This document shows positions 1 to 64,000 of a stretch of 64,000 nucleotides of DNA, in pieces; the first letter of the stretch is position 1, and each line of letters starts with the position of its first letter. The notes under the pieces are model-generated. The model was not told where the DNA came from. It worked only from the letters and a program-made list of their open reading frames with translations, and did no database searches. Origin of the DNA: Marchantia polymorpha subsp. ruderalis (taxonomy: Eukaryota; Streptophyta; Marchantiopsida; Marchantiales; Marchantiaceae); the NCBI GenBank assembly GCA_037833965.1, contig AP031353.1, positions 9,860,501-9,924,500 on the forward strand. The letters are read 5' to 3'. The translations under genes and the position numbers were made by a program.

Positions 1-2366
1 CGTTGCTGCAGGAGAAAACAGAGCTGCAGCAACACGTTCTGACAGAAGGCCTCGCTATGAACGTATTTGCGTGCGAGTTTTTTGAAGGTTTAGTGGCGAA
101 AGGGCTATTTGCGGTGATTGCACTTTTTTTCCTGGAGAGCTTGCATTACGACGAAAATACAGCAACAGAGCTCGTGCACTTGTTCATGTTTACTTCTTCC
201 TTTAGTTCCATCGTCGGCGCTGTGATTAGCGATGGCTACATAGTAAGACTGCGCATGTTCTAGTCCTCAAAACTGCACTTTGAAATTCAGACCCTGTATC
301 CACTCTCCAGACTGCATGAAGTTTTGAATACATCAGATTGCACCTTGCCGCACCAATGCTACGAATGACAAAGATTATCGAGCAGAGATTACGGCCATTT
401 TTCAAGGTATCCAGGAAGATTTTCCACTAAGATGACGTCGATGACCTGCAGGGACATTACAAGACCACATTGTCGTTCTTCTCCTTGCAGCTATGCGGCC
501 TCACTTTGCTGTGTACTGCAACGCTTTTGGACATGAATTGGCGAAGACCTTTATCATTTGCGGCCCTGTTCCTCTCGGGAATCGGAGGAGGGGGCAGACC
601 GGCGTTTCTCACATTCGGGTGCGATCAAGTGATGTGGTCTGTATGCAGGAAAGCAGCAAGCAATTTGGAGTCAGGGGAATCCAGGGCGGACCTCATGGCA
701 AGAAGTCAGGGGACTGCCAGTCGACAGTATTTCTCATCGATGTACATGTTCAAAAAAACTGGCTATGCTGTTGGGGCCTTGCTCAATCCTGCGATCAGAG
801 TCAGAAGCGGAGGAACTTTCTTCTACGTCTTCCTCCTGTGCGCTTGCGCGAAAGCCACGGGTATTTTGATCTTCTGGTCGGGCCGCCAGCACTACCAATT
901 CGAGAAACCAGATTTGGACGGCGACAGCGATGAACGAGATGATCTGCTCAAAAATGACGGACAGAACTCCACAGATCGCAACGCAAGGTCAGACCTCAGG
1001 AAAACACAGGCTGTACTGCGGTCGTGGGAGAATATGAAATCCGTGATATCCGCGCTGCTCGTCCTGGCACCTTTGATATTTTTCACAGCTCTCGATCTTC
1101 AAGTTGGATCCACTTGGATTTTTCAAGCTCGCATCATGAATTGCACCATCTCGTGGCTGGGAAACTACACAGTTCCGCCGGATCAGATGCCGGTACGCCC
1201 TGAGCGAGCAATTGTGTTTTTATGACATGAGGCACACCTTCCTCTACCGTAGTCCATGGGATCCCATCCTCCACTCAAGTCCAGCTGCAGTTCAATAATC
1301 ACTAATAGAGTACAAAATTCCTGGAAGAACGTCATGCTGCTCCGGAGAATTTCCTTGATTACAGATTGTTCACAATTGGCCTCGATCGTATCTCGCGTCT
1401 GTGCTCATCTCCTCGCTCGGACATGCGAGAACAGACCAGGTCCCGTAACGAACGACAGGAGTAATCAATACGTACGGGGTTTTAGTCCAACGAGAATGTT
1501 TGATTTTCGTGGGGTGGTTCGTTCGATGGATAACTCATGACCCTGTCGATTCGTTTTCCCGCAGGTGCTGACGGAAATTCTGGATGTGCTGGTGGTCCCC
1601 TTGGTGCACATGGTGATTTATCCGTTCGTTGACAAGTATGTCACCAGGCTGACCGACTTGAGGAAAATACTCGGGTCCTTTATCTGCGTGACGGGGGCGT
1701 TCGTGATGTCGGGGACTCTCCAGATTGCCATAGACACGGATCGGAAGAAGACTTCGTCAGGCTTCTCGGACGTATCGATACAATGGCAGTTTCCTCAGTA
1801 CGTAGCGATGGCTATGGCTGTCGCCATGAACGTTATTGCCCGAACGGATTTCGCTTACCACGAAGCTCCGAAGAGCATGAAGACAGCCGTCAACGCCGTC
1901 ATCGAATCCTTCGCCGGAATTGGTATTTATCCGTCCTCGCCCAACGCTATCCCCACCAGACGAATTGTTGTTTCTAGTCCGAGTATACCACAACTTGCAA
2001 GAGCTTATGGACATGAGACCTGCCGTACCTCTGAAATTTTCCTACCGATGCACAATACGGTTGCTGAGCACGTCGATGGAAACAAGAAGTGGTACCACGT
2101 TCATTCAATGTCTCGTCGAATGTGTGAAATGTGTACGCGCTCGAGGATGGATACTAATGCTCTTTTCTCCTTTGCTGATTTGCTTGGTTGGCTCGACGGT
2201 CATAACTGCAGGCAATGGGCTCATCATCGTCATATTGCTCAGTCTCGGGCCGAACGCTTCGAAGGTGGTGACGATGTACGTGTTTGCAGGTGTGGGTGCT
2301 TTGGGATCAGTTGTCATGGCATTCTGTAGTGAGATGTACGTACCCAGGAGCATGAGAAAAAGATAA
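1..2366 (+). CDS. POT/SLC15-type proton-coupled peptide transporter, 3' part (5' end outside window)
   Basis: Partial gene, open at the left edge. Exons I can support: <1-242, 491-1192, 1565-1922 and 2212-2366 (stop TAA at the end); a 21-nt exon at 386-406 is possible. All junctions are GT..AG and keep frame. The first exon has an EFFE motif and the helix pair ending in ISDGYI. The second has the FGCDQ and QYFSSMYMF segments and ends in the motif STWIFQARIMN...PPDQMP. The third contains IYPFVDKY, QWQFPQYV and FAYHEAPKSMK. The last gives the terminal helices starting GNGLIIVILL. This order and the PDQM / PQY / APxSMK motifs match the Major Facilitator POT family, and the C-terminal half looks more like animal-type SLC15 than plant NPF. 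Such proteins import di- and tripeptides with protons at a membrane. Key positions differ from the family: ExxER reads ExxEG and FGGDQF reads FGCDQV. Function, or even activity, is therefore uncertain. Confidence 0.8.
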
Positions 2367-3622
2367 CACTAGAAGTATGTCTCCCCCAGACATAGACCAG
2401 TTTCTCTGTTCAGGTTCGTACATCTTTCTAGTTTTCCAATTTCATATCCTGAACGCATTCAGAGCTTATTCTGTCCACACGCTCTGATTCACGAGTTCAA
2501 GAGACTTTGGATTACTTTCTTCAGGAACAAATCCGGCTTATCGATGGAGAAGCAGATTCCTGAAAGGCCCTGCACGAGAAGGCATAATAGATCGCTTTTC
2601 GGTGCTTTGTTTGAAGATCTGATTTTCTGTATATACCCTGTACGTTCTACATCTCAGATGATTTATTGGTTTTTTCCCAACTTCATGGACATTTAAAAGC
2701 AGTGGACAAATTTAGACGCATGGGGTAATAGAAATGATGGCTGAACCATAAAAAACAACAACAATTCTATGACGGATAGTACTACAAATTATTTAATATC
2801 GAATTACGAATATTCCATGTCTCCTCTCATGATGTGTCTGAACAAAGTCTTTTATTAACTTGTATTTATATATGTCCATGCAATCACTTTCATTGATCAT
2901 CTGAGCACTTTTTCCCGCAACTGCCACATGCATGGGTTGGATTCGCTCCTATACGGTAAGGGTTGCTACGATGCTCTATATGAATAACGTTGTTGTAGTT
3001 CTCTCCTTGTACCTACTTAATTTAGTGTGTCCTCCCTTGATCTAGGCGCGCCTCGTCTCCTATATTACTAGATGTACTACTTCTCTAATTGTCAAATGCA
3101 TAGAAAGCATGGAAATATATATTACATCTAACTTTATTTTTGGATTGTGATAGTATCATATAATAATGATACAATTTTGATAAAATTAAAAGATTGTACC
3201 AAGAACATTTTAGTACAATGTACTGATTTTTTATTTCATTTCTTACAATAAAAATAAACATGTTATCTTGATCTTTTGTATAAAATATTATCTATCTATG
3301 TATAGTGAATTATATTTTGTCCTCATTCAGACTTTTATGATGAAGCTCTATTATAAAAGAGATCGTCTCTATTTTCCGTACTTGATGCTTTTACAAACTA
3401 AGTTCAAATTGTCTAACAACTAAAAAGTCTTATGCTGTTTGTAACTAACATCAGAAACAATAAAAGCAATCTTTCTTTTATAAAAAAAAGTTAATTAATA
3501 TAATATGTGCAATAATCCAGTATAAAAAATTGTCTCAAACAAATGCTGAGAAAATCTATTGCAAACCTAATCAAAAAGTTAGAAAAAAATTTTAAAGCAA
3601 ATGAATAAAAGCATGACTAGTG
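2367..3622. other. Intergenic, no gene seen
   Basis: Follows the transporter stop codon. The first few hundred bases are of mixed composition and may hold its 3' UTR; AATAAA-like motifs occur near 3,248. From about 3,120 on the sequence turns AT-rich. No coding similarity was found on either strand. Confidence 0.5.
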
Positions 3623-3658
3623 TACTACTTCTCACGTGCAGAAATGTGAGAAGTAGTA
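3623..3658. repeat. Perfect inverted repeat, 13-nt arms, 10-nt spacer
   Basis: Arm TACTACTTCTCAC at 3623-3635 is exactly reverse-complemented at 3646-3658. It lies in AT-rich spacer with no gene nearby. It is one of a set of such structures in the window. Confidence 0.9.
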
Positions 3659-4451
3659 GACCTTTTTTTATAAGTAATAAATGATGATGATTGAGAGTTA
3701 ATACATTGACATAACTAGTATCTTCATTTAAGTTATAAATGTTAACGGCTTACAGTAAAGACACTAGCTGAATATAATTAATATGTCATAATAATTACAA
3801 CTCTGTTGTCAACCTAGAACTTTGTCCGCTTATGTAATGTCCGCTTCGTCATCTAAGAAGTGGAAAGACATAAGAAAGAGTTTGGTGGTATTCAAGGCCG
3901 AATATAATCCACATTTTGTATTAGTTGATGTCAATTGATGAAGAACTTTGTAACATCAACTGATGTTTTTGTCTTTTATGTACGTATATTTGAACTTATG
4001 AAACTTTAGAACTGTGAATCTAATGAAAGTATTTCAAAGACCAAACGGTAATACAATTAGACTGTGATTGTGTTCTGATATTTGTGGGGCCGGACAACAA
4101 CACAACATACTAGCGTTGTAGATGGGCATTCGAGATGCTAAAAAAAAAATGAACAATTTAGAAACATCAAGCAATAATTACAATGTTAAATATGTCAAAT
4201 TCCAATTGAAGTAGTTCCATAATGTGTTGTTTCAATGATCACAAGGTATACTTTACTTTACAAGTAGTAGGTTGACAACCACCAGTGATTAAAATTACGA
4301 ATTTGTGTTGTTGTACATCACTTGTTGTAGAAAAAATTAACTCATATTCATCTTATAGTAAGTTCATTTGTTATTAAAGAACTAAAATTTCAAACTTCTT
4401 GCATTTAGAACTTTTTATTTTGTAAATTGAATTTAAATTCTGAAATCCTGA
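3659..4451. other. AT-rich intergenic DNA
   Basis: No coding region. It holds short direct and inverted motifs, such as TTGATG/CATCAA pairs around 3,925-3,965. It may be decayed transposon sequence, but no family could be assigned. Confidence 0.4.
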
Positions 4452-5060
4452 TGTTGGATAAATCTTTTTTAACGGCCAATGCATGAAAATACATAAATCA
4501 CAATCCGACAAGAATATACATGAATTTCACTCTCGTATTATGTTCACATGAACAACAAGATCTTTATTGAAAAAACTGCTTACTATTTAGTGCGAGCTAT
4601 GGCTCGCTGTACTATTTATACATGATAGCCTAAATCCTTAGGTCTAATCTAACCAGGATGAAGTATAAATGCAGAGTTAAGAAAAGTCAGGTTAACTAAA
4701 GTTTCATCCAAGATTCAAGTTAATACTAACAATCTACTCATTAACACATAGCCAGAACAATAATCTCCATAATGTATATATTGATTATGTAGTTATATAG
4801 ACTTGCAGTAAATTGTAGAAAAAAAATTCAGATATGCTACTCTTTAAACTAAAGCTGCTTAAAATTACGACTTAGCAAAAATAAGATAGAGTAAGAATAT
4901 GGAGCTAACACAATTTGCTAGTAAACTTTACTTGTGCTTTTTATGCAAAACCTGCATAGTATTATAATGTTTCCTAAAACTATTCAAAGTTATAAAAATA
5001 ATCAATGCGTCAACTGGATTGAGTATATCATCAATCTTCACTACCTCAATACTTTTATAA
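4452..5060 (-). mobile_element. LTR-like repeat copy (probable retrotransposon LTR, minus orientation)
   Basis: Read on the minus strand this stretch has a TATAAATAG box (4612-4620) followed by an AATAAA signal (4562-4567), and it ends in CCAACA at 4452, the layout of a plant LTR. Blocks of it are visibly similar to 62,715-63,345 next to a copia pol remnant. An example is the block around 4,915-4,970 (GCTAGTAAACTTTAC ... ATGCAAAACCTGCATAG). Both ends are uncertain: I found no target-site duplication and no primer-binding site. It could also be a non-autonomous repeat. Confidence 0.4.
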
Positions 5061-5244
5061 CACATTTTGTCTTTGAAAAAAATTACTTGATGTCTATGTG
5101 TTTCATTCTATTTTTCATCCATTTTTCTTGCAAACAACAATTATGATTATAATGTTTTTAGTCATTTAAAATTTGTTGCCATCAATTGTTAAGATTTAAA
5201 ACTTTTTTCCCCTTAAATTCCCACTAGTGTGGCGTTGTTCGCGC

Positions 5245-5294
5245 TTCTAGCCGCAATGTGTTTAATGTCTTGTCTAAACACATTGCGGCTAGAA
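5245..5294. repeat. Perfect inverted repeat, 20-nt arms, 10-nt spacer
   Basis: Arm TTCTAGCCGCAATGTGTTTA at 5245-5264 is exactly reverse-complemented at 5275-5294. A degenerate direct copy of the left arm and spacer lies at about 5,343-5,377 (CTTCTAGCTTTGATGTGTTC), so the unit was also duplicated in tandem. It could fold as a strong RNA or DNA hairpin. Confidence 0.9.
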
Positions 5295-5550
5295 TTCAAG
5301 TTGTTTTGTATGATCGGTCTTGGATAGGACGGCTAGCGCCACGCTTCTAGCTTTGATGTGTTCAAGGTCTTGTACAAGTTCAATTTGTTCAGAAAAACGA
5401 CTAATTGTATGTGTGAATAACTAGTAGTAATCAAAGATTTGATCATGATTAGTCTCATCATACTAAGTTTAGCTAGTTATGACTAAATCTAGCTATTAAA
5501 CCTATATTCATTGAAATAAAAAAAATAATTCTAGATGTTATGAGTGAGCA

Positions 5551-5619
5551 CTATCATTTTGTTTCTTATCAACGTCTAGACGTTGATTTTAAGTCGAGAA
5601 TACTCGACTACATGATAGT
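5551..5619. repeat. Nested palindromes
   Basis: A 16-bp perfect palindrome, CAACGTCTAGACGTTG (5570-5585), and a small GTCGAG/CTCGAC hairpin lie inside outer arms ACTATCAT (5551-5558) and ATGATAGT (5612-5619). The layout resembles a tiny foldback element or cruciform. No coding content. Confidence 0.6.
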
Positions 5620-6883
5620 TGATGGGTTTGATTAAGAATAGAATTTCAATGAGTTAGATTAAATTTTATGTTGATTATATGAAAAAAATAAATTCTAATC
5701 GTTTGAAAATTTCAAATGACATATCACCATCTCAACATAGAGATAAAAAAAAACTTCTAGAAAGTTAAAGAATACCAATGTACTATTGTCACTTATTAAA
5801 AATTAGACAAAAATATTAAAATTTATCTTAATGAAAATAAATAAGATGATAAAAACCATATGATACTATGTTTATTTCTGAGGTAATATATATGAAAAGA
5901 TAGAGAAGAAAATTTCAAACAAGTTTAAAAATTTCAACATATAAAAACTCATTCTATCAATAAAAGATTGAGTTATGTTATCATTTTGGAATATGGAGGA
6001 GTAATTGAATTTGAATGATGAACAGATTGATCTTGGATTTAACCCTAACAGATGTCATGCTTTGTGAAAATTATAGCTGAAGTAACTTTGAACATCAGCA
6101 GGGCGATCTTGAAAGCAAATACTTTACCAATGGCACAGTATTTCGCTTCAGACTTGGACGACGATCCCAAGCAGCAACTGCCGGCGGTAAACCCAACGTA
6201 CCGAAAATGTCAACAAAATGGGCTTCCAATTCATGAACAATGTTACTGTAAATGGAGAAAATCATGAGTTCCATGAAGTTCAAGCCAGAGCAAGCATGTG
6301 ATTTTCGATACTCCAGCACCGTCGCGGGAATCTCCATCCCTGACATTAGTGGTGCTCATCTTCTCGTTGAAAGTACCAGTCACAACACAAATACATAACA
6401 CTCAATCGCTATGAATATGACCACTCTTTCAACACACATCTCCACGTCATTTATGGCTAAGAAAATTTCGATAATTTCATAATACATGTAATAGCGAGAT
6501 TGCGATAACTTTCTTATGGATTGTAGCCACTTTCTTTCGCCTGTCTTGGTCTAGAGCCTTTTCAGTCTCCCATCCCATCTGTCGTCGGAATAATTCCTAG
6601 TATAGTACTCCCTTCATCGCCTTCTTCCTTTTACTTAGCTCTTTGCATGTGAAAGATCCTAAATTATGCCTACTCGTTATGTCAGAGTGATTCTATAACA
6701 TGAGAGCTGAGAATTAGAAACGTATGTGGATTGTGGGATATCCATTGCCAATGTGAGTGGCCATAGGGATTTGACGGTGGATTTACGGTGTGGATGGTCT
6801 ATACTATCTTTGTGGATGCCACTTAAAGATTTGAAAGTAGTGCCACTAACCTTCTCATTATTGCCGAATACGTTTGAGGTTGT
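5620..6883. other. AT-rich intergenic, possible decayed element
   Basis: No conserved gene. The part from about 6,700 may be the upstream portion of the gypsy remnant that follows, but I could not recognise a domain in it. Confidence 0.4.
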
Positions 6884-7640
6884 GTGTGTTCAATTGTTTC
6901 GCATGGTTCGCATATCAATAGTAGTATGAGATCAAATTTATTGGTGGAACATCATGATACATCAATCGCTGTGCATAAGGGAAGAGAGGCTACATTGTAC
7001 AAGCTGAAGCAAGGTAATGAGTATTGGCCAAGATTGGAAAGACTAGGGAATAATTGGACACCTAGTTGTATAATTTATGAGCATAATCACAAACCCGGCT
7101 CTCATAAGGTTGGATTGTAGCGACCATCAATTGATCCTGATGAGCCTAGCCAGTCTTAGGCCATAGAGTCTGTAGTTGGTTTTCTGAATTTCAGGGATAC
7201 AATATCATCTATGAAGTGTGTGATTAGTTGTAAAGTAATGTTCATCTAATAGATTGAGATCACATTCATTGCTTTAGAGACTGCACGTTTGCTATAAAAG
7301 GAGATTCACTGACATCAGAGACAACGAAGGGCTAGTATAGGATTGAGATTCTAAGTTTCCATGTGACTTATGGACCAATTTATATTAACAAGCAATCACA
7401 ACTTTTCTTTTTCACGTCATATCATCCTCAAATTCAAACTGAGTGTTTTATTAAAATGATCATGGAAGGAAGTCTACGGAATTATGGTATGGTAGACTAG
7501 AGCTATTGTATGAATGACTATGAAATTACAGATTCGGTCTGCCCAGAGACTAAAGCACTAACTATCGCCAATGCTCTAATGTTGGAACGCGAGATGAAAG
7601 GTTTGCTAGATGTGCACAAGTCACGTATCCAGAAAAGTAT
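6884..7640 (+). pseudogene. Ty3/gypsy-type pol remnant: integrase zinc-binding and core region
   Basis: Frame 6884-7120 reads HHDTSIAVHKGREATLYKL, then YWPRLERL and SCIIYEHNHKPGSHKVGL, the H2C2 zinc-binding head of gypsy integrases (consensus HD..aGH.G..kT...l...yWP......sC..C...K). About 300 bases on, another frame reads SYHPQIQTECFIKM, matching the core motif AYHPQTDGQTE, and ends at a stop near 7,500. A stretch to about 7,640 (TIANALMLEREMKGLLDVHK) fits the next part of the polyprotein. The second cysteine pair is damaged, and frameshifts and stops separate the blocks, so this is a dead copy. LTRs were not found. Confidence 0.7.
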
Positions 7641-8405
7641 ATGGTGATGCGTAAGTATGACCAGTATGAATATGATAAGTGGTAGCCTTGTCCGACCGAC
7701 CAGTGAGAGAGAGGGGAGACCCTGGCTCAGTGTCACTGGTGGGAGTGTCATGGATAAATGGAAGGGAAAATTACTTTGGCCATTGAGGTATCAGATATTT
7801 TTTAGTCTCCCCTCCTTGTCTTGTCCAACCATTCCACAAATTCAATGGACTTGCGGCGTTTCATGGCGTAAATATGGGTTTCGACATGGTCAAAGAAGCT
7901 GTTCTCTGTGGACAACACCCCTTCTGGTGAGAACAATCGCCAGTTTGGTTCTTTTGTTACAGATGTGGCAGACTGGTAGCAATTACCACTAGAGCCTGGT
8001 GGCTTTACCCCAAATCATAGTAATTCTGAGGCCACTAAACAAATCGAATCCTGCTGAGCTTCACGCGCAGCTCTTGACGGTACCGCGAATCGAGCACGGG
8101 AGGATTCACGTGTGGATGTGTAATGGTTTTATTGGTAATGGTTTTATTTACAGCGCAGAAGATTTGCATGTTTTGTATTCTTCCGCGATAGTTCCTGGAG
8201 AGCAGAAAGTGCGATACAATTAGACTCTGGGCGAGTGGAGACTCTACCTCCTTCAGTTGGCTTGACTTCCCTCGGCTGTCCTGGCAAGGTGCCACATTCA
8301 CAGAGGGACGCGTGCCGAGGACCTTGTTGGACTGCATGAGATAGCAGCCAATCTTTCTTCGACATTTGTCAGACTTGGAAGTGATTGTGAGAAGAGTGTT
8401 GCCAG
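7641..8405. other. Intergenic, possible upstream region of the next gene
   Basis: No gene recognised. The region becomes less AT-rich toward 8,200-8,400, as expected for leader or promoter DNA of the gene starting at 8406. It contains a short direct repeat, GGTTTTATT, near 8,125-8,150. Confidence 0.4.
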
Positions 8406-9285
8406 ATGGCTAGTTCTGATTCACTAATTGTAAGCAACACCACCGACCCACTGCCCCTAGTGCTTCGGGCTCAATCTCAGTCCAGCTCTCAGTCTCATGT
8501 TATGAGCTCCTTCCAGAGATTGCAAGAGTACACCGCAGATCTGTAGCTCATCAGTTCTTAACACAGTCATCTCATCTTGTCTTGTTTTGATTCGAGGATT
8601 GTCTTATCACTGCGCGGAGGAGTTTGTTCCAGATTTGCTGAGGTCCTAGCAGAGCAGAAGCCTCAACCAGAGTTCGGAGCTTGGGATTGGCAATTCGGGA
8701 ACTGCTTGGAATTTACAGGAATCGTAGAGCAAATGTCGAGCGGTCAACATGCTGATTCCCTCAAATTGTCACAGAGGGATTTGAAGAGACCAGGAGAGAC
8801 GGAGCTGCCCGGGGCTCCGATAGTACACGTCGAAAACGTCGAGCAGGTTCAACCTGGTCAGTTCACACACTACTTTCACTTCAGCAAACAGATTGATGTA
8901 GAGAGTGTTTGATGCCTCTGGTCTTTGGCTTCCATGACTGAGCTCATGTTCTCTTGCTTCACTCTTTTCAAGGAATAAGATAAATTGACGAAGAGGATAA
9001 CTTGAGCATCACGAATATCTGATATAGACATGTATATACCTATTGACAGGATTGACAGGATCGGGAAAGAAGTCCGTGGAAGCTCCTAAGCACCATCATC
9101 AGAGTCCGCCCATCACTCATGAGACTGAGAACGTAAAGACTACTGTGACAGAGGAGGACGATTCCGACATGAAGACTTCTTTTGTCGACAAGATGAAGGG
9201 CAAAGTTTCACAGATTGGGGACAAATTGAGGCCCAACAATGCTGTTCACGCCAAGGAAGAGGATCCTCACCCATCTGTCATGTAG
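8406..9285 (+). CDS. Small three-exon gene, hydrophilic protein with NOI/RIN4-like N-terminus
   Basis: Proposed exons 8406-8429, 8658-8856 and 9059-9285 join in frame with GT..AG introns to give 149 residues. Exon 1 encodes MASSDSLI. Exon 2 starts KPQPEFGAWD, followed by GNCLEFTGIVEQ, which resembles the plant NOI motif of RIN4-type proteins (PKFGxWD...FTxxFxxxR). The middle has ELPGAPIVHVENVEQV. The C-terminus is charged and polar (HHHQSPP, TEEDDSDMKTSFVDKMKGK). There is no membrane segment. An AATAAA lies about 90 bases after the stop. RIN4-type proteins act at the plasma membrane in defence signalling, but the match here is short and no cysteine acylation motif is visible, so function stays open. 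The last intron has two tandem acceptors nine bases apart. The gene model is more secure than the family. Confidence 0.5.
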
Positions 9286-9376
9286 AGTGGATAGTTATTT
9301 TCGCGCCACTTCATCTTCTGTTTAGTGTACATACAAATGAATTCAGAGAAAGAAAAGGTCCAATTTTTGTAAATTT

Positions 9377-9382
9377 AATAAA
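9377..9382 (+). terminator. Candidate polyadenylation signal AATAAA
   Basis: AATAAA 92 bases after the stop codon of the small gene at 8406-9285, in a T-rich context typical of plant 3' ends. Confidence 0.45.
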
Positions 9383-12300
9383 CTTGAGAACTGAGTACCA
9401 CCACTCCTCATGTTTCTCCATGTCTTCTACACTCAAATTTTACGAAGCTGTTTGAATCTGTCCAGTAGAGCAAATTATGCAAGTCATGGCCCTCATGGCT
9501 GTCATCAACAAGAAGCGCGTGGATGCCCTCCCCTAACGTCTGTTGCTGAATGTCCTATGTCTGAAGCTGTAGTAATTGCTTTACTTCGAAATCGCCACTA
9601 TTTGTGATAGTTTTCCTGCAGAGAAGAATCAACACATACATTTTGTAGAGGCTGAATTCTGTTATTGTGTGAAAGTTTCATGCCACTACTTTCCACCCCG
9701 TCCCTATCTTGTGTCTATATTAATTCATTGATAACAATCTAGTGCCAAATTTTGGACGGTTGCCACAATATTTCGAATGGTGGAATGACCACTTCTTCAA
9801 CTGTCTGGCTGCGGTTTTTTAAAAAATGAATTATATATGTCGGGAGATAGAAATGTAGGAATCAGTCCCACGGCTCGTCCTTTTCCGAATTTTGTTGTAC
9901 CAGTCATTTTTAAGTAGTGATGGCCTCAGATTTATGTCATTGGCCAAGTAATCTTCAAAGCCATTCAGCCTTCTGTTATTACAAGTATTGTCCGTAAGCA
10001 AGGGAAATACCCCTGGAATTTATACCTATTCAAAAGAAAGTCTTGTTTCTGCATCAACTGGAGTAAGTGCTTGGCGAGCCTAGACATTTTCTGGAGCTGT
10101 TGCTTATGTTACTTAGAGAATTGGACTGATCAACGAAAGCATGTTTTCGTCGATTCCTCGATATTTTCAAAATCAGGAATATTAAAGTAACTTGTTTCCA
10201 CCTCAAGACAAAAAACTTACAGATGAGCAACATAACTTTACTGCGGTCTAAGGCTACAGACTCCTGCAACAGAAAAGCTGTAAATTGTCATAAAATTGTG
10301 AATACCAAACTAGGCACTAAATCTAATTGAAAGGTGAATTGCTCTAAGCATTTATATATTAATATTCTATGTCTACATTCTGATATAGCTCCCATGGTTT
10401 CCACTTTGACATTGTGGATATTAGGAACTTATCCCTGCAGATCAGGGTTGCAAATTCTGTTATAATCAGGCTGTGAACTACTAACATTCCATAGATGTCC
10501 CTTCCTCCGGGATATACGAAAACTTTATGAATCCTGTCACCTAAATCGATCCGACTCTAGAGACTCAACACGAACTTCTTCGGGAATAATGACTCTGGTG
10601 TTAATAAGTATAACTTCACTCTGAAAACTTCTGAACTTGGTCCCTCCCAGTGGCAGTCACTGATTTTGGCTGCTCTGCTTTCCTTAGTCCCAATGGGTTT
10701 GTTTGGCTACAGCGGACAAAGCTACTGTCTACGTTTCTATACAATGGGACGGTCTATATATAAGTCTTTTCTTCCCTGCGGTCCAAATACTACGACCGTA
10801 CCCTTTAAATCTTGATGTCATTATCACAGAACATATTGCTTAATATACTTGACCTTTCACAATAATGAATGACGAAGAATGAATGTGTTAGGATTGATGT
10901 CATAATCTGTTGCAAGAGTACGAACATCACGAGACATCAGAGTACAATTCTTGTATATAATACATATCACAAAATTTATTCAAAAAACGTATTTCTCACT
11001 TTCATATCATGTACGTCCGCAAGTCACTTAAGTACCCGGAAGATCAATTTGGAGATATGAGAGCCATCATGACAAGACCACACAGTAAAGTTAATTGAAA
11101 CAAGATTCAGTTGATTCACTTGAAATTCAGATGATCAGAATTTGGAGCCAGGAACAGCAAATCAAGTATACAAGTCCTCATTTCATCAAGACCTATCGGT
11201 CGAGTCGACCTCCAAGTCTCTCGGTTTCAATGTTCGCAGCTTTGTTCCCTTCTGTATTTATTTGGCAGACTCTGGCGACAAAGGAACTGAAATCTAACTT
11301 TTCGTCCTTCCGACTTTTAAGCACAGTAGACGGCAATTTTTGCAACAATATTTTCGGTTTCTGCACTTGTAACTACAAAACAGTTGTCAAGGATTAGTGT
11401 CATTGGAAACTCAAGTACTGTACACAACTGAGAATAGGATAAGGACAACAAGAGAGCCATGCATGGTTAGTACGTCAAAAGGTGATCGATTGTTGATTTA
11501 GTAATTGTCGAATGTGATAAGAATACGGTTTTGTTGTGAAATATTCTCATGTGGCTACTGGATGAACCGTAGGGCTGTTTCCATCCTCTGTTAACAGGCA
11601 ATTTGGAGAGTTTGTAGTATTGGGTAAGCAATGAACATGAGAGACCGATCCACGACACATACGTGGCATGTAAAGGTTGGATGAACTCCTTGGATATACT
11701 GAGAGTTTTAATACAGAAACAAACTACTTTTGTTTTAGACTCAACATTTATACTCAATTAGTTGGCATTTTTTGCACTGAGCTTTGTGCGCCCCTCCTTA
11801 GTTAAATCGAGTCCTTATGTGTTCAATAAATCACTTACAACCAGAACTTAGTTATCTCATAAAATGTTATGTTTCAAACTCCAAAGAATCATCACAATTC
11901 TAGTCCAAATGTTCCTCTGAAAACACACTCAAATGATGGACTAGTAGCTTAGTGATGCTATTATAACCAAAGTCTAGCGTTATACTTGATTGAACCAATT
12001 AATCTAGTACATCATACATTACGTAGTAACATTTTAGTTCTCCTTTCATTGTCTGGTTTATGTTTTCACTAACTGCAATGCTTAAACGTGATAAGCGATG
12101 GAAAATGTAAATTGTATATCTAATCTTCAGAATAAACCGATCAAAATTTAGATAGAAATAAAAAATGTGGTTATAAGATTATCTCACAAGGCACATTGTG
12201 ATCTCAATAAGCTCAATGAATAACAAGTTTGCCGCTTGAAGAGTAGTTTCAGTGGTATAATTTGCTATCATATTAATTGTCTTGACAGGCAAGCACACAC

Positions 12301-13611
12301 TTCATAGCTAAACTTGAGTTTACCTAACACGATATCCATGGCGAAAATTTTCTAAGAATCATAAGGTAATATCAATGGCCGTAACTTAAAGAGAATTGAG
12401 AGCTTGATTTCCTAGGAAACTTCTTGTTTCCTATCATATCCTGGAAAGCTATGTGATTATTTACAAATCTTTTTATCATTGGCAGTACATCTGAGCTTAT
12501 TTAGCTTGTGCATATCAATCTCTCTTCCACGCGTCAAAGTTGGTCAACTCTAGTTAGCACGCCACTATGTGTTAGAACTCGTCGTAGCAGTCGTCGTACT
12601 CAAGAAATGACTCTCTCTATTTTCTGTACATAGCCAGGCTGAGGCTAACTACGTATCTCTTGTATCAACTTCTTGCGAATGCATGTCACTATAAATGCTG
12701 ATTTTGACCTTAAAAAATGGTGTGTTATGATGTTCCACAAAAACTTCTTGTCTCCAAAAAGCTCATCGGAGAAATACTTGTTCCAGAACATTTCAACCAT
12801 GCTCTAGTTCAAACTATAACGCACTTTGTCCTCTACACGTCCATCGCATAATACAAGCCACCTCTGCGCGAAACAAAATCACTCCTCGAAATCACGTCCC
12901 ACATTATATGTGAGCTAAAAATTGCTTCCCCTTGAATGCAAATTCAGGGTATTTTGAGGTGGCACTCTTTTCTACCGGCCAATCCGGTTAACGTGATCTG
13001 GTCAAGTCCTCCACTCTACATGCTTTGATTGGCTGTAGAGTAGGGATGACTCGGGGATCTCTGTTCCTCCTCTTCTCTGTGTTTCTCCGTAACTCTCTGT
13101 ATGTGAATGTAGCTCTCTACTTCTTAAAAGCCCCAGATTATGGGCTATATGTTCCGGGTCACATAAAAGCTCGGAGACGAGAAAGGTTGGGATTCAGTAC
13201 TCATATGTGCAACATGACTGGATCAAAAAATTAAACGGTGGATGTGAGGCAGATAGATGGGCATGTGACATCCAGGCCCTCGTTTGCCTCCACAAACAGC
13301 ACGTAGAGAGAGCCGCGAGAAGAGATCTTTGAAGTCCAATGCCAGTCAGTACAAACTGGATTTGAATTGGATCTGTAAACGAACACCTCGGACTTCGTTA
13401 TGAGCAGGTCATGACGGACCCGAACTTTGATCGATCGACTATCTATCGAGCTTCCCCCATTCTAGATCTGGAGTGCATGGTCTTGTTCTGCTGCGAAAGT
13501 TTACATGGGCTTCAACGACTTCCTCAACATTTCTTTTGCCACGGCTCTTCCTGTTGAAGGTCTAAGCCCGCAGCTGCCGGAATATTGAGGTGTCAATCGT
13601 GATTGATATGC
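9383..13611. other. Long intergenic region, nothing recognised
   Basis: Open frames of 60-100 codons occur on both strands, but none shows a domain, a plausible splice partner or coding-like composition. No transposon motif was identified. Confidence 0.5.
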
Positions 13612-13640
13612 CCAAAGGTGGCAAATCCTGCCACCTTTGG
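13612..13640. repeat. Perfect inverted repeat, 12-nt arms, 5-nt spacer
   Basis: CCAAAGGTGGCA (13612-13623) is exactly reverse-complemented at 13629-13640. It lies about 0.9 kb upstream of the phosphate carrier. Confidence 0.85.
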
Positions 13641-14157
13641 TTGATACCTCGGAGCCTCCAGAGATCGATAGCCTCATTCCACCTGCATAATTTCTTCCGT
13701 ACCGCTCTTACGATCTCAGTAAGTCATGGCAGTTCTTCGAGGTCCTCTTGACTGTCTAGAACCAAACCCGAGCACAGCAAACTCGTTCGATTCCAGAGAG
13801 AGAGCATTCCAAATAACTCCGCAAAATTAAAAAGGACGTCTTAGTGAATTCATCAATGAAGAATTCACTATGCTCGCACCGAACCGCTACGAAGACTCCT
13901 CCCACTGAATGCTACCGCTCACAATTCCACGCTTCTCCTTTCGTGCTTCAGGGTCGCGCACTTACCGACGGGCACGACGAAAAGTTTACAGAGGAAGCTG
14001 AAATTCGCTCATTTCTCTGAGGCTGCGAATTCGAGGTGTCCTCATTTCCACAATCCAGCCCGCCAATTAATTGCATCTCTTCGAAATTAGTTGCTCGGTC
14101 TGGATTGTAGACATCGGAATTCCCACAATCCAATTAATCGCATCTCTCACGCTCGAT

Positions 14158-14221
14158 TTCATTCGGTACTACTCTCTACGAGTCAGTCTTTCATTCGGTA
14201 CTACTCTCTACGAGTCAGTCT
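14158..14221. repeat. Tandem duplication of a 32-bp unit
   Basis: Positions 14158-14189 and 14190-14221 are identical copies (unit starts TTCATTCGGTACTACTCTCT). Just upstream a looser pair, CACAATCCA...ATTGCATCTCT and CACAATCCA...ATCGCATCTCT, suggests an older duplication. Both lie in the likely promoter or 5' leader of the phosphate carrier. Confidence 0.9.
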
Positions 14222-14406
14222 CCCGAATCCGTCGGAGTGGCAGAATGACGAGCTATGTAGACGGCAGCCGGGGCAGGCAGCGCCACGTTGCCAGCGGAGG
14301 AGCACGCCACTTGGACCGCCATCTGGAAAGTGGGGGCCGGGCCTAGCCACGTGGCAGCAGCGGCGTCTGCGCTGGGCGCGGTCCGAATGGCGGACACCTC
14401 GCAGCG

Positions 14407-14449
14407 AGCTCTCATGAAGCTCGCAGAGCGAGCGACCTTCATGAGAGCT
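14407..14449 (+). repeat. Stem-loop in the leader of the phosphate carrier
   Basis: Arms AGCTCTCATGAAG (14407-14419) and CTTCATGAGAGCT (14437-14449) are perfect complements, with an inner CTCGC/GCGAG stem closing on an AGA loop. The structure ends about 100 bases before the start codon at 14551. If transcribed it would be a stable GC-rich hairpin in the 5' UTR. An effect on translation is possible but not shown. Confidence 0.7.
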
Positions 14450-14550
14450 GTCTGAAGCTCGGCGCCCGGAGCTTATCCGCTCTGGATCTCTGGATCTCTG
14501 GCGATCGAAGCGCTCCGGCCTCTGCCGAAACCTCGAGGATCGCAGAAAAA

Positions 14551-15768
14551 ATGGCGGCCCCGAGGTCGAACGACAGGGGCTTTCACAAATTTCTTCCGGA
14601 CCATCTCTACACCTGCGCCCCTCACGTCGCCAGCGCATTGCAGCAGTGGAGCCGACGGCGCAATCCTCTTGCTGCAGCAGAGCCGAGTCTCGGCGGCTCG
14701 GGCTCGACGAGGTCGGAGACTCGACAGGCTCCGAAGCGGAGGATCAGCGCGGCGGCTTCGAGCTTCATGATCCCGTCCTTCAGCGAGCCAGCGGGGTTCG
14801 GAATCGACCTCTACTCGACGAAATACTTTCTGACATGCGCCGTGGGAGGCATGCTCTGCTGCGGGGTCACGCACTGCAGCATGACGCCCGTGGACGTGGT
14901 GAAATGCAACATGCAGATCGACCCCGTCAAGTATAAGAGCATCGGCGCAGGCTTCCGGACGGCGATCGCCGAGCAGGGCGTGGCGGGGCTGTTCCGCGGC
15001 TGGGTGCCCACCTTTCTGGGCTACTCGGTCCAGGGCGCCGGCAAGTATGGCTTCTACGAGCTTTTCAAGCACTTGTACTCGGAGGCCGTGGGGGTGGACA
15101 ATGCGCTCAAGTACAAGACCGTGCTCTACCTCGCGGCGTCGGCCTCCGCCGAGTTCTTGGCCGATCTCGGCCTCTCGCCCTTCGAGGCCGTGAAGGTGCG
15201 CGTCCAGACTCAGCCCGGCTTCGCCAAGGGGCTCATGGACGGCATGCCCAAGCTGCTGGCCAAGGAAGGCATGGGCGGGCTGTACAAAGGGCTGGTGCCG
15301 CTCTGGGGGAGGCAGATTCCTTACACGATGATGAAATTCGCCACCTTCGAGAGCACCGTGGACGCTCTCTACAAGCACGTGGTGCCTCTGCCCAAGGACA
15401 AGTGCTCGCCCGGCACGCAGCTCGGGGTGAGCTTCGTCGCCGGGTACATCGCGGGGATCGCGTGTGCTGTCATCTCGCATCCGGCCGACAATCTGGTCTC
15501 GTACCTGAACAATTCGCAGGGAGCCACCGTTTCACAGGCCGTGAAGGACATGGGCGCCAGGGCGCTGCTGACCCGAGGCCTTCCCCTGCGCATTTTCATG
15601 ATCGGTACCTTGACGGCGGCTCAGTGGGGCATCTACGACAGCTTCAAGGTGTTCGTCGGTCTGCCTACCACCGGTGGCGCTGCTGTTGGCGCTGTGCAAG
15701 AAGAAGACGACGACGATCATCGTGACCCGAAGACTGCCCAATCGGATGTCGCTCTGGAAGATCGCTAG
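14551..15768 (+). CDS. Mitochondrial phosphate carrier (PHT3/MPT type), intronless
   Basis: 405-residue uninterrupted frame. It is a solute carrier of the mitochondrial inner membrane that exchanges phosphate with protons or hydroxyl, supplying ATP synthase. Three mitochondrial-carrier repeats are visible, each with its signature after the odd helix: P113VDVVK, P210FEAVK and the diverged third P311ADNLV typical of plant phosphate carriers. Family-specific stretches include VQGAGKYGFYELFK, GLVPLWGRQIPYTMMKFA and LTRGLPLRIFMIGTLTAAQWG. About 85 residues precede the first repeat; they are rich in Arg, Ser and Ala and fit a mitochondrial presequence. The acidic tail EEDDDDH is unusual. The first ATG of the frame is used because the presequence needs it. 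The coding region is strongly GC-rich and has no intron, unlike the split conserved genes elsewhere in the window, so an old retrocopy is possible. Intact and probably functional. Confidence 0.95.
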   Translation: MAAPRSNDRGFHKFLPDHLYTCAPHVASALQQWSRRRNPLAAAEPSLGGSGSTRSETRQAPKRRISAAASSFMIPSFSEPAGFGIDLYSTKYFLTCAVGGMLCCGVTHCSMTPVDVVKCNMQIDPVKYKSIGAGFRTAIAEQGVAGLFRGWVPTFLGYSVQGAGKYGFYELFKHLYSEAVGVDNALKYKTVLYLAASASAEFLADLGLSPFEAVKVRVQTQPGFAKGLMDGMPKLLAKEGMGGLYKGLVPLWGRQIPYTMMKFATFESTVDALYKHVVPLPKDKCSPGTQLGVSFVAGYIAGIACAVISHPADNLVSYLNNSQGATVSQAVKDMGARALLTRGLPLRIFMIGTLTAAQWGIYDSFKVFVGLPTTGGAAVGAVQEEDDDDHRDPKTAQSDVALEDR

Positions 15769-17085
15769 CTAGATGCAGAGAAATGCATTTACTCCTCCTC
15801 GTCCTTGGCCTTCGTTTCGATCGTCTTGGATGCTAATGGTTGTGAGCGTTGTGCGGATTCCTCCACTCACTTTTGTGAGCATGTGAGATAGCCATGTGAG
15901 CCTGCCAGTGCGCTTGCCAAGGAAGTGATACGTGGTATCGTGGTCGTCCATGCGGAGACAGAGGCACATTTTCTATTCCGTCCCCAGCTCGAGGGCGGAA
16001 GAATATATTAGTTTCCACGGGCAAAGTCTTCATCATTTAAAATCTGACAAGTTCAAAAGATCTGCTTTTATGGCTCTGTCTCTGGACTTTATGAGGCCCA
16101 CTGGACCGCTGCTCTCAGCGCAGGTGGGCAAAGGTGGCCAAGAGGAGGGAGGTTGAGGGACATCGCCCGCAGAACTTCGTTGCGGACGAAGACCAACTTG
16201 AGAGCGAATGCGCTGTCCGTGATGGTTTGGGGGTGCGAAAAGGCCACCCCATCGAGAGATGTTCCACAGTGAAGGGTTCGAGACCATGAAAGTCTCCATT
16301 GTTCTACATTTTGCATTTTAACATGACAATCCACTAGATAGCAAAACCGTGTCGAATAATTCTCGATGCAGTTGGCGATTAGTTACCTCTGTATTTTGTT
16401 GGTTGCTTTGTGCACTTATGGACTTTCACAGTCTAACTAAAGCGCCACTTTTGAAGCTCGTGTCGGCCCAGAGCAGCATGTCATTTATCATGGCAGATTT
16501 ACATGCAGAGTGTCTTACACTATCGACTATAAGGGCCTCCGTAGCGGTTATGCTTTACTATAGTCTTGAAGAACGTGCTTGTATGATGGAATACATAGCT
16601 ACAATAACATGTTACGTCTCTAACTTCGTTCCAACAAATTTGCTTCATGGGAGGGAGCAGGAAACAAGATGGAGTATATACATTTGGAATGAGTTTTGAC
16701 TTGGTTAAATTTCCCATAAATCATCTGCCATCCTTTCGAGTGCAAAGCTTTTTAATACCAATTTTGTAATATTCTTACATCCGATTTTAACTGAGAGGGA
16801 TGGCATATAATTTATGTGAATTTTAGCCAAGACAGAATCTAATGCAAATGGGTATACTACCTCCTGAAGTCACTTTTTGGGAGTCAAGTTCAAATAAAAT
16901 TCTATCTTGTTCCTGCAGCTATATAATCCATTATACAAAGTACTTTCTTCACCACTATCATCGTCCAACTCTCAGAAGCGATTAATTCTGCAATTTCACA
17001 TTTTTCTAACTAGCACGATGTCAAACTACTCATTTGAATCTAAATTGGTCAAAAGCCACACTGATGATCGGCCCTCATTTAGAAA
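15769..17085. other. Intergenic, 3' flank of the phosphate carrier
   Basis: GC content falls steadily after the stop. No gene recognised; short frames on both strands lack similarity or domains. Confidence 0.45.
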
Positions 17086-17134
17086 CACTGACAGTTAAAT
17101 GTCATTTAGAAACAATGACATTTAACTGTCAGTG
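17086..17134. repeat. Perfect inverted repeat, 19-nt arms, 11-nt spacer
   Basis: CACTGACAGTTAAATGTCA (17086-17104) is exactly reverse-complemented at 17116-17134. The spacer repeats the bases just before the left arm (TTTAGAAACA), so both a direct and an inverted copy of local sequence are present. Confidence 0.9.
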
Positions 17135-17579
17135 AGCCAAAAAGTATAGCTGTGTTTCTACGAATCTTGGTGATGTCTAGACGGGCATGAAGACGGTCTT
17201 TACATTAAATACATCCCTAGTGTGACCGAAGACGATGTTTACATTAAAAAGAAAATGATGTGCTATATTAATTTTACCAATAGAAAATGATTATGAACAA
17301 CCATTGATTATGCCGACACATGGAGCAGCAGTTATAACTGGAATTTTATCCGGTTTAAAACTTTTACTTTTAATTCGGAAGCAATTGCTTCTTTACCGAC
17401 CTAAGATGATTAGGAAGTAACTTTGTTTTCGTCGAAACATGGATGAGCACTGAAGTGTTTGTTCTCTGGAAGTACACTGCAAGTGAATTCAACGATCTTT
17501 GGATTGAGTATTTTTACGTTTATAACCTTACTGGGCAGTGAAACGTTATTCACGCGGTTTATGAAATTGCGGGTGGGGG
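17135..17579. other. Intergenic, probable 3' flank of the minus-strand gene
   Basis: AT-rich, no coding content. It would contain the 3' UTR of the protein encoded at 18455-17580. Confidence 0.4.
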
Positions 17580-18455
17580 TCATGAAAACCTCACTCCTTT
17601 AATGGCGTGCGATGAAGTGTATCGATCTGCGTCTTTGATCACAGGTTGTAGAGCCTGCTTAGCTTTCAACTCTGCCACAAGGCTGGCGAGCTTCGATTCG
17701 AAAATCGGAATTTCCAGCAGGTCGAGAGCGGCGGATCCAGATTCAGCCGATGGAGAGTTCAACTCGAGCTCCGTGGCGAAGTTGCCCATCAAGTTGGGCA
17801 CCTTCCCGGGCATGTCCTTCAGCGCCGCCACGAGTCCTCTCTTAACCGAGTCCAAGTTGGCCATGTACCTCCCGAGAGCGGGCAGATTCACGTACTGCGG
17901 ATAAAACACGCCAGAGCATTTGGCAATCCCCAACTTGATCTCCTCGAATGGCTTGAGAGGGTTGAATTCCGGTAGATCTCGGGCTCGAGGCGCCTCGGAG
18001 GCGACGTCCTCGTCTTTGATGTAGAGGAGCTTCTTCTTGGCCTTGGACCACAGCGCTTGCTGCTCTTCCTTGTGCCTCTTCATCGTGTCGAAGTAGTGCC
18101 GTTTTTTCTCGCACGCGAAATTCTTCGCCAGCATCGCTTTGACGTTCTCGTTCAGCAGCGTGCGAGCTCGCCACGCGTTCGTCTCGTCCACGCATTTCAG
18201 GTGGTGGTCTCTGGCTTCTCGGCCGGGCAAGTAGAACACGTACTTGTGGTCGTCGGTTCTCGAGGTGCGGATCTGGCCACAAAAGTCCCTCTTGTGCCTG
18301 CCCAACTCCCATGGCTTGCGAAATTGCTGGTGCCAGGATTTGTGCTCTTCGTTCTTCTCTTTCACGTAGCCCCAGTAGATTCCGTTGATGGTTTCTTGAG
18401 CTCTCGGGGGCGGGACGGGCCCTGCGATCCATTCGGGTTGTATGCTACGCACCAT
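17580..18455 (-). CDS. Intronless conserved-looking protein, family not recognised
   Basis: 291-residue frame starting MVRSIQPEWIAGPVPPP and ending KGVRFS. It is GC-rich, coding-like and free of introns. The sequence is highly charged, with many Lys, Arg, Glu and His and aromatic patches (INGIYWGYVKEKNEEHKSWH, DDHKYVFYLPGREARDHHLK). A basic helical middle (MKRHKEEQQALWSKAKKKLLY, about residues 124-144) is followed by GVFYPQYVNLPALGRYM and a C-terminal helix-prone region. There is no signal peptide or membrane segment. The proline-rich N-terminal motif and the Trp/Tyr-spaced charged helices remind me of axonemal or microtubule-associated proteins, which would suit a plant with swimming sperm, but that is only a guess. 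The first ATG is used. Nearest neighbours are about 1.8 kb (phosphate carrier) and 2.8 kb (L2HGDH) away. Confidence 0.75.
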   Translation of the reverse strand: MVRSIQPEWIAGPVPPPRAQETINGIYWGYVKEKNEEHKSWHQQFRKPWELGRHKRDFCGQIRTSRTDDHKYVFYLPGREARDHHLKCVDETNAWRARTLLNENVKAMLAKNFACEKKRHYFDTMKRHKEEQQALWSKAKKKLLYIKDEDVASEAPRARDLPEFNPLKPFEEIKLGIAKCSGVFYPQYVNLPALGRYMANLDSVKRGLVAALKDMPGKVPNLMGNFATELELNSPSAESGSAALDLLEIPIFESKLASLVAELKAKQALQPVIKDADRYTSSHAIKGVRFS

Positions 18456-21302
18456 GTTCTCGTCGAAATTCGAGACTTGTGCAGATCGACTGCGACCTGT
18501 TTCACGACGGCATTCCTGACAGACCGGTGCTCCGATCGATGAGCGGATCCACTTGCCCTTTCAAGGCGATGCCTATTAGAATCTCCCCTTGTCAGCGTTC
18601 GTCACGCGAGCATTTGAATCTCGAACATGGAGTCTATCAGCTGATCTCATGGATTTTTACGGGCAAGCTGGATTCGCACTAAATTACTGTCCGTTTCAAG
18701 GAGGACAGGAGTTCAATTCGATGTGGAAGAGCGTTATAGAATCTTGCTGCAAACTCTGCTCGCTCATTTACAGAAGATGTTATCACGATTCATCGTGCAG
18801 CCTGAGAATTTGGAATCACTACTTTCCGCATGGGACGAATGTTGAACACATATTCAATCTCATTGCGGCTAATTGAGGCTGTTTCACTTTTTGCGTTTCT
18901 CAAGTCGATCCACTGGCTTCTTCAATTTATTCTCGATAATATTTCACGGGTATGCTCTGATGAATCATTAATCGATTATAAGAGTGGCAGGTCCAAGGCT
19001 TCTTGCTTGTAGATGTGAATGTTTAGAACTATTCTGTTCACTTCGTTCGGTCCTGTGAACAAGAGTTTTCGAAAATTTCGAAGAAAGAAAATCTGGAATG
19101 AATAAGAGTTGCCTCTCGCTGCACAATTCAACATGATCACGATGTCCAACATGTCTGAGTTGAACATTTTAAGTAATTTATGTATGAGCAACTAATCTTG
19201 GAGGGCTCCGTCTCCGAGGCTAGTATGTACAGTCTATCAAGAATGATTGGGTTCTCATGCGGCGAAATCCAGATCTTGATGGATCAGAAAAGTCCGTCAG
19301 GCTGCGTCCAGCTCACATTTCGCCTGGAAAACTTGGGAAGAAGATTCGTGCTGTGCCAAGACAGAGAAGAGAGTACAAATTGTCCCTGGGAGAAATTAAA
19401 GTGACACGAAAACCGCCAGCGGTCTCAAGGAATATGTTTGATTTCAGATGTCAAATCAGGTAAATACAGAGACTTCGTTGACATCCAGTTCCCCATGATG
19501 GATTTATCCTTCTTAGATTCTCTCTCAGGCTTCTTGCTTGCTAGTGTGACTTGTGACGTCCAATTGTTCTTCCAAAGAGTACAGTAAAGATATAAAAATG
19601 CATCGCCACGACAAGGAAAAAGTCCAAGTGGCCTCTGGCTGCTCCAATCAATACGATTTTAGACATGACTACGAGGTCGAATCTGTCTAATTGAACCTTA
19701 CGGATGAGATTTTGGAGATTTCGATTTCGACATTCTTTAAAGTCTTCCAGCAATTTTTATCCTTCTTAGCAATGATGGAATTCACGGCTCTAGGCTGAAA
19801 AATGTTCCACCAAATCCGTTGCTTGTGAATCAATCAGTCCCATGAACATCCTGGAATACAACAAGAACATGAGGAGTAAAGACTTTTTTTTTAATTGTGA
19901 GTGTTATTTTTTGGTTGGGGTATACGCAGCAACGAATATCGAATAACGTTGTAATATATTTAACGATGAGAATTTTTGTGCACAGCTCTGAGAATCCATG
20001 TACTTGTCATTGCTGAATGATCGTATGTGGGTTTCGTTAACTTCTTTTGAGGAGTATACAGTCTCTTCTCAAGCATTTGTTCTCTATTTCTTGAGTTCAT
20101 GGTTTCTACTTGTGATCACAATTTGATCAAATTTACTTCTTGATTTTTGCAACATTGTGCATATTTTGTGCTTGCAGCAAATTCTCTATTGTGTAGTCTT
20201 GATATTTGCTCGAGTTTGTGCCTTGTTACTGGCATTTATTACATCCTATGTCTTAGATCTTGTTATTTGCTTGCGGCATTTAGCTTTTTCATTTGTGTGT
20301 CTTTTGCCCTTTCATTTGATGTCTTCTGCTTTTCTGCAAAATGCATATTTTCGGTTTTGGTGTTCATTTTAAATTTGCACCTTGTTTAGCTTCGCTCACA
20401 TCTTCATTGTTTCTTCATCTTGTGTGTAAATGCGTTATCCATGATCTTGGCCCATTCACATTTTCTCGCGAGTGCACGCAATACACATCGATGTACCAAA
20501 TATTATATCCGTCCGTCCCTATGTTACAATTTTATAAAAACAAAGAATACATCTTCATATGTCTTAAGTCGTGATGAAAGAACGGAGAATATCTTAAAGC
20601 TCTGAAAATACTTCTTGTTTATATTAGTCATTATCAAATATGGCAAAATTGATTGAATAAACTTGAAAGAAACCCGACAGCTGATCGGCTAAAAGACGTA
20701 TATCTTGGGGTCCAGCAAATGTCTTCTTCGACTTTTGCGGGCCTGTAAAACTTGTTAGAAAATCTACGGCAGTGTAGAACAGGTTTACGGTCAATATCAT
20801 CAGAGAGGCACCGGAATTATTGCGATTGCCGGGAAGCTGATCGGGGATCTCCGGATCGGGAGATCGGGGAATCGCCGGTTGATGTGGAAACTGCGGGTTG
20901 AAGAGCAAGTAGGCGGGCGCTGGTCCGGTCAGCAGTCTGTCTGCTGCTGAGTCACGGAGGCGGGGAGTACTTAACAACTGGAAAGTACATGCCACGTGTG
21001 CAGGTCCTGCTCCTCGGTTCTTGCCTCGTCACACAACGTCCCCGAAGAATGCAGGCCCGATCTCCTTGCGCAGGCAGCAATCGCCTGCCGCTGCATCGTT
21101 CGCAGATTCGCCGTGCTCGCCCATGGCGATCCGCTCGATCATTTTGCAACGCGAACAACTGACTCTCGAAGACCCGACCTCTCTGAAATTCGTGCGATCG
21201 CTGCTGCGCTCTCTGCAACGGGAAGCGCACGAGAGACACTCGCGGAGGACAGTCTCCACGGGAACGCAGAGTGGAAACGGATGATCGGATGACTCTGTAT
21301 TG
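18456..21302. other. Intergenic between divergent genes
   Basis: Contains the upstream regions of the minus-strand protein (left) and of L2HGDH (right). AT-rich in the middle (19,500-20,600), GC-rich from about 20,800, which probably marks the L2HGDH promoter and leader. No gene recognised. Confidence 0.45.
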
Positions 21303-24300
21303 ATGGAAGGGAAGATGGGAGTTCGAGCTTTGCAGATTCTCAGAGCGAGAGCTTCTTTTGGCAGCGTGAATTTCGCCCGGGGTTTCGCGGGGTCTGCAGA
21401 TCGAGAAGGAGCGGAGACCAGACTCTTCGCACCGTGCGAGCGCACGGTGCGAAGAGATTCTCTGGCTCAGAGCGGAAGAATTGTGGCTCCGGGCATCCAT
21501 TCAAGGCGATGGAACAGCAGTGTGGCAGCATCGTCTACAGGGGCTGTTCTGGGACCGCTGAAGGGCAACAAGGCGGACGTTGCGATCATCGGCGGAGGAA
21601 TTGTCGGACTGGCGACTGCGCGGGAGATCACCCAAAGGTTCCCCAAACTGTCCGTCGTTGTCTTGGAGAAGGAAAACGATCTCGTGAGGCACCAAACATC
21701 ACACAACAGGTGGGTAATTTGTCGAGCCCTAAACCCTTCGTCGAGCACCGCCTTAGAAATTCGAGGCCGTCGATCTTATAGCTTTCGCGAAGTTCGGTTT
21801 CTCTGAAAAGTATTGAACGATTCGACGAGCACAGGTGATGATCGACTCAGGGTTGTGCGGATTCTGCGGTATTCATACAGCCGAAATGTTTCTCGTTGTG
21901 GAGTTGTGCTCGGTAGAACACAATCTGATATCTTTACGTCGCAGCATGCACATTGCTCGTGTACTGCGCGAGTGAGATCAATCAACTACGTACATGCATT
22001 CATCCAAGGGACCGTGGGCATGGACTTCCCAGACAAGAGGCTGGTGAACATTAAGATTTGGAATTTCAAATCTTAGCATTTGATTTTGATGCTGAAAAGG
22101 GGGGTCTGTAGGTTGTCAGAGTTACAAGTTTTGAGACGGACTAGCAAATTTCGAGCTTTCATGGTCTTCACAGAGAATCCCTTTTACAGCGATGGTGTAA
22201 TACGAACCTACTTTGCCATAATATCATAACTTCTCTAGGGTTTCGTTTGGCCATGGCTTCAAACTTCATCTGCGAAGTAAAATTCGATAAAAAAAAATAA
22301 AATGGAATTTGATCGAGGAAGATGGGATTTCAGTGGAGTGATTCATGCAGGTATATACTACCAGCCGGGTACCGAAATGGCCAGACTTTGCGTTGATGGA
22401 GCTCGAAGAATGTACAAATATTGCGAAAGAAATGACCTTCCTCATGAACGGGTGGGCAAGCTAATAGTCGCCACACGGGAACGAGAGCTGCCAGTGTTGG
22501 AAGATCTGCACCAAAGGGCGACTGCCAACGGTGTGCAAGGTCTTGAGCTGCTTAGCCCGAAGCAGATCACCGACCTGGAGCCCAACGTCAGGGCTCTTCG
22601 AGCTCTTCATTCTCCGAACACTGGCATCGCAAACTATGCCAGAATTGCGTTATCTTATGCAGACGACTTTCTCAGAAACGGACGAGGACAGATACGGACT
22701 GGGTACAAGTTCCTCTTCATTCAGCCCTTCTATGCCTTACAATAGATTCTCGAAACATTGCTCTTAATTTCGATCTCAGATTTCTTTCACAGTTCATGCA
22801 CACGACATCATCTGCATGCTTATCTAATTTTGTTGTTAGGATTGATTGTGATGCTGTTGTGAAGTATTTCATCCTATTGCAAGTTTTCAAGGTAAGAATC
22901 GAACCGTGCTGCACAGAGTGGTGAAGAATGTGTAGGTTTATTGCGTCGGAACCTGTGAAAATAACAGTGGCTTCTTTCTCTTTCGCTGCATGCAGATTCA
23001 ATGCAAAAAATGTATCTGCAGACGAGGTTAAAGGTGTAGAAGTGCAGGCTAAAACCGGGGAGACAGTGAAGGCCAGATGGCTGATAACTTGCGCGGGGCT
23101 GCAATCGGACTACGTGGGGAAAATGGCTGGTGGTGCCAAGGGTCCTACGGTGCTTCCTTTCCGGGGCACTTATCACGAGCTGAGACCAGAGTTCCGTAAT
23201 CTAATCAAACGCAACATTTACCCAGTGCCAGATCCAGCGTGAGCATATTTTCCATTGTACCTATTCAAGTTTGAAAGCGTTTTCCGTTGTTCTTGCAAAT
23301 ACAGCTACCTGGTCGAAAAATAGCTTCATAATATCAGTCTCCACTGACATAAAATGAGGCCCCATGTCACTGGATTGTAGCGAGGCTAAGCAGTAAAGCT
23401 CGCCAACCTAAATGCATGATTCCTACCATTTCTCTAGCCATTTTCATCTTGTATTGCAGGCCTACACACAACATATTTTGTGTAGGGCAGGAATGATAGA
23501 TGATGTAGATCCAGATGGTCTGTTTGTATGTTTCTCGGGATGCTGTAACCTTGTCTGTTGTGGAAAAAATTGGAGATAATTACATATACTAAACCTGAAT
23601 TTTGAGCATGCCACTGCACGCAAACTCATGAGGATGTGATTAATCTATGCGCAGATTCCCTATGGTGGGAGTCCATTTGACACCACGAACGGATGGACGA
23701 GTTCTGATTGGTCCTAATTCTGCGCTAGCTCTGGCAAAAGAAGGTTACAAATTCTGGCACGTCAATTTGAAAGATGCCATTACGTTTGGATTGAACAGAG
23801 GACTTTGGAAGCTTGTCCTCGGAAATCCAGGTATTGTCTTTCAAGAGATCTGGCGAGATATCAACACCAAAGCCTTCGTTAGAGAAGCACAAAGGTGAGT
23901 TTATCCTTTCGGTTCTCATTGCCTGTTATACAAGGCAGTAACCTGCAGAGTTCAAATCAATCTGCAAACTCAGGCTCATCTTACTAAATGCGGGTTGAAT
24001 GAGTCGTGTCCGTGTTGGCTTGTATGGTACCTGTTCTTCATCAAAGACCTCCCGGTTAGCAGAGTAGGAATGGAGGCCATCTTCTGGCAAAATATAAAGA
24101 AACTCAAATACATAATTATGATGTTAGGAGTACCTTTACCAACTTTCGAATGGAAATTAGTAAGGCCATCCTATTTCTAGTTTTCTGGAGACTCATGATG
24201 AAGAGAGCATTCAGATGTGATAAAGTAGGCGGAAAAAATCTTAAGTTGTCCGAATACGAGTTTTTCCAAACGGGGTGGGTGGATTTGGGAGATTCAAGAT

Positions 24301-24652
24301 GTTATGGGAACCATCAGTGAAGGTTTGTCGGCCTAAATTCCGCTTAGAGCATAATTGTTCACAGATTCGGTCCGCATTCTGACCAATTTTGATGTTTCCA
24401 CGCAGATATTGTCCCAAGTTGCAGGTGGAACACACAACAACGGGGTGGGCTGGAGTGCATGCTGTGGCTATAGATGACAGCGGGCAAATCGTCGGAAACT
24501 TTCTATTCGAAAGCTTGAGCTCTGGAGTAGTCCTGAATGTTCGAAATGCTCCCTCTCCTGCATGCACTTCGTCTTTGGCCATTGCCACAACGGTTGTTGA
24601 CAGAGCTGCGAAGGATTTCGCTTGGAAGGGTGACCAGGGCACTATAGATTGA
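21303..24652 (+). CDS. L2HGDH: L-2-hydroxyglutarate dehydrogenase, mitochondrial, FAD-dependent
   Basis: Five exons: 21303-21709, 22334-22702, 22996-23238, 23655-23894 and 24406-24652. All have GT..AG introns, phases match and they give 501 residues. The enzyme oxidises L-2-hydroxyglutarate, a side product of malate dehydrogenase, to 2-oxoglutarate in mitochondria. The first ~90 residues are rich in Arg, Ser and Ala, as in a presequence. The FAD-binding motif [17 protein letters not shown] lies near residues 94-110. The family block [19 protein letters not shown] spans the first intron. Later come [79 protein letters not shown] and [19 protein letters not shown]. Length is close to known plant and animal enzymes. 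A perfect 15-nt inverted repeat falls within the presequence codons. The gene is convergent with glutamine synthetase. I consider it complete. Confidence 0.93.
21424..21455 (+). repeat. Perfect inverted repeat inside a coding exon
   Basis: TCTTCGCACCGTGCG (21424-21438) and its exact reverse complement (21441-21455) are separated by two bases. They encode [13 protein letters not shown] in the presequence region of L2HGDH. The frame stays open through it. Confidence 0.9.
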
Positions 24653-27481
24653 AATACCCCGAAAATATTCTAACAACCGTATGCAAGTTTTGCCCTACGA
24701 TGTTTTATGTCAAACAACAACACGAATCCGTGTCGATGATTATTCAATGGTCTAGGTACTTCGTGTCATGAACTTCCCTCAAAATCAAATTTCCTCGAGT
24801 GTCTATGAGGACGATTTTATTCTGGGTCAAAGTGGTCCTTATACCAAGATTCCTTATTCCTGGGTAGCGCATCTCAAGTTGAAAGAAAAAATATCTCCCT
24901 AAGTGTCACACCCATTGTACAGATACCTCGGGTAATAAAAATGTTCAAAATGCCGAAAGCAGTCTTTACCTACAGTTTACTTTGGATATTCAAGAAGCTG
25001 TACATAAAAATGTTTTAGATCGGAAAATACCATATAAAGAAACGTCGATTCTTTAAGAGTGCCATCAGTTCTGATGCCATCGGCACCACCTTCTCATCAT
25101 GTCATCTGCTCTCCACTTATAGTTGTTTTGAGCTATTCATAGCGGACTGGCAGACAGTTGTGTTTGGGATGCACTTAAACCTACAGAGTCAATGAGCATA
25201 GACCGAGCTGTGTTACGTAGGTCTTGTATTTTATGAACCCAAAAATTGTTGGGTTGAAAGAATTGTTGTTTTACCAAACGTTGCTGTTTGCAGGAGTTGG
25301 TGAAGAGTGGTCTACAAAGGAAAAATGTGATGCAAAACGTATGGACTTGGAAATAACAATATACTATTCACAAATGGTGGCAGCCAAAGTCACCATTCGG
25401 AAGGGTACATTGAGAAGCATGACTGGTTTGCAGCACGATAGACGATTGGAGCTGGAACTTTCTGATGTTTACTTGGTCTACACAGGATAAGCAATAATGG
25501 GAGTATCTGAATAGGGCTAGATTCTTCCAATCTTCCAGATCTTCCATCACAAGGATGTCAATGGTTCGGTCTGATAACAGCTATGAGAATGTTTTGCCAA
25601 CTCTGCAGACGGGTGCATAGATTTCATACATGAGAGCGAATATCGAAACACTCGAGAGTGTACGGCTCACGGTGCACTACATGGTAAGAACTCCACGCAC
25701 AGTTGTTATGTCAACACCAAGTCTTGGTGTTTGAGCAACAAGTCACAGGGAGCAGGAAAAATTCATAAAGTGAGTTCGTTCAAGAAATCTACTTTCCATA
25801 CATCTTGACTGTAACCACTTGCTAACATTGTCTACACTCCTTGATTCTGCAAGACCCAAAACTTGAAGCAGTAGCAATTCTAGCGGCCCAACTGAAATTT
25901 TCTGATAACAGCCCAAAGCCACACTACCAAGAATCTTAAGTGGTATTTTGATGATGTTATGGAAATCATCCCTAACTTTCACCCAGATTCTAAGAAAATT
26001 CAAAACTCAGTATACCCACCATCAGGAGGTCAGTCCACACAAGAGGAAGAAAGACACTGATTTTCTATTTCAAAAGTCGTCTTTAACTTCTAAGGATGAA
26101 ACAGGCCCACGTGAGATTGTTTTCACGAAGGTGAAGAATCGATTGCAAACTAGGACTCTAACCTTTTTCACATCACTCTCCTCAGAGGGAATTATCCGAA
26201 AACTACTACGAAGCTATTGGACGCAACATGAGTAATCAGTGCGGTCCTCCCTTGAATCACCGCACAATAAATGTATTTCATTCAATTGGTTTGGGTTCTG
26301 CCATGAATCGTTTTCTTCGGTCAAACTCAGCACAGGTCTCGACTCTGACCTGTCTGACAGAAACTAGCTCTTTCCTTCACTCTTAGTATGATATTAGATT
26401 GCTGGGTGTAGATTAGAGACAAAGGCTCCTATGTTGAGAGACAAATGATTTTCAGCACAACTTTGCAACGCAGAATGTAGTCAATTGGGATCTAACGGTA
26501 TCGTTAGAAGGCGAAATGTGTGTGGATTGAAGAGGCCTAATAATTACGAAAAGTACTGAAGAAAAGTTTGACCAGAAAGTCGAAAATTGACTAATTCCTA
26601 GAAAGAGTCATTTCAACTGCATTACATGCCGTACTTGGAGTTACGATTCTCGTTGCGAATCCACTGACCAACACGTGATACCTTGAAATAGTGAGTTCTA
26701 ATTATTCATGACTGAAGAGAATCTAATGCGTCTGATGTCTAGTGCATCTGTCTAATGAGACAAGTACAGTGAAACAGCAGGATGACAAAAGCGACCAATA
26801 TCTTGCTGTAAGTAAATGTCTGAGCACGAACACGAGAAACAATGAAAATCAGTCCCATTGAATGAGTTGTTTATTAATTGTTGGCGGCGAGAACAGTCCG
26901 ACAAGAGGTGTGGTCTAAGAAGCTTTCCAGATTTCAGTACTTCATGCTGCTATACTCGGCTGCCCTCCACAACACTCGTGCGTGATCAACCTCCTTGGGA
27001 ATGCTTCATCAGTTCTGTCGGCACCTCAAACTAAAGACAATTTTGCTTCTACTACTCTTCCGAGCTCGCGACGCCTTGTGGGCGACTGGGGGGCATGCCA
27101 TACATTCCCTATTAACTCTTTGAGGAAACCAATCGACCCACGCAGCGCCGATCGCCTTCTTCTTGCGATGCCTTTTCTCCACTCAGGTTGCTGCTGCAGC
27201 TAATACACTCTCACTTCAACTCTCTCGCATGACGATGCGTGTGAGGACGCGAGATTTCAAGCTCACGTGAATGTTACTCGGTACGGCTCTCCTGCCGGAC
27301 TCTATGAACTCATTGCCACGCCAATTTATCCTTCCATGATCATACATATACAACATGGTCCTCTCTCTCCCCGCTGCTTTGTTTCTCAACATCGCTTTCT
27401 ACACAGTCGCCTCAGTTTGAATAACACCGCTGCTATCGCTGCACTAACTACCCAGAAGCAAACAGCATCCGATCTTCGCTT
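24653..27481. other. Intergenic between convergent L2HGDH and glutamine synthetase
   Basis: Holds both 3' flanks. Candidate poly(A) signals are AATAAA near 24,933 on the plus strand and AATAAA on the minus strand near 26,870. A small perfect foldback, AACACCAAG/CTTGGTGTT with one base between, lies at 25,713-25,731. Open frames here show no domain. Confidence 0.45.
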
Positions 27482-30400
27482 TCATTTCATCAGAAGGGTT
27501 GTTTGTGCGATCATCGAGGTGACGATGTAGGGGTCCATGTTTGATGCGGGACGGCGATCCTCGAAGTAACCTGAACAAAAACACACAAGCGAAAATTGGA
27601 AACCACAGTCAGTCTCTCAGTCTCTCAATTCTCAGTTTCTCAGTCACTCAGTCTCTCAGTTCTCAGACTCTCAGTCACTTCAGTTTCCAGCTCCGCCTTT
27701 CATGGCATTCTAATCGGCAATTCCGATTTTGTCGACGCCCGAGCAGTTCTGAAATCCATGGCCGAAGCTCACTGTATCAACTCTGCTGTAAACTATTTCG
27801 ATCCGCGGCTTGAGCTGAGGCCTGGGTCCACTCCACTCCACTCCACTCCGAGGGCTGATTTACATCGCCTGTGTGACCTCACCTTCCTGGCTCACGTCAC
27901 GGAAGAAAAGCGCTGCGCATCGTCGTCGATGAGGACAAAGGAAAGTGAATACGAGTGGAAAGCCATCTTACCCTTGCCATCCTTCTCGGTGTCGCGGCCA
28001 ACGCGGACGGATGCACCACGGTTAGCGACTCCCTGCAAGACACACGAGAATTCCGGAGTGAGCTTCAGCAGGCAGGCAGGCAGGCAGGCATGTCCAAACA
28101 GCGCCATCTGGCTGCGTTTCGAGAATCTGGCCAAGCATTGCGGAGGCAACCGCAGCGAGGTCGTAGGTGGCCAGCGCCGAAATTGATTCATGCCAAGCCT
28201 TAAAATAGCTTTCGGTCGGACAAGTTGAACCTCGATTGTCGGTCCCTGTAGACACTGACATCATTGACATCGCAGCCAGAGCAAGAGTACGAGAGGGGTA
28301 CCCATGAGAAATTGTTGATGGACGCAGTCTCGTGCTTGCCGGTCAGACGGCGCTCATTGCCTTCACCGTACGCAGCGATGTGTTCCTTATGCCTCAGGCC
28401 CAATTTCTCGATGGCCTTCTTAATTTCGGCGTAGCCTCCCTCCTCGCGCATGGTCTTCGTACTGTCATCACCCACCACACACCATAGCCCCCGTCAGTCG
28501 GCCAGCTCAGCCTGCCCACCCTGACATGTCCTCTCGAAACCACCCACAACCCACTCCCACCCCATTCCAATTCCAGAACGCAGCAGCTTCCGCTCGGGAG
28601 TCAGTACAACGACGTGCATGAATTGCGGCTGTTACCTGTAGTTGGTGTGGCATCCGGCCCCGTTCCAGTCTCCCTGATACATACAGAGCACCGACGAGCA
28701 CGTCAGTGCGAAAACTGATCGATGATGGAAACAGTTCCAATTGAATGAAGAAAAATCCACTGCTGGATGGCCTGGAAGGGCAAGCGTACCTCGATGGGCT
28801 TGGGGTCGAGCGAAAGGACGACTCCTGCGATTTCCGTGATCCTCTCGAGAATGTAACGCGCGGCCCAGAGCTGGTCGCCGGCGGCGATGCCGACGGAGGG
28901 ACCTACTTGGAACTCCCACTGCCACAACCACCATCATCCCAGTCCACAGGTCAGAAGGCGACTCCGACTTGCTGAACATGCTGCGGGCATGGGCAGTGGC
29001 CCGATCATGCATGTGCCCGAAATTTGGCATCAGTCCTGCAGAGAGCAGGACTGATGCCAGTGCTGTCAGTGGGCACGATGAATCGAGATTCCTCCGGCCT
29101 GGCCTTGTGGAAGGTCCGATCGATTTACCTGTCCCGGCATGACCTCCCCGTTGATGCCTCCAATCTGGATGCCTGCGTACAAGCAGGCCTTGTAGTGCGC
29201 GTTCACAATGTCTCGGCCCCAAGCCTTGTCTGCTCCAGTCCCGCAGTAGTAGGGTCCCTGCAGACAGCGAACGATTTGGCAGTCAGTACAGAAGTCTCCA
29301 TGCTCTGGATGTGTACAGTTAACCACTTAGAATTTATCCCTCGGTGCATAAAGAAAGAAGACCGACCTGGGGTCCAGGGTAGCCATTCAGCGGCCAGCCA
29401 ATTGGCCACTTCACTTCCTTTTGGAGCAGAGTGTACTCCTGCTCGATGCCGTACCTGTAAAATCAACCAGCCAGCAGTATAAGTTCACTGCGATGGGAGT
29501 GGATTGAGTCTGCGGGTTGAGAAACGATTATTCTCTGAACAAATTGGCAGACATTTCTCCTTCAGGTGTTCAGCATTTCGTGAATTACTGTGAGCTGATA
29601 TATTAAGAGTGACTGAGACGTGAGGGCTACAGACCATGGCTCTTCCTTGACCACGTCAGGGTTGCTGAAAATCTCGGCTGCAGCAGCACGCTTGTTGGTG
29701 GGGATCGGCACGCCTTGTGGGGTGTAACAGTCGCAGACAACCTGCGTCCGATTATCGTCAGCAACGATGTCTCTCTCGTAACTGGCCTCCCGATACCAAT
29801 TTCGCAGAATACAACTACTTCCTACACCTTCTTGCAACGCATAACGAGCCCAGAGATTTTTGGCAAGGCAATAAAGTGACAAGTAACGCTTCGAAACTGA
29901 TAGTAGCACATACCAAAATGTTGTTTCCCCTGCGGAATGGATCCCTGAAGATAGCCTGGGGGCTGCGCGTGGCACCAAAGAAAAGCCCACGTTAACATCG
30001 ACACCATGCGCAGCAGTATTGACAAAAATGCAGAATTTCGCAAGCTTTGCTGCGGAATGCATTATTGCGATTCTGGATAGAACAGGCCGCTAGCTGAAAC
30101 TTCTTACTAGAGAATGACTTCGCTGTCCTTTCCGGGCGCTTGACCGGTGCTCGATCCGTCGTAATTCCACTTGGGCAATTCGCTCGGGCTGCTGACAGGT
30201 CCGGGAAGAGTCTGAACGAAAGAATTTCAACATGTAAGAAACGGAACAGTCCTCGCACCGTCGTCTATAATTTCACAGCTCTGTCTGCGAGACGCTGAGT
30301 GCGCTTTCTTCGTAATAATCAACGATTTGGACACACAGAAACTGCTCGGAACACATGCAACTCTCGCAGCTGCAGTGCTTGAAGTTGGTTGGCGCCGGGC

Positions 30401-30710
30401 ATTGAATACTCACCCGAGCCTTGCTACGAATATCGGTACCTGATCCACCGATCCTGCAAGACAGAGCGTGCGCAGCCCAGGGATGTTAAGCAGCCATCAA
30501 CTCAACTCAGCTGAAAAAGCTCTGATCAAAGAATGATTCAGTTCATAATTCGTGCTCAGCGAAATTGCAAGCCGGGGGGAGATCACGAGGATGGCCCGCC
30601 CAGGGCCAGAAAGCTCAGGTGCGAATATTCAGGTACCAGATGTACTCGGCGATGATGCTGCCGGTCACATCCTCGATTTTCATGTTGACCAACTCATTGA
30701 GGTTCGACAT
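27482..30710 (-). CDS. GLN1: Glutamine synthetase, cytosolic type (GS1)
   Basis: Twelve exons on the minus strand: 30710-30637, 30453-30414, 30211-30108, 29962-29914, 29741-29635, 29454-29367, 29257-29129, 28918-28790, 28673-28636, 28461-28302, 28032-27972 and 27570-27482. All introns are GT..AG and every phase fits; the product is 355 residues, against about 356 for plant GS1. It ligates ammonium to glutamate using ATP. Visible blocks are [27 protein letters not shown]-type [35 protein letters not shown] (around residue 197), [10 protein letters not shown] (244-253), [10 protein letters not shown] (285-294) and [14 protein letters not shown] (from 328). The protein starts [17 protein letters not shown] with no transit peptide, so it should be cytosolic. 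The C-terminus [11 protein letters not shown] differs slightly from the usual SMIAETT ending. Introns carry CT-, CCACT- and GGCA-type simple repeats. Intact. Confidence 0.96.
27600..27690. repeat. CTCAGT-type low-complexity tract in glutamine synthetase intron 11
   Basis: Irregular repetition of TCTCAGT units on the plus strand. It lies in the 401-bp last intron, which on the transcribed strand reads as a GA-rich tract. Confidence 0.8.
28073..28092. repeat. GGCA microsatellite in glutamine synthetase intron 10
   Basis: About five GGCA units in tandem. The same repeat type recurs at about 41,747-41,768. Confidence 0.85.
29025..29059. repeat. Perfect inverted repeat in glutamine synthetase intron 7
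   Basis: TGGCATCAGTCCTGC (29025-29039) is exactly reverse-complemented at 29045-29059, spacer AGAGA. It lies wholly within the intron between the exon ending MPGQ and the exon starting WEFQ. Confidence 0.9.
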
Positions 30711-30855
30711 GGCGGCCGGCCTGAGTTAGAGATCGACGAGGATCTCCCGAGAGCGAGAGACAGAGAGAGAGAAGAGAAGAAGAAGGCGTAGAGGCGGTGG
30801 AATGCAGAAATGTTCGGATGCCGTGGCGCAACCGTGCTATGCCTGCACCTCTGCC

Positions 30856-30878
30856 GCTGCTGCTGCTGCTGCTGCTGC
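30856..30878. repeat. CTG/CAG trinucleotide run in the glutamine synthetase leader
   Basis: GCTGCTGCTGC-type run just upstream of the glutamine synthetase start on the minus strand, next to a GA/CT-rich tract at about 30,757-30,784. Both probably lie in its 5' UTR. Confidence 0.8.
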
Positions 30879-30929
30879 GAGCTTCCTTCTTCTCCCCGTC
30901 GACCACGGAAAATATTTGGGCCGCTGCGG

Positions 30930-30939
30930 TATATAAAGG
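30930..30939 (-). promoter_or_regulatory. Candidate TATA element of glutamine synthetase (readable on both strands)
   Basis: Plus strand TATATAAAGG; minus strand CCTTTATATA. It is 220 bases upstream of the glutamine synthetase ATG, which would give a 5' UTR of about 190 bases. The motif is actually better on the plus strand, where no gene follows closely, so direction is uncertain. Confidence 0.4.
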
Positions 30940-33900
30940 CTGCGCTCGTCAACTCGTGCTCCCGGCGGGCCTGCCCCCTGCCCCTGCTTGTCCGGGAGTC
31001 GGGGGGGACCGCCAGCGCAAAAGTGCGGGCGGGGCCGTCGGCTTCTGCGGCGCAAAACCCGAGCAACTGCTCTCGCTGCGCCTCGGAGCACAACCGAAAG
31101 CCATCCATCCATCGCTCCGTCTCCCCGCCCCTTCGTCTCTGCCCACGCCATTGGAGCGGAGTGCAACTGACCGGAACGCACCTCGGTTCCTCACTCTCCA
31201 TCGCCAGCCTGCGGTCAGCTCGACGGTGGATGGAGTCCGTGCCAAGGTTTCTCGAAAGCTCCCCATCCGAATCGGAAGGAGAAGGACTGACTGAAAGTTT
31301 GCTTTGTCAAGGTCCATGACTTTGCTGGAACTTTTGGCGGGTCTCCCTCCAGCTTCTTCCCAACCGCGATGGCTGGCTGGCTGGCTGGTTGTTGTTTGGG
31401 ACATGTGGAGTGCGGATGGAGTATGGATGGCTTTAGCAGCAGATATTTCCGAGATTCCAGTACAGTGGGGTAAACTCAGTCAATCTTTGTAGTAAGATGA
31501 GGAGGACTTAATGCTTTGATTGTGTTTCTTCTCCCCACCAACCAACTCGAGAGGTTAACAGACATGTGGTGCGATGGTTTTCGCTCTCAGTGGAGCGAGC
31601 ATCTGCGATGGTGGTCTTCATCCCCCAGCCCCAGCCCCAGCCCCAGACTGACCTCGACTGCAGCTGCTCGCTGTCGTACTTCCCATTTCACCGGTGATCG
31701 ATTCGGGAACTGCAGTAGGTGGAGGAGCTCCAAAATGCTCGGCTGATCTCGTCTTGAACCGAGCGCAAGATTGTATCGTAGCTCTGGGTGTCCGACCTCT
31801 AAAGCTCAGCCATCAGATGGCCAGGCCACAAACGACAACAGTTCATTGCCGATGGACGACGGCACCTTGTGACCATCGAGCATAATTTCCAAACCGCGGA
31901 TCTCGTTCCGATGATGACACTGCGTTTCTAATTTCGATCGGTGCGAGAATGGATGGATTCTGGCCCCGATGACCGTCCGCAGTCCATCAACTTAGATCCA
32001 CATTGTTTTCGTTGTTGTGCCGTTCTATGCTCGGCCATGGGCATGGGCTGCCGATCACCAGCAGCTGCCTGATTGACAACAGGAGTGGCTGGTGCGGGGT
32101 CATAGGCCCATGGGTGCAAGGGACAGATAAGGATCATAAGAGCAATTATCTGCCTCCTCTGCTGAGCACAAACAACATCATGGACATGTTCGGGCGGTTG
32201 GGTTGGGTTGGCATGGCATGGCTGGGGATGGGACGAGTATGTTTGATGCACAGGGACCGCTAATACACTTGGCAAAGGCACATAGCGATGTCTCTGGTGC
32301 TCCAGCGTTGAGTTACTGATTTGGCAGAAAGTTTGTAAGCTGCGAGAATCCTGCTGCGAAGTTGCTTTACCTCCTGCTCCTCCTCCTCCTCCTCCGTTGC
32401 ACGAATGCCCATCCAGAATACTAAATTAGCACGCGAGAGGAAATTACGAAATAGCAGAGCACGCAAAAGTCTTTCTTTATTTAAGAATTGCCCCCTGGCG
32501 TCTGAATCTGCTCTACCCCTTCTCGAGTTGACGACCGAGATGCGGAAACTCGAGGCCTTTCCGTTCTAAATTTGAGAAAGCAGGGCCTTCCTTTTGCCTT
32601 CCTGCGCCACCCGGATTTGAGCCAGGCTTCAGATTCCGTGGAGAGAGCTCCGCAAACGACAACATGGAGTCAAATCGGCACCTGCTGCGCTCGGCCCCGT
32701 CAGCGGCAATCCCATTTGTACATTCTTGTGCGGGGCTCCGAGGGCCCCCATCTGGCATGCCAGTGGATCTGGCGATCGAATCTCGGTCTTACGTGGTTGG
32801 GGTCGGCCACTGTATCTCCCATGTCGGACGCGGTAAAGGTCGTCAACTGGTCGAGATTCGCGCTCCCATAAATTATCACGACTACAGTGGTGGTAGTCGC
32901 TGGGAGATATTGAATTAATAGCTCCGTGCACAGGGCCCCCGTCCTTTGGCCTCGACGACTCCGCAAGCTTTCTCGACAGAAAATGTCCTTTTCATCCGAG
33001 GCCCCCTACAGGCTGCTCTCTACACACCACTGCCCTGCCCTGCCCTCCACTGCACTTCACTGCACTCCCTTGCCTCGCAAATCTACCCTTTACCGAGCAT
33101 GAGATGCCAGAGTTGTTATACAAGAGGAAGGGGCACGCACCCTTTGATCGATCTAGACAGATCAGATCGATTCACACACACCAGGTAGATTCACGTCACC
33201 ATCAGGTTGTGTGTTCGGCGAAGGGAGTAAGGATGAAGATGAAGGAAGGAAGGAAGGAGTGATTGAGTGAGTGCATAAAGCACGTGCCATTGTGAAGTAA
33301 TTGTGATGCACTCGCTGGGACTGTGTCTCTAGCTAAATGCTCGAGCAACTCTGGGCACGTGTTGTCGTGGATCAAATTCTCTCTCTTCTCTCTCTCTCAC
33401 ACAACACTTCGAGAGAGGGAACTCCTGTTCAAGTGTTGTAAAAAGTTGGTGATATTTGACACTAGATGGTCTCTCTAGCCTGGTGTAAGATCAAGGTCAA
33501 GGAAAGGGTCAAACGGGGCTGAAGCTGGAGCTCGGGTTGGCGTCGCTAACACATTTCGGAGGACGCTTGCTCAAATTGGGGGTTTCTATACAGTACACAC
33601 TGAGAAAGACGGTCAATTCTAAGGATGTTGTTTGCAAGCAGTGGAGGCAAGGGGGCAGAAGCTCATTCACATGCTCTTGGCAAAACCGTGGAGCACGTCA
33701 CAATGTGACTTACTGACCTGACCCATTGCAGCGCCACTGTGTGTAACGCGTCAAGGTCTAGGAGTTAAAGTTGACCTTCACACTGACTGACTTTCGTTTC
33801 TAAGCTCACGTCGGTCATGAAAGCCCAGGAATGAGACGGCAACAAGGTAACTAACTGTGTGCGCTTCATCATCTCAGTACGTCTCCGTTTTGGTCCTGTG

Positions 33901-35126
33901 TAGGCCCCCAACAGCCGCTATTCTGTTACTCGAGTCGACATTGTACGTAAGACTGTCCTCGCTGAATCTTCTTTTCGTACCAATAGATCTCAAGCAGGCA
34001 ACCGTCCTCCACGATATGAACGAAACCAATGCTATATATGGAACTCTTGCTTGTAACTTTTCTTATCCTCTCCGTCACTTATCTTTGTTACGTGGACAGG
34101 CGATACGGGCTCTGTGTGTGTGTGTGTTTGTTCCAGAACCTCGGGCAGGCTATGAGAACAATATCAATCTCCATCTCCGTCTATTCTCCTTCATCTGAAG
34201 TATCTACGCACTGTCAAGTGTAATGCACCCATGTCATGAGCTTCATCATCGGAGGTTGAACTTATTTGAATGACTTCCGGGACCCTCCTTCAATGGAGCT
34301 CGATTTTCTATAGTTTCAACATAAACTCTTCGGCATAAGTCGTTCAACTACTCATATCCAGAGCATCAGGATGACAGTGACGTTGACTCGGATTCTCCTA
34401 TTGACTCGATGCTAACTGGTCCATTGTGTAGAAATTGTGGAGTACGGTTCCAGAATCTGGACTTTCTAGAGATATGACCCCGATAAATGTTCTCGTTTTA
34501 TATTCGTTGGGTGTGGTTGAGTGCATCTCTGGACTATTGTGTGAGTATTGGGAACTTTTTGAATCGCGGTTGAATCTCTTGCATACGAGGCCAGGGGTTG
34601 GAGATTCTGGTCCCGTCAGTTCTGATCCTTGACTTCTACTCCAAGCAGTGATCCACTTTCATGGACTTTCCTCCGATGTTTCCACGCTTGGAGCTAGAAT
34701 CGTCAACAATTAGCGCTCATAGGTTTCGGACTCATAGGTCTATCTGTTCGAAGTCAACTGTCTGCTTGGCGATGGCCTACGAGCATCATTGCACACAATC
34801 GAATCTATCTATCTGCTAGCCTCGATGCTTACTGAGCATCTCCAATAATTAGATGTAAGGAGGGTTGTGTTTTTCTGTTATGACGAAAACAGCCGAACAC
34901 CATGGCCATGTCCGAGGGCTTCGCTCTCGAGAAACCCAGCCGATTGTTGAAAAACTTCGAAATCAGTACCTAGCAAGCAGCTCGCAAGTGGATTCAACAC
35001 AGAACCATCCCTTAATTGGGTTCCATGACAGAGATTTCTTAGTTCCGGCACCAAACCAAAAAGATAAATTTGAGAAGGATTTGTCTAACCCTCCGATTTC
35101 TGCAGGCTTAGATTAGTCGTTCTTAA
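30940..35126. other. Long intergenic region, no gene recognised
   Basis: GC-rich to about 33,200 with simple repeats (CCCCAG run near 31,624-31,647; CTCCTC near 32,375), then mixed. It contains many overlapping open frames on both strands caused by high GC; none shows a domain. A minus-strand AATAAA at about 32,470 could end an unseen transcript. Confidence 0.45.
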
Positions 35127-35480
35127 TTACGAAACAGGTATATAATATGTGACTGACTGCAGAATAGGAATAGTAAGGGTTCTTACTTTGCTGACCATGC
35201 TCGAGCTTCCACTATCGGTACAGCTGATAGCTTCACGGGGTTGCCAAGCACTTGACTTCCATAGATTCAGAGGTTGAAGACTCTTCGAAGACTCTGTAGT
35301 GTGTAATGCTGTTGAAGCTTCGTACATTCTGTGCACCAAGCCAGTAAATCGAAGCATGTGCGAACAATGCCTTGGTGAAAAGGACCAGTTGAGCGTCAGC
35401 CTCATAATTTGCTGTGCTCACATCGATACGAGACTCCGTCAGCGTCAGAGACTTATAAGACCGACGAGTTGAGGATGTTC
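35127..35480 (-). pseudogene. Possible Ty1/copia pol 3'-end remnant
   Basis: On the minus strand the frame ending near 35,233 reads ANYEADAQLVLFTKALFAHA, which resembles the end of copia RNase H (consensus ..ADIFTKALP..). The rest does not align clearly and there are stops. Treat as tentative. Confidence 0.3.
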
Positions 35481-37602
35481 GAAAGCTATGGGACCTAACT
35501 GACAGCCATCTGTACCTGACAACATTCGTGATAAGGGAAAGAGTGTTCGAGGTACTCTTATCATGTTGCTTATCGATCGTTGTTTTGTTTTTCTCTGGAC
35601 CTAAGCCGAAAATTAATTGTCTCCGTGAAGTCTTGCTGCAGCGCTCATTGGTACTTTTTCCAGCCTATCAATGAACACCCAGTTACTCCATAAGAGCACA
35701 ACATTACTGCGGCTATCAATACAGATATTAGCCTCTTCTGTTTTGTACCTCCTCTGTTTTTTTATCCTCTCGTCCATTGTCTGGCATCGATGTTGAGCTT
35801 AGAAGTTAGTTAGTTAGTTTCTTCGTTACTGAGTTGTTTCGGAGGGATATCAGAACGCTCTAGACTCTTCGTCCGATTGACTTTCATCCTGTCCTCGGTC
35901 CACTACTTGTCTTACATATGTGTAAAGAATTCGCGAATCTTGAATGGGATCCATAAGTCACTCAGCTCAAAACTTCACACATCCAGCTCCTCCTTGTGCA
36001 GGTTGCTTCGTATGTTACATCTCTAGGTTTACAAGTCGAACGTGTTCCGTTGTGTTGTGAATCCACTGCAGGAATCCGTGTGCTTTCTTCCCAGCTTCGT
36101 AGCAAGATAGAAGATCATATTCACGACCTACTTTCCTGAATTCAGGGCAATTGCAAGTCACGTGCTATCGGACAACTATCGACGCAGGTGAGCAAAGTGG
36201 GGTCGCACCATCTCTGAACAAATGGCATTTCTTTCTACTTCTTTTAGCGACTCTCATCCCAGCTATCTGGAAGAGCTAAATGACCTACTGCAATTACCAT
36301 TCAATTGAAGCTAGCTTGAGTGAGCTTGAGTGTGACGGATGTCTTCTGAAGGTACATGTTCGTACAATTGATCGGTTTCTCATCTGAGTAAACTGACATG
36401 TGCATTCATCCCTACCTCATCCCAAGGAACATCGTCTGATTTAACTGAAATGCACGACAAGATGATTTTCCTTCTTCGTAGATGTACTTGTCCTGAGACA
36501 ACTCGGTTGGTGTTGGCAAGCAACAATCGGATAAGTTTTGAGAGCTGTAATGAACAAACACAGCATCTGTAAACCTTGACATCGTTTAAACCGTCAAGTG
36601 GGCATTCACTCTGACCTCCAGATGAACTAAACAGATCAAAACTCTTCTGCTCTGCCGACGTGACAGGAGCAGATCGTCCTCTGTGATGATGATGTTCAGA
36701 AGAAAACTCTCGTATGCTCTATGTGTAGTTTCATATATATATATATATATGAAAGTTGTTTGACGATCATCAATGCATTGGTCCCTTCTGTAACAGTAGC
36801 TAGCATAACTGTCGTGGCCGTGAATCAAGAACCCCTCATCAGTTTTGACAATAACCCACTCACCAAAGGCTTGTGTCTTGACCAAAAACCTATCAGCAGT
36901 GAGTGTTGGGCTAAATTACACAAGGCCTTCGTTTTCTGGTCTGTAAAATTTGGTCCCATGGCCTGGCCTGCTGGGTTGCAGGTTTGAATGGCAAACCGAA
37001 CTCAGCAGTTAAGACAGAGCTGCGCCTCTTTACTCACCTGAGCGCGAGAGTATTACAAACTGGATGGACGAGTCACAGCACAGCCAAGTTCAGGAATTCC
37101 TGCACCGTGGGAACCGCATGACAATACAATTCACATCGACATGACATGACGACGGACAGTAACGACACTGCGATAACAACATAGAAAGTGTCAAAGCTCG
37201 AACCGGAGCGGGAGGACAAAATCGTCTTCAATGAGTCCATGGTACTTTCAAGCTGTACCAACAAGAAAGACATCAGGTGTCACCAGGTTTCCTTGTGCAA
37301 CTCATGAATTTCACTCCCGTACAAGAGGAACCTGATGACCATAATGAATATTCTGAACCAGGACGATAGAGACACATTCTTGCGCCCGACAATGTCAATC
37401 CCGACAGGTAAAAGCCCGACAGTCCGCTCCTCTGCGGAAGAGGAGGCCCACACGCGAGAGAACAGGAGAACGACCCAAAATCTCAGACTCCATCCTCGAC
37501 CAGACCAGAACCTGACGCTAGCTTCGATCCAAGTTCAGTGCACCCATCGTGGTATATCCCAGGAATCCGTGTGCCGGTAAAATCTCCAGCTTTTGCATCC
37601 GA
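35481..37602. other. Intergenic, nothing recognised
   Basis: No domain-bearing frame. It includes GTTAGTTAGTTAGTT near 35,810 and a palindromic AT run TTTCATATAT...ATATGAAA near 36,728-36,753. Confidence 0.45.
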
Positions 37603-37638
37603 AATACGAAACTGCAATTCGTATTGCAGTTTCGTATT
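37603..37638. repeat. Perfect inverted repeat, 15-nt arms, 6-nt spacer
   Basis: AATACGAAACTGCAA (37603-37617) is exactly reverse-complemented at 37624-37638. Confidence 0.9.
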
Positions 37639-37984
37639 CTCGTACTTGCTCTGCCTCGGCCTACGAATGTTCTATCCGAAGGGTCCCGCTTGGTTGCGGT
37701 TAAGCAGTGCGTGGGGCTCCACCTCGACGAGACGCATGTGCTGTGCTCTCCTCGCTCTGGCTGCATCAAACGCGTTGGAGTAACTGATCGGAGTCCGCTG
37801 AACACAAAGCTCGCGTCTGATCCTGACGACCCAGCCAGTGCGGATCGGACCAGCGCAGACCAGATAGCTCCAAGCGCAGTGGGGTCGATCGTTGCCTTTG
37901 CCTGCGTGCGGAAACTCGAGAGAGTGGCGAATGCAAGATCACAAGGGTCGGGCTACGAAGAAAAGTGTCCGCCGTCGTAGCTCC

Positions 37985-38013
37985 GGGGAGGGAGGGAGGG
38001 AGGGAGGGAGGGA
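37985..38013 (+). repeat. GGGA tandem repeat, G-quadruplex-prone
   Basis: Seven consecutive runs of three or more G separated by single A on the plus strand. This is the textbook pattern for a G-quadruplex with one-base loops. Confidence 0.85.
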
Positions 38014-39400
38014 GAGAGAGAAGGAGCCGCTGGAGCTTCGGTCTTCCGATTCTCCGTCTGAATTTCCCTCGTACACGCCGGCACGTAACCCAAAGACCTA
38101 ATGAGAATAGTGAAGGAGCATTCCTAGGCGAGGCCGCCGTCGGTGATGTTCCCGCCACGAAGAACTGGACAGAGCTTTCCGTGCGCAAAATCAACTCGAG
38201 AAATAATATAGTAGAGAATCAGGAATGAATGAATGATTGATGCGCAGACCTGACAGAGAGCTCTGATTAGTCGAGAGCACGATCCACGAGCACGAAAGGA
38301 GAAGCCGTGGACGTGGTGGACTCGAGCGAGGCACGAGACTGCGCTACTTGCTCGGGACGAGGGGGGGCGGGGGAGAGCACGAGGGGAACACGCGGAGGAA
38401 AAGTTGATCCAGAGCTCTTTCTTTATTTTTTTCAATCTGAACGTCCCACCCATCCATCAACATAATCATCATCGTCGTCGTCGTGTTTTACATCTACATC
38501 ATCAACCGGAAGAATTGGTCTACACAAAGCGCAAGTCGTTCGTTTCGTCGGTCGATCGGTCGGTCTATCGATCGATCGGTCTGTCGCTATTTTTAAGAAA
38601 GGGAGAGCACAGGGCGCAAGCGAGCGCTTGATTGATTGCTTTTCCTTCACTACATTTTGAATTTCTCTCATTCTCTCTCTCGTAATTCGCTAATCAGCGG
38701 ACAAAATTTACAACGTGATCTCTCCTCTCGCTCGCTACATAGATACATTCACATATGCTCCTCCTGTACTTGATCTTCTTGTACACAATTTGATCGAAAT
38801 TTTCACGATAGACATTTTTCGTCTGCTCCCAGAACAGACAGACGAACAACCACGCCCAATCCCAGAGCATCATCATCATCACCTTCTTCTTCTTCACTTA
38901 CACCTTCATCGTCGTCATCATCTTCTTCGTGTCGTCGTCCTCGTCGAGGCAATAAATAAATGGTACAACAAACTGCGCGGGGAAGAACTGACTGACTAGT
39001 CGAATTATTGCCGAACAAAATGCCACCATCTTCATCGTTTTCCGCTTTCGGGCCCCCTTTGTTCGCGCCCTCCCCTTGCCTTGCCTTGCCTGGCCCCGAC
39101 TTTCTCCCTCGAGAGCTCGAGCGAGCAAACAGGCCAGCCCACGACCTTCTTCAAAAGCACCTTCGTCTGATAACCACGATCACGAGAAAAGGTGCGGCAG
39201 CGGTCCATGAAGCCGCGAGCACAAGTAATTACAGCGCCACTTCAAGCTGAGCTGAAAGCCCATCGGGCATTTGGTTTTTTTTCCAAAGAATCCTTCCTCT
39301 CACTCCACTCACTCACTCAAGCATTCGATCCCTCCTTCACATTGTGCACAGCCGAACGACGACGGCGGCAGCAGCAGCAGCAGATTGACGAAGGTTCTGA
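38014..39400. other. Probable 3' flank of the coiled-coil gene, rich in simple repeats
   Basis: Contains GTCG, CGAT, CATCAT and TTC repeats and a minus-strand AATAAAG at about 38,421-38,427. That signal could terminate the gene whose stop codon is at 39,401. No separate gene recognised. Confidence 0.45.
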
Positions 39401-40873
39401 TCACGACTCCGCATACTCGAGGACGGAGAACACATTCCAGCCTGGGCCGCCGGGCACGGGGGTCTCGCATTTGCGCTGGGTGGAGCGAGGGGCCAGCTTC
39501 ACGGAGCGGAGGGCTCCTTTCCTGAGCAAGAAGCGCCTCTCCTTCTCGAGCGCTTTGAGCCGACGCGATTGCGTTTTCCTCAGCAGCTCCGACACTCGCA
39601 GATCCGTGTTGGCGTCCGACACCTCGCCTCGCAGCTCCTCGATCTCCTGCTCGGCCTCGAGGATTCTCTCCTGCGCCTGGTCCAGGGCCTCCTCCAGAAT
39701 CTGCACGTCGCTGCTCTGCCAGGCTCGGTTCTGCATCATGAGAGACCTGTCCAGCTGCCGGTCCTGCCCGCGCAGGTGCGCGGGCTTCGCACTCTCCCCG
39801 AGCATGAGCTTAATCCGGTGCTCGAGCAGCAGGAGCTGCGAGCGGTGCTGCTTCGACTGCTCGGCCGCGAATTTGGCCCTCTCGGCAGCGAATTGCGTGG
39901 CGTCCACTTCGATATCTCCGCGCTCGCGGCACAATCGCTCCTCGGCCTCCTCCAATTTCGCAATGTCCTCTTTCGCTTTGCCCAGCTCCTGGCGCGAATC
40001 GTCGAGCTGCTTCTGGAGCTCGAGGTTCTTGGCCTGCTCGGCCTTGGCAATTTGCAGGGCCTTGCGCAGCCTTTTCTCCAGCGACGAGATGGTGAAGTCC
40101 TTAGCCATGGCGGCCCAGGTCATGGCCTCGAGCTTGAGCTGCATCAGATTCTCGTTGTCCTCCACGTCCGTGATCAGCTGGCTGTCCGAGAAGCAGCTGT
40201 GCCCGTAACTCTGGCTGCCCTCGCTCACGGACATGGGGCTCCGGGGCGAGCTCTCCCCATCATCCACGCAGTTCTGAATCTCCGACTGATCCGATGAAGC
40301 TTCGTGTCGTTGTTGTTGTTGTTGTTGTTGATTTTGTTGATTTTGTTGATTTTGTTGTTGATGATGATGATCTTGCTGCAGCTCCTCCTCCGCGTCGGCA
40401 CCAGCCCCACCGGGCTGGCTCCTGTGGCTCGAAGACGACATCCTCGGGCGCTCGTTGTTACCGCCTTCACGAGCTGCTGCTGCTAATCCCCCACCTCCAC
40501 CAGCAGCTGCTGCTGCTGCTGCTAAGGCTGCTGCAGCATCCGGCTGATGATGATGGCGGGTGTCCTCGGCATCGGGAGAAACGCTCCTGGAGCTGGCGCT
40601 TCTCGAGCTCCCAAACACGAATGGTCGATAAGGGTGCGAGACTTTGCTCGGGATCGGGGAGGGCTGCACGCCGGGATCGGTGGAACTGTTCTGGTAGAGA
40701 GAGCGCAGAGGCTCTCGGATGTCTGCTCCCGACGATGCTGCAGCGGGCGGAGCTGGAGCTGCAGATGGAGATGGAGATGGAGCTGCTGCTGCTGCTGCTG
40801 GTGCTCCGCCTCCTCCATTTCCATCCGCTCTCACGTGTCGTCCGGCCATCGCCCTAGGCTTCACGGGCGGCAT
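39401..40873 (-). CDS. Intronless coiled-coil protein with Ala, Gly and Gln tracts, family not recognised
   Basis: 490-residue frame. The N-terminal half is low complexity: Ala/Pro-rich about 24-48, Ala/Gly-rich 113-134, and Gln/Asn/His-rich 166-190 with repeated QNQ units. Two short conserved-looking motifs sit in it: REPLRSLYQ and SKVSHPYRPFVFGSSRSASS. From about residue 240 (DNENLMQLKLEAMTWAAMAKD) to 450 the sequence is strongly heptad-like, a long coiled coil (EKRLRKALQIAKAEQAKNLE, ILEEALDQAQERILEAEQEI). It ends in a basic segment and GGPGWNVFSVLEYAES, which looks conserved. There is no signal or membrane segment; a cytoskeletal or scaffold role is plausible but unproven. A second ATG at codon 9 (MAGRHVRAD) has a good start context and may be the real start. 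The trinucleotide-rich composition continues into both flanks. Confidence 0.8.
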   Translation of the reverse strand: MPPVKPRAMAGRHVRADGNGGGGAPAAAAAAPSPSPSAAPAPPAAASSGADIREPLRSLYQNSSTDPGVQPSPIPSKVSHPYRPFVFGSSRSASSRSVSPDAEDTRHHHQPDAAAALAAAAAAAGGGGGLAAAAREGGNNERPRMSSSSHRSQPGGAGADAEEELQQDHHHQQQNQQNQQNQQQQQQQRHEASSDQSEIQNCVDDGESSPRSPMSVSEGSQSYGHSCFSDSQLITDVEDNENLMQLKLEAMTWAAMAKDFTISSLEKRLRKALQIAKAEQAKNLELQKQLDDSRQELGKAKEDIAKLEEAEERLCRERGDIEVDATQFAAERAKFAAEQSKQHRSQLLLLEHRIKLMLGESAKPAHLRGQDRQLDRSLMMQNRAWQSSDVQILEEALDQAQERILEAEQEIEELRGEVSDANTDLRVSELLRKTQSRRLKALEKERRFLLRKGALRSVKLAPRSTQRKCETPVPGGPGWNVFSVLEYAES

Positions 40874-41900
40874 GCCAAAGGTTATTTATGCGAGCGGTGA
40901 TCCCCGGTCGAAGCAGCGCTCGCTCGCCACCTCCGGGACGAGGAGGGCGCTAGGACCAGGACATGAACCGCACAATGGCAATCCGAAATCCACACCTGGT
41001 GCGTCGTCCGCCTACTGCGCCTCGAGTCAACTGCTCGATCCCCTGGGCAGCACAATTCCTGCCTTGGCACATCCGACTCTCGGCACCACCATCGAGCGCA
41101 GATTCAATTCCCCCACATGTCCGGCCCTCGCAGCCACGGACTGCAGCAAGCAAGCAAGCAAGCCAAAGTCTAGAATCCGAATTCCGTGTTACAGCCGCAG
41201 CCGGAGCAGCAGCAGCAGCAGCATCACAGAAGGAACAATCGTTGGGCCCGCGCTCCGGCCCTCACTCCAACAGAGATACACAAACCGACTCCTGGCTCAC
41301 TGCCCGAACCAGCTCTCAAATTTTTTCGATCTGGGCAGCCAGGCATGCAGTCAGTCAGTCAGTCAGTCAGACGCAGACGACGACGACGAGGAGGAGCAGC
41401 AGCAGCAACGGCGGAGGATTTACAAACGGGAGCAAGTCCCGAGAAAAATATACATACGAGCCCCGGTTGTCAGATCTTAGGAAAAATGTACATACGGCAG
41501 AGAGACAGAGAGAGGTTGACTCGACGACAATCTATCAATGAAGCTGCTGCCGGGACCCGATGCGACGACTCGTGCGAGCTAGCGATCGAGTGATCTACAT
41601 ACAGGCCTGCTGGCCTCGTCTACTGATTCGAATCTCCACGTAATTCGTCTCCTCCTCCGCTCTGTTCTGTTCGCATCTCCCCCCTTCCGATTCGAGTCAA
41701 TGCCCGGGCGTCGACGGAACAGAGAGATGCCCGAGGAATTGGAGGGAGGCAGGCAGGCAGGCAGGCAAGCGCAGATCCTCCCCACCCCACCAGACAGACA
41801 GACCGACCTGAACAGAGCAGAACAGAGCAGCCAGACCAGCCCGTCAGAGGAGTGCACAACAGCCAACAGCCTTCGAGAGGCAAAGCTCGCGACTATTTAT
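40874..41900. other. GC-rich upstream region of the coiled-coil gene with microsatellites
   Basis: Probable promoter and leader. It contains AGCA repeats (41,146-41,162), CAG runs (41,201-41,222), CAGT repeats (41,348-41,371), CGA/GAG runs (41,374-41,396) and GGCA repeats (41,747-41,768). A TATTTATG motif 10-15 bases upstream of the first ATG would be too close to serve that ATG. Confidence 0.45.
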
Positions 41901-44900
41901 GACGACCTCGTCGCCCCGCGCATTCATTGTCAGCCCCGGTTGCGTACTCTCTGTGCGCACCGGGACAGCACCGGACGTCCGAGTGGGTGACCGGCAGGAC
42001 TCGCCACTGGCTCGTGTCAGGCTGCGGTCTCTGTGCCCACCCCACCCCTTCCAGTGTAGCCCGTTGCACTTCGTTCGGTCCCGCCTTCCCGCTAAAATGT
42101 CCATCCGGTGCCCTGCGCATTCGAGGCCATGGATGCTCTGCTCATGTGCATTTTGTGTGTGCCCCGGTGGCCGCCCTCCTATTTCCACTGGACGAGCAAA
42201 ATTGCTGTGCTTACCAAATGTGTAAAATAATGGACTTGTCCATTTTGACAGAATGAAGACGTCCTTCCTGGCAGCAATAATCACACACTCACGTAACAGT
42301 AGTTTTTTTGGAACAGTTGCGAACAGTCGCGAGGAGGTATTGCATGAGTTCAATCATACGTCACAAGCGGCACTGCCCGTAGGAATTTGTATTTTCCCCA
42401 TCATCGACACTATATTGCACAAGCGAGGCAACACTGGTGGGAATGAAATTTGAATTATTGAATTATTGTTTTTTCAGCCCTTTTCTGCTTTTATTTGTAT
42501 ATTATTAAAGACGATGGTTCTACAGGTAGGAGCCATTTGCTTTTTAGGGAACCAGATACACTCCACCGTGGACTTCCTCTTTATTTTGAATCTGCAATTA
42601 TATCTCCTTGACCAAAAGTGAGGGCTAGAAACAGTTTGATGCTTTTATGGCTGCGGACTGGATTCTCCCGAATTAGTTTAAGGTAAGGATGTATACTTCA
42701 TTGTACACAACATTTCTTATTCTAATAATATATCCATGTACTTCTCCCTAGATTTCACATCTCGCGGATGAACAATATATGAACTATCCCTCCTACATTA
42801 GTATGCGTCCATGTATTGATAAACTTGCTCATGTCAAAAAAACTAAAGTCAAACGATTTTATTGGGCTTGAAAGGCTAAGCCTTATTTGATCGAATATCT
42901 TCTTTGACTTGGACATTTCTATCATCCTTTATAAACTTGTCACAAAAATAAGAGCGGCTGATCTCCTCTCTATTTCCTGAGACGAAAAGCACCATCGATC
43001 ATCAGAATTTTTGAAAACGACAAAATGCATTGCCTACAAAGGTAATCAACCGAAGACTAAAAGCGTTGTAAGATGACGAACTCAAGTCTTGATTCTGGTT
43101 TTGTAATTATTTCTGGTACTATTTGTATGTAGAGGGTAAGATGGAGTACCTGCGCAGTCGTCTTTGTAAGGAGTCACATGGCGTATCATTACTATTATTC
43201 TCCTCTTGGCAGTATGATTGATGAGGAGCGCTGGAGCTGACTTTGAAGCCACCTCCTTTTCTATGTACACTGTGATTGGAAAGCAGTGTTCCCGGTTCCC
43301 CGTCTTTACAATGTTTTCGCTCTTTCGAGGATGTGGTTTTCTGAGCAGCTCCTTTGCTCTGTCCGTGTACGTCGACATGCTGTACAGTACAGTACCTCGG
43401 AAGGAGGTCATGGCCTGATGCGAATCCTACCTCCTTGTAAGTTGGTAGGATTATAGACTCAACTCCTTCCCCGCCACGGGTGCATCATCTTGCGCAGGTC
43501 TCCGGATTGCTGCTTCTCTTCCCGTTCTGAACTTCCATGAAAACACTTCACTTGACCTGTACATGTGTCGCTAGTTGACACAATCATATGACAAAGGATA
43601 GAAGACCCAAGTTCCAAAATGGAAAAAACCATGCCGAGAGTTTGATTTTACTTAGTTTTATATATCCAACTATTGTAAATCATATTACATCCAAATAATT
43701 ATTGCTCTCCAGTCTGCTACACTTCAAAATGTGATTTAAAGTTATTTGATGAATAATGTAAAGAGAATGTTACCACTATCATGTTAGTATAATGAACTTC
43801 TGTGCGCTCACAAAAGTTTCAACAGGTTCCTAGACTTGGTTTCTAGCTAACTAGTAGAATATAAAAAATAAAGTATAAAAAACGGACCATCACCTGTGCC
43901 TACTTCTGTGTGTCTTCCAAATCATCCTGCTTTCGGTCAACTTGAGTGCTTGTAGAATTTGTGGGTTCGGAACAAAAGCATAATGTGATGTATGGAACTA
44001 AAGGAGAATGTGTGGCATCAGTTCGACACCGAAAGGGAGAGTCTTTTGAAAGTTTGTGATCATGAGAGGTTTCGTCAATACTGTATCACCGAGTCGTTGG
44101 AGGATTTTACATTTCACAGATCAAGCCACCTACGAATGAATTTCAAGTCAAAAGGTGGCAACTATAGAGGCGCAGAGGAATGGAGGGTGAGTCCGGAAGG
44201 TGAGATAAATGGCAGACAGTAGCTGACGGCAAGATAAGTTGCTGTGACAATTGGCTTGGAAATACAGCAGGATTGGAACTAGGACGCAGCCAAATGGTAC
44301 CAACTGGACAAACTGGCCAAGCGTCTAGCAGCCATGACCTGAATGGCGTGCCTCGTGGTCGAAAATGACAAAGATTCATGCGACGATACGCCCTCACTCT
44401 TCAACTTTCTTCTCTCGTGGGACACGAAAGAATCTTGAGTCAACCGAACCTCTTTCGCATTTTGCCCTCCTGCGGGACATGAACCTGGACACAACACCAC
44501 TCACGCCCGTCCTCGTCCTGCTTTGTCTTACTCCGACCACGGGACCCACATCATGCACTAAAATATTCACCTAGAAAGCGCTGTTTCATGTCTCCCTATC
44601 TCTGAAGCATGATTGATTGATGTTGTACTAATCAGAGTTCAAGCTTTCCGTGGTTACACTATGCACACCCTGCTTACATTCCTTCTGCTTCTTAATCTCC
44701 ACACCCTGATGGTGTTTTGTATGAATTACTTCGAAAATTATTCTTTCTTTTCCCTATTTATGACAGATTTTTATCATGTTAAATATTTCCCTGAATATGC
44801 CAGATTCTTGTTTCAGGATAACCGATCATACTGCCAATTACGTGGAAACAAGCCATTTGTTTTTCAAGAGATGAATGACTTGGAAAGGTCCATGATCTCC

Positions 44901-46514
44901 ATGTCATAAGACAAAGTGTTCATTGAGAAAAATACCGTATATGAAACCAAGGTGTGTATAAGGAGAGTATATTTCAAACGGTGTAAGGTGCGTATGAAAT
45001 GGCCACTGACACATTCTCGATGTGGTATCCAGGTACTGGATTTTGGATTCTGCCTCTTGACAAATATTTCTCCTTGCTCCAAGTCAAAATATTAATTTTT
45101 TCCGTACTCTTTTTTTTCTGGGGAGGACGTCATTCCGTAGTGTTTATTGTTGTGCAGCCCGCGCGCAGATCATGATCATTTAGCACTTTATGTGCTTTGC
45201 TTTTTTATTTCATCAAAGGCTGGAGCACTTTCGTTGCCAGTTCTTTTGGATATTCGGCATATTGTTCTCGTTTCAGAGAGAGAGAGAGAGAGAGGAGAAT
45301 GTGGATGTTTATTCGGTGCAGTTGTTGTACTGGTGGTTCGCCCAAATGATTTCATTCAAATTTGAACACGTCAGGAGGAGTCAGAGTTTTTTTTTAAGTT
45401 TTTTTTTTTTTTTAGAGTATTAGTGAAGGAAGATCTCTGCCCTACGGTTCCTAAGCGAACCTCTCAGGCATACGGTGAAGAAACTTGCATATCCACCACT
45501 TGTTATGACTACTTACTGTCTGACAATAGTACGTTAACTGTTAGGACCACTTGATGGGATCCTTACTGTCTAGCGATCCAGAGTTATTGCAGATTTGCAA
45601 ACACAATATCCGCTCGTAATGAGTTTGACACTAGACTATGGAAACCCAGACCTCATCATTTCACACGTAGATGCATTTTTAGATCATAATATACATGCAA
45701 TCAGAGGGTACGTTAGCGTGAAATAGAGTAATATAGCACAGAGCATGGGAAGACCCTACATGTCTTTTACGGATGAAATCAGAAACCAAAGGATTAGGAT
45801 GGGGCTAGCCCAAGAGCATCACACCGAGAAATCTTTACCACCTGCAATATTCCGACTATATATGTCATCTTACAAGAGGTGCCCATTAGAACCTAATGTG
45901 ATTACGTCATATGTGGCATTGATCTGGTTCCTTTGGAGCAACTATTTGCTTGAGTTGGCTACCTAATGTGCTAAACAAAATGTTACCCATGTTAATGAGT
46001 ATTGTAGTTTAATCTGCATTCTTTTCAGCAGACCTTTCGAAGTATTTGTATCATAGTCCTTGAAAAAGTCTCTATATTTAACCACACTCGCCACTTATAC
46101 TCTTTGCCTATCCATAAAGAAAAGTATGTACGTGTTTGTTTTTCACATCTTTGAAATTATATAACCTACAATCATACAATGACCTAAAAAAAATGTAATA
46201 TGTTGTGAGTGAATTTTTTAACATGTAAGTTTTGATAAGCATACAAAGTAATACACTTTTTACCTTAAAACGAAGTATAGATTTGCATTAGTCCAAATTT
46301 ACTTTAAGGCATATCAATACTCTTTACAAAGCTATGAATCTTAACAAATCTGGATCTAACAAACACAACATCCTGAATTATATCATGATTAGCTAAACTC
46401 AGCTTTCCAAACTCTAAAAAATATGATTAACATAAATATAATGCGTATATGAGATATTAACATCATTGAGGTGTAGAAAGATGTAGATGAATTAATAATG
46501 TATATGCCCATATT
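41901..46514. other. Intergenic, no gene recognised
   Basis: Mixed composition, falling to AT-rich after 45 kb. It has a GA microsatellite at about 45,276-45,296 and poly-T runs near 45,390-45,412. Frames such as 43,992-44,222 and 45,745-45,966 show no similarity I can name. Confidence 0.45.
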
Positions 46515-46540
46515 TTTTATTGACTTAATAGTCAATAAAA
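46515..46540. repeat. Perfect inverted repeat, 11-nt arms, 4-nt spacer
   Basis: TTTTATTGACT (46515-46525) is reverse-complemented at 46530-46540, in very AT-rich DNA. Confidence 0.75.
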
Positions 46541-46725
46541 ATTAAAAATAACATTCATAATAGAACCAAGATACATCATTTATATATGTCCAATTTGTAC
46601 ATAAGTCTTACATAAAAAAAATAAGTGTAAGTATGATGTTTCTACATGTTTGATTCATTGTAATATGAAACTTGAGAATTTTGGGTTCAAAAAGAGGAAA
46701 CATAACTTATTGACTTTATATAATA

Positions 46726-46758
46726 AAATATATAGTGATGTAACATCACTATATATTT
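46726..46758. repeat. Perfect inverted repeat, 15-nt arms, 3-nt spacer
   Basis: AAATATATAGTGATG (46726-46740) is exactly reverse-complemented at 46744-46758. Confidence 0.85.
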
Positions 46759-48960
46759 CAAATGTTCAATTTTGCTCAATCTGAGTTTTAAAATAAAAAA
46801 TAAATATTAAGTGAATATTTGTATCAATTTAATACAAATGTTCATCAAATCAGCTGTTAGATATTTGAACTCATTGTTATGATGTTACAAATCCAGGAAT
46901 AATAAAATTGATTTTCAATTTGATTATAAACAAAAATTCATGAAATCTATTTTCTGAACAACTCTGCCTGCTTATGTCTTAAATTTCCTACCATACTGTT
47001 GTCTCAAACCCTGGTTTTGCAGCATGAATTTGGCTTTAAAGGAAAAAAAAATGTAAATATCATTTATCATCTATCAAAATAAATCTATTTGAATTTAAAA
47101 AGATTTCATTTATTTCTTCAAATATTCTGAATTTAAAAAAAATGGATTTCCAAAGTTATTATTAATATTCATATTATTTTCATCTAAATAGATATATTGA
47201 AGAATAATTTTTTAAATATCTAAAAAATAGGGATGATTAAAAAATTAAAATAGATTGATAAATATATCAAGATGTAAAATAAAAAAATGATTATAATTGA
47301 TAAATAAAATATCAAATGACAGATTAATTAGAAATAATATAAATTTTCTTGGAAACTTTTTAAAAACTTGAAAGTAGTATCAAAATATTTAACTTGATTT
47401 TTTAAAGAATTGAATTGAGTTTTGAGTCTTGTTAGATTTTTTTCCTTTCTATTTGTTTGTTAATTTAGATTGATGTATGTCAAAATGTATAGAATATATA
47501 TATAGTCATCTCTTTTGACTCAACATTCTTGGTAACATATCATTGGCGTATTAATAAATATAATTTTCATATACTTATATATAATAAAATTTCATAGTAT
47601 AAAGCATGTCTTCAATAAATGATCATAAAACTAAAAAGGTAAAATTTATTCATATTTCAAATTATTTTATGATAAATAAAGTAATAATTTATATTTTTCA
47701 TCAATTTTTTCGTAAAACTTCCCAATTTATTTTAGAATATACATCCCAAAATCAAGTTTTTGATAAAACATGATTATTAATGATATTAGGATTTTTCAAC
47801 TTCAAATTATATCAAAAAAATTAATTTTTGTTATAAATAAATAATTACAATGATGTATACATAGGATAAAATATCAAATAACAAGTATCAAAAAGTAGTA
47901 CAACAAGAATGATGCATAATCTTAGCCATTAACATAAAACATGTAACATATATATAAATAAAATCTTCATGATAAAAAAAATCGCAACATGATATTTTGA
48001 AATGTTACATTCTCAGTTTAGAAGAATGTGTACAGATTTATAAACAACATCTAATGTTGTTGTGTTGTCACAATTATATTTGAATTTCTTTGATATCAAT
48101 AATCTTCAAAATGTTCAAATAATCGAAACGAATATAATCAATACTGAGACAATATAGGATTCACTAGAATGGGTTGGGTTGAAATTAATCCATTATTTAT
48201 AGTTTTATACATATGCTAATGCACTATTTGCTAAATTTGAATACATATGTTATCAAAATATTTGATGTGATTTTTTATTTAACTACAAAGATAAACAATT
48301 TAATGTGATTTTTTAATCTAATATTTTTTATATTCGTAATAATAGTAACATAAGTAATTTTGTAATTTAAAGTAGACATTATGTATCATAATATTTCTTG
48401 ATATGAGCTTTTCTAACATTTGATTCTTGGTTCAAATTATTGCTATTAATTTTTAAAAAGACATTAAATAATCTGAAAAATATATATATATGTCTAATGA
48501 ATTTTTTTGTAATATTAAGTAAATTTAAATCCCACTTTTATTAATCTCTACTTCAATTCATAAAGTTTATATTATGGCCAAGTATTATTTTGCACTACAT
48601 CTAAAGTTGTGATCTATGATCAAATCAATTTTGCTTATCTTATATCAACACATCACTACTTTTCTCATTATTATTATAAATTGAACAAACTAGAGTATAT
48701 TCCGAGTAGTTCAAAGTCTGGTTTAATTTATTTAAAATTAAAATTGAAATAAGATTTTGAATACTTTTGATTAATTTGAAAATTGATGATTACATCTAAT
48801 CTATATACTATTAAAAAAAAGGTGTGAGATATAGATTAACCTCAAGTTCATTTTTTCCCCCAAATTTGAGCATAAAAATGATGTCTTTGAAGGCCTAATT
48901 TGAACTAAATGTTATAAATTTCCAAGTATTTTTTAAAATCTTGTATGAACAATATCTGAA
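46759..48960. other. Extremely AT-rich intergenic DNA
   Basis: Almost no open frames and many homopolymer and AT runs. Probably old decayed transposons, but no family can be assigned. Confidence 0.45.
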
Positions 48961-48965
48961 CATAA

Positions 48966-49223
48966 TGTTGAGTTTAACTCGTGTATTTTGGGCTAGCCTC
49001 TGGATAACTAAGTTTAGCTAGCTCAAGGCTTGGACTGGGGGTATATAACCCCAAGACTCAAATCACTCTTTACAGTTTATACAAACGCCTGCTGTGATTC
49101 CTTGTCGTGGACGTAGGACTTAGAAGTGTGAACTACTGTACTTCTATGTCGACTAGTGTTTTATCGTGTTGACTCAGGATTTATTATCACTTGTATTTAC
49201 TGATTCTCGTTTAAGCGCTGACA
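48966..49223 (+). mobile_element. Solo LTR of a Ty1/copia-like retrotransposon, with 5-bp target-site duplication
   Basis: A 258-bp unit starting TGTTGAG and ending GCTGACA, flanked on both sides by the identical 5-mer CATAA (48961-48965 and 49224-49228). Inside are a TATATAA box (49042-49048) and GTCGTGGACGTAGGAC, the typical segment downstream of the transcription start in plant copia LTRs. There is no primer-binding site or coding region beside it. This is what recombination between two LTRs leaves behind. The preserved duplication suggests a fairly recent insertion compared with the surroundings. Confidence 0.85.
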
Positions 49224-49228
49224 CATAA

Positions 49229-50503
49229 AAGATGAGTCATATATAACTTGATGTCAAAATTCAATTACATATGTGGGTATTATATTTTATGTATTACTTA
49301 TATGGTGATTTTTTAAGATAACTTGAACAAAATTGATGGAATTTCAAGATTAAAAATTATAAAGACTGAAGTTTTTTGAGTGCTTTAATATGTAGAATGT
49401 TATGAATTTTAAAAATTTTTATTCAAGTCTTTTTTTACAATTAACTAAATATCTTAGAGCTTACAATTCAATTATTTTTAATAAATATGGATTGAAGATA
49501 TGATGAAACTAAATTAAATAAGTTTAAATATATATATATATACATACATAGAAATTTGGTAACTTTCACCTTCCACTCTTGAAGGAGGAATAGTTCAGGT
49601 GTATTTGTTATATGTGTTGTGAAGTGTTCATTGTGTAAATGAAGAAAGTTATATGGTCATTTTTATTTCATCCATTTTCAACCTGTACTGTTTCTGATGT
49701 TTTCATATTTAATTTTACACTAGTTACATAATTATACCAATTGAGGAGTTTTTTTGTGTATATATATTGTTTGAACTAGCTCAAAAAGTGTTGCTCTACA
49801 GTGTAGTTGTTTTCGTAGCAATTTGTCGTTTGTGTATATGACTTTTAGTAAGAAAATGTGGTTTAAGTATACAGAACGTTAAATGTGAGATATTATAATC
49901 TTACACAGATGAGTCACACAGTATTGCAGTGCTTACCTTTATTTATTTTGGCTGGAAAGGAATCAAATATTACTTCATTATAGTGCAGATAACATTCTAA
50001 GAAGAAGATAGTGAAGACACATTAAAAGATACCGTCATTTACATTTACCGTGTGAAATACAGTAGCGTGTACAATGTTGAACCACCAGTAATGTTTTGAA
50101 GCATCTCGTGCATTGTAATCATGACTGTTTACTTGAAACTTCCTTTTCACAGCAACTTGAGCATAATCTTAGAAGTTGAGATTTGCAGTGTTTGAATCAA
50201 TTCTACGTATGACACGCTCAAATCATCTCAGGAGTGTGCCTGATGATTGCGTCAGCTACTTTTTTACATCATCTTTCTACACATATTACGTTAACATGAA
50301 TCACATGGAAATCATTCCTTCCTCTCACGATTCGTTTCTTACCGACATATATGCAAAGGTTTACACACCAAAGAAACATTCAGAGTACAATTGAGAGAAA
50401 CACGATTTGTCAGGTACAGATATAATTTCGCATTACATTACTTGGCAGGTACAGGGGAAATGGTTTTATCTACACGGCCATGGCTGTCTCCTTTCCTTCT
50501 GAT
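49229..50503. other. Intergenic, 3' flank of dehydroascorbate reductase
   Basis: AT-rich at left. A minus-strand AATAAATAAA at about 49,939-49,948 is a candidate poly(A) signal for the gene ending at 50,504, implying a 3' UTR near 550 bases. No other gene seen. Confidence 0.4.
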
Positions 50504-53500
50504 CTACGCTGTCTGAGGCTGCGCAATTCGGTCTGGAAGGCTGAATTTCTTCTGCCATCCTTCGATGATCATCTTGTCGGGAACGTCAGTTCGCTTGAAG
50601 CTGGGTCTGTTCTCCAACATCTGCAGAGTACAACAACAAATCATCCTTAGTTTCATCGATGAGGAGTTTGATCTCGCTCTAAATACGGTCAGTGCAATCG
50701 AAAGGTTTCACTATTTGACGTTCCGTTCCAGTTCATAAAATTCAGACGCATGTGAGGATCAAAATTGGTCTGATATTCTGCTTGAGACATTTTCCGATGT
50801 GTATAAATAACATGGACTAACTGCAGGATATATCCAGCTACATTCCATCTGCTAACGAGCTGAAATAAATACACATTTGCCTTGCAGATATCATTCCCTG
50901 TCTTCAAGGGAGAAGCTAAAGCAACCTTGAGCAGTGGACCACAGTCAACTTAAGAGTGGACTATCGGACAGGAAACACTATTTTTCACACGTCTGATAAG
51001 TCTACCTTTGTCGGTGCGTCGTTATTACCTCAATGTACTTGTGTGTAGCTGAAAATTCCGCTGGGATATGAAAATCCATGTAGTGGGCCAGAGACACCCG
51101 CAAATGCTTCAACTTCGGAATCAGAGCAAAATCAGAATCCGTTGGCTTATCGCCGGCGATAAATGGACCCTGCGGCATAGAGTCCCGGCCATTACATCGG
51201 TAAGTGTGCTGTTGCACCGAAAGGTATGCAGTTGCTGATCAGCGAAGTGGCATGTGAGCTCTAACAACTGTTGCTCTGTAGCATTGATTCGACTTAAAAT
51301 CGATAACAATTGTCTGTAGTAGTAGGAAAGCAGAGTGGCAACCGCATATAAAACATGCAAACATTGAGATTTGTTACATATGGTACAACAAAGATATATC
51401 TATCGCCAGAGAGATACTTACATGCTGCTTCAAGTGCTCATCCAGTGCTTTGAGTTCTTTTAGCAACTCTCCTTTGGAAGAGTCGTCTGGTTTCTTGCTC
51501 TGCAGATATTGAGTGAAACATTGGAAGATATTTTCCCCACTGCACAGAGAGACACGAGATCGTTAGAAAGGTACTTTTTCACCGTCGTTGTATCAGAGCA
51601 CATGTTAAAACTTTAAGGGAAGAAACCGATAAACCAACTTCAGGAGTCACTTCCGTTTCACGACGAACAAATTATATCGAATTGCTACCTTTCATTCAGA
51701 TTTATCACCTAACTATAATCAAATGTACGCTCTATCATCTCTAGAAGCAAATACAGCTCAAGTGGTAGAAACTCCACCCTTATCCTGTGAAAAGTATCTT
51801 CTGCATAGGAGTTTCACTGCTGTCTAGTACAAGCCTTCTACTAAGAAATGACGGATGTGACCAACAATTACATAACTATAGTCTTCTTTGCGGTCAGTAG
51901 TTTGCCTTAATTCATTAACACAGTATCAGAAACTTACACGTTCTTGAACTCCGCTGGAGTTTTCAGAGAGGGGTCTGGAAATCTCTCCTCAAGGTGTTGA
52001 GCAATCTTATCCGAGTCTTGGATCCACTTCTCCCCATCACGAAGTGCCGGCATCAAACCAGAGGGATTCTTCTCCATAAACCTGCAGTAATGCATTTCTC
52101 AAATAATAAGTTCATACGATCGAGAGTAAAATAATCCATTCATCACTGGACATCAGGAGCATACCCTTGTAACCATCAGAACAGTATGGAAGAAAGAACA
52201 TACCAATCTGGCTTATCATCACCCTCCTGAATGTAAGTTGCTTTGTAGGGGATGCTCTTCTCTGCAAGCACCAATTGATAAAATCATTAACTCTTCTAAA
52301 CATAAGTGGCAGCCATTGGTTTACAAACCATCCAGTAGTTTGACACTCACAGTTGTTGAGGAAAACTTCGCTAGTTTTGGAACTCTGTATACTACTCTAC
52401 CTGAGTTTGACATCATTTCAACAATTGATCAGAAATCTAATCGTGCCATTGCATCTTATAACACTATATCTCACCTTCAAGTTCGAGATAAATTCGCTGA
52501 GAGAATGGACCTGAAACACACGATGCACGCAGTATAACTGAGAACCTAGTGCAGTATTTTCAAAAATTGCTTGGACATGAAAAGTGCTCTTGTATTGACA
52601 TAATTCTTCGTCCACCTATATAGAAACTGAAAGAGAAAATGACTACATTTGTCATACAGTGTGAATAAGCATGGTAACCAATCCGCAGCTTATGTAACCA
52701 ACATAACTGGTTTTCTGACAAATTTTAAAAACAAATCTGTGAACTTTTCATACGGCTGTGTCATGAAGTCTACACCGACGAGCATGCATTAATACGGAAA
52801 ATTTAAGGAGGTTGTGTTCTTACTTTGAAAGAAAATAGCAACCCTCCTAATGGGGGCAACATACCGGGTATACTAGATCAACGATTCAGTTATTTCCCAT
52901 CAAAACACATTAGTACAGGCCAGGACACTGATTAGCTGCCTGTCTTGATTGATTGTGTTCATCGGTCCGCATAGGTTCCATCATAAATTATGTCGTCAGT
53001 TGAGAAGAAAAGCCCCTCCTTCCCAAGGACAGTGTATGCATCATGTAATCGTACGATTCTTAAGGTTTAATTTCGACCTACCACTTTCTATTTGAGGGGA
53101 AGCACTAGTAAATGAATAATATCCATTTCTTATAAGGTAAAAGCAACTGATGTCAATGATCGCATGAGAATATACATTACAACTACTCCCCAAGGTGAGA
53201 AACATTTTATGTTGAAGGGAACACAGTGTACAAGATCAGCAACATAAAGTAGAGGCTCAAATATTTCAATCCAATGCATAAAGAGGGAGGTGTTGTAGAT
53301 TACAGTCGCCACGAACTTGGCTGGGGTTTCCAGTTCCAGTAGCAGCCTTGCCGAAAACCTCGATGTCTTCTGTAGGTTCTCCGCTCATGTTCCTAATTCC
53401 CACTCTGTTGTACTGCTGAAAGTTTTTTGCTGCCATGGTTGCGGGCTTTCCTCCGAGGGCCTTAGCGTTGCTGTCACAGTAGCTTTGTGAAGCAGAACCA

Positions 53501-53619
53501 ACTCTCTTGTTTGTCAAAGCGGTCACAGATTTCAACGCGCAAACACTTCGTCGAGTTTTTATCAAACCAGACAATTGTAATCCGATCAATGCGGTAGATC
53601 GAGTTGCTGCTTGATGCAT
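50504..53619 (-). CDS. DHAR: Dehydroascorbate reductase with organelle-targeting N-terminus
   Basis: Seven exons on the minus strand: 53619-53304, 52510-52475, 52261-52204, 52081-51938, 51539-51422, 51169-51029 and 50620-50504. GT..AG introns with matching phases give 309 residues. The enzyme is a GST-fold protein that regenerates ascorbate from dehydroascorbate with glutathione. The thioredoxin-like domain holds the catalytic motif C106PFSQR, split across intron 1, followed by EEKSIPYKATYIQ, KNPSGLMPALRDGEKWIQDSD and the C-terminal helical domain GPFIAGDKPTDSDFALIPKL. The ending ENRPSFKRTDVPDKMIIEGW is the DHAR signature. About 80 residues precede the core, rich in Ser, Thr, Arg and Lys and poor in acids, suggesting plastid or mitochondrial import. 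Internal ATGs just before the core (MAAKNFQQY, MSGEPTEDIEV) could give a shorter cytosolic form. The gene appears intact. Confidence 0.93.
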
Positions 53620-55068
53620 GGTTCAGGCCTGGCTTTGTAACGCAAGATCTGGCTTCGGTACAGGTATGGGAATATGTCCGTATGATTTGGGCTTTTTCGG
53701 AATTCCCTCAATAAATCTCCTCCCAAAGGAATGAAATCTGGGCACGTGTGTCTCGGTGCATGCATGCCAAGTCAGATGTATAGCACGTGGCGGCACACCT
53801 GTCGATTTCGATGGAAGCACACTTGGCGATGCTTGCATCGTGGCACATTGAAGTACAGTATAGTACTCTGTTCTGAACAGCAGTGCTGTTCTCTGATCTC
53901 TGTGTTCCGATCGGATGGATCATGGATTTCAGAATTTGTGACATTTCGACAGATGTTACAGAGAGAAACTGGACACGCCCGATGCAAAGATCTCCAGGCA
54001 GCATACGAAAGTTACCAGTATTCAAACATGTACGCATCATCTGGATATAGAAGAAACTCTGCTGACTTTAAGTGAGAAAGCCACTTCAAAAGCTTTTGTG
54101 AAGTCCATCATTTCCTGGAGAGGCGTAGACCGACAGGAGAGACAGTGAATGGCTCTCCTTAGACAGAACTCGAAATGTGTGGGAGCGAGAGCACTGCCTT
54201 CAGCCAGCAGGAGGTGATCGCACCAACATCAAACACCATACTCTGTTTCAGTGGAAAGAGAATTTTGGTTTTTGCTTAGCGAGCGATGTTGTATTTTACC
54301 TTTTCATATCACGACGGCGTACGGAGGTATCGAAACAGAAATCCCATTTTTCAACTTGTCAGCCGGACGTGACAAGGATGTTAAAGCCCCTGGCTGCCCG
54401 GAAACCATGGACTTCAGAGGTCATCGAAGGTGAATATCCCATTGGGTGCTCAGAATATCTTCTCGAGGTGCTCGAAAGTTAGTTCCCTCTCTCGATCACA
54501 CAGACGTCAGCATATTTGACTCATCAGCTAAACGACTACTGTATACAGGAATTTCCTCTAGTCTGTCAGAGACAACAAACGATCAAAGCCTACGTTGGCT
54601 AGATCCTTCTCCGATTATCTAAGGTCTCAACCCGTGGCGAGCACGGTACCCGGCTTTTCACTGCCCAGTGCAATGATTTATATAAGTGAGCCTCACAGCC
54701 TATCAGTAAAAAATTTTGGAAAAGGCGATAACTCCTAACGTGGGCACGGGCTACGTTTAGAGGTCCTCTGCTCCCCAGACACAACCCTTCAAAGAACTAG
54801 TGACCCCAAACTAAGAGCACGAGTGATCTGTGGTCATAAGTTAAGTCAACAATACTGTGATGTGCTCTCACCTAGGATACTTGTTGCTCTTCAATTGAAC
54901 ATTTACTTAGTAAATTTTGAGGGAGGTTTTCTTGTGTCTGGTGGATTTGACTTGTGGCCTCTCATGCTGGTAAGGAGTTCCACTTGTCATTTTATCTTTT
55001 GTTGATGATCCCTGAGTTCCTGCTACTTGTACACGGATTCTAGTAATATAAGTATGGATGAATGTTTG
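53620..55068. other. Upstream region of DHAR and intergenic DNA
   Basis: No gene recognised. Frames at 53,731-54,075 and 54,177-54,482 lack similarity or domains. Confidence 0.4.
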
Positions 55069-55350
55069 TGTTGAGGTCCCATCTGTTCTCTCCTTTCATT
55101 CTTAAATTAACCTAACTTCAGTTACAATTAACCTTAAGTTTAGACCTAGGGTTTTTCCTACGACGTATATGTAGGGAGGAGAAATCAAGCTCTCCTTGAA
55201 CACCTTGAAGCTTTTTGGTAAAAATTTGATTGTTCTCGTGGATTCCAAGAGTGAAAAATCACATATTTCTCTTGTCGACGTTGTGTAAGCGTGTTCTTTT
55301 GACATTCTTCTCTTTGTTGTGTCTACTAATTCTCATGTTTCTTGTTACAA
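55069..55350 (+). mobile_element. LTR-like sequence, tentative
   Basis: Begins TGTTGAGG like the solo LTR at 48,966. It contains TATATGTAGGGAGGAG, then a CTCCTTGAACACC and CGTGGATTCC stretch reminiscent of LTR leader regions. No matching end or target-site duplication was found, so the call is weak. Confidence 0.25.
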
Positions 55351-55370
55351 AAACCATGAACAAAATCAAG

Positions 55371-55401
55371 CACAACAAAAATTTGGCAAATTTTTGTTGT
55401 G
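55371..55401. repeat. Perfect inverted repeat, 14-nt arms, 3-nt spacer
   Basis: CACAACAAAAATTT (55371-55384) is exactly reverse-complemented at 55388-55401. Confidence 0.85.
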
Positions 55402-57232
55402 TAATTACAATTATCATAGATTTCTATTTCATAACTAAGCCATATATAAACTGAATTAGCCACAACCCAATCGTCTCGCACGAGTGCAAAACCAACTGAA
55501 AACAAACAACGTTATGATACAATATTTAGAGAGAATTGACAAGAACGTCATCAAATTCCAAAACGCCACCACATAGCTAGCAGACTCAAAAAATAACATA
55601 ATTTATATATTCTTACATCTACGTGAACAATAAGGTTTTCTAGAAAAAAAACTTGACATAATGCTCAGGATTGAGCTAGATTTCGCCATACTTTCTCGTC
55701 CTTGTCAACAAAATCACTAAAATCCTAAACTGGATTATACTTAATAATTATTAAAGATTAATTAATTTACATAATTAAATGAAGTTGATGTAATATACCA
55801 TTGAATGTAATTATGTTAAAACTGATAAATAGATATAAAATAATATTATTTTTTCAAAATAAAAAGACCGAGAATTGTAAATAAAAAATTTAATCCAACA
55901 TATAGAATAACTTCTTACAACAAAAATTCTTAAAATTAATTTCGATGTTTAAGATATTTTGTTTTTGAATCTACATTGATAAAAATGATACAAATAATAT
56001 TTATATCTTTTATGACTTTCAAATTATGAAAAGACATCTTTTATTAATTTATTAATTTTTTGATATAAATATAACTTTTTGGCTTAAAATTCATTAAAAG
56101 AAAAGGATTCAGTTTTGCATGTGGAATTTGATTTGATTTAAACATTGAACTTCAAATATAGTAGTATTTTATTGAATTTTTATTCTAAAAAATCCTATAT
56201 ATAAAAATTATTAAGTTTTTATTAGGTCTAATGATGAAGGTAACAGGTATCATTGAAATCTATATATAAGTATCTTGAAAAATAAATATGTTATCATCAT
56301 ATTAATTATTAGAAACTTCAAATTAAGATTCCAAATATATTTTTTTCAAAACTCAAAAAAAAAATTCAGATTGATATAAAATCAAAAATTTTGTGACGAT
56401 TTATGAGCATATTTGGATTTTCAGTACGAAATCAATAATATTTGAAGTTCTTGATTTGATAAAAAGTGTAATTTCATGCTTTTTGATGCAAAGGAATATA
56501 TTTCTCATCAACATGTACAGCAATGAAGAATGCAAGATGTAAAAAATAGGAGAAAATAATATGAGTTTTTATTATTATGGGCGTTCATTCCTATGATTGT
56601 GTTGAGAAGAAATGATACTTTATGACAAAAAAAGTTATTGTTAAGTTAAATGTATGAATTTTTTTCAAATGAAATCGTTTTTGATCATTTAATGTACATA
56701 AATCATACCATCATCACATCATTGATGAACACATAGTAAGAAAGAGTTTAATTATTCTTGAATTTTGTTTACGAAGATAATATTTTTCACATTTCGTACA
56801 TATTGGAAATTCATTTCCAAATTTATGAAGACTTGTACATAAGAGTTTTGAATACTCATCTGAATACATCAAAAAATAGATGAGATTTCATACTATTGAA
56901 AATAAATAAAAAATTTAAAATTATTTAAAATTTAAATTTAAAAAACACTTTGCACATCAATTTTGAGAATGAAATTTTAGTGTTAATTATTATTGAAGTT
57001 GATTATTTCATATATCTTTATACTAAATGACTTATATAGTCATGAGTTTAAAGGAGACATGAAATATATTATTCTTGATATTCAAAAACCTTGTATGCCT
57101 TGATAATTTCCTTCAATTAAAATTTATTAAGTTTATTCATAATTGAATTATAATTTATCAATTCCCCAAATCTATGATGAATTCTTCAACTGTGTTTTAA
57201 ATTTTTATGTTTTCATGATAGTTAATTTGTTT
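55402..57232. other. Extremely AT-rich intergenic DNA
   Basis: No open frames of note. Probably decayed repeats. Confidence 0.45.
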
Positions 57233-57712
57233 CCATTTTTAGAATCATGGCGTTGACGTAACGTGGTCAGCCGAACAGAAAGAGTTTAATCGTGAACTCA
57301 AATATGTATGCAATAAATCAGCAATTTATTTCAAACTGATGATTTAAAGCTAGAGAGTAACATTGAAAGCCAGAAGTGATTCAGAGTTTTTTGAAAACAA
57401 AATCTTTGTTCTTCTTTGATAATTTTCAGTGCTTGGAAGCTTAAAACAATGGTTTCTTAAAAAAAATTTGAGCCATTTTAAGAATCATGGCCATGAGGTA
57501 ACTTGATCAAAGTAACAAAAAAAGTTCGATCGTGAACTCAAAAATGTATGCAATAAATCAGATTGTGATTTCAAAGTAAATATTTAAAGCTAGAGAGAAA
57601 TATTAAAATCCATAAGTCATTTCAAAGGTTAGTTGTAATCAAATTCTTTGTCCTTCTTTTTGCTAATTTTCAGTAGTTTGAAACATAAAACATGTGTTTT
57701 TTTTAAACGATG
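57233..57712. repeat. Tandem dimer with 240-bp period
   Basis: AGAATCATGG occurs at 57241 and again at 57481. The following blocks repeat in order at the same spacing: CGTGAACTCAAA, ATGTATGCAATAAATCAG, TTTAAAGCTAGAGAG, TTTGTTCTTCTTT/TTTGTCCTTCTTT and AATTTTCAGT. Copies are roughly 75-80% alike by eye. No coding content. Confidence 0.85.
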
Positions 57713-59192
57713 ATTTCTTTTGTTGAAAATATACTTCCAGAGTTCAGCTTCTGCGCTAGCTTATTTTATAGGTTCCAATATTTCAAATATTCAACTATAA
57801 AGTATATTTTAAAATTGATTGTAAATTTTGCAAAAGGGTTAAGATAAATCTGATTGAGGAGAACATAGATTTTTTTACATTTATGATCTACTTGAAATTG
57901 AAAATTTCATTCATAAGAATAATAGAATAAATATGTTAAAATTTGTATTTATAGAACTCATATAATCCATTCAGCATTATTCTTAGTTTTTCTTTTAAAT
58001 AAAGATTTAACTAAGATGAAAGATCCACATCAAACAAACAAAAAGTCAAAGTCGATATGATTTGAAGATACAATGCATAGCAGAAAACTAGTTTTATACA
58101 ATTGGAAAGAGATAAATATTAGAAAACAACTATGTTACTAGAAGATCATATGAAAATACAAATGAAAGTTAACACTTACATCTTTGATGACTATTTAATG
58201 TTTAAGCATTTTCATTAATAGCAATGTAGGTGGATAAGTAAGAATATACATAGTGCTAAATTAAGAAAAAATTAGCACTACTAATAAACAACTAAACACT
58301 CATGAAATCTAGAAATGAAACAATCATCATGCAACAATGTACTAGATAAAACATAGGATTGATTCAACTAGCAATACTTACAGTATTTTTTTTCATTATA
58401 ATCTGAACTGACATTCAATTTAAAGTTATTTTAGTTTTATATTATAATGTTATGTCATTCTTATTGAGTTAACTCAAGTCTTGACTAACTCCAGTAAACT
58501 TTATTATAGTTGGTTAGTCCAATTAGCTTACCACTATATGAGGCAAGTAATCAAAATTCTCAATGACGCAGGAAGGTATTTTCAGACATTCAATATTGCT
58601 TTATTGTAGATTCAGTTCGAAGAGATGAATGGTATATCTCAATTTTCGTCTATCAAATTTTGTTCTATGTGTCAGATATATCACATGTGTGAATTTTTCT
58701 TTTCAAGACTTAAATATTTTATAATATAATGTTTCATTCAATTTTCAATAAAAAAACCCATACATTTTTCAATATGTAAAACTTATAACATTATATACCA
58801 CTTTTTATAATTTTAAATTCAATTTTATGAGAATTGGCTTTCCAAATCAAAATATTTTGAAATAATGTTAAAAAATCTAAAATGATTTCATCACGAACTT
58901 TTTTATGAATTATATTAATTTCTATTTTGTGATTAGAAAAATTAATTTTGATTTCCAAAAAAACAATCAATGTTAACTTTTTAGTTTTAAAAGAAGCTAA
59001 AATGTAATGAAATTTTTTCACATAATGCATCATAATGATCATTAATTTTTAAAATTAATTTTAAAATTTAATCTCTGAATATATTTAATGCAGAAAAGAA
59101 TATTATTTTAGAAAAATCACATCAAAAATAAAAATACATTTAGAAAATCTTCAAACTTATTTTTAAAAAATGAATGAAACAATGTTTAGGTA
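57713..59192. other. AT-rich intergenic DNA
   Basis: No gene. A frame on the minus strand at 58,791-59,042 is AT-composition noise. Confidence 0.45.
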
Positions 59193-59699
59193 TTTAATAC
59201 TAGACCTCGGCAAGGTAAGGTAAAAGGTTAGTGGGTAATGCATGGACATTTACCTCTACGTTACCCGATACCTTACCCAACCCACTCCTATCTACTTTTA
59301 CCTTTACCTAAGGATAATACTATAGAATAACATTTCTTTAAAAGTTATACTCTAAACCTACCCGTCTGAAAGTGCAATCTTGAACCGTACCTCCTTGTAT
59401 ACTAAGTGTCTCCCGAATGGATTCTACCCGAATCCATTTATTCCGCAACGGAATTCATAAATCGTCGAGGATTTATTGAAGTTTAGTGATGAGATCGGCG
59501 TGACAGAAGCATAGATCGTAGAAACATTAAGTCGTCCAATTTTGACGGGTAGAGTCGATTTTGCTTCTTAATCATGGTGTTGTCGGCGTCATAAAAATTG
59601 CATTTTGATTTAGCGCTGGAAGCAGGAATGGCTAAAACATAATGAACAAATCGAGAAAAGATGAGAAATGAGTTTTGTTGAGTCTTACTCTAAAAGAGA

Positions 59700-60960
59700 A
59701 GACCGTGCTCCTTGATGATGATGTCACTGTCCTTGAAGCTGTGGAGGAAAATATTGAGCCAGTTCAAATTTCACAGCATGCGCTTCGATTGCAATCTGCT
59801 CTAACCTATCGATATGTACGGCTGCTTCTCCTTCGTTGTCGTCCGAGTCATCTTTCTCGATGTGCTCTGCCAACTGCCGGCGACCACACACATGATTCCT
59901 CTTAGGCTTCTTGAAAGTACAGCGCTCGTCATAATCTTGGTCATGTTTAGGAATGTGCTCTTTCATCAATGATTTCAAATTTTTCTTGGCCTTGCCAATC
60001 TAGTCCTTGGATATGCCGTACTTGACGAGGCGGCGTCTATTTTTTGGATCAAGCAATACAGCGATGACGTGATTTGTTGGATAATGAACTTTTTCTCGAG
60101 TAAGTGTCGAATGATCGATTTGATGACGATGATGTGTTTTGAGTCCTTTGCAATCTAATTATTGGTGCCGTCACTCGCCGTGTAGTTTACGTACTCAGTG
60201 ACCAGATTGCAATGAAGTAGTATGTTGTGCATGAAGTAGCACACGCATTGAAGCGTCAGCTGTTTGAATACTCCATGGCGAGGTACTTTTCCTAGAACGG
60301 CCGAAGGAACGTGATGAGCTCCAGCAGCATCTCCTCGTCAATCTGTGCGATCTCCGCCACTTCTTGACTATCAACGTCATCACGAGCTGTTCATAAGCAT
60401 TTGCGATGCTGCTCTGTAACAAGAAATTTCATCGAGTTACATTCTTCTGCTTGATCGTCTTATCTAGCTCTTCTTGGAGATCATACTGCTTGACATACGT
60501 GGTAAGTGCCTTGCAACGATCGATCAGATAGATTAGATCTTGAGTAGATTCATAATGCTTGTAGAATGGAACGGATTTCTTACTGTCGACTTGCTTCGTT
60601 GTGTTGGCGAACACAGTCATGATAATTGTTGCAATGATGTGATCGATGCATGTAGACTAATTATAATAGCTCGGTATATTATCTTGTGCGTGCATATTGG
60701 ACCCTCGATCGCTGAAGACGGTCACATTAGAAGTATCCATGATAGAAAATTATTCCAGTATAGACCGAACCTTGATCGAGACTATGCAAGCAGTATGACA
60801 GAATGGACAACATGTCAAGATGCGATGGGGCAGAACTAAATCATAATTGATCAGGTGGCTCTTGACGGACATGAACAATGTTTTATTGATATTGTCTGTC
60901 CAGATCTTGATCGTATTCGCCATCTTAATGCCTAATTCGGTCTTGTGGAAGAACTACTTG
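59700..60960 (-). pseudogene. hAT transposase remnant
   Basis: Reading minus-strand frames from right to left: IKIWTDNINKTLFMSVKSHL (about 60,930-60,860) fits the hAT block with D-x-WT; VTVFSDRGSNM (about 60,730-60,695) fits the catalytic TDRGSN block; CKALTTYVKQYDLQEELDK and IKQKNVTRWN (to about 60,425) fit the VxYxKxxxLxxxLxxxxKQ..TRWNS block; and LLEKKFIIQQITSSLYCLIQ (about 60,107-60,045) fits the dimerisation region. Frameshifts and stops separate the blocks, so no active transposase is encoded. Confidence 0.75.
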
Positions 60961-61196
60961 CAGCACAATGTGCACTATCGTTGTTGGCGTTGTTGAACAT
61001 GATCGTTAACCTCCCAAACTTGGCTATAAGCTCAAGTATAGAATTGTCGTGCTCGTTTGCGCTTCGAGTTGACAACATGTTGCACATCGTCGCTACGAGG
61101 CACGGCCGTAGGCAGGGATTCGTCATCGCAGAGCATGTCCTGCACCGCAGAGTAGTTGCGGCCACTAGTGCTCATAATCTCAGTGTTTCTCAAAGA

Positions 61197-61249
61197 ATGA
61201 TGAGTTGCGTGATGAGTTTGACAATCAAATTCATCACGCAACTCATCAT
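61197..61249. repeat. Perfect inverted repeat inside the hAT element, 19-nt arms, 15-nt spacer
   Basis: ATGATGAGTTGCGTGATGA (61197-61215) is exactly reverse-complemented at 61231-61249; pairing continues with one mismatch into the spacer. Confidence 0.9.
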
Positions 61250-61525
61250 GTTGCCTAAACCCAAAACCCTAAAAAAATTACCACTTGGAACTGAGTAGTA
61301 ACTTGGAAGTCTACCACGAACTACGCAGCAGCGCCATGAACTTTGTGGCTGACTTTCGCAATGGTCAAGGATTACATGGAAATTACCGGTTAATCCATTG
61401 AGCTTTATATTTACTCTATCTGTTATCTTACCTATAACCTAGACTTTACATTTTAACTCTACCTTTAACCGATTTACCAGATAGCAACAAAAGTTTACGA
61501 TACCTTGCTGAATACTATTTGAAAC

Positions 61526-62714
61526 ATGAGATTTGTAAAAATAAAATCTTCTCATAATCATCTAGCAATTAATTAAAAATAATTTACCATACAATAAACA
61601 TGTTTTTTTGTCTGAATATTATTGTATTTATTCACTTATAAACCAAATAGAACATTGAATCAAAATTTCAAAAATCTGTATAATGTGAAGTCTGATGTTA
61701 AAATTATGACTTTATTTTTTTGAAATTTTTACATAAAATTTAAATTAAAAAAATATATATATTTCAATAATTATCTAAGTTGTCTTGACATGATAATATA
61801 CACTGTAAATTTTAAAATATCTAATTTTCATTTAAAGTAAATTCTATTTTTAAATAATTTCTATATGAAATTTGGTCAAAATATTTTATTGGTTAATAGT
61901 ATAAATAGTTTTGTTTCAATTTTTTCATAGATAAATTATCTTTAAAATAAAAAAATTATTTAATATATTTTAAAGTAGATTATGAAATAAAAAGAAATTA
62001 TGTATTCATTTTAGATTTTGATATCCATTCAAACTATAAGAGAGTTAAATGATCAATTGCATATGAAAAGTATATAAGAGGAATTGTTTAAAATATAAAA
62101 TTTATAAAGTAGCATTTTTATTAACTGATTAAGAAAAACTATAACAATTCTAAGTTTTATCCAATAAATATCTTATATCGATATCATAAAATTTAGATTC
62201 AAACATAGTTAGATATAAATATGGTTTTCATTATTAAATTTGCTGATTTTGTGGTAAAAAAAACATTGACATTTAGTTATATAGGATCTTACAAAGAAAA
62301 AAAATTTCAAAAATGTTAGATGACCTTAATCAAATGATGTGTGATGAGATAGATAGATAGATAGATATATATTATAAATTATCTAAAATTCTAGAAAATC
62401 ATTAAAAAAATTATTTAGGAAATTAATTTTCATCTTTACATTTTTCAAACAAAATCTAAATTTTTGGTTTTAACATAAAATCTATATCTTTGAAAAAATA
62501 TAAGATCCTAAATAAATCTTCAAATTGTTTTTAATTAAATAAAAAAAAGTAATTTGTACTATCATTATATAAAATAATACCAATTCTATAAAATAATTGA
62601 TAGCAAAGTGAAAAATTGTCTTAAAACATAATTCTACTCAATTTTGGATTTAGAAAAAAATTTCAAACATTGTTAATAATTTCAAAATTTATGATGACAT
62701 TAAGATATTTTGAT
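61526..62714. other. Extremely AT-rich intergenic DNA
   Basis: No open frames of note. A GATA microsatellite lies at about 62,349-62,368. Confidence 0.45.
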
Positions 62715-63345
62715 TGTTTGACAATTCAATGTAAAAGCAAAAGAACACAGAAATCCACTAAACATATAATCACGACGACATATACATGACTTGCCACTTT
62801 CAACCCACGTTCATGCGAATAAGAATATCTTACTAAAACCTACAAAATATTCAAAGCCAGTTATAGCTAGTATTACAATATACAGTGTGTAGCAAAATCC
62901 TAATCGTAATTAAAATTAGAACTAAATCTACTACTATTGAGCTAAATTTTGTTAAACCCAAATTTAAGTTCATGCTAAATTTTTTTGTCATTTATACATG
63001 TTGTGAGTACATTAATTTGCATAAGTCATACAACTTAGAAGTGATTTCTATTTAAAAAATTTTTTAACTAAAGTTAACTTAAACTAACTTGCAGCCATAT
63101 AGTAAAGACGAAAAATGTATAAAGATAATAAAAATGCTAAGAAATTTTAATTATGCTCATCATGCAAACCTTGCATGGTTAACCATGTTTAATCACAATG
63201 TAAGCAATAATTTTTATCAACACATGAATTAGATTAAAAAAATTGCTAATAAACTTTAACTATGATCATCATGCAAAATTTGCATAGTGACAATGTTTAG
63301 TTACAATGTAAACAATAACTTTGATCAACTCATGAATTGTATTGA
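62715..63345 (-). repeat. Dispersed AT-rich repeat, possibly 3' LTR of the adjacent copia remnant
   Basis: Similar in blocks and orientation to 4,452-5,060. It lies just downstream (minus strand) of the copia pol remnant, where the 3' LTR would be. On the minus strand it contains GAACGTGGGTTGAAAGTGGC, a segment often seen in copia LTRs. It includes a local duplication: 63,131-63,237 and 63,238-63,345 share GCTAA-AAA-TTTAA, ATCATGCAAA, TTGCAT, CAATGTAA-CAATAA and ATGAATT in the same order. Confidence 0.5.
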
Positions 63346-63419
63346 TTTTAACGTCTATTTTGACTAACTTAATGTTTCACTCTATTGTTGATTATTTAAT
63401 TTGAAATAATATGTAACTC

Positions 63420-63960
63420 ATTTTACTATCACAATGAAGTTTGATAACCTCATGTTTCAATACAAACTCAATGATAAGTTTATTCAACCAAGTAGTTTTT
63501 ACGTTGCTTTAGCTGCCGTTATATATTCAACTTCTATTGTGGATTGATTGTGGATTATGCACTTTTGTATGATATATTTCCAACTAAAGCAGTCATCATC
63601 AAATGTAAACACAAGATCCTCAATTATTTGGCATTGTCTATTAAATCATCAAACAATATATCATAATCTTTAGTATTTTTTTGATACTTAGAAATTTATT
63701 TCACTTCTTTCACATTTCTTGAATTTGACATGTATTTGATCATCTTGCTTATAGTTAGAGCAATATGAGGTCTTGTGCATATCATCAAATACATGAGACT
63801 ATACACAATTTTATCCTGAAAATTGATGACATCTTTCATTTCTCAATGACATTGATTGAACATTCAGCTATGAAAAGTTATAAATTAATTGCATAAAAAT
63901 GCATATTCTTTTGGAATTGTCATGTTAAATTGGTTATACATAATTGCATTGACTAAAAAA
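63420..63960 (-). pseudogene. Ty1/copia pol remnant (end of reverse transcriptase and RNase H)
   Basis: On the minus strand, about 63,840-63,715 reads VYSLMYLMICTRPHIALTIS followed by KMIKYMSNSRN, the copia block GSLMYxMxxTRPDIxxAVxxxSRxMxxP. Then comes SKYQKNTKDYDILFDD (RYLKGTxxYGIxF). Near 63,540-63,470 STIEVEYITAAKAT matches the RNase H motif STxEAEYxAxxxA. Stops and frameshifts show it is dead. It continues beyond the right edge of the window. Confidence 0.8.
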
Positions 63961-64000
63961 TAATTTTTATGTTTCCAAATTTCTATCCATTTCAAATATA

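Follow-up and report, generated by a model that had tools for sequence, protein, structure and literature searches.

Perfect short inverted repeats as probable scars of recurrent local inverted copying in a plant-like genome

The 64,000-nucleotide stretch of DNA analysed here (the window) carries a set of perfect inverted repeats (IRs) with very short spacers, and we consider it highly probable that these were left behind by a local, recurrent mutation that proceeds by inverted copying. In the pathway that we envisage, a 3' DNA end exposed at a stalled fork or at a resected break would fold back, or change over to the other strand, at a distance of no more than about 20 nt, and would copy approximately 10–21 nt from the opposite-strand template. 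The copied 3' end would then return, or be joined to the far side, so leaving a reverse-complement copy adjoining its template. Each of the 12 IRs listed in the original prediction does consist of a segment and a reverse-complement copy of it nearby. The recurrent opposite-strand copying that was proposed there is supported by our data, including two private gains outside the window.

All 12 predicted IRs are present, ten with the exact start and two displaced by one base (21423 and 46514). They are perfect, have no strand assigned, and are found at 3623..3658 (arm 13, spacer 10), 5245..5294 (arm 20, spacer 10), 13612..13640 (arm 12, spacer 5), 14407..14449 (arm 13, spacer 17), 17086..17134 (arm 21, spacer 7; combined with a direct repeat in a compound locus, 17075..17134), 21423..21456 (arm 16, spacer 2), 29025..29059 (arm 15, spacer 5), 37603..37638 (arm 16, spacer 4), 46514..46541 (arm 12, spacer 4), 46726..46758 (arm 16, spacer 1), 55371..55401 (arm 15, spacer 1) and 61197..61249 (arm 19, spacer 15; within a dispersed repeat). 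The predicted ranges of arm and spacer length broadly hold, except that the longest arm is 21 nt, two spacers are of 1 nt, and an AT-rich palindrome at 36729..36754 (arm 13, spacer 0, again with no strand), which may be simple sequence, had been missed. If mismatches are allowed, the IR at 3623 extends to an 18-nt arm (2 mismatches) and that at 14407 to a 23-nt arm (3 mismatches, spacer 7). The IR at 21423 lies in the N-terminal part of an ORF, the downstream part of which hits the Pfam DAO domain (DAO-type FAD oxidoreductase).

With arms of at least 13 nt and spacers of 0–20 nt, 11 IRs are observed in the window (36729 counted), while dinucleotide-preserving shuffles (200 each, in blocks of 300 and 1000 bases) yield 0.10 and 0.12; for arms of at least 15 nt, the figures are 8 and 0.01. 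The predicted verdict of an excess therefore stands, although the accompanying chance figure of 0.02 was too low by a factor of about five. The excess is concentrated at short spacers, as the 380 spacer lengths from 21 to 400 nt contribute 2 IRs with arms of at least 13 nt, compared to 11 for the 21 lengths from 0 to 20 nt. Twelve are found at spacers of 401–800 nt, ten of them starting in low-complexity DNA at 40.5–40.8 kb. In a mismatch-tolerant scan, the control range of 21–41 nt returned 3 perfect matches, and these are short-spacer IRs truncated at the inner side, because not a single maximal perfect IR (arm at least 13 nt) has a spacer of 21–41 nt in the window and a 130 kb sample. It is thus extremely improbable, as a general explanation, that chance IRs are frequent because the local sequence is AT-rich or simple: this may apply to the TA-rich cases, 36729 and L009:163, but is otherwise already contradicted by the block shuffles, which preserve local dinucleotides and yield only about 0.1, and by the scarcity of IRs at spacers of 21–400 nt in the very same DNA.

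The phenomenon is not restricted to the window. In a genome sample of 18 pieces of 10 kb (180 kb, at hand-picked, round coordinates), 11 short-spacer IRs with arms of at least 13 nt were found versus 0.10 expected (60 shuffles), so that in neither data set is the density as low as in shuffled sequence, the outcome that would have spoken against the original prediction, and chance or composition can be rejected as the source. Three of these 11 belong to one common GC-rich repeat family, CCTGTGCACAGG, and of 7 pairs with arms of at least 13 nt and spacers of 21–80 nt in the sample, 6 are the same palindrome repeat. IRs within the GC-rich repeats of pieces L013–L017 are mostly common to the copies and seldom private, and were excluded from the argument for de novo origin. 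Five random pieces drawn in advance (50 kb) contained 2 IRs, with four of the five pieces having none. Leaving out 36729 and the three CCTGTGCACAGG-repeat loci, 10 of 20 loci fall in the window (64 kb of 294 kb in all), which is about 3.6 times the density of the sample (P = 0.005), but the window had been picked for looking rich. Measured as coverage, it has 5.33 bp of IR per kb and the sample 4.82 bp per kb; as both are near the published Plantae mean of 4.22 (PMC13155455), the density looks ordinary for plants, and the mutation looks to be of a known kind.

The original prediction had held that the sequences are unrelated and do not form one MITE family, and this is borne out. Between the arms of the 12 IRs there is no common 8-mer, and a flanking duplication of 2–10 nt, as expected from target-site duplication, was found at none of the 10 IRs tested, so that a MITE family is rejected. 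It is likewise highly improbable that each IR is a separate tiny foldback or MITE transposon, or a remnant of one: the genome is repeat-rich and 61197 sits within a repeat, but a second genomic copy was not found for the IRs at 37603, L002 (two), L004 and L008, no match across 5245 was seen among the 40 of 608 candidate copies that were scored, and none of the other copies scored spans the compound locus at 17086. The IR at 5245 is flanked on either side by a match to an old, dispersed repeat, and the locus could not be aligned to the copies of this repeat for polarisation. The same applies to the IRs of L016, which fall between conserved blocks when compared to a second locus on C7.

The most direct evidence comes from sister copies, that is, repeat copies inside the genome which were compared arm by arm; in this form, the predicted check for a recently inserted arm was carried out. 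In the F2 family (14 copies, chosen because L028 was already known there), two private IRs have an ancestral left arm and a right arm newly gained in one step. For L028 (arm 11, spacer 4), 12 of 13 sisters match the left arm at 10–11 of its 11 bases and the remaining sister at 8, while all 13 match the right arm at only 1–2 of 11. For L038 (arm 17, spacer 4), 12–16 of 17 left-arm bases are matched in 8 of 13 sisters and 1–10 in five gapped or diverged ones, compared to 0–2 of 17 right-arm bases in all 13, with eight being well aligned there; the alignment reads as a replacement of about 7 nt by about 22 nt, the number of such cases being small. These two are the only clean de novo gains, and both lie outside the window. 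The repeat copies examined also took in L060 (arm 10, ambiguous), L019, L022, L039, L065, L069 and L073, and family F1 (8 rows, 11,907 bases) contained no IR with an arm of at least 10 nt. These sister-tested examples within one plant-like genome indicate that near-perfect hairpins can be born in a single step, and the other 11 listed IRs of the window would, by analogy, have been born in the same way.

Inside the window, 61197 is probably an older imperfect hairpin that was made perfect by a rewritten right arm. Its left arm is matched at 15–18 of 19 bases in 6 of 6 sisters and its right arm at 14–15; these six nearest sisters have shorter, imperfect hairpins at the same place, and the outer right arm of 61197 departs from theirs in such a way that pairing becomes perfect. 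Two of the six pair best in a different register, and several small changes could instead have produced the same hairpin. The imperfect forms in the sisters, together with the existence of aged, mismatched IRs elsewhere, also make it very improbable that the IRs are artefacts of assembly or library preparation, such as fold-back chimeras from amplification, as a consensus error would presumably require an identical tiny chimera in most reads at every locus.

Such aged versions were counted in 194 kb (score at least 13, leaving out L001 and four GC-rich-repeat pieces of L013–L017), where IRs with 0 to 8 mismatches number 10, 7, 3, 3, 1, 2, 2, 3 and 1, against a background from two shuffles of 0, 1, 2, 0, 1, 0, 1, 0.5 and 1. 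The first four classes resemble those of simulated neutral birth and decay (1 : 0.27–0.53 : 0.07–0.31 : 0.03–0.16), and we infer that the IRs of the window, once born, decay neutrally. Selection for RNA or DNA hairpins, by which the IRs would be kept as small-RNA precursors, regulatory hairpins or cruciform sites, could account for the perfect pairing and for the imperfect hairpins in all six sisters of 61197. It is nevertheless very unlikely, as the mismatch spectrum is like that of neutral decay, the loci have no 8-mer in common, and arms of 12–21 nt fall short of those usual in plant microRNA precursors.

Inverted copying of this kind has close counterparts. Short-range template switch mutations, as described by the four-point model (great apes, PMC7954356; RNA hairpins, PMC8794818), involve the same one-step reverse-complement copying of a nearby segment or perfecting of a hairpin, and their copied length in great apes (median 12 nt, PMC7954356) is similar to the arms of 12–21 nt found here; they are, however, described as a fork process, while our material consists of sequence scars alone, in a plant-like organism. 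Fold-back inverted insertions at double-strand breaks in yeast (PMC11724301) are the same type of inverted duplication beside the template, mostly of 5–34 bp, but in the case reported there an imperfect inverted microhomology of 10 bp, with a loop of 41 nt, was already in place, in contrast to spacers of 1–17 nt in the listed IRs. An excess of perfect IRs, the same object as described here, has been reported across 118,019 genomes (PMC13155455), with Streptophyta having the largest effect among the eukaryotes studied. Eukaryotic IRs in that survey are mostly AT-rich, whereas the listed IRs mostly have a mixed composition. The words "template switch" are absent from the text of the survey, and among the matches listed in a search of open-licence PubMed Central no paper treats template-switch hairpins in a plant genome. 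Our results point to a specific mutation that could underlie the excess of perfect IRs published for plants.

Whether inverted templated insertion ranks among the major classes of mutation in this lineage, at approximately one event (arms of at least 13 nt) per 500–1000 substitutions, is a more doubtful matter, and we put it forward tentatively. IR density combined with simulated lifetime gives one event per 470–520 substitutions, and one per 900 if the window is left out. A direct estimate, which takes 2 events (L038 and 61197) over about 6,566 substitutions on the tree and allows for about a fifth of events being detectable, gives one per 650, and approximately one per 1,100 without 61197, the family of which was chosen for carrying it. 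Published scans of great apes report 4,017 template-switch events (PMC7954356). Set against the divergences of these species, such a number corresponds to a rate of the order of one per ten thousand or more. Events per substitution may thus be more frequent here than in great apes, although the methods differ. If the rate holds, the genome would keep making new hairpins, a ready supply of raw material for small-RNA genes, by a mutation class that models of plant substitutions and indels would appear to omit.

With respect to the pathway, we slightly favour the repair of breaks by templated filler insertion, through polymerase theta-like or fold-back end joining, over template switching at a fork, because direct repeats are equally in excess and because of one compound locus. 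In 204 kb (leaving out four pieces of L013–L017, with a stricter simple-sequence filter that also drops L008:3825), direct repeats of at least 13 nt with a gap of up to 20 nt amount to 10 gapped and 9 overlapping rows, compared to 0.2 and 0.2 in ten shuffles; inverted repeats in the same DNA number 17. Slippage is another source of direct tandem repeats. At the compound locus (17075–17134), the IR at 17086–17134 is interleaved with a direct repeat of 13 nt that begins at 17075. Break repair in Arabidopsis yields both direct and reverse-complement templated insertions (PMC5217109), and its filler of the polymerase theta type (PMC5217109, PMC10923293) consists of near-break copies in both orientations, sometimes compound like this locus, although those breaks were induced and the enzymes are partly known, while the events described here have left evolutionary scars alone.

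Perfect inverted repeats (IRs) with closely spaced arms are strongly over-represented in the window. An exhaustive scan for maximal perfect inverted repeats recovered every one of the twelve in the original prediction (starting at window positions 3623, 5245, 13612, 14407, 17086, 21423, 29025, 37603, 46514, 46726, 55371 and 61197), with arms of 12–21 nt and spacers of 1–17 nt. The claimed surplus over random sequence is borne out, as 11 IRs with arms ≥13 nt and a spacer ≤20 nt were found (a count that takes in the AT-rich 36729), while local dinucleotide shuffles (200 per block size, two block sizes) give 0.10–0.12; for arms ≥15 nt, 8 were found vs 0.01 expected. Since the same DNA holds 2 pairs of such arms with spacers of 21–400 nt (380 lengths), and 10 of the 12 pairs with spacers of 401–800 nt begin in low-complexity DNA near 40.5–40.8 kb, the surplus is mainly a feature of closely spaced arms.

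The excess also appears beyond the window: eighteen 10-kb pieces (180 kb, at round coordinates picked by hand) contain 11 non-simple IRs (arms ≥13, spacer ≤20) vs 0.10 in 60 shuffles. Three of these fall in one GC-rich repeat, leaving 8, and in that repeat the palindrome CCTGTGCACAGG is recurrent and common to different copies. GC-rich repeats of several kb, parts of them 70–98% alike, occur in sample pieces L013, L014, L015 and L017 (contigs C7, C8 and C9), with the palindrome in several of them; it also makes up 6 of the 7 sample pairs with spacers of 21–80 nt, the other lying in piece L011 (arm 14, spacer 61). Five further pieces, taken from the top of a random draw of 60, yielded 2 IRs, both within a single piece. 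A published survey covering 118,019 genomes (PMC13155455) measures IRs with arms ≥10 and a spacer ≤8. On that scale, with simple TA runs counted and the palindrome repeat kept in, IRs cover 5.33 bp/kb of the window (shuffles, 0.39) and 4.82 bp/kb of the 180-kb sample (shuffles, 0.37). Because that survey gives 4.22 for Plantae (Streptophyta having the largest effect size among eukaryotes), the density is ordinary for plants by this measure, although IRs in the eukaryotes surveyed are mainly AT-rich, unlike the majority of those listed here.

That the IRs are not one MITE family, as originally argued, agrees with the arms of the twelve, which have no 8-mer in common, and with flanking duplications at 0 of the 10 IRs tested. 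Genome searches found no second copy of the IRs at 37603 and 17086 or of those in sample pieces L002 (two), L004 and L008, nor was one seen for 5245 among the 40 of 608 candidates that were scored. For 46514, 46726 and 55371 the absence is weak (no copy among 39 of 1,012 candidates scored), and for 3623, 13612, 14407, 21423 and 29025 the copy comparison covered 244 kb. As a separate observation, L003:8189-8958 is a very young high-copy repeat, with 2,030 candidate copies seen and 39 more full-length copies scored at 98–99% identity.

IRs were polarised against repeat copies inside the same genome. The expectation that one arm is a recent insertion was supported for two IRs outside the window, both in a 14-copy family (9,110 bases) that was fetched because copy L028 already showed an insertion; the IR at 61197 is probably an altered older hairpin. 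L028 (arm 11, spacer 4) has an ancestral left arm and a right arm that none of the 13 sisters carries, and the same holds for L038 (arm 17, spacer 4), where 5 of the 13 sisters are gapped or diverged at the site. A third member, L039, has an IR (arm 10, spacer 13) right at the end of the alignment. In L060 (10/2), from a family of 13 rows, one arm was possibly replaced, background similarity making the reading ambiguous, and a family of 8 rows showed no such IR. The polarised set leaves out copies L019, L022, L065, L069 and L073.

The IR at 61197 sits in a repeat family related to that of L028 and L038, and shorter imperfect hairpins occupy the site in all 6 sister copies (best pairing 9–14 of 10–16, in another register in 2 of the 6). 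In the window copy, the outer right arm differs from the sisters such that pairing becomes perfect, a pattern known as quasipalindrome correction. Perfect pairing could also have come about through several small changes. The process behind quasipalindrome correction is described in PMC7954356. Some copies (among window 61197–61249 and L019–L024) carry a second small hairpin beside the imperfect one, and these hairpins may be part of the biology of the element itself.

The proposed mutation would copy a few bases onto the opposite strand. An excess is seen for direct repeats too, at matching size and gap: 204 kb of DNA contains 10 gapped rows (0.2 in ten shuffles) and 9 overlapping ones (likewise 0.2), beside 17 IRs. 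Small-gap examples lie at window 17075, window 8120 and L009:3928, and 17075–17134 is a compound locus of direct and inverted copies. Tandem direct repeats can arise via slippage instead. Direct and inverted copies together resemble the templated filler described at repaired breaks in Arabidopsis (PMC5217109 and PMC10923293), short inverted fold-back insertions are described at breaks in yeast (PMC11724301), and template-switch events in great apes have a copied length similar to the arms here (PMC7954356). We lean slightly towards break repair as the pathway.

From the density of perfect IRs with an arm ≥13 (17 in 204 kb, or 19 in 254 kb with the five random pieces added) and a simulated lifetime of ~0.039 substitutions per site, births would amount to about one per 470–520 substitutions, or about one per 900 without the window (8 IRs in 190 kb). 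Repeat trees totalling ~6,566 substitutions contain two events with arms ≥13 (L038 and 61197), that is, about one per 650 substitutions if about a fifth of events are detectable, or about one per 1,100 when 61197 and its family, chosen because of 61197 itself, are dropped. The two kinds of rate agree within large errors, resting as they do on few events, a simple-sequence filter and, in part, a window chosen for richness. Selection is not required for the IRs, because the low-mismatch part of their age spectrum declines as neutral decay predicts.

The window comprises bases 9,860,501–9,924,500 of contig C4 in a genome of 241 Mb and nine contigs; contig C7 terminates in a TTTAGGG array, consistent with a plant, and a brief telomere-repeat stretch lies distant from any contig end (G000:C3:4038742-4038776). 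Six window ORFs were scanned, with matches to the PTR2, mitochondrial carrier and DAO families and no family match for 2 of the 6. Upstream of the ORF matching mitochondrial carriers is a 32-bp perfect tandem duplication (14157–14221), and a 109-bp unit is present in two tandem copies with 82% matches at 63126–63338. A long imperfect hairpin at 16697–16834 (arms of 59 nt, 18 mismatches, spacer 20), with a single weak match of 63 nt elsewhere, is perhaps an aged foldback.
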